A stretch of 64,000 nucleotides of DNA from Strobilurus pachycystidiatus (taxonomy: Eukaryota; Basidiomycota; Agaricomycetes; Agaricales; Physalacriaceae): NCBI GenBank assembly GCA_019915135.1, contig JAHLMK010000009.1:1736001-1800000 (forward strand), written 5' to 3'. Each line of letters begins with the position of its first letter. Within the stretch, counting starts at the first letter, position 1. Both the position numbers and the translations under genes were made by a program. Below are positions 1 through 64,000 of this stretch, one piece after another. The notes under the pieces are model-generated. The model was not told the DNA's origin, did not search any database, and saw nothing but the letters and a program-made list of their open reading frames with translations.

Positions 1-13
1 TGTCGGAGGTCTC

Positions 14-666
14 TTAGACTTCTTCCTGGCTGCCTTCTTCCTCGCGCTTCTGCCAGATATGAGTGGAAAGTGCATCGCAAACTGTCTGACATCGGGCTAT
101 GAGCATCTTGTAAGCATTTGCATACCAAACAGACACACCTTTTGCAGTAGCTAAGCCCTTGGCGGAGGAAGGATGCTCAAGACAGAGCAACGATGAGCGT
201 ACAGCAAAGAATCGGGACTCTTTAAACAGAGGGAATGATTGCCCTGACTGAGCATGTACGTCGCAGAAATTGGGTTTCATGGGGACGTGCGCTCAAGAGT
301 ACCCACAAAGCGGCAGTGCATTGAATGGGATGATTGTGCTTCCGCTGTTCGAGACCTCTCAACACAACACTAGGACCAGAATTGCACGGCCATTGAACTG
401 ACGGACGTTTCAAGTGCTATGATTCCGTCTATTGAGTGCCGAGTCTTTTGAAGGAGAAGACCATGCTCATTGACGGTGCATAGCATTCGCTTGGCTTGGG
501 CGCACATTGAAAGAAGATCTGAAAGCTCAGCAGCGGGTAAGGAACTTCGTTTTTGAAGACGTCGGTAAGATGATCGACGCAGCAAGTCGATGACCACGCT
601 CGGGGAGAGTCGGCGCCTTTGTGGATTATATGAAGCTGCATCAAGATAGGGTGTCTGATAGGCCAC
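14..666 (-). CDS. hypothetical protein, two-exon model
   Basis: Two open stretches on the minus strand read as protein with ordinary composition. The first runs 666 to about 390 and starts MAYQTPYLDAASYNPQ; the second runs about 255 to a stop at 14 and ends REEEGSQEEV. A GT at about 391 and a CTCAG at about 256 would join them in phase, but this intron (about 135 bases) is longer than the neighbours' introns, so the junction is uncertain. No known domain was recognised. The protein would be about 170 residues, basic at the N-terminus and acidic at the end. It could also be two unrelated open frames. Confidence 0.33.
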
Positions 667-1124
667 GACGTGGCTTTCGGTCCACAGAAAGACGGTGCTG
701 CGTCAGGACGTGGAGGGTTGAGTTGCAGGGTGATTGGGCCAGGATCGGGCCGAGAAAGCCGTTAAGTAGCCGGAGCTTGCCGATGGTGTATAAACATGAA
801 CAGACACGAACTGCAAGGGTTTGAGTATTCAGACGCTTTCCAAAGACTTACGAAACGCTGCTCTAAACTTTTTTCCTGGCGTCTTTCAAAATTGTCTGGG
901 AGTCCATGCCTATTCTCCGGGTGGAATGCAGATGAATGCTTCGTGCTCTTGCACATTCTAACTTACCTGTTGTCGAGCACCATCCTTTGCGCAGAAGTTC
1001 GCACTCGTCAACGGAACCAGAACGGCGATTGTTTGAAAATCGGACTTAGTCGATGTACGGACTTGCGGGTCAAAATGGTCGAAACAACAGAATCGATTTT
1101 TGTCAGTGAGAAGAAAAGCCAGTA
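667..1124. other. no gene seen
   Basis: Between the start of the first minus-strand gene and the stop of the acetylesterase gene I see only short open frames without protein-like composition. Confidence 0.4.
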
Positions 1125-1980
1125 CTAATCGTGGGTGATATAACTCTTCAGACCCGACGTTGTAGCTTCCAACGCCAACACAAACCCTCTCGCAACAACG
1201 TTCGCGCCAGCAGGCGACGTATGGGTGTGGTCGTTCGGGTAATACGAGTCGACGACCGTGGCTCCCAGGTTCTTGAAGAGATCCGCGGCGTAGAGTCCGT
1301 GGTCGACGAAGATCGCCCCAGTGGCGGTTGCCGCATCACGGCTGTAGTCGGTGAAGCGACTTGCGCTATACACAAATGTACCGGTCTCCCACGGGTTGTT
1401 GGATGTGGGTGTGGAGATGATAACGTTCGCGCCCTTGGCGATGAAGAGCTTGGCGGCGTTGACGAGGTATGCCTCGTATGTAAGCACGGTCTCTGTCACG
1501 CCACTACAAGTGAATCAGCGACGCTCAAGAAAACATCATACTTCGAAAAAGACGTACTCGTAAACCGTCGTACATGTAGTGGCATAGCCCGCATCACCAA
1601 CGGGGCAATCTGTGCGCCCGTTGTCGGTGCTGAGACTACCGCCATCGTTGTGTCCGAACTCGATGATGACATAGTCACCGGCTGCTACCGAAGCCGCGAT
1701 TGCAGTAAAGCGTCCCTCACGAGTGAAGCTGCGCGCCGAGCGACCACCCACGGCATCGTTAACAACTGTGAGACTGATGTAGTTTGAGAGGTAAGCGCCC
1801 CATCCTGGTCGTTATCAGTGCCTAGTTGCAGACATGGAAGAGTGAGTAAGACGAACCAGCAGTGGCGCCATCATTGGCACCGGTAGCAGCCATTGTAGAA
1901 TCGCCAGCAAGGTATACAGTGGGTGCAGCGAGGGCCGCAGTGGCAGTTAGGACGGCGGTGAAGGCGTGCTTGAGAAACAT
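1125..1980 (-). CDS. rhamnogalacturonan acetylesterase (SGNH/GDSL hydrolase)
   Basis: Three exons: 1980-1857, 1804-1558 and 1503-1125, with introns of 52 and 54 bases. They add to 250 codons, 249 aa, matching the family length of about 250. A signal peptide ([20 protein letters not shown]) implies secretion. SGNH landmarks occur in order: the GDST nucleophile block at residues 26-29, an [11 protein letters not shown] glycine block, GHND with the oxyanion Asn, and [10 protein letters not shown] carrying the catalytic Asp and His near the C-terminus. Enzymes of this family remove acetyl groups from rhamnogalacturonan I in pectin and so help plant cell wall degradation. All three blocks are intact, so the gene looks functional. 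Boundaries are fixed by frame continuity at both introns. Confidence 0.93.
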
Positions 1981-2547
1981 GGTTAAGAAATCGACTTCGA
2001 GTTTGCAGGTGAGGTCAAAACAAGCTCTGTCGCTTAAATACGAGTCTGGAAGTATCCCCGAGGTTTACCACTCGTTTGGTGTGTCGTGCCTGCCCAGACA
2101 GCGAGATGAAAGAGGCTGCAAGACCATTTATCCAGGTATTTTCCTTTCACTAGGTGTACGCACAGAGCTTTGGGGCTGGGAAGAAGAAAAACGCCATATG
2201 CTGCCCGGGAAATCAGTCATTTGAATATACCATGCGCGTTGTCAGGTGTGGTCGCGGTCCGACGCGTATAATGGACCGGGTCGCAGAGAGCGGCTTTCTG
2301 ATATATGCAGGCGACCCCGTGGTGATGGACGGAGCGAAGTTGTTGATATGTGATCGCGTGAAAATTCGGTCACCTTGACGCTTATTTCTGATAGCCTGGT
2401 AGCAATGACGACACCCAGTGCCTAGGCAATTACCGTCCGCCACATGCGAGTCGTTGGTTAATGAAAGACATTATCTTACACCCACACTTACAATCAATAC
2501 TATACAAGCTCAACGATATGCTGGCATCGTTCTCATCACGGCAATAT
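1981..2547. other. intergenic, acetylesterase upstream region
   Basis: This is the promoter side of the acetylesterase gene and the 3' side of the fasciclin gene. No coding frame is supported. Confidence 0.4.
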
Positions 2548-4296
2548 TCAGTTCTCCCCAGCCCAAGCCGGCAGCCACTCTTCCCAATCCTCCCAATCAT
2601 CGTTGTTCTGGATCTCGGCATGCTTTCCTTTCTTTCCCCTCGGATCGATGAAGCGGGCCGTTAAATGCACCGCGCCATTCATAGCGACAACGTCAGGGAA
2701 CGCGACCTGGACACCGTTGGCCCACACCTTGGTCACCACGCGATGCGGCCGATGCGGGCCTGGAAGAGGGATGGAGACGTTGTACTTGGCGATCTCGAGG
2801 TGGAGGGTGTGGTTGGCAAGGAGGGTAGGCACGGTGGTATGGACGGACGAGATAGGCTCGGCGTCGTATGCGGATGGGAGGACGGCGAGGGATGGCGAGA
2901 GTTCGGGGAACAACGTCGAGGCGAAGTCGTCGTCGTCGACGAAGAGCGGCACGAAATCAGAGGGGGGAAGCGTCACCGTCTCTTTGGAAGTCGCGTTGTA
3001 AACGTAATCTACGAGAAGATGAGGGCCGAGGCTTTCCTAGAGGGAAATCGAGACATACCGGTATGCACGCTTAAATCGGGGACGACATGGAACTGGAGGA
3101 GCTTTTTCAAGACTCGTGCACCGAAGGGGGAGTGCAAGAACAGTTGCAGCTTCTGGGGCAGGCGCTCGAACGCATGGTTGGTCGGCACGAAGGAAGTGGC
3201 AGTAGTTGAGCCCTTGAGCGTCCCCTTATCGCCTTCCTCTTTGCCAGGTACCCATCGGAGGTCGAGTTCGTCTGCGAGTCTCACGCGCTGGAAGGCCGAT
3301 GTCTGCGATTTGGCTATAAGAAATTGGATCAATGAAAGTTGGAAGATACGCACGAAGTAGGAGAAGTGACGAGGAAACAAGAAGACTTCGGAAAACGCAG
3401 GCAAGGGCGGTAGGAGAGGATGGCTGACTTCGTGGATGACGCCTTGCTCAAACAATTACTGACGGTGTGAATGGCAAGAGTGAATGAACACACCGTTAGC
3501 GGCTGGCACATTCGGATGAACAACCTTGCTGTAGAGGTTTACTGCCACACTTGGTGGCAGGAGCGAGCTCTGGATGCTAACCCTCTGAGGCTCTCCGTCC
3601 AAGGAGTGACTGAAGGAAAGATTGGTAGGATACGTGGATATCTCCGCGAGTCTGGTGACAGGAAGCTCGGCTGGCAGGACATGGTAGGACAGAATGGCGG
3701 TCACGACTTTCTTGAAGAATTTGCGACGCCGCTCCTTGTGCTCGTCGTCGTCGTCGTCACCATGTCCTTCGCCAACGTCAGCTTGGAAAGCTTCGAGGTC
3801 GTGAAGAGTATTGGATAGATCGTAGGATTCTTGGAGACCACCATCAAAGTCGACATGGTGGTGAGGCCGCTTGAGGGCCGAGTTGGGAACCGCGAAGAAG
3901 GTTATCCTGGGAAGACTTCAGCAGTGAGCCCACATCTATGTTGCTGGACTTACTTCGAAGAAGTATCATTGAGGAGCGGGACAGTTTCTTCGCTGAAATC
4001 AATCGCTTTGGCCAAGCGAGAGAATCTGGACCTCGTTGAGCATCGACAGCATATGAAACAGAAAGCAACGCTTACTTTGGGTCTTCGCTAATGACTTGAT
4101 AGATTGTCCTGTTCTCGATGTGTCCCGGAGCGCCAGGCGGATGATGTCCAGCGCCATGCCAGAGAGGGTCGACAAATTGTGTAAAGCGCTCGAGCGCCTC
4201 TTGTTTGGCAGTAGCCAAGAACCAGTCCAGTGGTTGGGGGAGGGATTGCGCCGACAGCGCCAGAGCGAGGAGGACAGGTGCTGACTTGAGCATCAT
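2548..4296 (-). CDS. secreted fasciclin (FAS1) domain protein
   Basis: Six exons: 4296-4076, 4025-3954, 3906-3494, 3442-about 3360, about 3313-3059 and 3008-2548. Introns are about 47-51 bases. The fourth intron boundary is the only unclear one; the best splice pair there would give an intron of 36-70 bases. Start chosen at 4296 because MMLKSAPVLLALALSAQSL is a clean signal peptide. Two FAS1 repeats are visible. One has the H1-like ITFFAVPNSALKRP and the H2-like NGVIHEVSHPLLPP, the latter completed only when intron 3 is removed. The other has ATSFVPTNHAFERLP and a FHVVPDL block. FAS1 proteins of fungi are usually cell-surface or matrix adhesion proteins. No GPI signal is evident; the C-terminus is acidic and Trp-rich (DDWEDWEEW). 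Confidence 0.85.
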
Positions 4297-5060
4297 CGTG
4301 TTGACTGCGATGGAAGGGGGGGAGGTCAGACTGCGCAGAGCTAGGTTGATATAGGATCTAGCCACCTCCAAAATGACCCATGGTATGAGCGTACGAATGT
4401 CTCGGCATGACGAATCGATTCAATGGACCTTCGATGCGCCGCGATCATGGGATCGAATGAACGAGGCCGTTCACGTAAGAAAGACTAGTCTGCCAGACGT
4501 TGTTGATGAGAGATTGGGCGCTTGAAGTTGCCCATAGAGACGGCGGAAGAGCAAATCGATGTTAGCAGGAGGTGAACGGCCCATCGAGCGCTTTCCGCAA
4601 CGTGGAGGAGGAAAAGGTGTCGTGCACCGCCACCGATCGTGTCCGGTAATATGTCATCAAAAACGACTAAAAGCGGCGCACCTCTCCATCATCATCTTCT
4701 CGACCAATCGCGCCCTGAGTCGCGCCATTCGATCCTTACCTTACCATGAGTACCTATGTGGCTAGCCGATTGACTCTGTGGACCGTGGTCACAAATGGGA
4801 GTGCATCGTAAGGATTTCTTCTCGCGGTATATTGTATGCTTACTTCCGCTATCGCCAATATCGTTTTTCATGACGAGTCGCGCCATCCGTTGTCATTCCA
4901 GATGATATTTCGGTGCTTATGTCGCAAAGGCTGCTACTTCTAATACGGACACCATGATGAAGCGAGAATCAGGGCGAATTATATGCAGTTGTGAGTATGT
5001 ACTGTACGCGGGGACGCGTCGTGGGGTATCGAAGGGTAGGGTATGATGGTGTAGAGCTGC
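4297..5060. other. intergenic, no gene seen
   Basis: Promoter side of the fasciclin gene. Only short frames without protein-like composition are present. Confidence 0.4.
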
Positions 5061-5468
5061 TCATCTACGATGTAGGGCGTTTCTAATTCGCCGGCGTGCC
5101 CGAAATACCCCAAAGCCCACACTGAACGACAGTGTCTGGAACTGCCGTCTCACAACCTCGGAACACGACAGCCGCTGTCCAGTCTTCGACCACTTCTCGA
5201 CCTCTACCTCCTCCTCCTCTGAATAGTATTCATCCTCGTCCTCCTCCTCCGATGGTAAGGAAGATGATAGACACGAGTCGAGGGATGCTCTGCGATTTGC
5301 AGATGGAAATGCGCCGTATAGTGATGGCGTGGGCGATGATGATGATGGGGATGCGTAAAGCGATGAACGCCTGGAGGGTGGGTATGCGCTCATGTAGTGG
5401 ATGCTGCGCTGATCCTCTGTCGAGGAGAAGAAGTACGGAGTTCGATCGATCTGGTAGGTTGTCTGCAT
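5061..5468 (-). CDS. small Ser-rich / acidic hypothetical protein
   Basis: Single open frame of 135 aa. The N-terminal half is rich in Ser, Tyr and Pro (SRRSSLYASPSSSSPTPSLY). An acidic run of Glu/Asp follows at about residues 74-90, and the tail is basic (ARRRIRNALHRR). The layered composition suggests a real, intrinsically disordered protein rather than a chance frame. No signal peptide or membrane segment is present. Function unknown. Confidence 0.5.
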   Translation of the reverse strand: MQTTYQIDRTPYFFSSTEDQRSIHYMSAYPPSRRSSLYASPSSSSPTPSLYGAFPSANRRASLDSCLSSSLPSEEEDEDEYYSEEEEVEVEKWSKTGQRLSCSEVVRRQFQTLSFSVGFGVFRARRRIRNALHRR

Positions 5469-6220
5469 ATTGGTGCTGAGCGCAGTGGATTAGAGAGCAT
5501 GGTGGCGACCGCGTTGCCCTTTATAAAGCGGCTCGACGCAGGAAGCAGAACCATCCGTCCGCTCCGGGTTACTGGGGTTCGGTAACGTTAACGATGTATT
5601 GATTACTTCCGTGCTGACTATCTTATCAGTCAGTCACTTACATCCATCGCCGCATCCCGCTGACGTTCATGATTCACGACGCCCAGGCTCTCGACTTGCA
5701 CTCATCGTGTTGCGCATTTTTGCTCATCCTAACCACTACCATTCCCGCATCCCTCATCTACCGCATGCGCTCCACGTTGTGGGATCCCCGTTGTCCTCGC
5801 GGCGCCATGAGCTTCTGCCTGTATTCTCGGAGAGACATGGTGCTGGGAACATATCGGCAACAAGTGCAGCGGCTTAGCAATCTGTCCGTTATCCATCCAT
5901 CTCACTAATCCTGGATCGGCTGACAACATTCCGGGGTTGTACCACGTCCGAATTGCCGGTGGAGAGGTGCGGCATACGTTCTTCACGCATCAGCATTCTC
6001 GAGTCTCGTCTAGACTTCGGAGGTGGCGACTGATCTTGCGATCTCGTCGTTGCTAGTGATGACCTGAACGAAAAGCTCTGGCTCTTCTTTTCGCTGTGTT
6101 GACGGTGGATACGAGAAGATTCATCGCGTCTCGCCGTGTGGGTCCTGTTCATTACACCTCTATTCGTTACTAACGCTCTGTCTAGAGAATCCCTATCTTC
6201 GGTATAACACAATAGTATGT
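5469..6220. other. intergenic, no gene seen
   Basis: Short overlapping frames on both strands with no recognisable domain; nothing supported. Confidence 0.4.
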
Positions 6221-8762
6221 CTAACCAGACCCTGACTTGAACGCGCTCGCCTGAATGTTATACAACTTCGCGTATTCTCCGTCGGCAGCTAAGAGCGCAT
6301 CGTGCGTTCCAGATTCAGCGACCGTTCCGTCTTTCATACACCTATTCCCGAAATCAATGTCACTTTCCGGCTATGATATCGATTGAACACGTACACGATA
6401 AGATCTGCGTGCTTGGTCAAATGACCGAAGCGATGTGTCACGAAGATCATCGTCTTCCCCTCTCGAGCCTTGATGAGGTTGTCGAAAAGTTGTGCCTCTC
6501 CCTCAGGATCGAGAGCAGAGCTGGGCTCGTCCACAGCAACGTACTTCACCTTTCCAGTGCCGAAGCGCATGAACGTCCGCGACCTTGTTGAACGGTGTCA
6601 GTCTTAACCACAAATGAAGGTAGATCCTACTTACGCCACAACGCGCTGTTTCTCGCCCCCAGAAAGCTCGATGGTCTTCTCCAACCGCTCCAATTCGGCG
6701 TTCAACGGATGATCCTTCTCATCAGGCATCTGATGGCCGTACGCTGCATTCTGCGAATCCAGCACCGTATCGAGCTTTTTCTCTAATTTGTCGATACACT
6801 CCGCCGCGCCTCCCAGCTCCGCCGAGCGCTGTATCATCTCTACGTTGTTCACAAAATCGACGTTCCCTAGGCCAATGTTTTCGCCGAGTGAGAGAGGGAA
6901 GAGATGATGGTCCTGCGTCAAGGTAGCGGTAGCTGTATGCAGGTCGCGCATGCGGTATTGGGATATTGGCAGCCCATCCACAATAAGTGACTCGGGTCCA
7001 GAAGTGGGATCGTAGGTGCGGGAAAGAAGCTTCAGGATGGTCGATTTTCCGCTACCGTTAGAGCCTACGATTACCACAAGTTGACCGGATTCGATCTTGA
7101 GGTTGACGTTCACGAGACTGGGCTTGGTCGTTTGGGAGCCGGGATATTTGAATGAGAGATCCCTAGAGCGAGTCAGTGACTGAGCTTTTGCTGAAGAAGA
7201 AAGGGGGTACCGGAGCTCGAAGGACATTCCCTTGTATTTCTCGGTAGTCGGTTGTGGATATTTCACCGCGCCGTCAACGAGGACGTTCTTGATATTCTCC
7301 GCCTCGTAAACGGTCCGGAGCTCCTGACATTGCTGACGGAAGTTTTGTACATTCGAGACCATGCATGCAAGGGCCCATTCAAGCATAGAGGACGACTGTT
7401 GCAGAACGGCGAGCTGTGAAAGGGAGAATTTCGAGGGATTGAGAATCGCTTGTATGGCGCAGTAAACCTGACGATCGAGAGTCAGTAGGAAACTGGAAAA
7501 TCCCAATATTGAGAGGGACCGACCATGGGCAGATCCCCAAGAACAGTGGACGTGATGTCGCGCATCGGCGTATTCTCGCGCATATATTGGCCTGCAGGCC
7601 ACGAGTCGGAGAGATCGCCAACCAGAGTAGCGGCCTTTTGGTATTCTGTTTGCTTGGTGAGTGACACGTCGACAATGGCTGATAGACGCGTGTACCAGAG
7701 ATGATATAGTCCATCAAACTATTGCCAAGAACCTCGGACCTCAGTCCCTTCGAAGTCATGCTGTTAAGCGCCCGCATCCGTTTCTTGTCTTTGTTGTCGA
7801 TGTAGCATATGAAGGCTGCGTTGAGATCACAAGTCAGTCCGAATGAAATGGCATCGGAAAATAGGCCTCACGCGAATACCAGAGAGATTGTTTACCCATT
7901 GCAAGAAAGATGGGCCTCAGAAGGCAGATCAATGCGAACAACGGCGACCCGGACGCGCGAGACGCTTGGAGGATCAACGCCATCTGACTGAACATCCTTG
8001 TGGTATCAACGCAGAACTCGACAACACCACTGAAGGCATTCCATGCATCGCGCGATGAAGCACGGACGGAGCTCCTTGGTTCTTGAAATCGTGTCAGGAA
8101 ATTCACCTTTGGTACGCAACTCGGACACACCTTGGGAAGTTGGGACATCAACACGAAGGCTCGCTGGATGTACATCCTTGTTCAGTCAGACCGCGGTGTG
8201 GCGTGTCAGTGCAACGTACCTTCCATGAGGTACATCTCAAAGTGCGTCGTAATTCTGGAACGCAACCGTGGAAGTTCATGTTGGCTGGGAACATACATCC
8301 ACTGAATACTAGGCGCGCAGTGGAGCAAAAGACTTACCACCACCATCGCAGTAACGTGGTCAACACTCCGAAGACCAGTCTCGCCACTATGGCATTGAAG
8401 ATCGCCGTTGCGTCAGGCTTCCCCTCGATGAGGCCCACTTCGATCTGAGGGCCGCTATGAGCTACACCAAGTACAGTGAGGGCGTTATTACGCACGATTT
8501 TCAACAAACGACTTGAGAGGTACAGCAGTAGCGCGGATTCCATGCCTTCCCAGAGTTGCGTTACAAGGTAGAGAATCGAGAGGAACGGCTCGAGAGCATA
8601 GATCTCCGTGGCCAGCCGTCGAAACAATGGCAGGGAGGCTTTCATTTGGTTCAACTGTTCACGAGGGTTCCATGCGCCTGTCGACGCAGGAAGTGTCACC
8701 TTGTACACTCCAAGATCAATCGTCTTGAGGGCATTCTGAGTGGTGGGGGATTTAGTCGTCAT
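6221..8762 (-). CDS. half-size ABC transporter (TMD-NBD)
   Basis: Multi-exon gene starting at 8762 (MTTKSPTTQNALKT) and ending TAG at 6221-6223. The N-terminal part (8762-7500) holds hydrophobic helices, for example LEPFLSILYLVTQLWEGM. The nucleotide-binding domain is complete across exons: Walker A GSNGSGKST (about 7035-7062), Q-loop TLTQDH, signature LSGGEKQR (about 6645-6672), Walker B with D-loop YVAVDEPSSALD (about 6500-6550), and H-loop VTHRFG (about 6437). The last exon (about 6340-6221) reads CMKDGTVAESGTHDALLAAD, the usual end of an exporter NBD. One TMD-NBD set per protein implies a homodimer that exports substrate with ATP. The substrate is unknown; the fold is of the MsbA/ATM1-like exporter type. 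Confidence 0.88.
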
Positions 8763-10437
8763 GGTTGGGAGAGGAAAGAAAGAGGACGAGCTCGGAGCCG
8801 TCACAAAGAGGCTTATATACCGCTCTATAGCCCATTGTGAGTCAATGGAAGGCGTACTCACCGGACACTCAGCTGATGTTTATCGTGAAGATCGTCGCTG
8901 CAGGTAAGTAGAATGAACGTCAGGGCGTCAAAAAAGGCCGCGCAAATATGTTGGCGCCAAGGCTATGCGCATGCATTGTTTCCCGGAATGGGGGGCAGAG
9001 TACGAGTGTAAGCGCTGAGGCTATGTAGGTATAGTTAGCACAGTGCTCAGACTTGCGGACGAGTCTCACTAGAAAAGCAGGACAGGAACTGTCGGCGGCG
9101 ATTCAGATGGAAGGTCCCTGGCCTCATGGTCCGTAATCAGATTCGAGAGCAAACGTCAGAGTGAGTCATGACCTGGAATGCTGTCCATCGATAACGCGTT
9201 TCAAGGCTTATCCCACCGAGTTCTGCGTCCTGTGCCGCTAACTGTAAGGTAGAGAATAGACGACAGCGTTCATATAAACACTCGGACAGCCCGATCGATG
9301 GCAAGCGAAGACTTGCCTCGATTCAAGATGGTTGTCAACCGTACCGAGACCGAACAGATCGCTTTTGATCATGAGCGCTCGTTGATTTCAACATGAATCA
9401 CAGGAAGAGCGAACGTAATAGCCAGGGTGTACTGGCGCGCTGATGTCCTACTACTGGCAGCGCAACAGAGACAGCGAGTTATTGTTGGGCAAACAAAGTA
9501 AGTACTGCCTCACCTTCGCAGGTTCGTGATAAAAAAGGTAAGCCTCGTCGACAAATTGATGTAGCCATGCCAGTTAGGGCCAACAAGCAGAGAAGAGAGA
9601 AATATCCCGTTCCAGGTGCGTGTCTCGGGACGGTTCCTAAAAGGGAATCGTCAAAGAGTGTTCGACTATGATCACAGCTGATTGGACCTACAAGCATGGA
9701 CCCACAACAGGGAGATACGCGTCAAATGAGGGCAAAGGATGCTGCATTCTCAGCGGTTGGATTCATGTAGCTCTTCCACGTGCAATGTGATGCCTACACG
9801 AAAGTGACGGTGATGGTCGGGACGAAGTTCCAAAAGGGTATCGCCAATACTGTGCCACCTTGCCACGTGGTCACCGGTCGATGTTCGAACGACAAGCATC
9901 CTTATGGTACCTGCGAGCATCATGATGTATGAAGTAGCGGAAAAGGAGAATCGCAGAAAGTAAACCGTCCGCCGGGTCATGATCATACATTCGCAACTCA
10001 TCGTATAATGCCTAAACCTTGTAAGTCAGCTCCGGGCCTTCAAATTGTATATCGAACTACTTAGTACTTACATGTGACGGAAACACTCTCGAAATATGTT
10101 ATATGCAGACAGAAACGCCGGGTGATACTCTAAAACCAATTTGACTCATAGGAACCGGTGCGTCTGGTTGGGTCAGCCTGGGATCTCTCGTCACCCCACC
10201 GCGTCGCGAAGACGACGGCACTGACCTGGTCGGTGGTGGTACTTGCACCTGGTTCGCCAACAGGCAATCAGCGGCTGCCTGTGTATGGTACTTATAAGAC
10301 CGTCTGACAGCGACAAGTCGTATCCGCAAGTCGTATCCGTGCTGACAACCTGACGATTCTAAACGTTCTTGTATGGAAGGTCCATCGATAAACTAGGTTT
10401 GAAGGCATCAGAGGGATCATGGTATATTGATATCATC
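8763..10437. other. long gene-poor stretch
   Basis: About 1.7 kb upstream of the ABC transporter. Several 60-85 codon frames exist on the minus strand (9479-9697, 9750-10001, 10099-10329), but none shows a domain, splice continuity or convincing composition. I see nothing that can be called. Confidence 0.4.
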
Positions 10438-11241
10438 TCAACGGGCTACTATCCATTTCTGGTAAAATGATAGATCTTGATCCAGAATAACCACACCTTT
10501 ACCGTCTCCTATACCGTACATCATATCATATACGGGTGTCGCATGTGTCCTAAGGAGTCTATAGGAGTCGCGCAACGCCTTGACATAGAGTTCAGCGTCA
10601 GATTCTGTGACGCCGCGTGCCCAAGTTGAATCTTGGAATGCCGATTGAAACCGAAGGAGTCTCGCCTCCAAGAGCTGAAGAAGATCTACGATCTCTTGCA
10701 TGTGGCCCTTGGTTGCGTGCATCAGTATGGGAATGTCATCGACCAATGAGGCGCGAATTCCCAAGCCAGCAAAGGGAATCTTCTGGAGGGCGCGAAGGAA
10801 AGACATGTATACCGGTGAGCCGCCCAGCTCAAGCACCAGCTGTTGTGCAAGCTGGTCAAGGCGCGATTCATAGATCGGAAGGGCATGACCAGCAGCACGA
10901 CATGCGGAAGACATCTGCTCGTAGAACCGCAAAGCCTTTTCACCGAGCGGTTGTCCAGCCCTGTATGAGACGTGAAAGGTACTGCAGCAGCTGCTGAGGA
11001 AAAATTCGGCGTTTTCCATCGCCGTATTGGCGGTAGACAGGAGATTATAGGATAATGATCTCAGCTCCAGTAGGACGGGATGTCTGAGGTGCGGAACATG
11101 CCTGGCTACCTGCACAGAGAGGTATTGAACATCGGCGTAAAGCGCAAGTTCCGAGCGACGAAGTTCTGAACAGATAATAGGAATATTGGGAACCCCTTCA
11201 TGGGGTGTGTCTATATCAAGCGGAGACTGAAAGGTCATCAA
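10438..11241 (-). CDS. helical hypothetical protein, single exon
   Basis: Uninterrupted frame of 267 aa starting MMTFQSPLDIDTPHEG. It is rich in Leu, Arg and Ala with amphipathic helical stretches throughout (RSELALYADVQYLSVQVARH, MQEIVDLLQLLEARLLRFQS). It has no signal peptide, membrane helix or known motif. The length and even composition support a real gene. Function unknown. Confidence 0.6.
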   Translation of the reverse strand: MMTFQSPLDIDTPHEGVPNIPIICSELRRSELALYADVQYLSVQVARHVPHLRHPVLLELRSLSYNLLSTANTAMENAEFFLSSCCSTFHVSYRAGQPLGEKALRFYEQMSSACRAAGHALPIYESRLDQLAQQLVLELGGSPVYMSFLRALQKIPFAGLGIRASLVDDIPILMHATKGHMQEIVDLLQLLEARLLRFQSAFQDSTWARGVTESDAELYVKALRDSYRLLRTHATPVYDMMYGIGDGKGVVILDQDLSFYQKWIVAR

Positions 11242-11768
11242 TAATGCGTCGCAGGCATGTTGTAGTCGGCCCTACATGTGTTGGACACGAGCTTTCACTC
11301 TCATCGTTCGGGGGCACGTCTGGAAACGACTTTGGAGACAGAGGAATAGGAATGTCAGCGGAGCAAAGAGTTCTGAAAGTGTTCTAACCTCTCCAATATT
11401 CATCGTTTGTATGGAGGTGTGTGCTGTCACGATGTGGCACAGTGATGGTAAGAGTCAAGGGCCGAGTCACGTCATGCCCATCAATTTGGAAGGTTCAAAT
11501 CTACGACGAGCCCGAGCCTCCAGGACGGCCTGGACCCTCCAAGAGCTCAATAGCCTTACGAGGGGAGCACGCGCCCCTGCGCAGCCGCTCCAATCTCCTT
11601 GTTGTCTGAGAAATTCAAACAGCGCTAGCCGGCTTTGCGGTCTGTATCACTGTAAGGTGTTTGGTTTCAGGCTTATGATCGTCGGTGTTGGCTGACAAAC
11701 ACAGAGAGCCACAAATCCGCATATAAGATTTTGTGTAAGGGTCCCCAGCCTCATCTCTCCCCTATTCC
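11242..11768. other. divergent intergenic region
   Basis: Lies between the minus-strand helical protein and the plus-strand F-box gene and so is a shared promoter region. No gene is supported. Confidence 0.4.
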
Positions 11769-13616
11769 ATGTTCATTGCACGCAGCTTACGCCGAGGCCG
11801 GCCTCTCTCCTATGACTTTGCTACACAGCACATGACAGAGCTTCAGTCTGTTGTGCGAGAGTTGCGCGCCAGCATAATCGACCGGAATGCGACTATTCGC
11901 CACGGTGCGGACTCGCCGTCGGAGATCAAACGAAAGGCAGCAGCGGACAAGGACCTCCAGCGGTACCTGTCAATCATTCCCTTCGTCCATTGGCTCCCCG
12001 CCGAACTTCTGCGCGAGATATTCCTCTACGTCGTCGGCGATTGGATGCTCATACCCTACGAGCGGATCAACTCCCGCAACCGACCGAATCCATTGACGCT
12101 CTCCTGGGTGTGTAGACGATGGAGAGAGGTGGCCCTAGGTTATGGCATCCTCTGGTCCTCGTTTGCTTACGATAGCCACATTCTGTCGGAGGAGGACTTC
12201 ATGGATTACAGTCCAATCGTAAGCCATGTCCTACAGCGCGCTGGAACAGCACCCCTTTCCTTCTGTCTTGGTATGCACAGTCCAGATGATTGGTGGTACA
12301 GAGTTGACAGACTTGAACTCGATTCCTTTGTTCGAGACGTTTTTGCAAAGACCAAGCAATGGAAGCGGGTAGCGCTGCGCTTCTACGGGATTGACTGGTT
12401 TCCTGACGAGGTTGGCATTGCGGGTCGTCGCTTTCCCAACTTAGTCGAGTTGCATCTGGCTATGGAGCCAGAAAATCAATGTTACAATGTCGACTGGGAC
12501 ATGCAAAGCCTCGTTGAGCCGTTCAAGGAGTCGCCCAAGCTCCAGAAGCTGTCGCTACGCTACCGCCCCAGTTATAACAACCGTTCGGGCGGGGAAATCC
12601 CGCCAATGGCCCGATTCAGTCCCAAGACTGCAGTCACATTCCCATGGAGACAGCTCACGCATCTTACCCTCGACATCCCCTTCCACACTTTCTCGTCGCT
12701 CTGGCATTTCCTGCATGGCTGCCCAAATCTGGAGAGTATGCACATGCAGGGTCCCTCTGTATGGGGCGAGTATTTCGATGACAGCGAAGACCTCGTACAG
12801 GCTGCGGGTGTAGAGGACATTTCCGACCTCGTAGTAACACACTCCCGCCTGCAATCCCTACGAGTCGTTTCAGCAAAGTCTCTTCTCTACATCGACTGCC
12901 CAAACCTTGAACAAATAAGCGTGTCCTGGCGGTACGCATATCCATCGTGGGAATCTGAAGATAGAGATGCACTCTGGAACAAGGCCATCGAGCGATTTGC
13001 CGAGCGCACTCTAGGCAACTTGACGAGTCCTATTGTGGAGCTTGTGATACAATCGTCATTCTACGAGGACGAGTCTGACCATCTGGCTCAGCTCCGGGAA
13101 TTTCTCTCCAGGTGTGGGTCGGCGTGGACTTGGATCGAGGACTTGGTTATTGATGTGACGGAGATTGACCGCGAAGACAGACTATACATAGCGTCCTTGC
13201 GTGCCGTTAGTGATCTCCTGTGGTCTGCGACTGAAAACCCTCCATTTCCACAGCTCAAGAAGATCACCTTTAGGATACCCTACCCCCATGTGTGCAGTTG
13301 CGCTGAGCGTCCCCCGTACGACCCACTGGATGTCTGTCCAAATTGCAAAGATCGGCTCGTGGGAATCATTGCGAACTCCTGGTCGAGCTTTCCTCTGATC
13401 GAAGGAACACGTTACAAGACGACAGTGGAGCTTGCATATGAAAAGTTAGGCCCCACGCTACCTTCCTTCCTTGCGCGCTCGCATCCATTCATGGCTGCTC
13501 TGAAGTTCCGTAGGGAGGTGCGTGAAGGAGTGAAAGCGGCTGGCTGGGATCTGGAGAAGTTTGATGTGTTCATGAAGGTGGTTATGCGTAACAGGACGAA
13601 CAACCTGAAGGTGTGA
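11769..13616 (+). CDS. F-box protein with LRR-like tail
   Basis: Single exon of 615 aa. A short predicted helix (about residues 25-38) precedes an F-box at about residues 70-132. It has the typical LPAELLREIF core and the SWVCRRWREVALGYGILWSSF end. The rest is Leu-rich with irregular repeats (FPNLVELHLAMEP, SPKLQKLSLRYRP, QLTHLTLDIPF, CPNLESMHMQG), the usual substrate-recognition region of Agaricomycete F-box proteins. Such proteins bind Skp1 and recruit targets to SCF ubiquitin ligases. Substrate unknown. A later Met at residue 22 is a possible alternative start. Confidence 0.88.
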   Translation: MFIARSLRRGRPLSYDFATQHMTELQSVVRELRASIIDRNATIRHGADSPSEIKRKAAADKDLQRYLSIIPFVHWLPAELLREIFLYVVGDWMLIPYERINSRNRPNPLTLSWVCRRWREVALGYGILWSSFAYDSHILSEEDFMDYSPIVSHVLQRAGTAPLSFCLGMHSPDDWWYRVDRLELDSFVRDVFAKTKQWKRVALRFYGIDWFPDEVGIAGRRFPNLVELHLAMEPENQCYNVDWDMQSLVEPFKESPKLQKLSLRYRPSYNNRSGGEIPPMARFSPKTAVTFPWRQLTHLTLDIPFHTFSSLWHFLHGCPNLESMHMQGPSVWGEYFDDSEDLVQAAGVEDISDLVVTHSRLQSLRVVSAKSLLYIDCPNLEQISVSWRYAYPSWESEDRDALWNKAIERFAERTLGNLTSPIVELVIQSSFYEDESDHLAQLREFLSRCGSAWTWIEDLVIDVTEIDREDRLYIASLRAVSDLLWSATENPPFPQLKKITFRIPYPHVCSCAERPPYDPLDVCPNCKDRLVGIIANSWSSFPLIEGTRYKTTVELAYEKLGPTLPSFLARSHPFMAALKFRREVREGVKAAGWDLEKFDVFMKVVMRNRTNNLKV

Positions 13617-14532
13617 ATTGGTCATATGGACTTACCGTATCGTTTCTTTATCGTGATAGAAAAGTGTTTGAGACACAATACACACCGATACCTTTACAAC
13701 GATGAGTCCAATATACGTGTACTGTAGCAGGATGAGAAAGAGGAGAATTATACTACCGAATGACGCTCTTCGCGGGAGATTGATCAAAACTCGCACCGTA
13801 GACATTTCGATCAATGCCATATCAATCTCTGTTCAACGGAGCCAAGCTATGAATCTCCAAATCAAATAATGGGTACAATACCCCAGACAGTGGGACGACA
13901 GCAATTGATGAACCATGCTCGATCCGAGTCCGTGTCACTGGTCATCCTTTGGCCGCCGTCGTATTACATGCCACCGTATGCCTGTCGATTTGACATGCTT
14001 CTCATTCCCAGTCACACAGATCGTCTCGAGGGACGGGAAGTTCTCCGGTGTTATATAGGTCAAGGGAACCACGCAGTTGATGTGTTAAGGGACACGAGGA
14101 CTGGTAGGGGAGGGACGATCAGACATCCTGGGATTGCGTGCGGGTCAGCTCGTGCTCTCGCATAAGGTGATACTCGAATCAGAAAGCGTGCAGGCGTTGG
14201 CGGCAAGAAACGTCGTGACAAAGTCAGTGATCTTGACACCCAGTACGTGCTCACTCTCGTCATCGCAGAACGACACCGAGCGTAATTCCCTGACGCACCG
14301 CAAGAGCCAACGCGAAAAGTTCACATCCAGGACCGCAATGTGAAGGTTGGAGAGAGCGACACGCTCTGTTCGACTCAGCGGCTGTTGGTCCCCTACGCTG
14401 GCCCAATCGGTGTCGTGAAGCCTTTGTAGATGCTTCAAGTCGAACGCAACGGACAGGATGGAGGGAAACTCGTGCAGATGGGAGAGGAAGTCCGTGAGTC
14501 TGATGCCCAAAGCGAAGCAACACTAACATGTT
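13617..14532. other. intergenic with a possible gene fragment
   Basis: A minus-strand frame at 14145-14510 (HLHEFPSILSVAFDLKHLQR...) has Leu-rich composition similar to the tails of F-box proteins. It lacks an F-box or a clear start, so it may be a decayed fragment. The rest shows nothing supported. Confidence 0.3.
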
Positions 14533-15590
14533 AAGCCATCATTGAGCTCTTGTAACGCATCGGGCGCGCTGCTCTACAAGAACCGGGGGATCCGGTGCGC
14601 AATTGGGCCTCGGCGCCACCGACTCGTCAGATGCTTGTTCCATAGCGAGCTGGAGGGCGATTTCTTCGAGATCGTCTTCTGGTCCTGTGAAAGGGGGAGA
14701 AGGGTTAGTGAGGATGTGGGAAGGAGGAAGAGGGGGATAGGGGGGGAGGGTGGGGTGTAGTGGAGAAGGGGCGGGAGGTGGAGAGGGAAAGGTGAGAGGG
14801 GCGGGAGGTGGAGAGGGGGAGAGGGGGAGGGGATAAGGGCGAGAGGGGGAGAGGGGGACAAGCGCTGACGAGCGCGTGCGGTGTAGGAGGGGACAAAGGT
14901 GAACGGGGGATGCGTGAAACAGCAAATGGGGAGGAGAGAGCGAAGACCGAGACAAAAACAACAAACCTCAACCTCAAAATCAAACTTCTTACTCACCAGT
15001 CCCATCCCCAACACCCGGCGGCGCGCCCATATCGTCCCCATCCTTCCTCAGATACTGCATCCTGTACGTCCCCCCGTGCGTGCCCACCAGATGCGCCGTG
15101 CTCCCCGTCCCGCTCGCCATACCTCCTCACACATTCATCCGTGGCTGTGCGCCCGGTGCATAGAGCTGGGATGTAGAAAGAGTGGACGCCCGTTAGTGCA
15201 CTGCCGGCCAATGCGCGTATTAGACGCCTTCTTGAACTGACCTTGAAGATGCGTCCCAGCGGTCGTAGTCCATCCTTGTTGAGCTTTATGGAGAGCGAGT
15301 GAATTGGTTGTTGACGGTAAAGGTAGGTGGGGTGCAAAACGGGGTGTGCACAATTCGGTGGGAAGTGCGTCGGGTTGTTCAAGCAACGGGGGTCTGAGTG
15401 CGCGCGCCGTTCGGTCGAATAAGCCCGCGCACTGAAAAGGGATTGATTACGGCCAAATCGCGGTCGCGAGCTGCGAAACGTCGGGTGTACTGAGTCTTGG
15501 TCGTCGTCGACGTAATAGAGTATGAACGAAAGTAGTGGTGTGCGAACAGAAGCCCTAAAGTGTAAGGCAGGTGTAAGGCTGAAAATTTTC
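14533..15590 (-). pseudogene. rearranged, truncated copy of the family-2 glycosyltransferase
   Basis: Pieces of the intact gene at 53,265-58,020 recur here in the same strand and order but with large gaps between them. From 5' to 3': the promoter stretch around 15,538-15,560 (as 58,350-58,370), the start MDYDRWDA (15,249-15,280), FKKASN (about 15,222-15,245), SQLY and PGAQ remnants (15,150-15,200), and TGSTAHLVGTHGGTY through GDDMGAPPGVGDGTG (15,000-15,120). These are followed by EDDLEEIALQLAMEQ (14,600-14,690) and a piece matching the HQIHRFMWSSAP region (14,540-14,610). All catalytic segments are missing and the frame is broken, so it cannot encode an enzyme. Confidence 0.85.
14690..14925. 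repeat. purine-rich GA/GGGGA low-complexity tract
   Basis: Long run of GAGAGGGG and GGGAGG units on the plus strand. It sits where the intact gene has a short intron (about 55,490-55,600), so the pseudogene intron has expanded by simple-repeat growth. Confidence 0.7.
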
Positions 15591-15689
15591 CTTATTGGCA
15601 TAATGCGTGGGCCGGATATGATTCTCGCGTCGGCAGCTGGGATTTGAGACTCTGTCTCTGCAGCAGCGCCCTGGCATACATCACGGTTG

Positions 15690-15694
15690 CTGGA
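15690..15694. repeat. gypsy target-site duplication, left (CTGGA)
   Basis: The five bases directly before the left LTR equal the five after the right LTR (49,870-49,874), as expected for Ty3/gypsy integration. Confidence 0.85.
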
Positions 15695-15950
15695 TGTGGC
15701 GGAAGCGTGACGAGGAGACCACGTTCCGTTCACACGGGATGGAAAGGGAATCCTGAGAGTCGGGATCTCAGGCGGTCGCTCGAATGACTGTTGTAAGTGG
15801 TAGTGATTCAAGAAGACCTAAATCTAAATACAGCGAGCTACGAGTCCTTTTATACCTAAGGGGCAGCTGAGTAATAGAGATAAGATGAGATATGGAAACA
15901 TCTGGGCCTGAGCCCTTTTGGGTAACGACTACGAGGACGAATACGCTACA
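15695..15950 (-). repeat. gypsy 3' LTR (256 bp)
   Basis: Begins TGTGGC and ends GCTACA on the plus strand. By eye it is identical over all 256 bases to 49,614-49,869. The element is on the minus strand, so this copy is the 3' LTR. Confidence 0.93.
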
Positions 15951-15981
15951 TACGCCCTCCGAGTCTTCGACTCGCGAAGAC

Positions 15982-18806
15982 TCAATCCTCGGTCTCGTCC
16001 ATCGCGGCAGCCTTGGCTTTCTTAGCAGCAGCACGTGCCTTGGCCAGGGCCTTCAGTTTGCTGTCCTCCGCATCCTTTTTCTTCGCAGCAGCGTCGGCAC
16101 GCTTAGCAGCCTTCTTCTCGAAGCGCTCAGCCTTTTTCTTCTCGCGGTGCTCGCGCTCGCGCATCCACGAACGGGTCTTGTCAACAAGGAGAGCCTGATA
16201 AACCTCGGCGTCTGCGACTTGGAAAGGGACAACGGGAGTGTTGGAAGATGTGGAGGGTTGGGCTGTCTGCAAAGCAGAGGAAGCACGGACGGGCTCTTCG
16301 CCGGGACCGATGTTGTGAATGCCGATGGTGAGTGAGTCCGCTCCGAACAAGTGGTAGGGGGTGATGGGGATGTCCTCATCGTCCCAGAGGTCGTCGATGC
16401 GATAACCGCCTTCGTCCATGGCAGTGAAACGGCAGTGGATGGTAGGGATAGAGTTGAAGACATCTGCGACGCGACGGTAGATGTCCACATTGTGGTTGCC
16501 GACAAACTCGGTGTGCTCCAGGGCCTGACTGATCAGCACCTGCGAGTGCATCTCCTCGGGAGTGAGGGTGAGGAGGTTGTCGCTGTCGTCGGCCTCGTAA
16601 AGGTGAAAGTTGCCAGCGCGACCCTGCTGGGCATCGCGGAACATGGCGCCGTTATTGACGAGGAGTTGGAGAGGGTAGGAGGTTTGGAACTGGATCTCCG
16701 CGGGCTCGGTGCCGACTGCGACGGCGGGAGCAGGAGTGCCGTTGCCTGGCAGAGGAGTGGAGGCGTCGGTGTCGGACATGGAGAGATAGTAGGGAGAGAG
16801 TGGTAGAAGGAGGGCTTCTGTGGACAAGGTACGTCCATCCTCCGGCTTATAACGCGTCGAGTCGCCCTCTAATTCAAATGATAGGGCACCCGCGAAAGCC
16901 GTTTGCGCATCGAGTTCGGGAATTCGGTTCCTCCCCGACTTTAATTGCGCGATGGTATCCACTCCGACGGCCTCAAGATATTCCCCGAGGGCGTGAAGGT
17001 GCTCAATCTTATTAAGCGGCAGCCAGGTAACGTCCCCCGACTTCCACTTGACCTTGAACATTGCATTGACACCGTTTCCAGAATGAGTTAAGATTCTCTC
17101 CACGGCCCATTCGTTCTCGGCGCCTTCGAATGGCGGAACTTGGGTATCGAGACGACCTGGAAATAGTCGGTCGTCGTTCGGCTTGTGTATCCGCAACAGG
17201 TTCGCATGGAATACATCGTGAATTCCTCTCTGTTTCAGCTTCGAAGGAAGTTCTATTCGAAATGAGGAATTTCCAAAGTCCTTGAGGATTCGGTATGGTC
17301 CCATGTATTTGGGAACGAGCTTACGGACGGTGCCTTTAGGAAATGAGATATTGCGAGTAGAGATGTACACAAGATCATCGATAACAAAAGGTGCGGGTCG
17401 GCGTTTCCGATTTGCATCTCTCGTTTGCTTAACGCGAGCCTGCAGGATACTATCATGGGCGGCGATGATGGATTGCTTCATTCGCTGCGCAAAGATGCGA
17501 ACACCGGGAAACTCGTCTTTCGATGCAGAGTCCCAGATCATGGAACGCGGTAGTCGTCCTGAGTTCAGAAAGAACGGTGAGTACCCCGTAGTCTCGGAAC
17601 GGGCTAAGTTGATGGCAAATTCAATAGCCGGGAGCCTGGATACCCAATCCTTCTGGTCGGGAGAAATACATTGTCTGAGCATCTGCTCAATCGTGCGGTT
17701 GGCGCGCTCAGTGAGTCCATCAGTTTCGGGATGATATGCAGATGACATCTTCAATTTAGAGCCGATTAATGCGTGAAGATGTGTCCAGAACGCACTTGTG
17801 AAGCGTACGTCGCGGTCACTCACTATAGCTTTGGGGAGACCGTGTAGCTTGTACACTTCTGAAAACACAAGTTCTGCGACGTCTTTCGCACTGTAATTCG
17901 TTCGACTCGGGACTAGGTGTACCATACCAGTAAGATGATCGACAATCACGGTAATGAAGTCGAATTCTCCGTCGCGGTTCTTGGATACTGGGAGTGGACC
18001 CATAAAGTCCATTCCGATCACTTCCCAAGGATATGTCGGAGGTCCTAGTGGATGTAGTAGTCCATATGGCTGTTGATTACTAGGCTTAGTACGATAGCAA
18101 GTAGCACACGTCTTACAAAAGGTGTCAACATCATTAGCGATTGATTTCCACCAGACGTGAGAACGGAGATAGTCCAAGGTTTTCTTTGCGCCAAGATGTG
18201 CGAGAACTGAATGAGCTTCATCGATAATAATCTCACGGAGGCGTCGTCCCTTGAACATAAGATTAGGGATGCATAGAAGTGAACGTTCCTGCAGTTTCAA
18301 GTAGACGAGTCCATCAGAAGTCACTTCAAAGTTACGAAACTCCTTGGGTTTCGCAAGTACAGCTTGGAAGACAGAGTCGGCAGCATAGCGGTTACGAACA
18401 ATGTCTAGCAAATCGATTCCGGCGCGCCCTCCAGACAGGATGTCAAGCAAGGAAGAGTCATCGTCAAACTCGTGTGGCGTAGAGTTGTGATCCGCGGAGG
18501 ACACAGCCTCAATGATCTGCGGGGTTTGGGCGGAAGCGGGGAGCTCGGAGCTCTCACGCTCATTTTCACGCATACCTGCATGTGCTTGGTTCACGCCCGT
18601 GTTCACATGGTTCACACCCAAGTTCACACTTGGGTTCACACCTGAGTTCACACTCAGGTTCACGTCGTTGGCAGCACTCGGGTTCAAGTCATTGGCGCTA
18701 TCCTGACCCTCGCCCTCCTTTCGTTCGCGCGGCCCACGAAGAACGAAACGGTCCTTCATTTTCTTCGCAAACTCGGACGCCGGACTCAAGGTGCGCTTTT
18801 GACGCG
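15982..18806 (-). CDS. gypsy polyprotein, 3' half: integrase, chromodomain, long C-terminal extension
   Basis: This is the continuation of the frame at 43,177-49,498, cut by the KDZ insertion. In order it has a linker (KKMKDRFVLRGPRERK), the HHCC zinc-binding domain of integrase (LAHLGAKKTLDYLRSH ... CKTCATC), and the DDE core (DFMGPLPVSKNRDGEFDFIT, IVSDRDVRFTSAFW, HPETDGLTERANRTIEQ). A chromodomain (EWAVERILTHSGNGVNAMFK ... VTWLPLNKIEHL, about 16,980-17,110) follows. Then come about 330 further residues of unknown function that end in an Ala/Lys-rich coiled tail. Integrase inserts the cDNA; the chromodomain usually steers insertion to marked chromatin. No internal stops are present. The start at about 18,789 is not a true initiation site. 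Confidence 0.92.
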
Positions 18807-18814
18807 GCCTTTTG
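18807..18814. repeat. KDZ transposon target-site duplication, left (GCCTTTTG)
   Basis: Eight bases identical to 43,177-43,184. Removing one copy plus the element rejoins the gypsy frame exactly. Confidence 0.93.
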
Positions 18815-18859
18815 CAGAAATTTCAGTGACTTTGTGGCCACGTAGTGCCATCTGAGATG
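18815..18859 (+). repeat. KDZ terminal inverted repeat, left
   Basis: About 45 bases. Read inward it shares with the right end the blocks CAGTGA, GTGGCCACGT and CCATCTGAGATG at the same spacing, with a 1-base difference near the tip. It contains the palindrome GTGGCCAC. Confidence 0.82.
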
Positions 18860-19296
18860 GCATTGACCAGACCGTCGCCACTGAAGCGTAGCCACGATAC
18901 TGTCTGTATATACACACGATCAATGCTATCTAGTTGTACTTTTACATCGTGGCCACGCGTGACTACCCTTGATCAACGCTAACTCCCCTCGGCCACCGAG
19001 CGTGGCTACGCGTAGCTCCTTTGCGTGTTTACCACTTCTGAGCACCCACTGCGCGCGGACCGTGGCTACGCGCAGCTCTGATCCCTAATACACTTTGATG
19101 CTAAATCCCAGCGTGGCTACGCGTCGTTTTGCTCCCAGATCCGCTGCCTCCTCAGCGTGGCTACTCTTTGCGTGGCCACGCGTAGCTGGATTTGAGGCTC
19201 TAGAGAATATGGTCAGCAAGATCTTGGCGCGTGGCGACGCGTAGATAGGGTAAATGTTCGCATGGCGATATTGGTCGCGTGCGTGGCTACGCGTAG
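18834..19296. repeat. left subterminal array of CGTGGCTACGCGTAGC-like motifs
   Basis: Ten or so copies of GTGGC[T/C/G]ACG(CG)(TAGC) in both orientations, for example at 18,834, 18,887, 18,948, 19,001, 19,061, 19,111, 19,156, 19,171, 19,230 and 19,281. Core halves are palindromic (GCTACGCGTAGC, CGTGGCCACG). The matching array at the other end of the element and near-absence in the flanks point to transposase-binding sites. Confidence 0.85.
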
Positions 19297-19651
19297 TAAA
19301 GCTGGCACATTTGCGTACGTTCTCGGTATCACTGTCAGTCGCGCTTGAGTCGCTGCGCGTGAGACATGTAAAAGTATGCGCGTACCGGTCTACGACGTGC
19401 GTTGTCGGCTGGTGCCACTCACTGATTTCAACAAAGGGGCTTTGCATTAGTCCTCGCCCATCGTGGAACAGATGCAACTTACGCGCGTTCGTGAAAGTAT
19501 CCTCTTCTCTCCAAAATATGGGATGCATGGTGAACGACGCTGGCATTGAAGAAAGCCTTGACATGGTGGTGGTGGTAGTGGTGAGAGGAGAACATACTGA
19601 TTGAGACCAATGGGGTGGCGCATGGACCATTGCCTCACCTGGGTTAGACAT
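19085..19651 (-). CDS. open frame spanning the left subterminal array
   Basis: An uninterrupted 188-codon frame, start MSNPGEAMVHAPPHWSQSV, end at 19,085. The 3' half is translated from the subterminal repeats. The middle (MHPIFWREEDTFTNARKLHL) looks protein-like, and a GTAAGT donor follows FTNAR, so the true gene may be a short exon set rather than the whole frame. No domain seen. It may be a chance frame through GC-rich repeats. Confidence 0.28.
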   Translation of the reverse strand: MSNPGEAMVHAPPHWSQSVCSPLTTTTTTMSRLSSMPASFTMHPIFWREEDTFTNARKLHLFHDGRGLMQSPFVEISEWHQPTTHVVDRYAHTFTCLTRSDSSATDSDTENVRKCASFTTRSHARDQYRHANIYPIYASPRAKILLTIFSRASNPATRGHAKSSHAEEAADLGAKRRVATLGFSIKVY

Positions 19652-20084
19652 AAGAGCCCTTTGACCGGCTCACTTAAGTACATAGACGGTGCTCAGACCA
19701 TCGACTTAAGCATAAGCCTGACGTTTAAGTCCTTGGCCCGCCCGAATCCTATATTCGTCAATCCGCTTCACGAGAAATTTTACTATAACCGGTCCAGTGG
19801 CGCACTTCAATCCAGGCCCATAGAACACCTCCACATCGTCGGTACATACACTGCAGGCCCTCGAAGGGCTGTCGGTAGTGTCCATGTGAGCTTTGACAAT
19901 GTATATAGCCAAGGCGGCGGGGTCTGCCTTTTCAGTCCATTTGGGCTCCTTCCCGCTCTATTTTCACTCGCCCGAATGGGTAACGTACACGTCGAAATCA
20001 GTCATGTTTTTTTGTAAGTATAGACTACATAATGTTCAGGTCATTTGGGGTATCAAAACGTGGAATACGACGACATCGACCGAG
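19652..20084. other. cargo intergenic region
   Basis: No supported coding frame between the subterminal open frame and the large cargo gene. Confidence 0.35.
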
Positions 20085-22583
20085 TCAATGCTTCCCGCCT
20101 CTGCGTGTGCGCGGCAAATCCGTTATAATCTCCGCACCCACATCGTACAGCGCCGGCCGGACTTCTCCCGGCGGCACGTACACATATCCTTTGCTCCCTT
20201 TGCTGGAGAGGCAGACAGGGTCAATCAACATAAATGCAAAAGTAGAATTGGACGCACGCAGTTTTGTCGATCGCTGACTTCTTTCCTGGCCTGTCTGACA
20301 CGCCAGACTTCGATTTCGTTGATGTTGCGGCTGGGCGCGCCTTCTTCGCTTGGGGCTCCCCGTTGTCTGGTTCTGCTCTTTTCCGCCTAGACAACTCACT
20401 CAATAAAAGTCGAGACATTCTTGATCAGGAGCGACTCACTTGTTTCCCTTGGCCTTTGCGGTCGTCGTCGTTCTGTGACAATATCAAAAGAGATCCTTCT
20501 ATGTCTTGTAGAAGGAACTCACTCAGTCTGTTTGGCTTCCGGTACTTTGGTCTTCGATTTGCTATCCGCGCATCGCGTCAACGTTCTTGAATCCGCCACA
20601 AGTGACTATTTCTTACCTTGTCGCTGCTCCTGTACCTTTGCCTCTAATCCTAGGGTTAGACCTAATCCTCACGAAGAGACACTAGCACATACCGGCGTCC
20701 TTTAGCAGCCACCTTTTTTGACTGTGCAACCACGGTTGGTTCCTCGGTCTCGGCCTCTTCATCCTCGCTACTGTTTATACTTCAGCAAACTTCTGCAGGT
20801 ATAGTTCGTGACAGTGAACATACTCCGGCGGTGTCAACTCTCCCTTGAAAGGATCGTCGTTGTCAGTTCCCGTAGGCAAGCTGTCAAGGCTTGAGGAAGA
20901 AAAAAAACCGAAAAAAACCGAACCTCACTTGTCGAGTTGCAGCATGGAGTAACCCAGACCATCGTCCGGTGAAGCTGCCCGTCCCTTTCGTTTCTTGTTG
21001 GGTGACGCCGCGTTGGGAGAGGCTTCGAACGGTGACTCGGTATCGGAGGAGGCATGATCTGGCTCTGGTTGATCGTGCTCGATCGCATCCTTCGTGCGCG
21101 CCTTCTTCTGCTTGGACTTCGAGGGCGTCTTCGGACTTTTCGGGGGCGGTGAAGGAGGCGTCGGTGTCCTGAAAAGCTCTCGAATCGGATTCGCCTGGAA
21201 ATGGCGAACAAGAGCCAATGCCGTGTCGGGGAATGACTGCAAAAGGGTCGCCACCTTGGGATCGCAGTTGGGCGATAGGAGGCTCGCAGCACCCGAACAT
21301 ATTGTGGCCATAGCAAAAGGCTCTTCGCCGCGCGATAACCCTGATGAACATGTCAGAATGAAAGACGAACCGCAATCCGTTCAGCGCGTACCCCAGTGCA
21401 TGCGTAGAAATTTCTCAGCAATATATCGGAGTTGAGTGTGAGTAGTATTGTCGAGGTCGAGGTTCGAAGGGATGACGATCGTCCCCGAAAAGTCAATATG
21501 GACATCTGAGCTTTGTACTGCAGCTGTGCCGTTCGCTTCAATGAGTGTGAGTGTGATACTATCAGAGAGAAATGCACTGCTTACGAGGAACGTAATCAGC
21601 ACAGTACTTTCGCCAAGCTTCGGTCAATTCTTTCGTCACGAACTGAGGGGGGTCGGGGTCTTTGTTCAGGATGAGGAGACTATCAGATGGGGCGTTAACA
21701 AAGCTAGCAACCGTATCGAAAGCTGCACACACCTAAACGGATTCATGCGCCCAGTTTCGTCTCGGACACCGACAAGAAGGCAGAATGCGGCATTACCGAC
21801 TTGCTGTTTGCCAGAGCCAGGAAGCTTGTATAGTAGACTCGAAAACTCTTGCAACATCAACGCTTGATTTCTGAGTTGAGCGTCAACTTTTCACCGAGAT
21901 TGAAGGAACGTGGGGTGCATACGCGTAGATATCTGGATCGCCGTTGTTGATGGTCTCCGCCTTGTTCGTCCATTCGTCCTTGGTGGCGGGCGGAAGTGTG
22001 TCCCAGGCTTCTTTCATCCGCGTCTGTAAGATTCCAGCGTGGTGTTTGCAGTCCAGATTCTGCTGCTCTCGTTCGATCAAGACTTTCGCGTTCAGCTGCT
22101 CTCGTATACTGGCGAGGTAGAGCGAACGTCCGGTCACCTCCCTAGTGGCAAGGAAGGAGGATGGACTCTTCTGGTCACTGCCACCGCCGCTCACCATCGT
22201 GAACGCTTGTCCCGGCGCCGAAACGCCTATCTTGCTATCGCGGAGTAGCGTGAGTACGCGCTTGCCGCTTTGTGTCGCCACGGTGTCTTTGCGCGAACGA
22301 AATCTTGTTAGAAACGTCTGTGGGTCACTCGTCATTTAGTCCTCAAGCGCGAACCATCCAATATGCGCACCTCTTTGCGATCGCGGAAGTCCGTGTCCTT
22401 GGGAAACTTGGTACAAAACAGTGGCCACGCGATCTCGAGGCTATAGTCCTTGGGAAGTCTCTCCGTAGGGAATGCATGACCCGGCTGCCAATTTGTCCAG
22501 TTCTCTAGGAGAGGTTCAAAGACATTCTTGAGATAGTCTTTGATCCATTGGTCTTCGTCTTTGGTCCACTTGTAGGCGGGCAT
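20085..22583 (-). CDS. KDZ cargo: large nuclear-type protein with Lys/Ser-rich linkers
   Basis: First six exons are firm: 22583-22371, 22317-21923, 21870-21733, 21679-21585, 21535-21392 and 21340-20929, all introns 49-53 bases and all phases consistent (465 aa). The N-terminus is Trp-rich (MPAYKWTKDEDQWIKDYLKN). A segment EAWDTLPPATKDEWTNKAE resembles the helix that packs HMG-box-like folds. A helical block (LNKDPDPPQFVTKELTEAWR) and a Pro/Ser/Lys-rich stretch with nuclear-localisation look (PNKKRKGRAAS) follow. Further small exons down to a stop at 20,085 encode acidic then basic text and end EIITDLPRTRRGGKH. One junction near 20,770 does not resolve in frame by eye, so a missed exon, a frameshift or a base error is possible. 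Probably nuclear; function unknown. Confidence 0.72.
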
Positions 22584-23071
22584 GTCGATGGTAGGGAGGG
22601 GAAGGAAAAGTGAAAAAAGCACACCTCGATAAGCGTTCCTCTTTATCCGCCACTCGCCACTCGGGCCATCGCCCTCTCTACGCCTTGACCTGCCGCTGAT
22701 ACCATTCTTGGGCATGGACCAGCCTTCATTGTTTCGCCACATCGAGGTAACAAAGAGAAGGCGAAATCGTGGGAAAGTACTAACGGATTGGGCAAGTAGG
22801 ACGCCGAAACGCTCTTTCCGAGAAGTCCGGGCTCCTACTCACCTCGCCAGCGTACATGTTGGTCCTCCCGTAATATCTACACAGAGAATTATGTGCAAAA
22901 TTTCACACTGTTCTGATTCATATCCAACACGATCATGCGAACGTTCCAGTACATTCAAACCACCTTTGAACACGAGGTTTCACCCATATTTTGATTACAA
23001 TAAGTAGTCATGCCATGCTAGCTTGGACGGTCTTCGGATTACAACTCTCATTTACGGCGTCATCACCACGA

Positions 23072-24159
23072 CTATACCAGCTTCTGGCGCTTCTCAGTGG
23101 AGGGGAAAGAGGGTGAACGAGAGCGCTTGAGCAACTCTAATACCTCCATGTAGCCTTCTTCGCTCAGATCGATAGACGGCGAACGGGAACACTTGGACAT
23201 TGGTGAGCCTTCCTCGCGTTGTTTCCCAATTTCGCGGTCTCTCTGACCGGGAACTGAGCTAAGGCATCAGCCACCACATCTGGGCATCGACGATTGTGTG
23301 GGGTAGCGTACCTCTAACACTGCAATCCTCCTCTTCCTCCGAATTGTCTGTCCGGGATGTAGCTGCGTCAATTTCGTCTCCATTCACAGATTCGCGATAT
23401 AGCGCTCTGATACCTTTTAAGAATCAACACGATGCACCGTATCCGTTTCAGCAATCCACTCACTGTCCTCAACTTCCTTTAACTTCCTCTCGCAACGTTT
23501 CATAGTCTTGAAATGTTCCGCGCGCCTCCGCCCCGCATCGTGAAATTTCGCTTCATTGTCCAAGATATCGTTGGTCGACCCTAGCGTTCAATCAGTGCAT
23601 GTCACCGAGCGCATCCTCTTTGCTCTCACCGCAACATATACGAAGTTCGTCTCTCGCATGCCCCCGACTGCGTTCCGTCTGTAGTGCACCTATCCAGGCA
23701 TGCTCCGCGTTCTCCAATGCATCGATGGTAGCCTCACGTACTTCATGTAGGCTCTTCCACTCCTGCAATGCGTCTGCTAGATTGGCGCGTTCCTGGGCGT
23801 CCAAGACCGGTGGAAAGTCTACTACTGGACACGGAGACCAAGCGCGACACTATATAACATAAGTATTGAATCGAATAAAAGGCGACTGTTTCCCTCACCT
23901 TAACCATTTGGTCGCCGATCTTTTCCCCTTCGGATACAACGGTATGCACGTGTTGGCGAACCCCTTGTGTGTTCTTGTGGCATGCCATTGCTGCGTCGTA
24001 TTCGCCTTGTGTAACCGTAGGTGGTGGGAGGATGGATACGAGGAACCGAGCGTCGAGAGATATCGACGTCGTCATCTGGAGAATGAGGTCGCCTTTCGGA
24101 AACGCATAGAGCCTGAAGGGATTGAGGGGAGGTCCGAGACATCTGGGGCGACGACTCAT
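23072..24159 (-). CDS. KDZ cargo: coiled-coil protein, paralogue of 27,079-28,185
   Basis: Five exons: 24159-23899, 23849-23630, 23580-23464, 23404-23312 and 23253-23072, giving 290 aa (an upstream Met at 24,186 would add nine). The N-terminal block (SILPPPTVTQGEYDAAMACH ... VVSEGEKIGDQMVK) aligns with the paralogue's LLPGPTLSQEAYDIFMRCH ... VVTAGSDIGHVYLK. A helical, heptad-like middle (DALQEWKSLHEVREATIDAL, RRRAEHFKTMKRCERKLKEV) follows, then an acidic run (SEEEED) and a tail rich in Ser, Arg and Lys ending EKRQKLV. No known domain recognised. The basic tail suggests a nuclear, oligomeric protein. Confidence 0.78.
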
Positions 24160-24367
24160 TCTTGCTTGTAGAGGACGGCGCGACAAGAGATGCCCAGAGA
24201 GTAGCAGGCATTTATGGAAAAGAGCGGAGGCCCGAGCACATCAGGATCGGGGCAACAATAGCACAATCAACTTACTTTGTGTATACGTATTCAGAGGACA
24301 ACTACGGCAGACAAAAGAAACCAGAGGGATAGTAATTGTATTCGAGAACAAGAGATAACGGCCGCAC

Positions 24368-25175
24368 TCAGGCTGGCATGAAGTCGTCAAAGTCCTCCAA
24401 ATCACTGAAGCGACCCATATTAGCCCACTAGCCAAGACAGTTAGTGCAGGACGCTTGGAATGAATGGATGGAGCGTACAGCATACTCAACATTTTCGCTA
24501 GCCGTAGAGGGCCACTAGCCAAGATAATCAGTACAGGACGCATGACATGAATGGATGGGGCGTACGGCATACTCAACATTCTCTCCCAGAGCCCACCTAC
24601 ACAAGCCAGTGTGTGCGAGGTCATGAAAAGCGACGATAGCGTACAGATGCAAATAAGAGTCTACGAGCTCAGTGACGGTCTGTGGGGCACATCATCAGGA
24701 TGGTTGCAAGTCTGGCATCTCGAAACTTACCTTGCATACCGAGCCTTCTTCGGCTACCGATGCCCTGTCCCGTATACATATGTCTTTATTGCTAGACGCC
24801 TAAAGGTGCGTTAGAGCGCCACAGTTAATTGGGAAATGCGAATACCCAGGTGTCGATAGCTCTGCGGGACTGTAGCATCCTTGTCAGAGACGTCGTTGTG
24901 GTAAACAATTCTGATTCCTGAACACACCTTGCCACAGAAAGGCAACCCTTCGATCAAACCGACAAGATAGATGTCAGGCCCCAGCAATACGACTCGGAGA
25001 GAAGAGCGCTCCAGATGGTAGTTGAAGTGACGCGATAAGAGCTACGCCGTTGCGTTGCGTCAGCATGGAACTACAACGATGCAATGAAATGCGGACAAAC
25101 CGTGATAGGGATTTTAACCAGCCAGCGCTCAGAGATGCAAACTGCAAGGCAATTTGCGGTCGTAGAGGCGTGCAT
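24368..25175 (-). CDS. KDZ cargo: 163-aa protein with a duplicated intron-exon unit
   Basis: Seven exons: 25175-25101, 25041-24928, 24869-24846, 24799-24731, 24679-24566, 24514-24479 and 24427-24368. They sum to 164 codons including the stop, with all phases consistent. The N-terminal half is hydrophobic/beta-like (RVVLLGPDIYLVGLIEGLPF), the middle helical (TVTELVDSYLHLYAIVAFHD), and the end a Trp/acidic tail (WANMGRFSDLEDFDDFMPA). The 36-base exon 6 encodes WPSTASENVEYA and repeats the end of exon 5 (WALGENVEYA). Both are followed by near-identical 51-base introns, so an 87-bp unit was duplicated without changing the frame. Function unknown. Confidence 0.75.
24425..24580. repeat. tandem 87-bp intron-exon duplication
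   Basis: 24,425-24,493 and 24,512-24,580 are two 69-base similar blocks spaced 87 bases apart. They cover a 51-base intron and the adjoining ENVEYA-coding exon end of the 163-aa cargo gene. Confidence 0.85.
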
Positions 25176-25318
25176 CAGGGTGTATGTTTGGGAGCGTAAC
25201 AGTTGAGTATCTTGTATACGTTCGGTTCACAATAAGTATCTAAGACATCGCTTGGAAATGGCTGGAGATCATATGGTGACACCGTACTAGTAAGAACTAC
25301 CCTGCCAAGGGGTTGATA

Positions 25319-25845
25319 TCAAACCCTTTCCGCCTCCTGCAGGATCGAGACGTCCTCGGGATCGTCACACTTCGCGAACCTATTCAATGTCGCGTGTCCA
25401 TCCACAGTCAGACGCAGCCCATGCTTAGTCTCGTTCAGCAAGCCACGACGAGTGCGAATGGTAATATCATACCAGTGCATGACCGATTGATGAGAATATG
25501 TTGTGTTGTGTGGCGTTGGTGCCAGGCGCATCCGTTTCGTCGTCCGTGTCACAATCTTGCAAGAGAGGCATATCGCTATCACTGAGACATTCATCCAAGC
25601 CCTGGAATCTTGTCAGAACATATCCTAGAGTCAGACAGAATGACGCACCTGTGTCTCTTTGGGCGCAGGCTCCCCAACGATATGGTCCCCGATCGTCTGC
25701 ACGGTTTCCATCCTCGAAGCAAACGGGGCAGCGCCTTGGAGATCCACCGATTCGCTATTGAGTTTGGGAGCAAACTAGAAAGAGGGAATTTGAAGCCTGT
25801 GCGCACAAGGGAAATTTGAGATATTCAACATACCGAAGCGCACAT
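25319..25845 (-). CDS. KDZ cargo: small acidic protein
   Basis: Four exons: 25845-25834 (MCAS), 25774-25649, 25601-25473 and 25429-25319. They total 126 codons including the stop, with introns of 59, 47 and 43 bases, and give 125 aa. An acidic Cys-containing middle (DECLSDSDMPLLQDCDTDDE) precedes a C-terminus RFAKCDDPEDVSILQEAERV. The 12-base first exon is tentative; the reading frame stays open further upstream (to about 25,930), so a longer 5' end is possible. No domain recognised. Confidence 0.6.
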
Positions 25846-26355
25846 GTGTTGGACAATCTTTTCACGGCGATTAAACCCCCCTGTCGCGTATATAAACCTC
25901 TGAGATAAACCTGTCCGCCTCTACCGCCCAGACTCAGGGACGTCTCTTTTGTTCTCATTCGCGAACCTGTCCATCCAACTCCATGGGGTTCGAACGTTGC
26001 TCTCGCTAAGAAGGAGTAGGCTTATTGTTTCGACAGATTTGAGGTGTCGTTGGCGAAGGGATGGCCTAGAAGATCCGTCTTGGTAGTGAGGATGACCGGC
26101 GGTGGAGAAAGGGAAAGCGTGGGAAACGGAAAACTCTTTGGGATGTACCACCGCGAAACCTCGTCTCCGAGTTCCGCGGATGCTCCGCTGAGTTCCTGTT
26201 CGCGTTCCAAAGTGCGACAAGTAAGTACATAAGATACTCTCGACCTGCTCTCAACCCGGCATCGCTCAGACATAGTTTGCACAAGTAAATTTCGGACGCA
26301 ATGATAATTGAGGATACATGTAACATTCAGATCGCCTTCACAAATAACGCAATAG

Positions 26356-26805
26356 CTACATCTCCTCCAAATGCGGATTTACATCGTCCATCCATGTGGG
26401 CGGAAGCGCCCCGTTGGTTGCTTTCAAGAAGATCGGCCGTGGCGTCATGGGGACAGCGATGTAACTTCGCCAACCAATGGTAGACCACCAACACGAACTT
26501 CCGCGAATATTGAGCAAGCCGAATGATGGGCGTTCAATAATGCCATGGGTCCACAGAGTCAAGGAGTGATCTGAGAGTCGAATGTGTCGTCCAACATTGT
26601 GGAGCACGACCGTGACTCGCCGTCCGCCCTGGGCCAGAAGGTTAGTCGAGATCAACAACCAGTCAACCACACTCACCGAACGATAGAATATCAAAATCGC
26701 ATCGAGAGTGCCACGCCGACGTGGACGGCGCTTGGAACGCGCCCGCATAACATGTGGCGTGATTCCTGATTGAAAGGGTTCGCGATAGGTGACGAGTTTG
26801 GCCAT
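26356..26805 (-). CDS. KDZ cargo: 133-aa basic Trp-rich protein
   Basis: Two exons, 26805-26677 and 26628-26356, joined across a 48-base intron. The N-terminus is strongly basic (RARSKRRPRRRGTLDAI). The rest is Trp-rich and globular-looking (GSSCWWSTIGWRSYIAVPMT) and ends MDDVNPHLEEM. Possibly nuclear or nucleic-acid binding from composition alone. No family recognised. Confidence 0.62.
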   Translation of the reverse strand: MAKLVTYREPFQSGITPHVMRARSKRRPRRRGTLDAILIFYRSVSVVDWLLISTNLLAQGGRRVTVVLHNVGRHIRLSDHSLTLWTHGIIERPSFGLLNIRGSSCWWSTIGWRSYIAVPMTPRPIFLKATNGALPPTWMDDVNPHLEEM

Positions 26806-27078
26806 CTGCAGAGGTTGGGAGTGCGTGAGGGATATCGCACCTTTATAACGATTTCGCTGGGTGGCCTCTCGCGAAGCTCTCAGCTTTGTTCACCCAAAGC
26901 GTCGTCCAAAGACGTCGTCATGGTTCCTCAATGGTAGTGGCATTGTCCTTAATGGTAGCCGATCCAGATTGCAATTGTCGTGCTCCGGTTTGGGTTCATC
27001 TTTGATAGTGTACATTGAAATGACAATTGAAGAACTTGAAATATACACGTTATTGATGTAGTTAGGTAGGTAGATAGT

Positions 27079-28185
27079 TCAGAGTTTGGCACGTTTCCTA
27101 CTCGCTGTAGCAGAGCGGGCAGGAGTGTAGCTGATGATTTCCACATCGGAATCCGGCTCGCTCACGTCACGGGCTCGTTTCCGGGATTGACGTGGAGGAG
27201 ACAGATCCGCGGGGGGAGACAAGACACGAGGAACGTCAGCCTTGATAGTAGCGGAACTTCCGCCGCCGGTAGTACTGCGCCCTCCTGCTTTATCTTGTAG
27301 AGAACTGTTAGTACAGACAACGAGGAACAAACACTGTACAGGTACCTTCTTCCTTCACGTGGTCGTCGACCTCGCCGCGCTCACGAACATTGTCATTCTG
27401 CTCAGATAAAAGTCTTTGTGGGGGAGGAAGAATCACATTGAGAGCTAGACACCAACGAGTTGAGACCGTGGGCGATAATACATATGGTTTGAATTGGATT
27501 CACCTTCGAGATTCTCAGCAAGTTGTTTCTTGATGGCCAGAGCCTCCGTCTCAGCCTGTTGTTCCAACAAGGTCGCTTTCTGGAGTTTCGTGGCCGCAGC
27601 TAGCTGATCGGACAACGAGACTGATGCACGTCAGTTTCTGAACACATCAAAGCACGTTAGTTAGCGCGTACCAGCGGTGCTCCGGTGAACGAGCTGCAGC
27701 GATTCTTGCTCATACTTTTTGCTCGAAGCCTTGAGCGCATCTCTAGTGCATCGGGCAAGCGTGGCAATGAGAGTATCGCGTTCCTTGAGGAGAATCTGTA
27801 TGGCCTCCACTTTACGAGTAGCATCGGCGATGGTGTGCGAGGAACGGGCCGTCACAAGTCGCATTGGGGCACACGCATTTACAACGTTGGCAATCTTGCG
27901 CCAGGTATAACACTTTTCGATATCAGCGAGGCGTCCAGCGGGTGATTTGGGACTCACTTTCAAGTATACATGGCCAATGTCTGAGCCGGCTGTCACAACC
28001 TCGTGGCGGTGATAATGGTCTGGCAGGTGGCATCGCATGAAGATATCGTACGCTTCCTGCGATAGCGTCGGACCTGGGAGCAGCTTCAGGAGTCGTCTTT
28101 CCTCGGGAGTGCTGGTATTCGTGACTCGAATCTGGATAGTAGATGTCTGGTAGCAGAAAGTCGCTGGGGGACCGTTGGGCGCCAT
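27079..28185 (-). CDS. KDZ cargo: coiled-coil protein, paralogue of 23,072-24,159
   Basis: Five exons: 28185-27958, 27894-27672, 27620-27504, 27444-27346 and 27293-27079, giving 293 aa. Start chosen at MAPNGPPATF; an upstream in-frame Met at 28,245 exists. Exon lengths (228/223/117/99/215) parallel the paralogue (261/220/117/93/182) with the same phases, so the two come from one ancestral gene. The middle is a clear coiled coil (ATKLQKATLLEQQAETEALA). The tail holds a bipartite-looking basic signal (RQSRKRARD), an acidic SDVEII and the ending SRKRAKL. Probably nuclear; function unknown. Confidence 0.8.
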
Positions 28186-28508
28186 GTCGGGTAGTGAGTT
28201 ATCGTCGGTGAGCACGGTGTTTATATATCGGAGCTGGCAGTCCATTGTTTCAGCAACAATTGCCAGCTACGGAAACAAAGTAGACTCACCTGCACGCTAT
28301 TGTTCGACCAAAAGACCACTCATGGTCAATGCATCCCAAGCACGGGCCCTTCGTAAATCCGTTTTCTCCATTGCCATGTCGCAAAAACATCGATAAGGAC
28401 TTTTATTTGGAAATATTCGGCTTGTAAGCTCGTATCGTATATACAACAATGCCGGGATTTACAGATACATTGTAATGTAAAAGAATGGACGGTGCGTGGA
28501 TAGGTACA

Positions 28509-29596
28509 TTAAGTGGAAAGACTATGGCGTATGCTCGTCCACATGGCCTCACCGAACCGTGAAGCGACACCTTTGTAACTGATCAAAATGAGCGGCGGCT
28601 TGGCGAACAACTCCGTCTCCAAAGGGCAGCCCCCCCAGTTTGATTTGAAGGGGTTGTACCGCACGAAGCCGTCTCGCTTCTCAAGGTCGAGAAGATCCAA
28701 TAACTCCTGCCCCCAGCAAAGAAAATCTGAAGTCCTTGGGAGGGTAAACAGTCGAGGCGGGGTGGACTCCTAGAAGTAACGTGAGAAGGGCGAAGTGAGA
28801 GAGACTGCGAGGAGTCTTACCTTCTCCCAAAGTACGACAGCGACCGTGTTGATGACACAGGTTTGTTGAATTGTTAAGGAAGCTCGGTCGGCGTGACCCT
28901 CCCGAGTCGCCTCGGTTCTATCTGGGATTGGAGAGGGCGATGCGAACAGGGGAGAAGGTGGCGAGGACGGAGGTAGAGGCGATGGGCGCGTAGCGAGACG
29001 GTCCGCACGGGCAGCGCGCACATAACTTTGAGAGAAGACGAGGTTCTCCCAAGTGGGCTCCTCCCCGAGGATCCAAGCCTTCTCCGCGAGCAGACTCTGT
29101 AATTTGTCGTCCTTGAGGAGATCATCGTCGCTCAACCCAGTTGACGCGGAGGCCATCCAGATGTTGCACTTCTTGCACTGTTTGGAACGAAGGTCAGATT
29201 GTGGCTGTCTGTTGGCCAATTGAAACATACAAGATACGTGCAGTGCCCAAGGATCGAGAACTCGAACGTTCCCTTGGCGGGAACGACGCCTTGGCCGCCA
29301 TGCCAATAAGCCTTCTTGAAGGTATGCTTGGCCGAGACACACTTGTTATACCTGTCCAGTCCAGTGTCTGGCAAAATCTTGCCCTCGCCTCGCGCGGTTT
29401 CGAATAGCTTGCGAAGATAGGTGGTGAGCGACTTGTTGACGTTTCGAAGCCAGAGAGCCTTCTCTTCGGCCGGAGTAATGTCTGGGTTCTGGGGAAGAGT
29501 GTACGGCAGGCGTGGAAGTAACGACGCGCGATTCGGGGGGTGAAAGGGAGTATGGGAAGTGTCGGGGTGCTGCCTAGGAGTGCGAATGGCGGGCAT
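28509..29596 (-). CDS. KDZ cargo: 327-aa protein with a split zinc-like cluster
   Basis: Three exons: 29596-29231, 29177-28821 and 28769-28509, with introns of 53 and 51 bases and all phases in order. Intron 1 separates GHCTYL from CKKCN, so splicing creates an HC-x3-C-x2-C cluster that could bind zinc. Before it lies a helical Lys/Arg-rich region (SLTTYLRKLFETARGEGK). After it comes a Pro/Ser-rich linker and a hydrophobic C-terminal domain (PPLILISYKGVASRFGEAMW). No known family recognised. Confidence 0.75.
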
Positions 29597-30112
29597 GGTC
29601 GACTTGCTGAGAAACTACATCAGTAAGAAACTCCTTTATCGAAGAAGGCTTGGGTCAAAGCGCACCTTTTTCACCATCAGATGACATCTAACCGCGCGCC
29701 ACCCACCCAAACATAGTCGAACAAAAGGCTCCCTGACGACAATAAACTCGAAACAATGTTTTGGCCGGCAGCGAGGTGGGGGAGGAAAAGAAAGAGCGAA
29801 GGCGTGAGAAAAAGCTGCCGACTCGTCTAAATCGGGCTGCGAAAGCCTGGTTCCGAGATGGCCGGGCTCGTAGAATTCTAAGTACAAGACATGATGAACA
29901 AGATCGATTCAATACTACTGGTTCACGATAGGTATGAACCTATTCCGAAAGCTCCAGGTTCAAGCGTCCTCGTTATATGTTAGAAATTGACTGTTCATTC
30001 GTCTCCAAGGATACATGAACATGTGGTAATATAAGGATGGGTAGGACTATATTGGGTGTAGCGATTCTGGAGACTGGGTGTGAGCCCCTACAGTGATATG
30101 AGTCAAGAAGAG
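29597..30112. other. cargo intergenic region
   Basis: Promoter side of the 327-aa gene and 3' side of the 125-aa gene. Two overlapping minus-strand frames of 74-83 codons (29,636-29,912) lack convincing composition. Confidence 0.35.
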
Positions 30113-30548
30113 TCAGTTCTTGTAACTGAACGTACTGTAACAATCTTCAGCTCGGCGCAGGCGCCTAAGCATTCGAGCGTACCGGCGCACAATACGAAGC
30201 AGAGAACGTTGGTGGTACCGCAACTCTGAAGCTCCGCGGGCCAAGTGCTGTCGCCCCATCAGGAGCGCAATGTGGGCACACGCGGAGAGCTGGATTTGAT
30301 GGATGCGTTCCGAGAAGTACTCGGCACGAAATGGACAGACTCTGTCGTAGGTGGAAAGTATCTCCCTCGGATGACTCGAGAAAGCAACGGCAAGTAAGGC
30401 ATCCATCCCGACACGTCGCTCGCCTCTATGATGATCGTTCGCTGGCGGTACATCATCGGGATTGGATCTGATTCTAGGGCGTTTCGATTCAGTACCAAAG
30501 AAGGGAAAGAGGTCAATGAGGTAACACTCACTGCTCGAAGGAAGCCAT
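30113..30548 (-). CDS. KDZ cargo: 125-aa Arg-rich helical protein
   Basis: A 17-base first exon (30548-30532, MASFEQ) is joined across a 58-base intron to 30473-30113. The body is helical with many Arg and His residues (SERIHQIQLSACAHIALLMG, RIVRRYARMLRRLRRAED) and ends STFSYKN. The small first exon follows the style of neighbouring cargo genes. Function unknown. Confidence 0.65.
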
Positions 30549-30862
30549 ACGGAAAGGAGGTTAATATGGGGTTCTCTCGCCAGCGTCTTATGTTGGCGGA
30601 CGAGGAACCGTTACATCCTTATTGTCAGAAAATGGAACAATAGAGATGATTGCCTTTTATATTTATCGCCCCGGTTGAGTGCCTCAATTCTTCCAGGCTT
30701 GTGGACGGACCTGCTAAGTTGATACATTATATGATATACAGTACGACAGGCGCCGAGGGAGTAGGTGAAGATGAGTAAAATTTAGGAGAAATTCGCGTCG
30801 TAACAAGCGATCCGATCTTATAAGTGTCCAGTAGAGTACAACACAATAGTCCGTATTTGATC

Positions 30863-33706
30863 TTACAGGTGTCCTGCTGCAGGCTCCTTCAACTGCCGCG
30901 CTTGAGCTTCGTTAAGAGCTCTGGACTCGGCAGACTCTTCAACTTCACATAAACATGTCTCTGGAATCAAAAGTTCCTGATCCGTGATGAGGTCCTCTTC
31001 ACCTTCCTGTATGATCACCACACGAACAGTCCATTGTTGCAGCCCTTCGTGGCGACGCCGGCGAACTGGGCGAACTAATATGCCAGCGTATGGTCCATGG
31101 ATTATTGCGAACAGTCCCCTGGAACGACCTGTCGGATGTCTTGCTTGAACGCCCGAAATTTCTACATCCGTCCATTTTCCCCGAAACGACTTGAACACCC
31201 CCACCTTGCCATCCCCCCGTACCCGAGGTGTCAGCACAATGTCCTTGCCTTCCTTGATCATTCGCAGCTTGACTTCGTTGACGGCGAGGAAGAGGTTCAA
31301 GGCCCAGTGATCCTCGGCCCTGGTTGAAGGGACAATGGGAGTACGGGAGGAGGGGTCCCAGGCAGGGGAGGTGGACTCTCCTTCGGCGGAAGAGGGAAGT
31401 GGTGTTTGGAGACGAGGTTGTTCTTCTTCTTCCATTGTATGGAAGAGCCTCAAGCGCGTCCCTTTGATACGCGGCGGTTCCAGACCTTCGCCGTGAATGT
31501 AACCTTTCGGCGGTTGGAATGCGAGCTGATCTACTTCGAGTGGATATTTCGAGCGTAATTCCAATCCATAACTAAGAATGCAGTGTCAGTAAATCTTCAA
31601 TTCTCAAAGGGTTCAGAGACTGACTCGGCGTCGACGACGTAGTCATAATCCATTGTTGCAGTTTGCCGTGGTGCAGCTGGTTGATAAGTCGTGATTTCAA
31701 GAACGACCTTGAGACCACTGCGCGTGTCTTGGCGTAAAAGGACATCTCGTACGACGGCGGGGTAGTTGCGAAAAGCGTGCCCGACCTTCGTAATCGTGGC
31801 TGGTACTTCTAACCAGGGTGTTGGGCCGGTATACATGCATGGTCTGGGGCGCGCTATCCGGCCCGGAACCGCTGGAGTTTCATCTCTATCGACCAACGCC
31901 GGATCGATTAACGCGTTCCGGGCTCGATGCTTGAATACTTATAAGCAAATGTAGCAATGACGAACGGAGTAAATGTACCTCCAAGCATGGTCTACAATTG
32001 CACATGGGTAGAGCCCTCTTGGGATCGGACAATGTGGTTGGCAGAGTATCGACAGACCGTTCGCGGACAAGGGTTAGCGAGTTGACGTGCACCTCAAAAC
32101 GCTGGAGAGAGGGATTAGGTTGATTGTAAAAGTGGTAACAAGTAACGCACCTCGATTTGCACATAATCCTCGCCTCCTTTGTGAATGTCTTGCTTCGTCA
32201 TGAGGAGAGCCACAGTTTTCTGCACCGTCTCCACCCAAGCCTGCTTGCCATTGTAAGGTCCGGCACACACTCTAACGCTGTCCCCCTGAAGAAATATCTT
32301 GAGGGCGTCATACCAAACGACCGGAAGGAGGGTGTTATCGGGGGTGCGGATGGTGAGACCGTTCGAAGTGACTGCTTCCACGACGCCCTCGACCTGGACA
32401 CTCCGAGACTTTACGAATTCTCCCTCCTCGAAAGCCCATTCGGTCACCCGGGGAAGTGATGATGCACGAATCGCTGGGTGTTCACTTTGCAGGAACAGAC
32501 CTGCGGCAGTGCTGCTGATGGATGTCACATCGATTTCCAGATCGGCTGTTGGTACGAGAACAAGAAGTAGCCCATACGAATAGGTACGCGTCCGATACTG
32601 ATATTTTCGAGTCGACGCGTCGATGAGCAGAGCCGAGGGATTTTGTGTCTGCACTAGTTTTGGATCGAAAAGACCAGACACGCGGGGTCGGTAGCTAGCT
32701 CTGCGACGCTTCACCCACAACGAAGGCCAGTTGTATTCCAGGTGCGGGATGAGCAGCACGGAGCTGCAAACGGGGGTGCACGACAGGACGACGCCGACAT
32801 CATGGCGGTAGCGGCCCTTCTTGATACGGACCCACGAGCCTCGGGAGAGCGGGGGATAATCGCTCATCTCGGAAAGGAGAGCTGGCCATTCTTGGAGGGG
32901 CACGTTTTCGAGATTAGGATGTTTTTGGCCGGTGAGAGGTCTGACGGAGGCGGCATGGAAAAGATCTCGAATTTCGCTGAGTGTGAAGTGCTGGAGTACG
33001 GGCTCGTTTGTTTTTTGGTCTACGTAGAGGGCACGAGAGTGGCGGAGGTGAGTTCGGATGGAAGGATGATTGATATCTTGAGAAGTCCACCAGAAGATCT
33101 CTCGAGGGAAGCGGGGGAGGAGGAATACATACTCTGTCGAATTTTGAGGGATGAACTTTCGCATGTCCTGCATAAGAATTTCGGCATATCCGAGCTGTGA
33201 CGACCGTCAGCTTGCGCAGGAAGACTAGGGATACATGGTTGCTCACCAGACATTTAACTGATATAATCCTTTTCGGCAGCAAGGCGACCGGTGTTCGTAG
33301 GGAGCACCCTTGTTCATTCGAAGACGCATCGGTGACGGTGGGGGAAGAGAACCTCTGGTTACTGTAGGGTTTCGACGCGTAACGTTCGGCCAGATAGTCG
33401 GTCCATCTATCGAGTGCCGTCTCTCCGTGTACCGGGGGAGGAGGGGACGCATGAGAGGTACCTTCCTCGCTTTCAGTGTCGTCAAAAAAATCTGCACTTG
33501 ATGAGAAAACGCTACATGTCCAGATGATGAATTGAACGCACCTGGCACACAGTCCTCGGGCACAGAGTCTTCTTCGTCCTCCGAGCCAGAAGCTTCCTCA
33601 GCTTCGAGGTCAACAAACGCCGACGGGGAAGGTTTAGCCTGGAAAGCAGTTTCAGGATCAGGAGGACGTGTTGAGCAGCTAAACTTACGCGTTTTTGAGA
33701 CATCAT
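30863..33706 (-). CDS. KDZ cargo: Spt5-like protein with NGN and KOW motifs
   Basis: Seven exons: 33706-33689, 33638-33542, 33491-33247, 33194-32151, 32101-31979, 31929-31625 and 31571-30863. They sum to 847 codons including the stop. The N-terminus is acidic (EAEEASGSEDEEDSVPED), as in Spt5. An NGN-like region starts at about residue 113 (RIISVKCL, then GYAEILMQDMRKFIP). KOW-like motifs occur at about residues 238-260 (GSWVRIKKGRYRHDVGVVL), around residue 440 (GDSVRVCAGPYNGKQAWVET) and near the C-terminus (GLFAIIHGPYAGILVRPV). Genuine Spt5 binds RNA polymerase II and tunes elongation. A transposon-borne relative could affect transcription of the element or its silencing, but that is inference. 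It lacks an obvious CTR repeat tail. Confidence 0.8.
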
Positions 33707-34212
33707 TGAATAGACTTGAACTGTAGATATAGTGTCGCGTCAGTTATACTCGTTACGTATATTTTTCACGGACAGCCTCAAGCTTCATTGGACACCGGAA
33801 AGAGAGAGAGTGTGTGTGTATTGAAGAGTTTACACAAGATTATGTTTCTACACCGGCCAAGAAGAACTTACCAGCATAATATTCGCGATGATGAAGTCAG
33901 GAAGCAGAGGGGGAAATCGTGGGAATCACTTGCCAGAAACACAAGTACTGGCCTGAAACGGGCTTTCCGAAGATTTCGGAAACCTGTTTTCGGCCTGGGT
34001 CAAGGTACGCTCCAGCGGCTTAGTCAGCTCTTTCCCTCCTTGTCTTTGCCCGTCATCATGCTTGGGCCAGTGGTGGCCATTGTTCGACACGCACGCTTTA
34101 TCCGGCCAGATTCAGCAATCACGGATAATGGCCTCTCCTTGGTCAAAGCCACAGTAAGTTCAGCGATATAAAGGAAAGATTTCAAGCTCACACAAGCGCT
34201 ACAGCTTTCGCC
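33707..34212. other. divergent cargo promoter region
   Basis: Lies between the Spt5-like gene (minus) and the Gly-rich gene (plus). No coding frame is supported. Confidence 0.4.
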
Positions 34213-35640
34213 ATGGTCAGAGCCGCCTACCTGCCTCCCCGCGGTCGTAATACTTCGGCTGGCCACACACTCCGCGCATTCTCCTCTCGTCGCTGGAAGG
34301 ACTGTAAAACATACAAGAACGTTGGATTAGGTCGCCAGTTGCAGGTGATCACGGACACCCCCGCTCAAATGGGACGCCAACAGCTGCATGTACGTGTAGA
34401 TAACATACTTATGTATCAGCTCTGACCTTCAGATAGTGCCTCGAAACGAGCAAGTCTCGGATTCTCTGGCGTCCTTCTCCAGAGGAACGTCAGTTACTCT
34501 GCCTGCTCATGAACGACTGGAAATACCTGTATTCCAAATTCAACAATCTTCGTACCGCTATCAAGCGTCTTAACGGCCACAAGAACAATTCCCCCAACAC
34601 TCAAAAGAACGATTCATCAAGATATTGGAACTGCAAATGGAAGTGGTATATAGCTAAGGAAATCATCGTGAAACGATTGGCTGGTGAGGTTATAGTCTTC
34701 CGCGATGATGTTCTACTGCTGATACTTTCGCAGCGAAACGGGCTCAAATGGACCAACTTTTTCTCCAGACCAACGGCTGTACGTCTCTACCTTCATCGAA
34801 ATGCGCTGTCTCATTACTTTGTAGTTGCCAGGAATATTTGCGACGTGGACCTCCTTCAACAGAGTATGTTAACAGTACCACTTGCCGGCTTGTCCTCACT
34901 CCATTCCAGTCCTTTTCGCCAACAAAAAGATTATGAACTTCAACGAGTTAACTGGTAACGAACCCGTCCGAATTGCGGCCGTACCCGCCTGGGCAGTAGC
35001 TGTCCACCATGCTACTATGGGTGCCAAAGGCTTCGCGGCTGCATATCCTCCGCCTGGAGCGAATGGTCCCCCTCCCCCTAGACCTCCCGGCGACAGGAGG
35101 GACGATGACGATGACGGTGACGATGACGGTGACGCTCCTGCTGGCGCTGGTGGCGCTGGTGGTCCTGGTGGCGGCGGTGGTGGCGGCGGCGGCGGCGGTG
35201 GTGGCGGCGGCGGTGGTGGCGGCGGCGGCGGTGCTGGTGGCAACGGCGGCTTTCCGCATCCTCCTGCTGGACCCAGGCCGCCAGCTCCCCCAGTCACCTC
35301 TCAGAAGAACAACGTCGAAGGTGTGCAAGATTGATTAGTTCCTGTTCGACGTTCGCAGCTGATCGAATTCATCCGTACAGCCACGAGTGCAAACTGCAGC
35401 GCGACGAAGAAGAGACCTCTCCTAGAGCAACTAGACGCAGCCTTTGGAAAACCTCTGGGGAAAAAGCCTCGCCTTGGCTTGCTAGGCAAGTGTGAATTTA
35501 CAGAAGTGTCGGAGAAGTGGTCTGATAATTTGATAGTGCAAAAACCTCAGCCCTTCCCGATGGCTCCTCCGAACAAGCGATTCGATGTCATTTCTTCTGG
35601 AACGTCCAAGGCGGATGCCATATATATCGCCGATGACTGA
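34213..35640 (+). CDS. KDZ cargo: Gly-rich, acidic low-complexity protein
   Basis: Seven exons: 34213-34389, 34433-34551, 34608-34645, 34734-34778, 34825-34863, 34910-35292 and 35359-35640. They sum to 361 codons including the stop, with every phase in order. The last intron uses a weak GTCACC donor and is the least sure. The N-terminus is basic and polar. Exon 6 has a Pro-rich turn, a poly-Asp run, then an uninterrupted run of more than 20 Gly residues. Exon 7 returns to mixed charged text (LLEQLDAAFGKPLGKKPRLG) and ends ADAIYIADD. It sits directly upstream of the transposase on the same strand. Function unknown; composition resembles disordered scaffold or capsid-like linkers. Confidence 0.65.
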
Positions 35641-35785
35641 ACTGTCGTGATTGATACTGGTTTCTTATTGTAATGATTCGCTTATTGTTAGACCCTCACT
35701 AGTGTATCGCTTATTTCATATTCATGGACGCAGCCCTAATTACCATCTAAATACCTACTTTTTCACGTTCGTCTACCTTACAATC

Positions 35786-38700
35786 ATGGCTCCCAAAAAA
35801 GCCAGCACGAAAGCACCAACATCCAAAACGAAGCGTAAAAATCCACCGGTGCCGGTTCCGATGGCGCCAATCGAGGCTGGCGAGGCTCCTCCTGGCTACG
35901 GACAGCCGGGTTTCGAATGGGAAAGTGTTGGACTCCAAAAGCGGAGGAAGACAGAGGCGGCGGTAGGAGAGAAGGGGCGGATAGCGGAAGAGGAGCACAT
36001 GGACGAAGATGAGTTCATGGGAGAGCAGCAACTAATAATGGAAGGGGGAAGCACATCTATTGCGGAGGAACCGAGTCCCAAAACCGAGGAGAAGGAGAGA
36101 TACCAAGTGCGTTCTCTGCTGGATTTGACGAGCTTGACTAACGCACCACAGGGGGCATCGGTAGAGATGAAAGAGGTGCTGGAGCACAAACCGGTCTATC
36201 TGGATTACATGCTCGGTAATGAATCCGACATGACCCTCGGCGATCCATGCAAATGCGGGAAGGCAATCCGAACATGCTTGTGCTTCCAGTGTACGCACCT
36301 GCCGCCGTGTTGTTCAGCTTGTTTCCTGCAAGCCCATGAGGCGAATCCATGGCATTGGGCATATCGATGGGACGAAACCAAGGAGACTCTTGTTCAAACC
36401 GATCAGAGCGTCCTGGGGCGGGTAGTCACCTTCGGACACCGACGACATCAGGAACTGGAGTGTCCGGAGCGGCGAGCAGACGAATCTCTCGCATTCACGG
36501 TAGTCGACCTGACCGGAATCCACGCCACGCGGGCGTTCTTTTGCAAGTGTTCCCACTCCCAGGCTTTCGGTACTCGCCATCCACGTCTCGAAATGTTGCT
36601 GGCTTGTCGTATGTGGCCGTCGACAGTGAAGCAAGCGACTGTAGGCTTCACATGGGAATTGATGAAGGACTTCCACCTGCAGACTCTCACGTCCAAAAAG
36701 TCTGCGTACGACTACATGCGTGCGATACAGGCCAAAACGAACAACGCCTTTCCGGGAGACGTCAAGGTTCGTATTCTTCTAATCGATTGAGCGTGTTCTG
36801 ATTTGATTTCGTTACAGGATCTCTTTCGACAATTCATCCGTGCGCACAGGGTCTATGCAGCCTTTATGGCAGAGAAACGAAGCGGACAGGTACATGGTAT
36901 CGACAGGCTGAAGGCTTTCACCAATCGAGTCCCGCGATCTATCGTTGTACCATGCTTCTCCTGTCCTCTACGTGGATTCAACATATCCGAACCGGAAATG
37001 GATGAGGTTCCGATGCGCTATGTGTAAGTGGCTCTAAGCATATACACCATACACCAGCACAATGCTGACGGTTCTGCACAGCCACACTGTCCAATTCTCA
37101 TTAAGCGTCGATGGTCATTTTGGCTTGACCCGACTCAAGAAAGTGGATGATCCAGACGACGTCTCACTGTCGGAGGGCAGAGGCCTATTCCCTCTGGAAT
37201 CGGAGTATGATGCGTGAAGGAGTACGTGCTAAACGACGAAGAAGTACGTAGTTGTTTCTCTTGTCTAAACAACGATGCTCATTGCTTTTCAGAAGTCGAG
37301 TTGTTCGCGATTCAACGCCGTTGAGATGCAGAACAAGTTGAAGTTCAAGGGATGCGTCGTAACTGGCGTGATTGGGGTGACGTGCGGTCGACACTTCGTC
37401 TTTCATTCCATGGCAGATCTTCACAAAGGAGAAAGGTTTGTGAACCTAGCTGTACTGCTTCCTTCCTCGATTAACGAGTCGAACATCAGATTCACGAACA
37501 CGGACTTTGCGATTGCTCGTGCCTTGAGGCAGGTTATGTTGACCGCCGTCATGGCGAAGAGCATGGAAGCCGCGAGACAGTTTCGTCGTGTTATCATCAC
37601 GTACGATGTCGCCTGTCAGTTCAGCATCAAGTTCAAGGCGCGCTTTGGTCGTAGCTTTCCAGATTTCGAGTTCGTCGTCGACCTGATCTACTTTTTGGTC
37701 GCCAAGATGCACCTTTTCGGCCACATCGACGACTGCAAATACAAGTATAACCTGAACTACTTCTTTGGGTCCGGTCGTATCCATGGCGAAGGGATTGAGA
37801 CGACATGGGCCGAGTCCAAGCAAGCAGGAGGCAGTACGCGCCAGATGAACGCGGGCCATCGCCATGATAAGGTCAATGATTTGCATAATTTTTGGAATTG
37901 GATGAAGCTCGTAGGCCTGCGTAAGTTGCACCTGTTTCATCGTCGTCATCCCGCACTAATGAATGATTTGGGCAGCCGAGTTCTTAGAAAAGCATCTAAT
38001 TGCAGCTCGAATCAAATTGGCGAAAAGGGTACAAACCTTCGTCGAAGGTTCGCGAGTGGCTGGCCGCGAATCCGTTGAGAAATGGCAGAAGCTCAGTGAC
38101 GAGCACGTACCATGGCCCGAACTTCTCAAAGCTCCAGGCGTGACGGACAACGACAAGGCAAAATGGAAGAGCTTGTTCCAGATGCAGTTGACGAAGCGTA
38201 AGTCATGTTCGCCATCATGAGATCCGAACTAACGTAGGTTATAGTCCCAAGCAAAGATGATGTCTTGAAGAGCCTTGAGAAGGAAGAGGAGCGCCATGCA
38301 CATACCACTCGGAAGGGCAAGAAGATCGAGATAAAGAACCGAACGGTTCAATGGATCAGTAAAGGTGTCGAGATTCAACAGAAGCAGTAAGTGGTTTGAC
38401 AATGCTCTGCGGAGACAAAAGTCTTATGCCGTGCTGTAGGTTTGATATTCTCAAAGCCCAGAGGAAGCACGGCAATAGTGATGACATCGAACAGGCCCAG
38501 CAGTCTTTGGCGCGCGACATCAAGGCGTTCCGGAAGATTCAGCTACTCGATCTTCCTGCTCTCGAAGATCTCGTAGGTGCGGTCTGCGACGAGGATAAGC
38601 CGGTGGAGAAGGAGCTTCTCCTGCTCCCGTCGGACCTACTCGCAAAGACCACCCGGAAGAAGTACGACCTTGACGGAAAGGACGATTTCTTTACCATAGT

Positions 38701-39687
38701 CAAGGCCCGCCACTGCACCATCGAATTCCGTCTCCGAGAGGGTCAGTGTAACGAAGCGGTCCAGATGCTTTGCCTCATCATCGAGCACGGCATGCTTCTG
38801 AAAGAGACGCAAACTCAACATGCTCGCGGGGTTAGCATGAACCTGCGGTCCATGAAGTACATCAATACGGTCACAGCCAAGAAGCAGAAATATGCAAACG
38901 CATACGCACATGCGCGTCGATGCATCCTACGACTGAAAGGGCGGAAGGATGACCCCGATTTTCCACCTTTGGCTGCCTTCGACCTGTGGGCTAAGAACGC
39001 GGCGGAGGCTCCCGGACTCGGAGATGGCTCGATTGAAGAGAGTTGGATCTGGACGTATGGCCACCTGAGGACTTTGAATGGTGACGAAAAGAGCGCTTTC
39101 ATTGAGGAAGGTCCGTCACCTAACGAAGGTCAAACTCACACACAGCTAAACAGCCATCTGTAGTTCGTCGCGTACGATGGTTTCGGGCTTACGAGGAACT
39201 GAAGCGGTGGAGAGAAGAGGTGGAGATGCTAGAGGCAGAGTTTCGCCGCTTCATCTTCGCATGCAAGACCATGTCCGACTCTTGGCGGGCGTTGGCACAG
39301 GAGCGAACTCCGACTTATGCACTGTCGGTGTCGATGCCGGAGGATTCTTTGAAGACAGCCAAGTGCGGATACACTGTCTATGCCATGCACAAGGTCGACA
39401 TGTTTGCTCAGATGGAGGATAAGGCTCGCAAGTTGTTCATGCAAGCTGGCGGTGGGTTTCCGGGCGAAGGCGAAACACTCTGGGACTATATGGACAAACG
39501 AAGACCCGTTATTGATTTCAATTGGGCCAATGTGGGTTCAGCCCAGGAGAATCAAGTCGAGCTGGACAAGGAGCGTCAAGATATTCTTCGGAGGTTTCAT
39601 GCCCCCGTCGAGAATCTGGAGGGAGATGGTCACATTGATGACGGAGATGTGGATGAAGAGGACATAGTTGTAGGTTCTTCTGTGTAA
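35786..39687 (+). CDS. CxC2-type KDZ transposase, apparently frameshifted
   Basis: Exons: 35786-36766, 36818-37023, 37082-37244, 37293-37435, 37490-37920, 37976-38197, 38245-38386, 38440-39110 and 39146-39687 (last intron only 35 bases, uncertain), about 1,160 aa. A Cys cluster (CKCGKAIRTCLCFQC ... CC..C) at about 36,243-36,330 is the CxC2 domain tied to KDZ transposases. Catalytic-region marks follow: SVDGHFG (37,104-37,124), CVVTGVIGVTCGRH, GERFTNTDFAIARAL, YDVACQFSIKF, LFGHIDDCKYKYNLNYFFGS and GEGIETTWAESKQAGG. In exon 3 an extra A in the AAGAAAAG run (37,137-37,144) causes a TGA at 37,149-37,151. A missing base near 37,213 returns to frame before VKEYVLNDEE. So the gene is either recently inactivated or carries two base-call errors. 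Confidence 0.88.
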
Positions 39688-40429
39688 TGTACAATTACTA
39701 TACAATTCCCTTTACATTCGCCCGTGGGCATCAACACCTTCAAGATAACCTCAATATGTCAACGCAAATATTCCGTGTTTCCTCGTGAGCGTTTAAGTCA
39801 CTGACATCTTCTTGCGTCCTAACAATCTTCACAGTCTCCCTTCTCAACCCGGTTCTGCTCCTGCTACCCAAGGCTAACCACTTCACTTCCTTCTTCGATT
39901 GCTCATCATCCTCGGCCGCACTATGCTATGCACATGTACCTCGGAGACGTGTCACTGTAGGATTGCACGAACTCGACCCATTATTCTGCAAGGTAACATT
40001 ACGAAATGGGACAGCGTCAAATCTGTCTCGCGAGACTTGAAGATAAAGGTACATAGCATCCAATTCAAACCACCGCCCACTAACATCGTGAACAGCTTCC
40101 AGTCGTCATAACGGCGATGATAGTTGTCGTCGTTCAGAGGTATGTGTCCTGATACGTCAATATCCGTCACATACCCTATACTTACTGGATTCTCAGTCTA
40201 TATGCTGTACGAGTGAGCGATCACTACCACGGCCACCTCCGCTACATCGGCTTCAGTATCGGTATCATCCTACGAAACGTAGGTATTTCAATTTCTTGAC
40301 CGTCTCGGTACCCTAACGGACGAATGCCTCCATCAGACATGCGACGATCTTACGACCATTGCTGTGAATATCCCTCCCTTTGATGATCTTAAACATTGGT
40401 TGATGTACACGCACTGAGCGCTGGATTCG
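39688..40429. other. cargo region without a supported gene
   Basis: Between the transposase stop and the next minus-strand frame. Small plus-strand frames with splice-like borders occur (39,899-40,111), but no protein can be assembled. It may hold a decayed gene. Confidence 0.3.
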
Positions 40430-41127
40430 TCACCTTGCACTAGCGACTTCTTCCTCTCGCTGTGTACGTACAACTACCGCCCGGAAGGCGGGAGCAAGGA
40501 GTGGAGGAGTGGGACGCGCGTGCATTTCAACGAACTTCAACTCCGCGTCAGCGCTGATCGTGCTCCCACTCCCAAGTCCTTCCAGGCCCTTCAAGAACAC
40601 ATCGTTCATCCTCCCGAGTTCTGCATCGACTGCCTCTTCGTTCGTCATGGCCACGCTACGGCCGAGACCCAAGTCTGATCCCGAGTCTTGTCGCAAAGGT
40701 AAAGGGAAGGGCGTGCTGTTCATAGATGGTGAGGAACGACGTAGTCAAATCGTCGTCGTCCGTCCGAGTCGCCACAGTGACTAACCTCTCGTTGTAACTG
40801 GAATGGCGCTCCCACTACCAGGTGCTCATCAAGTCTGTCAGGCCGACATCAACATACGACAAGCTGCCCGATAACCTACCAGTCTTCAAACAGATGTGGG
40901 TGCGGCCGTCGGGGTGATGAGCTGAGCAGTGAAGGCGCGCGCGGAGAGGACGAAAGCATGGAGGGCGGCCTCGGGGTGGTTGTGAGTATCGACTGCGAAT
41001 GGGGCATCGGAAAGGTGCTCGGCACGAAGAGTGAGCGTGCCGCGAGGGTGTGGCACGGGCGAGAAAGCATGCCTTCACAAGGATGATAAACGATCCCACA
41101 AGCACCCACACGGCGTGCCGGCGGCAA
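40430..41127 (-). CDS. KDZ cargo: probable minus-strand gene, model incomplete
   Basis: The last exon (about 40,660-40,430) reads MTNEEAVDAELGRMNDVFLK and ends TQREEEVASAR, with strong protein-like composition. Two further coding-looking stretches lie upstream in other frames: TRTDDDDLTTSFLTIYEQHA at about 40,720-40,790 and HPRGTLTLRAEHLSDAPFAV at about 40,905-41,060. They are probably separate exons, but I could not fix the introns. No family recognised. Confidence 0.4.
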
Positions 41128-41266
41128 GGCTAGACCGGTACCTGACCAAATCCGTTACAGTCATGCTGTGCTGTGCCCTCTTGCCCTCATCACAGACATA
41201 CAGTGCGGCCGTTCTAGCCAGATTTTCCGTCATTCGAGCTAATTCTTTGCAGTACAGTCGAACGCG

Positions 41267-41914
41267 ATGCCCGACAGTGCAATCCCAGGCTTCCATCTTC
41301 ACGCTCGTCTCATGGGAGCGGATGGCGACGAGGATTTCCGGAAGATTGTGGACGAATACGACGCGAACACGGAAAACCTCCAGAAACTGACATCGGTCCT
41401 GTTTGGAGCGCTCGGCGCATGCCTGGGAGCCGACGCCGAGTGGAACATCAAACGGGTTTGCCTAGTGCTGCAGGCGTTCGGATTGTCGGCCGTCATCCTG
41501 GCCTGGATCCTCTACCAGATCGCGGAGGCAAAGTTCAACGCGAGAGCGACGACCAGAATCGAGGTTCTCCGAGTAGCGCGAGGCGGCGGAGGGTGGACGT
41601 TGTTGGTTTGCCTGGATTGCATGGGTCCCTTGATGATTCTGGCATTCGATGTGACCCTAGGTGAGTAATGTCTGGCATGTTGCTAACGGTTTACTGATCT
41701 TTGCAGCCGCTTTTGCAGTCTTGGCGTGGAACTTGATAGGGTGGCTGCTCGTCCCTCTCATCGTCTTTGTGGTGGCCCTCGTTATCCTCGTAGGGAGTAC
41801 GATGTTGGCAGGTACGTGTGCATACCCGCGCAGCGAGCGCAATACTGGTTAGAGCTCACATCGCTAGGTTCGTTCTGGAATCGGCGGGGTCTTCGCGAAG
41901 CGGAGGAGGGCTGA
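41267..41914 (+). CDS. KDZ cargo: small multi-helix membrane protein
   Basis: Three exons: 41267-41660, 41707-41811 and 41868-41914, giving 181 aa with consistent phases. A hydrophilic N-terminus (EDFRKIVDEYDANTENLQKL) precedes about four hydrophobic helices: a segment around residues 45-75 (VLQAFGLSAVILAWILYQIA), GWTLLVCLDCMGPLMILAFD, and the pair AAFAVLAWNLIGWLLVPLIV and FVVALVILVGSTMLAG. The short C-terminal tail is charged. The topology suggests an integral membrane protein, unusual as transposon cargo. Function unknown. Confidence 0.7.
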
Positions 41915-41936
41915 GATTTGAGTCGTAGAGGACTAC

Positions 41937-42048
41937 GATGATGTTAGGTACGTGTTTGCTCGTGCAGCGAGGGCAAGACTGATTAGAGCTCATCTCCCAG
42001 GTTCGTTCTGAAAAAGACGGGGTCTTCGCGAAGGAAAGAGAAGGGGCT
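41937..42048 (+). repeat. partial tandem copy of the membrane-protein gene 3' end
   Basis: The sequence from the intron-2 donor (GTACGTGT) to the last exon (GGTCTTCGCGAAG ... GGGGCTGA) of the 41,267-41,914 gene is repeated with substitutions directly downstream. A further echo (GGGATCATCGCGA) lies at about 42,080. Confidence 0.75.
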
Positions 42049-42189
42049 GAATTGGAGCAGGAGGCCTACTCGCAAAAACGGGATCATCGCGATGGTCTCG
42101 GCTCACCGCGCAACGAGTTTTTTCTTGATAAGTCATCGGCACTTGGCCGTCTTCTTGGACCGTGCAGGTCGACGCTGGAATGACAGGTG

Positions 42190-42214
42190 GGGCGGGGCGG
42201 GGCGGGGCGGGGCA
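42190..42214. repeat. GGGGC pentamer run
   Basis: Five near-perfect GGGGC units in tandem, a potential G-quadruplex, just inside the right subterminal array. Confidence 0.85.
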
Positions 42215-42795
42215 TGGGAATAAAGTCTAGGACAACTTCTGAGCACTCGTTGTGTGGCGTCGGCGTTGTTTTAATTGGTATTATTTTGTGATTAATCTAA
42301 ATATATTGATACCCACTGAATTGTCAACTTGTAAAATAACAAAAAAACTATTGTTTGTACAAGACCTTCGGCGTCTGAGTGGCAACAGCGCATTGTTCAC
42401 CTCAATCCCTTTCAGAGACTACCATCACCTCATTTCCTGTCTTTCCGCCTTCCCCTCAACTATGCATGTCATGCTCCATGCTCGTCGACCAGCTCAACCC
42501 CATCGTTCGCTTTACAACCCATGGAGAGATATATTCTTGACAGGGATTATGTTCCGGTGAGTGGCTATTTGAGTCGGACCTTTCTTGTGCATTGTTGACC
42601 GAAAGATAGAGCGCTTCTTCCCTCCCCCCCCTCTTTGACAAACACAGCCGATAGTCATTGCCCAGACTTGCCGAGGTCAGTACATACTTGATTCGTTCCA
42701 TGGCGACTGACACCGACGTGTGCAGGCAGCGGTGTCTGATTGCGCACAGCTACGCGTGACTGCGACCAGACAAATGTGGTGAGTTTGAGGGAACC

Positions 42796-43160
42796 GTGTG
42801 GCGGCGCGTAGCTACGGGTAAGCCGAAGCAATCTTCGCAGTCTATAATGATATGTACGCGTAGCCACGCTCTTGACATGGCGCGTGGCTACGCGGAAGCC
42901 AAATCAATAGTCCAACACCCACAAAGATATGTACGCGTGGCCACGCTCTTGGAAATGCTTGGTTGTGTAACGCGTAGCCACAAATATGAGTTACTCCCGG
43001 GGCGTCGCCGCGCGTGGCTACGGGGACCGGGAATGGATACATACACGTTGAAATCTGTATATTGTAGTCTATTCAATACAACAAAGTGAAGCGCCGTGGC
43101 CACGGAAAGCGTCGCCACGCCAGTCGGAAAGTCATCTGAGATGGTCGAACGTGGCCACAT
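42796..43160. repeat. right subterminal array of ACGCGTAGCCAC-like motifs
   Basis: About nine copies in both orientations, for example at about 42,800, 42,855, 42,882, 42,930, 42,968, 43,010, 43,094 and 43,150. They are the same motif as the left-end array, with GTGGCTACGCG, CGTGGCCACG and GCGTAGCCAC variants. Confidence 0.85.
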
Positions 43161-43176
43161 GATCACTGCAATGTCA
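43133..43176 (-). repeat. KDZ terminal inverted repeat, right
   Basis: Read inward on the minus strand it begins TGACATTGCAGTGATC. It shares CAGTGA, GTGGCCACGT and CCATCTCAGATG with the left end. The element ends at 43,176. Confidence 0.82.
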
Positions 43177-43184
43177 GCCTTTTG
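43177..43184. repeat. KDZ transposon target-site duplication, right (GCCTTTTG)
   Basis: Identical to 18,807-18,814. It lies within the gypsy coding frame. Confidence 0.93.
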
Positions 43185-46100
43185 ACGGGCTGAGGTTCAC
43201 GCTGCTTTCTAGGCCGAAGCGTCATCATGGAGACGTTCACCTGAGAGATGGCTTCAAGACCAACATGGAGAGGCATCGTGACATCGTGGACATTCAGTAC
43301 GTCGTTGTCCACTACATCATGATAAGTATATTCACTCCTCGCACGAACTGTGCCAGGTGCCTCATTGGAATAGATTCGTGATAGGGCGTCTGCGAGGACA
43401 TTCTCAGATCCGGGAACGTACTTGATATCAAAATCAAAGCGCGCCATCTTTTCCATCCAGCGATGCTGGCGCGGCGACATCTCCTTCTGCTCTGGAAATG
43501 TGACGAGACCCTTATGATCAGTGACCCACGTAAAGTGAGTTCCTTGCAGAATGTCCTGATATCGAAGCATAGTTTCAATACCTGCCAGCATCTCAATCTC
43601 GTAGACAGGGTAGCACCGTTGAGCGGAATTCAACTTAGCGGAGTAGTAGGCGGCTACCTTGCCGTCCTTCCAATCGGTACCCTGGACAATAACGCCAGCA
43701 ATCCCAGTAGTGCAACCATCCGTAACGAGCCAAATAGGCGGCGCACCCTTCGAATAATCCAAAGGTACGCGAGAGCGTTTACTTCCCGAGGCAATCAGAT
43801 GTTTAACGTCTTCAAAGGCCCTCTGCTCTGTGTAACCCCAACGGAACGGCACAGCGTCACCTGTAATTGAGCTGAGAACACCCATCGGGATACGGACAGA
43901 ATCAACATCGTCAGCCAGGTAACCGACGGAACCGAGGAATCCTCGCAGAAGGTCACGGTTCGTAGGCGTCGGCCACTTCAGCACTGAATCGACCTTATGT
44001 GGATCCATACGAATTCCGGAGTCGTCAATGATGTGTCCGAGGACCTTGACCTCATTGACAAGGATGTGCATCTTGCGCTCAGCCAGGTAAAACTTCTCCT
44101 TGGCCAAAATATCAATGACCGTCTTGAGGTGACTCATGTGCTCCTCCAGAGTGTTGGAATACACAATGATATCGTCAAGATATACCTCAAGCCATACACC
44201 GATAAAGGCCGCGAAAAGTCGACACATACTCGCCTGAAAGGTTGCAGGTCCGTTTGTATCTCCTTGCTGAATAACCAGGCTGACCATCACACCGTCAGGT
44301 GTTGCCATGGCCGAACGAGGAACATGCTCTGGTACAATCCGGATCTGTTCGAAAGCGTCGCTCCCGTCCATTGACGAGCGGAACTGGGCTTTTGAGACAC
44401 GACATAAGATACCATTTATATCCGGAATCGGAGACGCAAGCTTATGTGTATTGGCATTTCGTTCGCGGAAGTCACCAACAACGCGGAGACGTGTTGGATC
44501 ATCAATCTTAGGGATGAGCAGCAGCGGGGACGTATTTCTCGCAGTGGACAGCTTCCATCGTCCTGTTCGAAGGTAGTCATCCTTCTTCTGAGACCACTGT
44601 TGTCGAAACGCCTCTGGGCACTTGGATGGTCGGAAATGGTAAACTTTCTTCTCATCAATAAGCGGAATTTCATGATTGATATCACGTAGTGGCGGCAACG
44701 GAGTCTCAGCTGCTTTCTTGAAAAGCGGACGAGCATACTCGATAATCTCTCGACGGCATCTTTCGAGTACATCGTTCGCAACGGTAACGGCACGCGAAGC
44801 AATCTGGGAAACCCAAGGACCGGAAGTGATGGGTAAGCTGACATCGCTTCCAATTATCACCTTCTGATCATTGAACCCCACAGCAACCTTGTGTTGGAAC
44901 AACCAAGGCGTACCCAACACGAGATCATAACCGGACACGTTCACGACATCAAAAGTACGTTCCTCATTAATCCCTTGATAACGAAAGTTCGCTGACGCCG
45001 AGTAGTTAATCTTTGAACGTGAACCCTGGACAGCTAACTGCAAGGCTAAAGGACTAGCGAGCTCCTTCTTCGCAAGTTTGAGCTGATCGGTCAAGGTGCT
45101 GGAAACCATGTCAGTCATTGAACCGGAATCAATGAGAGCGCGCACAGGCTCACCATTCAATTTGACAGGGATGACAATAGGACGAGGAATCTTTCGCGCG
45201 GGATCCTTGATTCGAGAGGCATTACGTTGGATGGCGGCGTACTGGTCGCGAGGAATTTGAGCACCGGACGAGTAGATGACAATGTCATCAGAATCGAATA
45301 ATGCATAGGTAGGTGTGCTCAGAAAGTCGTCCTCTACGCCCATCAAATTGTCATGGAAGACTCCCCAGAGAGGTAAGTCATCCTGGTCCCAAGCTAATTT
45401 GTGTTGAGAGTGACGGTGTCTACGGGCTAGGCGAGTTCGGTACCAACGGGCCAAGTCAAAGCGCGGCCTCCGCATCAACTCACAACGCAAGAGCTCGTTA
45501 ACGTCGAGGTGACGATCCCAGATCCAGAGGTAATCATCCCTTCGAATAGCCGAGAAACGAGGCTCACGAACGTTCTCAGCCTTGTCATCGCCGGCATAGG
45601 GACCGTGAAGTGAGAGGTAAGTCTCGGCCGTATCCTCAAGTATCCAAGGAATTTGACCATACCCAATCATAGAGTTCCTTTCGGCGTGCTCCTCCCAAAG
45701 TACACCGTTGTCAAGACTTCGTTCGCGGGCATACCATTCGCCAATGCAAAAGGTAGGGTCTGTAAGCAGAGCAATGGGTAAGGTTAACTGATCGCGCTCA
45801 AAACTCTCATAATAAGAATCACAGATAACATACTGCGTCTCTGAGCAGCGGTAGGCCAAGAACGAGCGATTTTCAGCTGAGCCAGGTTCTTCGCCAGGGA
45901 AGGGAGCCAAACGCGAGAGCATCCATTCTGTCGCACTTCCGTAAACATCACCGATTTGAGCAGGAGCATCAAGGATAGGTTCGTCGCGTTCATAGCGAGG
46001 ATTCCATCGGCTATAACAGTACATTCCCCGGCCGTAGGTGTCAATCTGCCGTTCATCAACCATGGGATAAGTCAGATCTTTCGGAACACGAAACACCTTC

Positions 46101-49100
46101 TCACGAAGGTCATAGCTCGGTGCTGCAGTAGCGTGGGGCCGAGCATCAGGTAAGACATTGGAAGTGATATCCGAAAGCACCGTCCTGAGCCAATTGTCCA
46201 CAGCAGCAAGATCGTTACTACTGGGGCCATTCTCGGACGGAATAACATCATCATCGACACGGTCTGTTTCTCCTGAATTAAGATGCGCGCAGCTAATCGG
46301 TTCCGGGAGACGTTCTAAGGCTGGGAGGCGCTCAGAGTCAACATCAGAGTCCAACTCGGAGCTAGAGAATTCGCTCCCGTTGTCTGATATGTCCTGCAAG
46401 TCAGGCATACTATCACCGGATTCGGAGGCGCCCGCCGCGTAACCTGCCAAGAAGTCGTCGTCGTCGTCAGACTCGGAATCAGAGGCGTCCAGTAGCGGAG
46501 GCATATCATCAGAGGAGTTAGATGGTGGGCAATTCTCCTTATCTGAGTCATCGTGCATGCTAAAGTTCTCGAATAGAGCAGCAAGACTATTGAAATCACT
46601 GATCTCGGATTCTAGTTCATCTTCAAGATCATGGCCAATATTGACTTCATCTCCGAGTCTGGAAACTCGGAGCTGCAAGCTGTCAAGGTAATCCTGTCGT
46701 TCGTAGAGATCTTCAATGAAAACTTCTAATTGAGCAAATTCAGAATCGACGGAACTACTCGCGGCAGTAGAGGACTCAGCATCAGATGGTGAGTCGTCTT
46801 CCTCGGCGCCGCTTTCGTACATCCAATCATCATTATATAGCTCAAAGTTTCCACCGTCCATCTCAAATCGAACAGAACCTGTCCAGATGTCATCCATCCC
46901 GGGTGAGGGTTCCTGACTGGTATTCAACGCCTCAGCTATTGCGGCGGCTGAGGCACGGACTCCTGGAGGTCCAGAGCCTCTGCTTGAGACGGTCTTTCCC
47001 TCCGGACATTGATAGGACATATGTCCCGCCTTGCCACAGGTGAAGCATTTACCTTCAGCTCGGTATTCATCCTTTTGCTTATCTGTAAGCTCGGGTCGCT
47101 TACTCTTAGGCCTATGCTCATCGCGGCGCCGGTCTCGATTGTCTCGCCCTCCGTTCCGGTCAGAACAATTGCGATTACGATCTTCACGATGGCGATGGCG
47201 AGTACGATCTTGAGAAGGACGGCTACCAGAACCAGAAGCCTGAGGCTGTGTCTGAGTGTGTGAGCTCGTACGTGGCCCATCCTGGCGCTTGGTGGAAGCG
47301 CCCGAGGATCCATTCTTCTTGGAGTGACCTTTACCGGCTCGTCCAACGTTTTCAATGAGCTCCAACAGTTCCGCGGTGCGTTCAACTTCAGCATATGATG
47401 CTGTCTCAGGAGTTAATCGTTCCTTCCAGAGGCCCTGCTGAATATAGTCGTTCAGGCTAAGCCAAAGCTTATGTACCTTTTCGCGCTCGTCAACAATACC
47501 TACGGTGTTGAACAGTTCACGTAGTTCGAGGGTAAACTGTCGGACTGTCTTATCATTTTGGAATGCACGACGGAGTTTCTGACGTTGGTCAAGACGGAAT
47601 GTCAGCGGGAAGCAGTAGTTATACAATTCCATAAAGAACTGTTTGAGACGCCAGTTACGAACATCATCGGCAATACTAGTGATATAGAAATCTTGTGCCA
47701 CACCGGTAAGATAGTGTGAGAGCTTCAAGACGCGATGCTTCTTAGGCACACGGCCGTCACGAACATAAGCTGTCCCCTCAGTTACAAACTTCATGAAGAC
47801 TCGGACGTCCGATATGCCACTATACTTCTCGGGCGGGTCGGGCTTCAAGATTGAGTGTTTGCTCTTTTTCTTCTTGTGCGACTTCGACTTCCGGGACTTT
47901 CGCCTATGGTCATCACTCGAGAAACTAGAACTTGACGATGAAGATTCCGATTCACTGTCACTTGACGATGATGATGAACTAGAGCTACTAGAAGAGCTAG
48001 GATCACTCGGTTCCGCGGCTTTCTTAGAATGTACCAAGTTCAATAATCGAGCCAGATGGCTCTTGGGCGCAATCTGGGTAACCGGACGCATAAATTCGTC
48101 CATCTCCTTCGATTTAGACTTGCTCCGGTGCCGGGGTTCATCAACGACATCTCGGACTCGACTGGCGAGCACATCAGTGAGCGGACTCGCGGTCGCGCGA
48201 GCCTTCGGGTGAGATTTTGAACGAGATTTCTTGCTCTTGGATTTAGACTTCCGAGACAAGCCAATGCTTGAGTCAGATTCACTAGGTTCAATGGTCTTAG
48301 CCCTTGAAGAGGTGGGTCGGTTCTTCTTCCGTTCTTTTTGAGGGATCTCCTCAAGAACATATCGAGAGAGCTTAACCCCACGCTTAGGCGGTGCCTCATA
48401 TTCAGGATCTTCGGACTCAGTTACGTCCTCAACAGTTGTACGGTGTTGAACGGGCACTGAGGTCAAAGAAACTGACTTCTCTGGTCTCGAGGGAGTATAC
48501 TCAGGTTCAGACTCTGATGACTCAGAGTCAGAGTGAGCAAGCTTGACAGTACTCAGGCTAACACGAGCCGATTTGGCAGGCGCATTCGGGACCTCGGGAG
48601 GCGAGACAGAAACACGGAGTGGAGTCTCAAAAGAATCGGACTCGTCTCCATCATCTGAATCTTCGCTTTCTTCAACAGGAAGAACATGACTCGAGAAGTG
48701 CTTGGGTCCGGAGACCTTGGGAGCAACGCGCCTCATGCTATCCAGTAGCGCGTGCTGTGCCATGAGTCCTTCATCTCCGTCTAGGTCTAGATCAAGGTTT
48801 CCCCAGTTACGGGGATCTATACCCTTTCCTTTACCAATATAAGGAAGTTCAGGGGACTCAGGACGTGGGACATCAACGTCCGTGCTCTCAACAGTGTCAG
48901 AGACATCAGATCTTTCACCGGGATCATAAATCCGGAGAGCTTGGTTCCGACGGGCTATCTTGTGCTGTTCTTGGGCTGATAGCGCATATTCGGCTGCTTT
49001 GACTAGTTGTTCTTGCTCATGATTCAAAACTTTATTACGAAAAGCGGAAACAGAATCATCATTGTCATTACTACGACTTTTAGTATGAGTAACGACGGTC

Positions 49101-49498
49101 CAAGGGCGTTGATCGTCACCAACGCCAGCCTCGACGATGTCCGCAGACTCGGAGGGGATAACATCCTCGGATGGTTCGATTTTGATAGCGACGGTCGCCT
49201 CTGGCGCGATGCCAAGAGGGATACTCGGAGATACTAGCTGGCCCGAGGGCTTGGCGTTCTCAACGGCGGGGTTTCGGTTCATGGGAGCCGAATTTTGGAA
49301 GGATGGGGGAAAAGGAGTAAGAGGAGAGCCAAGATTAGACTCACCAAGGCCGCGGCCGGGCTGCGAAGCAGAGGACGGCGCAGTGCTTAACCGCTGTGGA
49401 GCAGAGTTAGCACGAGGGCGCCCACGCGATCGCAGATTGTAGCCCATCGATAGCCAAGAATAGATTTTGCCGGAAAAAGAGATGAAGAGGAAAAGCAA
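43177..49498 (-). CDS. gypsy polyprotein, 5' half: gag, zinc knuckle, protease, RT, RNase H
   Basis: Open frame from 49,498; the likely true start is MGYNLRSRGRP at 49,447. It runs to the KDZ insertion, after which 14 bases of transposon add a stop at 43,163. In order: about 560 disordered, Ser/Glu-rich residues; a retrotransposon gag domain (VKWRLKQFF-like core RNWRLKQFFMELYNYCFP, about 47,560-47,690); a CCHC knuckle (CFTCGKAGHMSYQC, about 47,000-47,045); a long acidic spacer; an aspartic protease (VRALIDSGSMTDMVSS, about 45,100-45,140); a reverse transcriptase with the active site VYLDDIIVYSN (about 44,155-44,190); and RNase H (IWLVTDGCTTGIAGV ... TWVTDHKGL). Joined with 18,806-15,982 it forms one 3,048-codon frame. 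No internal stop is seen, so it was coding-competent when interrupted. Confidence 0.93.
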
Positions 49499-49613
49499 AG
49501 ATTTTTTGGGGGGTCGAGGATGGCCGGGTTGATCAGACCAGGATTCTCCGTCGACTGGAGTGTCGGTTAAGACGAGGTAGAGAGAGAAGCAAGCAGCAAC
49601 AGAGTCAAAAATA

Positions 49614-49869
49614 TGTGGCGGAAGCGTGACGAGGAGACCACGTTCCGTTCACACGGGATGGAAAGGGAATCCTGAGAGTCGGGATCTCAGGCGGTCGCTC
49701 GAATGACTGTTGTAAGTGGTAGTGATTCAAGAAGACCTAAATCTAAATACAGCGAGCTACGAGTCCTTTTATACCTAAGGGGCAGCTGAGTAATAGAGAT
49801 AAGATGAGATATGGAAACATCTGGGCCTGAGCCCTTTTGGGTAACGACTACGAGGACGAATACGCTACA
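49614..49869 (-). repeat. gypsy 5' LTR (256 bp)
   Basis: Same sequence as 15,695-15,950. It precedes the gag-pol frame on the minus strand. Confidence 0.93.
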
Positions 49870-49874
49870 CTGGA
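49870..49874. repeat. gypsy target-site duplication, right (CTGGA)
   Basis: Matches 15,690-15,694, marking the outer border of the nested pair. Confidence 0.85.
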
Positions 49875-50716
49875 CAAAAGGCCCGATGGCCGAGATCAGC
49901 GGGAGATTTATGCCACGTGGTTTGACTTTTTCGCAAACTTCGACTGCTCCCGCCTTCCTCGATCTGTCAGGACGTACTCTCCTGCTACCAGATGGGCTCA
50001 ACTCAGATACAGTGACACGGGGCATGCACACAAACAAAAGTATCAGCTTTTTTTCGCCCCACGTTGATCACACCAAGTCGCCACCTGGATGACTTGGTCT
50101 TATCAACCAGAGTCAGAGCAATGAGCGTGTAAGTACTCAATTTTTCTGTATGCTTGACGTTTTATTGCGAATACCATTCACGTTGACGGATGGATGCGAC
50201 AATGACGCCGCCAGACCCGACTCCCTCTGCAAACAGCATGAAGATCTGCGCCGCGCCCGGCTCCGCATTTCTGTTCAAGGTTGGTTAAGAACCTGCGCGG
50301 GAATTCTTGCTCCGTTCTACTGGTGAAACGTCCCTCCTCGAAGTTCTAGCTATACTGGGTTTCCTTCCGGGATGTTTACAGCTCGCGATGATCCGTATGC
50401 AGTGCTGAGCTGAGCCACCCTTGTCGCGGGCTCATGCATACTCAGGCTCGTGATGTGCTACCGCACACTGTCGCAGTTCGTCACTTTGGAGCTATCTTTA
50501 CGGAAGAACCACACGCTCACCCCACATGAGCCGTACGCGTACGTTCAGCATCCGAGTTCCATAGAGTTATACAAGCGCGGTTGCGCGCTCCTCACCACTT
50601 ACGCGTGTGTTTGCTGCCGGGATCTTAGACTAGGTGTCTCCTGGTTGCGAGGCGGCTGGTGTATCTAGGCATTCGGCACTGTATAGCTGTATCTCAGACT
50701 ATATTCTGCCAGGTGT
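49875..50716. other. right flank of the gypsy element
   Basis: The first 190 bases hold a plus-strand frame (DKRPDGRDQREIYATWFDFF ... KYQLFFAPR, stop at about 50,067). It continues the frame read from 15,640-15,694 on the other side of the element, so it may be the end of an interrupted host exon. From 50,070 to 50,716 I see no gene. Confidence 0.35.
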
Positions 50717-52430
50717 CTATCCGTCGCGTGTCTGTCCTTTTGTGAACATATTCATACCCATCAACACCAATTCCATCCGCTCCAACTTCTGGTATGTCTC
50801 CCCACGAAACTCCTTGATCTCCATGTGAATAGCATCCGTCTTCCGGAGCATAGACTCGTGCAGCACACGTAAGTCCTTCAAAAGACACGTAGTAGAAATA
50901 TCGTTGCTGATCTGTGTGAAGTTGAGCCGGGAAGGCACGATTGTCTGTGTGCCATACCTTGAAGACTGCAAGTGCGTTGTTGAGTGCCTCACGCATATCA
51001 GCAAGATTCTTCTTGATCTTGTGTTGGTAGAAAAAGGCCTTTGGGCCAGTTTTTGTAGCAAAATAACGAACGCGCGTCTCGATTGTCTCCAAAGTGCTAA
51101 TGTAAATGTCAGGCTTGGTTTTATGAGCAGGTGCTAGGAGACGAGTCACATACGAGAGAAGCCTGATGATCCTCAGATCGACTTGTTGCGGACCATGGTA
51201 GCTAGACGACCGCGCAAGTTCATTGAGGATTGCCAGTGTGACGTTCCCCGCATGCATAGCCAGAGACTTGCACAACTCTTGGTTTGATTTAGCACTCTAT
51301 GAGATTGAGATGAGTCACAGTCTCTACATTCTCAGAGGAAACTCAAACCTGCGCTGCTGCAATAATCTTCCGAACTGTTCCACATCCTCCTTCAACGAGG
51401 TTACCGACGATTGGGAGCATCTTTGCAATACTCTCGGCAATGTTGAGACAGCCCAGGACAGAGTCGATGCTCAATGCTTCTTTCACGCCGAGTGATGTGT
51501 CCGACTCCACGGGTGTGATCCTTGCTTGGGACTCCAACGTCGCGACGCGCGCTTTCAATTGGTAAAAGCATGGGACGACAAGGGGAATGATATGGGGAAA
51601 GAAGTTGCTAGCCAGAGGTTCAGAAGGATTTAGGCGGGCGTCCAAGTTGGTACACCATAAGTAGGCAAAGATTCCTCTGATATACGTGCTCAGTCAGACT
51701 TCTGAATTACCACAGTGATTGAGATTTTCTCACTGGGAAAAAACTACATCCCAATCCTTTCCATTACGGTTCATCATCAATTCCAACGTGCGATCTTGGG
51801 CGGGGGTATATAGTAGAAACTTGAGCACAATGAAAACAATATATATGCCATCTAGCTATTTCTTGGTAAGTCATACTCATTTCAAACAATCGTCAAGCAA
51901 CGTACACATTGTCTAATTGGAGGAAATCTGGAGAATTCAGGAGGTAATCCTATCATGTCGCGGATGCAGCCGAATAGATGGAAGATCATGTCAATATCCG
52001 CTTCATCTACAGCGAAACAATTACACTTCTTATCTAGATGCCTGCGTATCAGTGAATCATATTCCTCAATACACGCACGAGTAGCTCACTGCACCATAGC
52101 CTCATCACTGGCACGCCTGCGGTGTCCCCGTCCCGCGCAGACTCTGATTCCTCGCGGGAAACATCCGGTTCCGAGTCCTCATCCGAGTCCTCGGCAGCCG
52201 TGTACCAATCATCGTCGTCGGCGTCCGACTCTTCGGGATCCAGCTTGGGCACATGTGTAGGCGTGGAGGTCGACATGATGGGAAGAGGCAAAGCAGAGGA
52301 GCTGTTGTCACGAGGCGATGCCGCCGAACATATTTTGCTGTGATCGGACTGAATTGACTGCTGTGCTATCGACGTGATGTATCAGCCCGGCAGGATATGC
52401 CGCCCGAGCTGTAAATCCACGCTACATAGA
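50650..52430 (-). repeat. left arm of a large inverted duplication
   Basis: This stretch is highly similar, in opposite orientation, to about 62,650-64,000. It includes the gene at 50,717-52,276 and about 150 bases of its upstream sequence. The outer limit of the right arm lies beyond the window. Confidence 0.85.
50717..52276 (-). CDS. protein with MLKL/HeLo-like four-helix domain, copy 1
   Basis: Multi-exon gene starting MSTSTPTHVPKLDPEESDAD at 52,276 with a very acidic first exon. Splicing replaces ELLVRVL by RHLDKKCNCFAVDEADIDMI. The central part (IDSVLGCLNIAESIAKMLPI, then VGNLVEGGCGTVRKIIAAAQ) and the following helices (SLAMHAGNVTLAILNELARS, TKTGPKAFFYQHKIKKNLAD) resemble the four-helix bundles at the N-termini of fungal NLR-type and MLKL-like proteins. 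These act as membrane-perturbing or signalling domains in cell death. The last exon adds a helical tail (LRKTDAIHMEIKEFRGETYQ) to a stop at 50,717. Near 51,745 the donor used by the other copy (GTGAGC) reads ATGATG, so this copy may be mis-spliced unless a nearby GTAATG donor is used. Confidence 0.65.
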
Positions 52431-52586
52431 CTCTAGAGCAAAGCGCCCAGCTTTGCACGGTAGGTGAACTTTGGGACGTCTTTACGTCGACAGCCAATGG
52501 AAATAGTGTAGTACCCCACGCCACCAAGTTGCATTACTCTAATCAAGCTCATGACATGATGCATTGCGGCATCGGTACACATCGAG

Positions 52587-52868
52587 TCAGAGAGCGCTCC
52601 GTGAGGCGTAGGCAGAAGTAGATACGCCCATCAAAGTTCCAATGTTGTAACTCCCGGAGAACTGTCCTTCCACGGTGTACGGAGTCCATCCAGCACCTGG
52701 TGGGCCATCGCCGCTACAGGTAACTGCGAAAGGAGACCCGAGACTCTGCTGAGTACCACGCCATACTGCATACACCGGTGGTTCGAGTTGTACTACTACG
52801 CGATCCTCCGATACGAGGGTTCCCCGAATCTCATGTCCGAGGTTGATTTGGACCGAACCACAAAACAT
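52587..52868 (-). CDS. small hypothetical protein
   Basis: Single 93-codon frame, start MFCGSVQINLGHEIRGTLVS. It has beta-like alternating hydrophobic text (EDRVVVQLEPPVYAVWRG), ending SAYASRSAL. It lacks a signal peptide. Composition is protein-like, but nothing else supports it; a chance frame is possible. Confidence 0.4.
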   Translation of the reverse strand: MFCGSVQINLGHEIRGTLVSEDRVVVQLEPPVYAVWRGTQQSLGSPFAVTCSGDGPPGAGWTPYTVEGQFSGSYNIGTLMGVSTSAYASRSAL

Positions 52869-53264
52869 CGTTCTTCAGTCCAATGCCGTGCGCCACTCCC
52901 ATCCTTGCACAAACTAAGTTCGAGATGCATTCAATACACAAAAGAGTAAAGTCAGAAAGTCGAGTCAAGTCCATACACTAACAGTAACAAAAAAAAAACA
53001 AGAGTCAGTACGTAGCACAAAGTCAAAGTCTATCAGCAACACAAAACAAAAGAGGTACGTAGCGTAGCGAGCGTGTGTTATATATATGTATATCTATCTA
53101 TCAGCGTTCAGTGTCTATGAATCAAGTCCGACCGTGTGTATGAGGGTGGGGTGCGTGAGGTATAAGGTGGGGGTGGGGGTATCCGAGAGTCCACAGGGAG
53201 TATATCATTTTGGTCCGAGTCCAGCGTCCAGCGTACCAAGCCAGCGTCCGAGTCCGCCGGTCGT

Positions 53265-56200
53265 TTAGTACGAAAACACCATCAACCACGGATTCAACAC
53301 GATCGGGAACAGGATATGACACCCCACCGCCACAGCGAGCGGGAAGATCACCGCCCACGCGCTCCCGTCGATCCGCCACGCGAACGGCACCAGCGACGTG
53401 CTCATGATGACTGGAACAAAGCAAACAATATGTCAGCGCAGTCCAAAACACACATCACAACACAACACGAAAGCACAGAACGGAGCGCAGAGTGTGTAGA
53501 AGGAAAGAAGGAAGAAAAGCACTCACTCATGCCCGCCATGAGGGCGATGCTCACGCTCAACGGGAACCAAAACCGCTTAAGGATCTTCGGGATCTCCTTG
53601 AAGAAATTCGAGCGCTGCACCTCCTTGATGGTCGCGCTCCAGGTGATGTTGTAGGAGAAGAGATGCGCGAGGAGCGCTTGCGAGACGGGGATGGAGAGGC
53701 CACCGAAGAAGAAGAAGCTATAAGGGAGAGGGAGGGTTAGCGAGCGTTCGGTGGTGGGCGTTATGGGTGAAGATAATGAGGGGTGGTGTGGAAGGTAGGA
53801 CGGAGAGGACGGGCAACACTCACAAGAACGGAATCCACATGACGTTCTCCACAAACCCCCACACCAATTCCTTATGCCCCAGCCTATACTCCAACAACGT
53901 GTACCCAACATTCCCACTCCCAAAGAACACCACAGTCGTGGCGAGCCAGATCTCGAACGAGTGCATGTAGAAGCCGTCCACGGGGAGCATCTCGCCGAGG
54001 AGGACGTAGTTGATGATGGAGATGGTGACGGAGGCGGCAATGCCGTAGTATGAGAACCTGAGCGAGCGTCAGCGAGCGGTACGGGGGGCGGGGGTGATCG
54101 AGCCCTTGGCAAGGAGCGTGAAGGGCGGCAAACCCATACAACCACCAAAGCGAAACGCGAAGTATAACACTCACATATAAGCCATCATCGAGATCTTGTA
54201 ATGTATTGGCGCGCTGCTCCACATGAACCGGTGGATCTGGTGCGCGATCGGTCCGCGGCGCCACCATTCGATGAGGGGGTTGAAGAGGAGCCTGTGCGAG
54301 CGTTAGCGAGCACGAAGGGAGCGAGACTCAGAGCACAGGGACAGCCGCGTTAGAAGAAGAAAGGACCACTCACTCATTACACCCATACGCATACTTCTGC
54401 CACCGGTTGAGCTCGTCGTCCACCGTGAGCGACACGCCCTCCTTGAACCCGCCGTTCGAGTACGTCGCCCAGCGGATGTCGTAGCCCTGCAAAAAAAAAA
54501 AAATAGCGTCAGTCGAGGGTTAACGAGACGGCGAGCGAGACACTCGACGACACCATGGGGCCGGAATCAAGCAAAAGCCTCGTGCCACGCACCTTCAAAA
54601 GCAACCTCAACGCCATATCGAAATCCTCCGAAACGTTGCTCTCGCTCCAGATCTTCTCCTCCACGCCCAGAAGCGACGCTGGCTCGGTATGGGAGTTTTT
54701 GCCGCCGGAGCGTTTGATCGCTTTGAGTCTGTGGGAGGGAATATTAGCGACCGTACGTGAAAGAAAGAAAGCAGGACCCAGACACTCACCGTTCCTTAGT
54801 CGCCGGGTCCTCCCGATCCACAAACGCCGCATCTTGGAGGGCGCGCCAGCGCAGGAAAGCGTTGTGTCCGACAAAGGGCGCGACTTCGCCGTTTGCGCAG
54901 GCCATGGATATGCATCTGTGTGTGGGCGTGAGCTAACGAGCTTTGGGGAGCGAGAGCTCCCGAGGGTCGAGCCGAACAGCCGCACGGAGGAAAGGAGCGA
55001 GAATGGTTAGAGAGGGAACCCACCGATTAATCCGCCTCGTGAAATACGCGATCCCGTTCTCGAAATAATGATGCGCGACCTGCATCACGTCCGACTCGTG
55101 CTGGATGATCGCGACGTTGGGCGACGCGGCCATCTCGCGCGCGGCGTCGCGCAGGCAATCCTAAGCGTGCGTCAGCGAGTGCTTCGGGCGGAGCGAGTGG
55201 AGGAGCTTCGGGCGGAACGAGTGGACGAGATTCGGGCGGGGGAGCGGGCGAGATTCGGGCGGGGGAGCGGGCGAGCCTCGCCCCAACACCCTAAAGCCCG
55301 GGGAAGGAAAACGCACCTCCGGCACAATCGTATCACTATCCACCAAAAGTATAATCTCGCCCACGCGCATGCCCTTGCCATACGCCGCCCAGGGGCGGAA
55401 CCGGCCCCCGGACTCGTCGAAGGTCTGTTCCATGGCGAGCTGGAGGGCCACTTCTTCGAGGTCGTCTTCTGGGCCTGTGAGGAGGGAGGTTAGTGGGGAG
55501 CTTGGGGAGAGGGGGGAGGAACAAAGAGGGACGGGGGAGTGGGGTAAGGTGAGAAGATGATAACGGAAGGTTGGGAAATGAATAGAAAAAACCACGCCAC
55601 TCACCAGTCCCATCGCCAACACCCGGCGGCGCGCCCATATCGTCCCCGTCCTTCCCCATGTACTGCATCCCGTACGTGCCCCCGTGCGTCCCCACCAAAT
55701 GCGCCGTGCTCCCCGTCCCGCTCCCGCCCATTCCCAGCTGCGCTCCCGGTGCATACGATCCGGAGCCGGGATTGTAAAGTTGCGAAGTGGAGAGCGTAGA
55801 CGCCCTCTGATGCACGCCCGGGCGGTTCGAAACCAGATGCTCCAGATGGCCTTCCGCCTTCAAACTCAACGCCAAGGCGTAGTTCATATTGGACGCCTTC
55901 TTGAACCGGCCTGCTCGGATGAACGGTGCGCCCCCACTCTTGCTCTTGCTCTTGTTCTTCTTATGCTTCTTGGTCTGCCCCTGGCCTTTCTCCAAATCCG
56001 CACCGTCCACAGCAAGTTGTTGTTGAGGATCATACCCATGCCTCGGCCGCGCGACCCAGCCAATGCCGTGCTGCGCGTAGTACATGATGCGCTCGTCCCG
56101 GTCGGGGACGGAGAGGAGCCGGAGGCCGTCGTCGTTCACGAATATGCTGGACGTGCCGCCTTGCCGCGCGTATGTGCGCATCGCTGCCTAAAGAGGCGTT

Positions 56201-58020
56201 AGCCTCTTCTTCTCTTCAAAACACCACGCCCACCCGTAGAACAGACGTGCACTCACCTTGATACTCATAAAACTCGGATCCAGGACACTCTGCAGACTCT
56301 CCTTGTACACCGGCATCTGGATCGTAATATGCGGGAGCACCTCCCTATCGGTGGTCGGAGGCGGAGCGGGGGGTTGGGCAGAGTAGTACTTGGAGTTGGT
56401 GTGGTAGTGCGCTATGGGGCCGATACTAAAGGCGGGTGTGAGTAAGGTAAGGGGAGGGAGGGAAACGAACCAGCACTCACGCCATCGACACATTCTGGAC
56501 GATCTGCAACGCAAAGAACAAGCTCACGCAATACAACAGCGGCAACACCGCCGCCAGCGCGAACCGCGTATACGTCTGGTCCAAGAACGTCTCCACCACG
56601 AGCTTCTTCACGCCGTTCCCGATGAACACCAGCGCCAGCCCCGCTGCCAAGCCGTTGTACAGCGGCGCGTAGAGCCGCGTCTTTCTCTCTCCTTCTCCTC
56701 CTTCCAGATCGTCCTTGCGCACAGATTGGACCCCGATCTTCTTCCCGTACCAATTCCTCTTCACCTTCACCTTCGTCTTCAACTCGGGACTCCCCCCTCC
56801 CATCCCTCCTGCCCCTACCCCGAATTGGCTTACACTAGCGTGGCTCTGGGATTGACTGACAGAGTCCGTCAAGGACCCCGAACGGGGCAGGAGCGACCCA
56901 GCGGTAGACGACGCCCCGCCCGCGCCGGGCCGGGAGCGCCAGAGGAGCTTGATGAGGCGGTCCTCGAAGTCCTGGCACGTGGGGATGATCGCGTCGAGCG
57001 ACGACGTGAACACGACGAGCACGCGTTCGTCCCTGCGAGGCGTCAGCGCAAGTCAAAGCCCAGAACAACAAATGCTCACCGAACAAACGCGGCACACTGC
57101 TCCTTGTCGGCTTGAGGGAGCATCAGCATCGTCTCGATGATCTGGATCCGCGTGTTCGCGTCCACGTAGATCGAGGTGGCGTCGGGCGGGACGTCTGCGA
57201 GCGCGGCGTGGACGGCGGCGGATCGGACCTGGGAGCGAGTGAGCAAATGGTAGAGGGGAAGGGGAGGGAGTAAGGAGAAGTGGGAAAGGGGAAGGGGACG
57301 GGGACACACACCTTAACAGCCACAACGGGGTTCAACTTCTGCACTGCAGCCTCGAACGGCTCGAGGTATACGTTCTCGTAGGGGAAGACGCGGAATTCTG
57401 GCGGGGCGTCGCTAACGCGGAGTGCGACGCCGGATCTGTGTGGGTGGGTGGGTTAGCGAGGACATTCGCGAACGGACGATTGAGGGATGGAAATGAGGCG
57501 AAGTTTGAGTCGGAAGCAGATTCCACTCGGGAGGAATAAGGCAATACGGAAGTGATAGAGATAGAGGCAAAACAGAATGATAGACAGGAAGATAGGCTGG
57601 TGATAGACGCAGAACAGAACGCATTGGTGCCGAGAACGGGATGCCGTCAGACGAACGTAAAGTGGGGAAGGAAGTGAGGTGATGTGATGTGGGGAGATTG
57701 GGAGGCGTGGAAAGCGCTCCGCCTCGTGGCAACACAACCCACAACCCACAGTGCGCCCCACCGAACAACGACATCGAACAGGCGGCCGACGAAAACATAC
57801 TTCCAGAAACCCGTAGCCCAGCACAACGCAATAAAACCGAACAAAAACCCAATCCAAAAGGACGCCCCGAAACCAAGTGGAAGACAACAAGAAGTAAAAA
57901 GGAAAAAGGAGGATGGAAAGCAACGCACGTCAGACTCTCCTCCTGCGGCCGGAACCACGCATCGCCCTGCGTCTGCTTGAAGATGTGGTGCAGCAGCGCG
58001 TCCCACCGGTCGTAGTCCAT
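53265..58020 (-). CDS. membrane family-2 glycosyltransferase (processive polysaccharide synthase type)
   Basis: About 13 exons from MDYDRWDALLHHIFKQ at 58,020 to a stop at 53,265-53,267. N-terminal helices (NGLAAGLALVFIGNGVKKLV, FALAAVLPLLYCVSLFFALQ) precede a GT2 catalytic domain. It has HITIQMPVYKESL (about 56,300-56,330), FKKASNMNYALALSL, the DxD motif ILLVDSDTIVPE (about 55,320-55,360), SNVSEDFDMALRLL (about 54,605-54,640, the TED-like base) and DDELNRWQKYAYGC (about 54,380-54,425, the QxxRW-like loop). Four or more C-terminal helices follow (SVTISIINYVLLGEM, GGLSIPVSQALLAHLFSYNI, WAVIFPLAVAVGCHILFPIV). The layout matches the conserved fungal GT2 group linked to hyphal growth and surface polysaccharide rather than the larger chitin synthases. 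Many introns have short purine-rich or poly-A tracts. A truncated relict lies at 14,533-15,590. Confidence 0.85.
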
Positions 58021-60614
58021 CTTGGCGCTTGGGTTTGGGGTTTATCGAGCGTGTTGGTGAGAGTGGTGAGTGCACGGTGGTGAGAGTGCGAGTAAGTGAG
58101 GGGTGATTAATAATCGGTCGGTCGGTCGTTTGAGCGTCCGTGCCGTGGGATGAGAGCGACGTTTAGTCGGTGCGTGGGTATGTATGGCAATCGAGAGCCG
58201 TTTGGGCGGGTGGGAGAGACCGCGGCGCCGAAGAGATAACGAGTTCGCGAGCTCTGGTCGTCGTCGTCGTCGTGTAAGCCGACGTAAGATTAGTAAAACG
58301 AAAGTGGTGCAACAACAAGGTGTGCGAACAAAGCAACCCAGGTCGTGGTGTGCGAACAGAAGCCCTGCCTTACTTTTCCTTATCGCGCCTCGGGCTTAGA
58401 CCCCTGACACTGGGTAGAAAATTGAACGTGGGAGGTCGACGTCATCGCGTCATCATCGAGCCCGAAACTCATATTGAAGTAACGAAACAGTAACGTTGGT
58501 TGCTATGGACTGGCCTGGGGTACGCGGAGGCAAATCCCCGACTCACGAAATCACTATCACTATCACTCGCAGAGGAAAATGACAGACGGGATGGATGGGA
58601 TGGGGGGCGGGCGACGTGCCAAGCCCACCCGCCCCCAGGAACGCAAAGGAATGGAAGCGCGCCCGAGCCGAGGCCCTGCGCACTGCGCACTCGCATCAAT
58701 CCATCGCTGCGTCCCTACTTTCGATCAAAATATCAACGGAATCTTCCATCCAGTGCGCGTCATCCGAAGTGCGTTGATTATTGGGTGCTCTTTCGTAAGG
58801 TTTCTCCGCGTACCGTACTGGGACCCCGTCCTCTCAAATTCTCCTTATGTAATATATACTACCAGAACTAGAACCCCAGCGCACGCACGCACTCCCACCA
58901 CGCACCCCGCAATCACCGCCAAATTAGCGTGAGATCGATTACTTCCACCGTCTCCGGTATCGCCTTGGGTCTCGCTGATTGCCGTGGACGTGGGTCGACG
59001 CCTATCATATTCACGGGCGTACTGTCCTACAGTATGATTAGTGCATACAGTACATACGTACGCTCCCTCGCGGCCTGCTACCTTTCGTGTGGCGTCCGAG
59101 TCCAATGGAAGGGCCGAGCCGCGGTAACCCAACCCTCCTTGACGTTGACAGGATCTGGATCTGGACTCGAGCTCACCTATCACTTGCCAGTGACAGGATC
59201 TGACACTACACCACGACAGACGGTATGGTGTGGCATCGTATGTGGCAGATCCCTCCGGGATGAGCTCGAGATTTGAGAGAGGCGGCCTAGAAAGTGAGCG
59301 AGCTGCAGTGACTTGAACTTGAACCGCGACTTACCCAAGCATAGTCCTTGCTGTTAGATGGGCCGTCCGCCTTGCCAGCAATGTGTCCCCCTGGACAGAT
59401 GGCATGCAGATCCCTCCGACGAGCCTAACAATCTTCGGTGGTCGCTGATTGCCGTGACGCCTATCACGCACAAGCAGGAATTGTGAGTAGCGTACCAGTA
59501 GCGTACCTCGGTCATTAGCGTTACTAGTATCGTATGCCACAGCGTCACGTACTAGGAGTGTACCTCGCAAACGCTACATACTTCACGCCTCGAATCTGAT
59601 GTAACAGTACGTATCGCGGCATGCTACCCGGCCGACTCGACACAAGGGATTACAACTTAGAAGCGAGCCGCGGTATCCCCTCAGGCTACTCGTTCTACTG
59701 TCAAGGGGCGCTGGCAACCCCCCAATTCTTGGACAGACGGCCAGCACTCGGAAAGCCTTGCTCGTTCTAGTGCACCCAAGCGGGTGAGTCTTATCCTCTG
59801 TGGCGTCCGGGGTCCCGCAGTTGACACGACTGTGAAGTCACACACGGAAGGGATTCGGAGCTCGGAATGCAGTTTGGAAGAAGCGAGGTTTGAGAGGACT
59901 CGGGGACTTGCTGTTTGACCTAGTACTAGGCTAGTGAGCGACCTCTTTTGTGTCCGAGTCGCGCGGCGACTTCTTCCTCCAAACGGAAAGCTGGTTCTCC
60001 TTCTTAACGGAAACATTGATACAAACATCAACCTTACAGAATGGCCCGCGGAGCTTCAACTCCGACGCCCGAGTCGTACTTCTTCATTCAACCCTGACCT
60101 GGACAGACGGGCATGGAGAGCCCTCCGATGTACGGTTTGTGAGAGAGGCGAACACATAGGTGTCTTGCCTAGAGGCTAGAGAGCGAACACCAAACCGATA
60201 GATCCTCACAACGTGCTACGCACCTAACAAGCTAGATGTCGTCGTAGATGGATCGGTCTCCTGTTCGTTCGCCTTGTTGGTGAGATTGATCGCCGAGCAC
60301 TTGAGTATTCACCTCAGCTAACCCTCATTGACAGGATCTGGACAGACGGCATAGAGATCCCTCCGCCGATGAAGTAAGTTCTTCTGACCTACAATCTTCC
60401 CCGAGCCCTCGATGTATGGACAATATTGGAGTGCGCGTGTGGTACTCAGCTCCAGCCCAGGCATATATTCTTCATTACAAGAAGGGTGAGTCTTCCACTT
60501 ATTGATTTCACAAGCCATTAAAGGGCAAGACATAACCACAAGGCAACCATCACCTCTCGGGTGGTGTGACGCACGCCGCACCTCACATCCGCGCACCGCA
60601 CCATCTCCCCCGCC
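58021..60614. other. gene-poor region with degenerate repeats
   Basis: The first 400 bases are the glycosyltransferase promoter. From about 59,145 to 60,370 a motif of the form GGACAGACGGCAT-x3-GAGATCCCTCCG recurs imperfectly at about 59,210-59,250, 59,390-59,420, 59,733, 60,101-60,130 and 60,329-60,365, sometimes preceded by TTGACAGGATCTGG. No coding frame is supported. Confidence 0.5.
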
Positions 60615-61234
60615 TAGGGATGTGCGGGCCAGGGCAGGGCTCTGAGCCCTCGCTAGGGCAGGGCTAAGGCCTAGCGAAACTCAAGCCCTGCCCTAAGCCT
60701 TGAGCCCTGTAGGGCAGGGCAGGGCTAGGGCTTAGCCCTAGGGCTTATGTGCGCCACACATAGTCCGACATACAACATCATATACATACTCTTCATGTAA
60801 TTATCTACTGCTACTGACATGTATTGACCTTGATTAGCATTCTAGTGTCTCTCTCAGCAATGAGACTCCCAGTAGAGTTGAGGAGGACTGTCCGAGACTC
60901 ACTGTCCCGATTCGGAATGAGAAAGTCGTGACAAATCACGTGACTGTTGGGGTTCCGAGCTCTCACAACCTCCAACTCGGTGCTGACTCTGGTTTTATTT
61001 CAGACGCCACAAGTTTGTATATGAGCTCAGATGAGAAGAACAGGTAATCAAAGTCTAAAATAGATGTATCAAGAGCTCCCTACTCACCGTCCCAGGCCTT
61101 CAGGCCCTAGGGCTCAGCCCCGGGCTCAAGGCCTACATAATCTCAGCCCCGGCCCTCGGCCCTCACCAAGGCAGGGCAGGGCAGGGCAGGTCAGGGCAGG
61201 GCCGAGGGCCTGAGCCCTGGCCCGCACATCCCTA
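60615..61234. mobile_element. hAT-like MITE, 620 bp
   Basis: Perfect 21-base terminal inverted repeats (TAGGGATGTGCGGGCCAGGG and one more base at each end) are flanked by an 8-bp direct duplication CCCCCGCC (60,607-60,614 and 61,235-61,242). The ends carry runs of AGGGC/GCCCT. There is no coding capacity. The 8-bp duplication and TIR style fit the hAT superfamily. Confidence 0.85.
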
Positions 61235-61280
61235 CCCCCGCCAGTAAAACAAGCCGGAAATGGAAAATTGGAACACTGTC

Positions 61281-62455
61281 TTAATCATCCGATCCAGACC
61301 ACATGCCGCCTTCGAAGTATTCCCGGTCCAAGGACTCTTTCTCCAGCCAATCGATGTACTCGAAGGTGTCAATTATATCTTGCAATGAGTCAAAAAAATC
61401 TGTCTTCATTGACGTGCCAGTCAACACAACTCACCTTGATAATCATGCTCTCCTGACTCCAATTGACGTCGAACCACCCTTTCAGCCCATGTCCAGCGAT
61501 ATTTCTGCATTGTTATGTCCTCTACTGCAACTTCGTATTTTGGCTTCGAATGAGTATATCCGTGCTCAAAGCCAGTCTGGGGGATATCATACCGGTCCCA
61601 TAGATCATTGCCAATGCAAGGGCTTGAAACGTACCCAGAACTATCTGAGCAATTGTATTCAAGCACAGCTTGGAGAGGGAGCTCGAAGGACTCAGACTGT
61701 ACAATTGGCAAGCCCCTCTCGTGATCACGGCTCATTAGTAGGATGACGGCAAGGCATGGAAACCCGGATACAGCATCACCAAATGCTTTAGAGTCCCAGT
61801 TGACTCCCGGCCAACCTACAGCGAGGTACTTCAGAGCAGGTGCCGATGTGGTAATCTTGCTCAGGAAAGCGTGCCACTCGCGTGGAACACCTCGCATTTC
61901 CCAGATGAGTAATCCTCGCAAGCAATGGAGACGTGAAAGCAGGCAATGCATACGACGTGAGGCGCTCTGGTCGACAGCCAGCAGCATCGAGGGCCTCCCA
62001 GATATAGGAAACGTCCTCGCCGGCCCGGGAGCCCTCCTGTTGGCGGAGAGTCACATCCTGCACAGCTGTACACGCCCGGAGGATGGAAGACACCAGGGCT
62101 TTGATAGGATCAGAATCAAGGTCAATGTATTCGTCTTCGGAGTGGAGAGTCTGGATCCAGAGCCGTTTCACGTAGGCCGCGAAAAAGTGGCTGCCCTTGG
62201 AAGCGAGCGCATAGTTCATTCTCTCAAGATACTCCTCCGAGTACTGAAGAATGACGAGTGTGTGGTAAAGGATGGGGTCAATGCTGCAGGGGCGTCAGTA
62301 GCAGTACATTACGTGGATCAGATACATAATGTCACTGACCAGGACTGGACCGAGCGCGAGACGCAAACCAGAGACAATGCAGTCTCCTGAGAGTCGTCTG
62401 CTGCTATTTTGAAGATCTCGAGCTCGAGCTCTAGAGGGAAATCAAACACGGACAT
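61281..62455 (-). CDS. F-box-like protein, probably frameshifted
   Basis: Exon 1 (62455-62340) reads MSVFDFPLELELEIFKIAAD and has an F-box-like VCVSRSVQSW. A 56-base intron follows, then IDPILYHTLVILQYSEEYLE continues the F-box pattern. The body is Leu-rich and helical (SHFFAAYVKRLWIQTLHSED). Near 61,905 the coding text switches frame, from SPLLARITHL to IWEMRGVPREWHAFLSKI, without a credible intron, suggesting a small deletion. The last exon (about 61,380-61,281) is entered through a GTGAGT donor and ends GGMWSGSDD. If the shift is real the gene is a pseudogene. Confidence 0.68.
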
Positions 62456-62649
62456 GATGGATCGTTGATAAGACACTGCCGTGGCGGTTTTGGGACTGCT
62501 TTAGAGTCACGGGGTAACCGTACAACAAGTCACTTAGTCGCCGGCATAGCTTTGGTTAACGCCCTCGACGCCCGCCGTGCTGCCGGCGCACCTCCATTTT
62601 GGTACGCCATACAGTCAATCTCCTCCGTTTCCAGTGAAGTCGAGAACAG

Positions 62650-64000
62650 GTCGAGTATTTATGAAGCACGCTCGTCCGGCATATCCTGCCGGGCTGATGC
62701 ATCACGTCAATAGTACAGCAGTCAGGTCCGATCACACTGACAGCAATATGTTCGCTGGCATCGCCTCGTGAGAACAGCTGTCTCTGCTTTGCCTCTTCCC
62801 ATCATGTCGACCTCCACGCCTAAAATTGTGCCCAAGCTGGATCCCGAGGAGTCAGACGCCGACAGCGATGATTGGTACACGGCTGCCGAGGACTCTGATG
62901 AGGACTCGGAACCGGATGTTTTTCGCGAGGAATTAGAGTCTGCGCGGGACGGGGACACCGCCGGCGTGCCAGTGATGAGGCTATGGTGCTGTGAGCTCCT
63001 CGTGCGCGCATCGAGGAATATGATTCACTGATACGCAGGCATCTAGATAAGAGCTGTAATTGTTTCGCTGTAGATGAAGCGAATGTTGACATGATCTTCA
63101 ATCTATTCGGCTGCATCCTCGACATGATAGGATTACCTTTTGAAGTTCTCCGATCTCCTCCAGATTGTTGCTGTGTACGTTGCTTGACGACTGTTTGGGA
63201 CGAGTATGACTGACCAACAGATAGCTGGAGGGCATATTGTTTGGATTTATTGCCTTGAAGTATCTCCTGTACACCGCCCAAGATCACAAGTTGAGATTGG
63301 TGAGCCGTACTGAAGAGGATTGGAATATAGTTTGTTCCTCGTGAGAAAGTCTCAATTAGTGTCAGAAGTCTGACTGAACACATAAATCAGGAGATTGTTC
63401 GACCACTTAACGGATACCACCTGGGACACCTGCCAAAATCTTTACGAATCTCGTTCGGCCAGCCTCTTCTTTCCTCAAATCATTCCCCTTGTTGTCCCAT
63501 GTTTTCACCAAATGAAAGTGCGCGTCGCGACGTTGGAGTCCCAGATAGCCAGGATCACACCTGAGGAGTCTGACACATCACTTGGCTTGAAGGATGCAGT
63601 GGGCATCGACTCTGTCCTGGGCTGTCTCGACGTTGCAGAGAGCATTGCAAAGATGCTCCCAGTTGTCGGTAACCTTGTTGAAGGAGCATGTGGAACTGTT
63701 AGAAAGATCATTGCAGCAGCGCAGGTTGGAGTTTCCTCTGAGAATGTAGAGACTGTGACTCATCTCAATCTCATAGAGTGCTAAATCAAACCAAGAGTTG
63801 TGCAAGTCTCTGGCTATGCATGCGGGAAATGTCACACTTGCAATCCTCAATGAACTTGCACGGTCGTCAAACTATCATGGTCCGCAACAAGTCGATTTGA
63901 GGATTATTAGGCTTCTCTCGTATGTGACTTGCACAGCACCTGCTTATAGCATCAAGCCTGACATTCAAATTAGCACTTTGGAGACAATTGAGACACATGT
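62650..64000 (+). repeat. right arm of the inverted duplication, cut by window end
   Basis: Mirror copy of about 50,650-52,430, including the upstream sequence with TTTGCCTCTTCCCATCATG. The divergence is scattered substitutions and small indels. Confidence 0.85.
62804..64000 (+). CDS. protein with MLKL/HeLo-like four-helix domain, copy 2 (partial)
   Basis: Starts MSTSTPKIVPKLDPEESDAD at 62,804 and runs off the window. Exons recognised: the acidic exon to about 62,990, a second exon (about 63,038-63,170) with CNCFAVDEANVDMIFNLFGC, a third (about 63,223-63,300) with LFGFIALKYLLYTAQDHKLR, and a fourth from about 63,390 (RLFDHLTDTTWDTCQNLYES) to IAESIAKM-type core LDVAESIAKMLPVVGNLVEG and KIIAAAQ. 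The next exon begins AKSNQELCKSLAMH at about 63,778. Unlike copy 1 it keeps the GTGAGC donor after the third exon, so it may be the intact gene. Likely role as for copy 1: a four-helix signalling or membrane-acting domain. Confidence 0.65.

Follow-up and report, generated by a model that had tools for sequence, protein, structure and literature searches.

An Spt5-like gene and a multi-gene set within a 24.4-kb KDZ-superfamily transposon of Strobilurus pachycystidiatus

We analysed a window of 64,000 nucleotides from the genome of Strobilurus pachycystidiatus (GCA_019915135.1, contig JAHLMK010000009.1, positions 1,736,001 to 1,800,000 of the forward strand), in which a KDZ element of 24,363 bp (18815..43177, forward strand, with ends CAGAAATTTCAG...CTGCAATGTCAG) is inserted into a Gypsy retrotransposon. 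The limits were set by comparison with other copies and with the empty site. An earlier, sequence-only reading had delimited the element to the base; its ends stood, except that the right one, which reads ...TCAG, finishes with the G at 43177 and not at 43176, making the element 1 bp longer. The flanking target site duplication was real as well, its length being 7 bp (CCTTTTG, 18808..18814 and 43178..43184, both forward strand, by comparison with other copies) and not 8. The string GCCTTTTG is present at 18807-18814 and again at 43177-43184, and an 8-bp duplication was rejected because the other copies showed its first G to be a coincidence. Four other complete copies are likewise bordered by perfect 7-bp duplications (7/7; AGATGTG, CCGGTAC, CAATATG and AGCTGCA), giving a perfect duplication at five of five complete end pairs. 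The joined flanks (300 nt) aligned contiguously (300/300 bases, 99%) at both of the two other matching Gypsy loci of the same genome, C18:325776-326075 and C3:905089-905388, which represent the uninterrupted (empty) target. This confirmed the Gypsy target; by ORF arithmetic, excising 24,370 bp in silico (the element plus one duplication) brings Gypsy frames of 946 aa and 2161 aa into register.

The left and right ends (18815..18863, forward, and 43129..43177, reverse) form an imperfect inverted repeat matching at 36 of 49 positions, compared with a best score of 21 matches in 200 shuffles of the ends, so that the imperfect inverted ends of ~45 bp described before held up. Inside them lie subterminal arrays of the half-palindrome CGTRGCYAC/GTRGCYACG, nine sites on the left (18815..19291) and eight on the right (42807..43177); 17 of the element's 18 sites fall within the terminal 0.5 kb, and the whole window contains 31 overlapping hits against a shuffle mean of 1.47 and maximum of 5 (100 shuffles). 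These subterminal sites contain CpG.

Copies, ends and gene matches were sought by a whole-genome search of S. pachycystidiatus, the only fungal genome covered. Four large copies of 24.4-48.4 kb, the window element included, occupy unrelated sites and agree completely in gene content and order (4/4), the same gene set lying inside the same ends at other loci of this genome, as the earlier reading led one to expect. A fifth complete copy (C4) of 5.0 kb retains the ends alone. The five complete copies, the empty-site comparison and the presence of genes restricted to the element upheld the view that this is a KDZ transposon with exact limits and a large block of genes, and the comparison of copies shows that the element is a unit inserted repeatedly in the genome. 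One of the four large copies is a recombinant. The right-hand part of the window element (39838..43003) is a variable module; apart from a stretch at ~41.3-41.7 kb, its DNA matches the other three large copies little or not at all. The 17-kb extra block of copy C18 was dismissed as cargo, being a nested Gypsy with its own 1,695-bp repeats (99.6%) and a GCGTT duplication. Two ends on C20, 29.7 kb apart, were not accepted as a sixth element, since the sequences flanking them differ (GAATTCG vs ACGGCTC) and the right-hand portion agrees with C4, the end-only copy, at 97-99.5%.

Eight gene models, the transposase counted, were supported within the element, and not the roughly twelve genes first proposed; a clear coding signal was lacking in the ORFs at 25.2-27.0 and 29.7-30.8 kb. 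All models are transcript-free predictions from the comparison of copies within the genome. One prediction merged G6, the transposase and downstream exons, and the other divided the transposase into two models and fragmented G2; the transposase model adopted was combined by hand from the two predictions, and the extent of G8 was also read by hand. Five short or antisense predictor models (21950+, 32185+, 38539-, 38815- and 40656-; scores 1.9-7.1) were dropped, as were, from the second prediction set, a model antisense to the transposase (37289-, score 4.8) and four scoring below 4.

The transposase gene (35786..39687, forward strand) has 11 exons and encodes a protein of ~1107 aa. Pfam detected the KDZ catalytic domain PF18758 (2.5e-43, 148.7 bits vs a cut-off of 26.6) and the CxC2 cluster PF18803 (3.8e-21), in agreement with its previous designation as a KDZ transposase. 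The KDZ domain is borne by all 44 listed relatives, the best near full-length ones sharing 45% and 44% identity. Candidate DDE residues, numbered on the model used here and assigned as catalytic by ourselves, are conserved among relatives (D369 in 95% of 43 rows, D484 in 100% of 42 and E548 in 100% of 45). The catalytic domain, the CxC cluster, the conserved D/D/E and a target duplication within 4-8 bp are all features of the KDZ superfamily.

The gene called Spt5-like in the earlier reading (30863..33706, reverse strand, 7 exons) encodes ~843 aa with a KOW motif, an acidic N-terminus and a CTR-like stretch, and the name proved apt: residues 214-447 align to the Spt5 of PDB structure 8qsz over several KOW modules (9.9e-9), nine of the ten rows up to E 1 in the solved-structure search are Spt5, and an Amanita NGN protein is matched at 8.6e-14. 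A single KOW exceeds the Pfam cut-off; the NGN domain falls below it here and passes it in the Amanita relative. A match to plant RDM3 (E 0.057) is at chance level. The Spt5-like gene belongs to a core trio with G6 and the transposase, which recurs at C3:2.44, 2.53, 2.63 and 2.82 Mb; at all four C3 loci with matches to both, the Spt5-like gene and the transposase lie side by side and are divergently oriented. G6 (34213..35640, forward strand, ~350 aa), whose start and some splice sites are uncertain, lies between the two in the window. A cassette made up of the Spt5 gene and the region upstream of it (30869..34239) is 93.3% identical to C3:2821240-2824622, which has little else in common with the window element; as divergence is far greater in the genes next to it there, the cassette was exchanged between KDZ element lineages.

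The remaining genes comprise four on the reverse strand to the left and one on the right. G1 (19998..22583) encodes ~587 aa, its small C-terminal exons being doubtful, and four of its 13 introns are not GT-AG in copies C3a and C3b. G2 (23072..25175) and G3 (27079..28390; ~346 aa, first small exon doubtful) encode related proteins (27.8% identity, 1.45e-8), so the paralogy claimed earlier stood, while the coiled-coil label was that reader's own. Under the long model of G2 (465 aa) the other copies have no coding indels, and under a shorter one (23259-24159) they do. G4 (28509..29677) encodes ~337 aa. On the forward strand, G8 (41267..41660) encodes a small, apparently membrane-spanning protein that has diverged in other copies (dS about 0.9-1.4). 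In Pfam, G1-G4, G6 and G8 had no known domain, and none of the eight models matched a host metabolic family. A protein search with G1 gave no match among 7,988 scored candidates; solved structures gave none for its first 374 residues and, for G4, three weak rows with a best E of 0.02, and in NCBIfam neither G4 nor the first 280 residues of G1 had a match. Genome-wide (E 0.001), all match rows of G1, G3 and G4 (27/27, 20/20 and 12/12) lie inside the four large elements.

Compared with C3b in the true frame, dN/dS was 0.09 for the transposase and 0.19-0.32 for the other models, vs 0.85-3.3 in shifted frames, values that are biased towards coding since the gene predictor drew on the same copy comparisons. 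The ratios against C18 reached up to 0.46 and were based, in the left half, on few changes. The low dN/dS argues that the accessory genes have been kept by purifying selection. The intact multi-exon structures reported earlier hold for the window copy as modelled but not throughout the other copies, in which frame-changing indels affect G4 of C3a (a 23-base deletion), one small doubtful C-terminal exon of G1 (a 7-base deletion) and G6 of C3b (2 bases), with further small indels in G2 (short model) and G3, there too in doubtful exons. In seven of the eight genes, introns depart from GT-AG in one or another of the other copies; as modelled, G2 is split in C18, where the Gypsy interrupts it, and the transposase is split in C3a, and the C3b transposase model is cut short by a stop at codon 1016 of 1108. 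No premature stop was found in the non-transposase models of the three other copies, inserts and indels being passed over.

The locus holds a 24.4-kb KDZ-superfamily transposon within a Gypsy, and on the whole we consider it probable that this is equipped with an accessory gene set in which the Spt5-like protein would act in elongation. Since no model matched a host metabolic family in Pfam and the Spt5-like/G6 core stays with KDZ transposases of this lineage elsewhere, the gene set appears to consist of accessories belonging to the element itself rather than Starship-type cargo. The transposase would use its cysteine cluster to bind the CGTRGCYACG arrays, join the element ends and move the element in a DDE-type cut-and-paste reaction, and it could mobilise end-only copies in trans. 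The Spt5-like protein would assist or compete with host Spt5 on RNA polymerase II as a specialised elongation factor, by which the long, intron-rich genes of the element might be transcribed through chromatin or silencing; the copy may thereby aid element expression or escape from silencing. The remaining genes would be accessories of the element, not cargo benefiting the host, and we infer that the carried genes help the element. RfaH, a bacterial NusG paralogue, is likewise a specialised version of a universal elongation factor and is no part of a transposon; the likeness of action, an RfaH-like elongation or anti-silencing role, is proposed here by analogy. More tentatively, this lineage of eukaryotic transposons may possess its own Spt5 paralogue as an exchangeable core cassette, a selfish RfaH-like factor serving elongation and anti-silencing for its own long genes, and one family may have built around that core the 24-kb multi-gene element, which spreads as a unit.

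Other readings of these genes were weighed. The Spt5-like protein might be a decoy that disturbs transcription-linked silencing of the host, an anti-silencing factor giving no help in elongation, and the CpG in the subterminal sites is in keeping with this, as are the TET/JBP dioxygenases, acting on methylated DNA, that related KDZ elements bear according to the parts of the description consulted (PMC12730594); the chance-level match to RDM3 speaks against it, and we hold the idea doubtful. A role in mobility instead of transcription, for instance as a part of the transposition complex whose KOW modules bind nucleic acid or the transposase, would suit the divergent pairing of the two genes on C3. 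It is nevertheless unlikely, as the alignment to host Spt5 spans several modules and the cassette was swapped between lineages with diverged transposases, which makes a dedicated transposase partner less likely. It is improbable, too, that the KDZ ends merely enclosed unrelated sequence and that the genes are neutral passengers, carried without effect while the element still transposes: G1-G4 and G6 lack known domains, G2 is split by the nested Gypsy in C18 and G4 is frame-broken in C3a, but all eight models show dN/dS of at most 0.32 in the true frame vs at least 0.85 in shifted frames (against C3b), the non-transposase models are free of premature stops under the proviso given above, and the Spt5-like gene and G6 accompany the transposase at further loci. 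Nothing found supported the reading as a stable block of host genes that KDZ ends came to flank by chance or through two separate insertions, and the identical block and ends with different 7-bp duplications at four unrelated loci, the empty Gypsy site and the failure of G1, G3 and G4 to match elsewhere in the genome render it extremely improbable.

Among the open-access papers listed, judged by title and the start of the abstract, none describes a giant cargo-bearing KDZ or Zisupton element or a transposon-encoded Spt5. Among the sources below, each consulted in part, the closest descriptions are of KDZ elements. Kyakuja-1_LB and Kyakuja-2_LB of Laccaria belong to the Kyakuja lineage of KDZ and have a 7-bp duplication, CA..TG ends without inverted repeats and a TET/JBP gene (PMC12730594). 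The window element resembles them in its KDZ transposase, 7-bp duplication, 5'-CA start and second gene alongside the transposase; in contrast, it has CA..AG ends with 36/49 inverted repeats, and it spans 24 kb with the Spt5-like gene and six others, no TET/JBP dioxygenase being matched in its eight models (Pfam up to E 0.1). KDZ1-KDZ3 of Cryptococcus, of ~9-11 kb, carry CxC1, inverted repeats of 139-241 bp and 4-8 bp duplications, and their mobility was observed (PMC12810828). They share with our element the KDZ transposase, inverted ends and a short duplication, whereas the latter is larger, has CxC2 and not CxC1 and shorter inverted repeats, and would be mobile by inference; the description consulted makes no mention of a gene block in KDZ1-KDZ3. 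The CxC2 cluster precedes the KDZ domain in Pleurotus CxC2-KDZ genes (PMC7641404) and in the 44 database proteins, as in the window transposase. Starships, giant fungal transposons with gene blocks and a tyrosine recombinase captain, have also been reported in the basidiomycete Tremella, at 41.9-605.8 kb (PMC13066641; PMC12134995). The likeness to them, a large element carrying a gene block, is one of idea, and Pfam found no captain domain in the eight models.

According to the portions of these sources consulted, KDZ elements have been described at ~9-11 kb (PMC12810828) and with TET/JBP as the named partner gene (PMC12730594); here the element exceeds 24 kb and holds a fixed set of about eight genes. 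A DDE-type transposon of a mushroom can evidently retain a multi-gene block and spread it to several sites, and the exchange of the Spt5 cassette, together with the recombinant copy, reveals how such blocks are assembled. With the Spt5-like gene it becomes testable whether a mobile element of eukaryotes governs the elongation step of transcription through a version of a universal factor that it encodes itself.

A search of the Strobilurus pachycystidiatus genome (51.8 Mb in 61 contigs; window G000:C9:1736001-1800000) placed the KDZ element of contig C9 at 18815-43177, a span of 24,363 bp that starts with CAGAAATTTCAGTGA after CCTTTTG and ends with CTGCAATGTCAG followed by a second CCTTTTG. The sequence-only reading had described an exactly delimited element with an 8-bp duplication: the ends are indeed fixed, at 18815 and 43177, and the duplication is 7 bp, CCTTTTG, its supposed leading G being the last base of the element on the right and a chance match in the left flank. 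The joined Gypsy flanks were found uninterrupted (300/300 bases, 99%) at C18:325776-326075 and C3:905089-905388, the remaining two of four rows being halves of the window itself. Since the element interrupts a Gypsy copy, its insertion would postdate that copy.

Whole-genome pattern scans for the element ends with up to three mismatches, in which backward control patterns gave no hit, recovered eight left ends (six with 0-1 mismatch and two with three, on C6 and C40) and seven right ends, four further rows of the right-end scan being left ends. Paired ends defined five complete elements, each with a perfect 7-bp duplication: the C9 copy; the C18 copy (C18:561877-610272, AGATGTG, 48,396 bp); C3a (C3:198878-225421, CCGGTAC, 26,544 bp); C3b (C3:1411336-1436008, CAATATG, 24,673 bp); and the C4 copy (C4:2652119-2657099, AGCTGCA), which keeps the ends in 4,981 bp. 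The proposed search for the same gene set within matching ends at other loci thus succeeded within this genome, the four large copies being collinear, and the C9 element is a KDZ transposon that appears to move as a multi-gene unit. No protein of the element matched C4 at 1e-4, so this copy would need transposase in trans. The two ends on C20 lack common flanks and hence form no complete element, and C28 carries a right end alone. The degraded left ends at C6:1137257-1137338 and C40:71188-71269 share neighbouring sequence, which suggests that they are probably one old end carried along in another repeat.

Eight gene models were supported, obtained with a simple gene finder and codon-level comparison to the other copies, the transposase and G8 being corrected by hand. 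Five lie on the minus strand (G1, G2, G3, G4 and an Spt5-like gene) and three on the plus strand (G6, the transposase and G8). Against C3b, dN/dS was 0.30 for G1, 0.29 for G2 (0.32 for its long, 465-aa model), 0.24 for G3, 0.31 for G4, 0.26 for the Spt5-like gene, 0.31 for G6, 0.09 for the transposase and 0.19 for G8, values that are biased because the same data served to choose the models; a frame-shifted control gave 0.85-3.3 with numerous stops. Against C18 the ratios reached 0.46, few changes lying behind them in the nearly identical left half. The sequence at 39838-41266, in which exon-like segments could have encoded a membrane protein, is absent from the other copies and is perhaps a decayed gene.

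Several genes are damaged in the other copies. In C18, whose excess size is mostly due to a nested 17,080-bp Gypsy, with further inserts of 696 and 1,398 bp and a 4.8-kb stretch close to the right end that C3a lacks, G2 is split by this Gypsy (C18:566845-583924; repeats of 1,695 bp at 99.6%, duplication GCGTT), a young insertion. The transposase is interrupted in C3a by inserts of 1,167 and 272 bp, and in C3b it is cut short by a stop at codon 1016 of 1108. The larger insert (C3:218350-219516) has inverted ends TAGAGACCTTCACGAG, and its left end also starts a 676-bp stretch at C3:204636. Frame-changing indels were found in G4 of C3a (23 bases), in one of the small exons at the C-terminal end of G1 in both C3a and C3b (7 bases) and at the border of a G6 exon in C3b (2 bases). 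Small ones also affect the short G2 model, in its last exon, and G3, in its first; those of G8 in C18 and C3a are paired and compensating. Large inserts aside, the other copies showed no frame-changing indel in the Spt5-like gene, the long G2 model or the transposase (3 bases, in frame). Introns other than GT-AG occurred in at least one other copy for all genes except G4 (7/8), most frequently in G1 (4/13), G8 (2/2) and G6 (3/7, C3b).

The transposase contains KDZ (2.5e-43) and CxC2 (3.8e-21) domains. All 44 relatives listed from the protein database carry a KDZ domain, the best near full-length ones being from Paramarasmius (45%) and Marasmius (44%), and candidate DDE residues D369, D484 and E548, together with many cysteines and histidines, were conserved in the alignment of 45 sequences. 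KDZ elements are abundant in this genome, as shown by at least 174 exon-level KDZ matches, obtained by scoring 150 of 249 first-look candidates. Half-sites of the palindrome-like CGTRGCYACG occur 18 times in the C9 element, nine in the left 0.5 kb, eight in the right 0.4 kb and one internally; sites within 0.6 kb of an end made up 14/14 in C3a, 15/15 in C3b, 12/12 in C4 and 12/15 in C18. Counting overlapping hits, the window holds 31, none outside the element, whereas 100 shuffles gave 1.47 on average and 5 at most. These subterminal sites are probably bound by the transposase.

Residues 214-447 of the Spt5-like protein matched Spt5 among solved structures (best 9.9e-9; 9/10 rows Spt5), and a sub-threshold alignment places its N-terminus on the acidic beginning of Spt5 and the residues after it. 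One KOW domain exceeded the cut-off, and three SPT5 KOW models below it overlap the same stretch; TSPAWDPSSRTPI is similar to TPAWNxGSR repeats in the aligned structure sequences. The sole database relative found, one of 7,993 scored candidates, comes from Amanita and has an NGN domain (24% over about 540 columns). For its role we tentatively prefer specialised elongation or anti-silencing, a reading that we regard as possible rather than probable.

Every match of G1, G3 and G4 at E 0.001 (27, 20 and 12 rows, the 20 of G3 including four from its paralogue G2) fell within the four large elements, and at least these three genes are additions of the four-copy family. The Spt5-like gene gave 44 rows, reaching beyond the elements to five C3 loci (2.446, 2.527, 2.632, 2.667 and 2.822 Mb), clustered within 390 kb (C3:2440000-2830000), and to two diverged C10 loci (1056587-1058279 and 1242005-1243708; 30-33%), one with a KDZ match about 4.5 kb off on the same strand; no further locus gave an Spt5 match. 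All five C3 loci also carry G6, as does one more at 2.500 Mb that has no Spt5 match; the transposase matched at four of the five (2.667 Mb being the fifth) and at 2.500 Mb, a lower bound, with scores for 42 of 358 first-look candidates. Spt5 is divergent from G6 in 5/5 cases and from the transposase in 4/4, and the end scans found no ends like those of C9 at these loci. Spt5, G6 and the transposase, recurring together in this way, thus form a core.

Exchange between copies was also indicated. At sites differing between C9 and C3a, C18 resembled C9 at 949/966 up to 30031 and C3a at 918/954 from 30143, with 26 C9-like sites right of 30143, mostly in one patch (35079-35263), which marks C18 as recombinant. 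Identity between C3a and C3b is about 99%, yet only 71% in the final 2.0 kb, and dS between C9 and C3b was 0.50 for the transposase and 0.09 for the Spt5-like gene. Window 30869-34239, the Spt5-like gene with its upstream region, matched C3:2.82 Mb at 93.3% over 3,385 columns, identity dropping over the final 240 bases to 83 and 76%. Outside this cassette, the 7.9 kb fetched gave just two short matches, one about 1 kb beyond its 3' end on the window side (61 columns, 87%) and one within G6 (170 columns, 67.6%). The transposase there has 49-76% protein identity to that of the window, against 93.3% for the cassette. Transfer of the Spt5 cassette from one element lineage to another is therefore more recent than the divergence of their transposases.

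In the open-access literature, surveyed mostly at the level of titles and abstracts, the size, the gene set and the Spt5 core appear to be new, while the transposase is not. The element shares a 7-bp duplication and a CA start with Kyakuja, a published KDZ lineage, and differs from it in its ends. Exchange of the Spt5 cassette resembles, by an analogy that we draw here, the case of TET/JBP genes in Pucciniales transposons, for which PMC12730594 reports horizontal transmission from one superfamily to another in the absence of signature ends.
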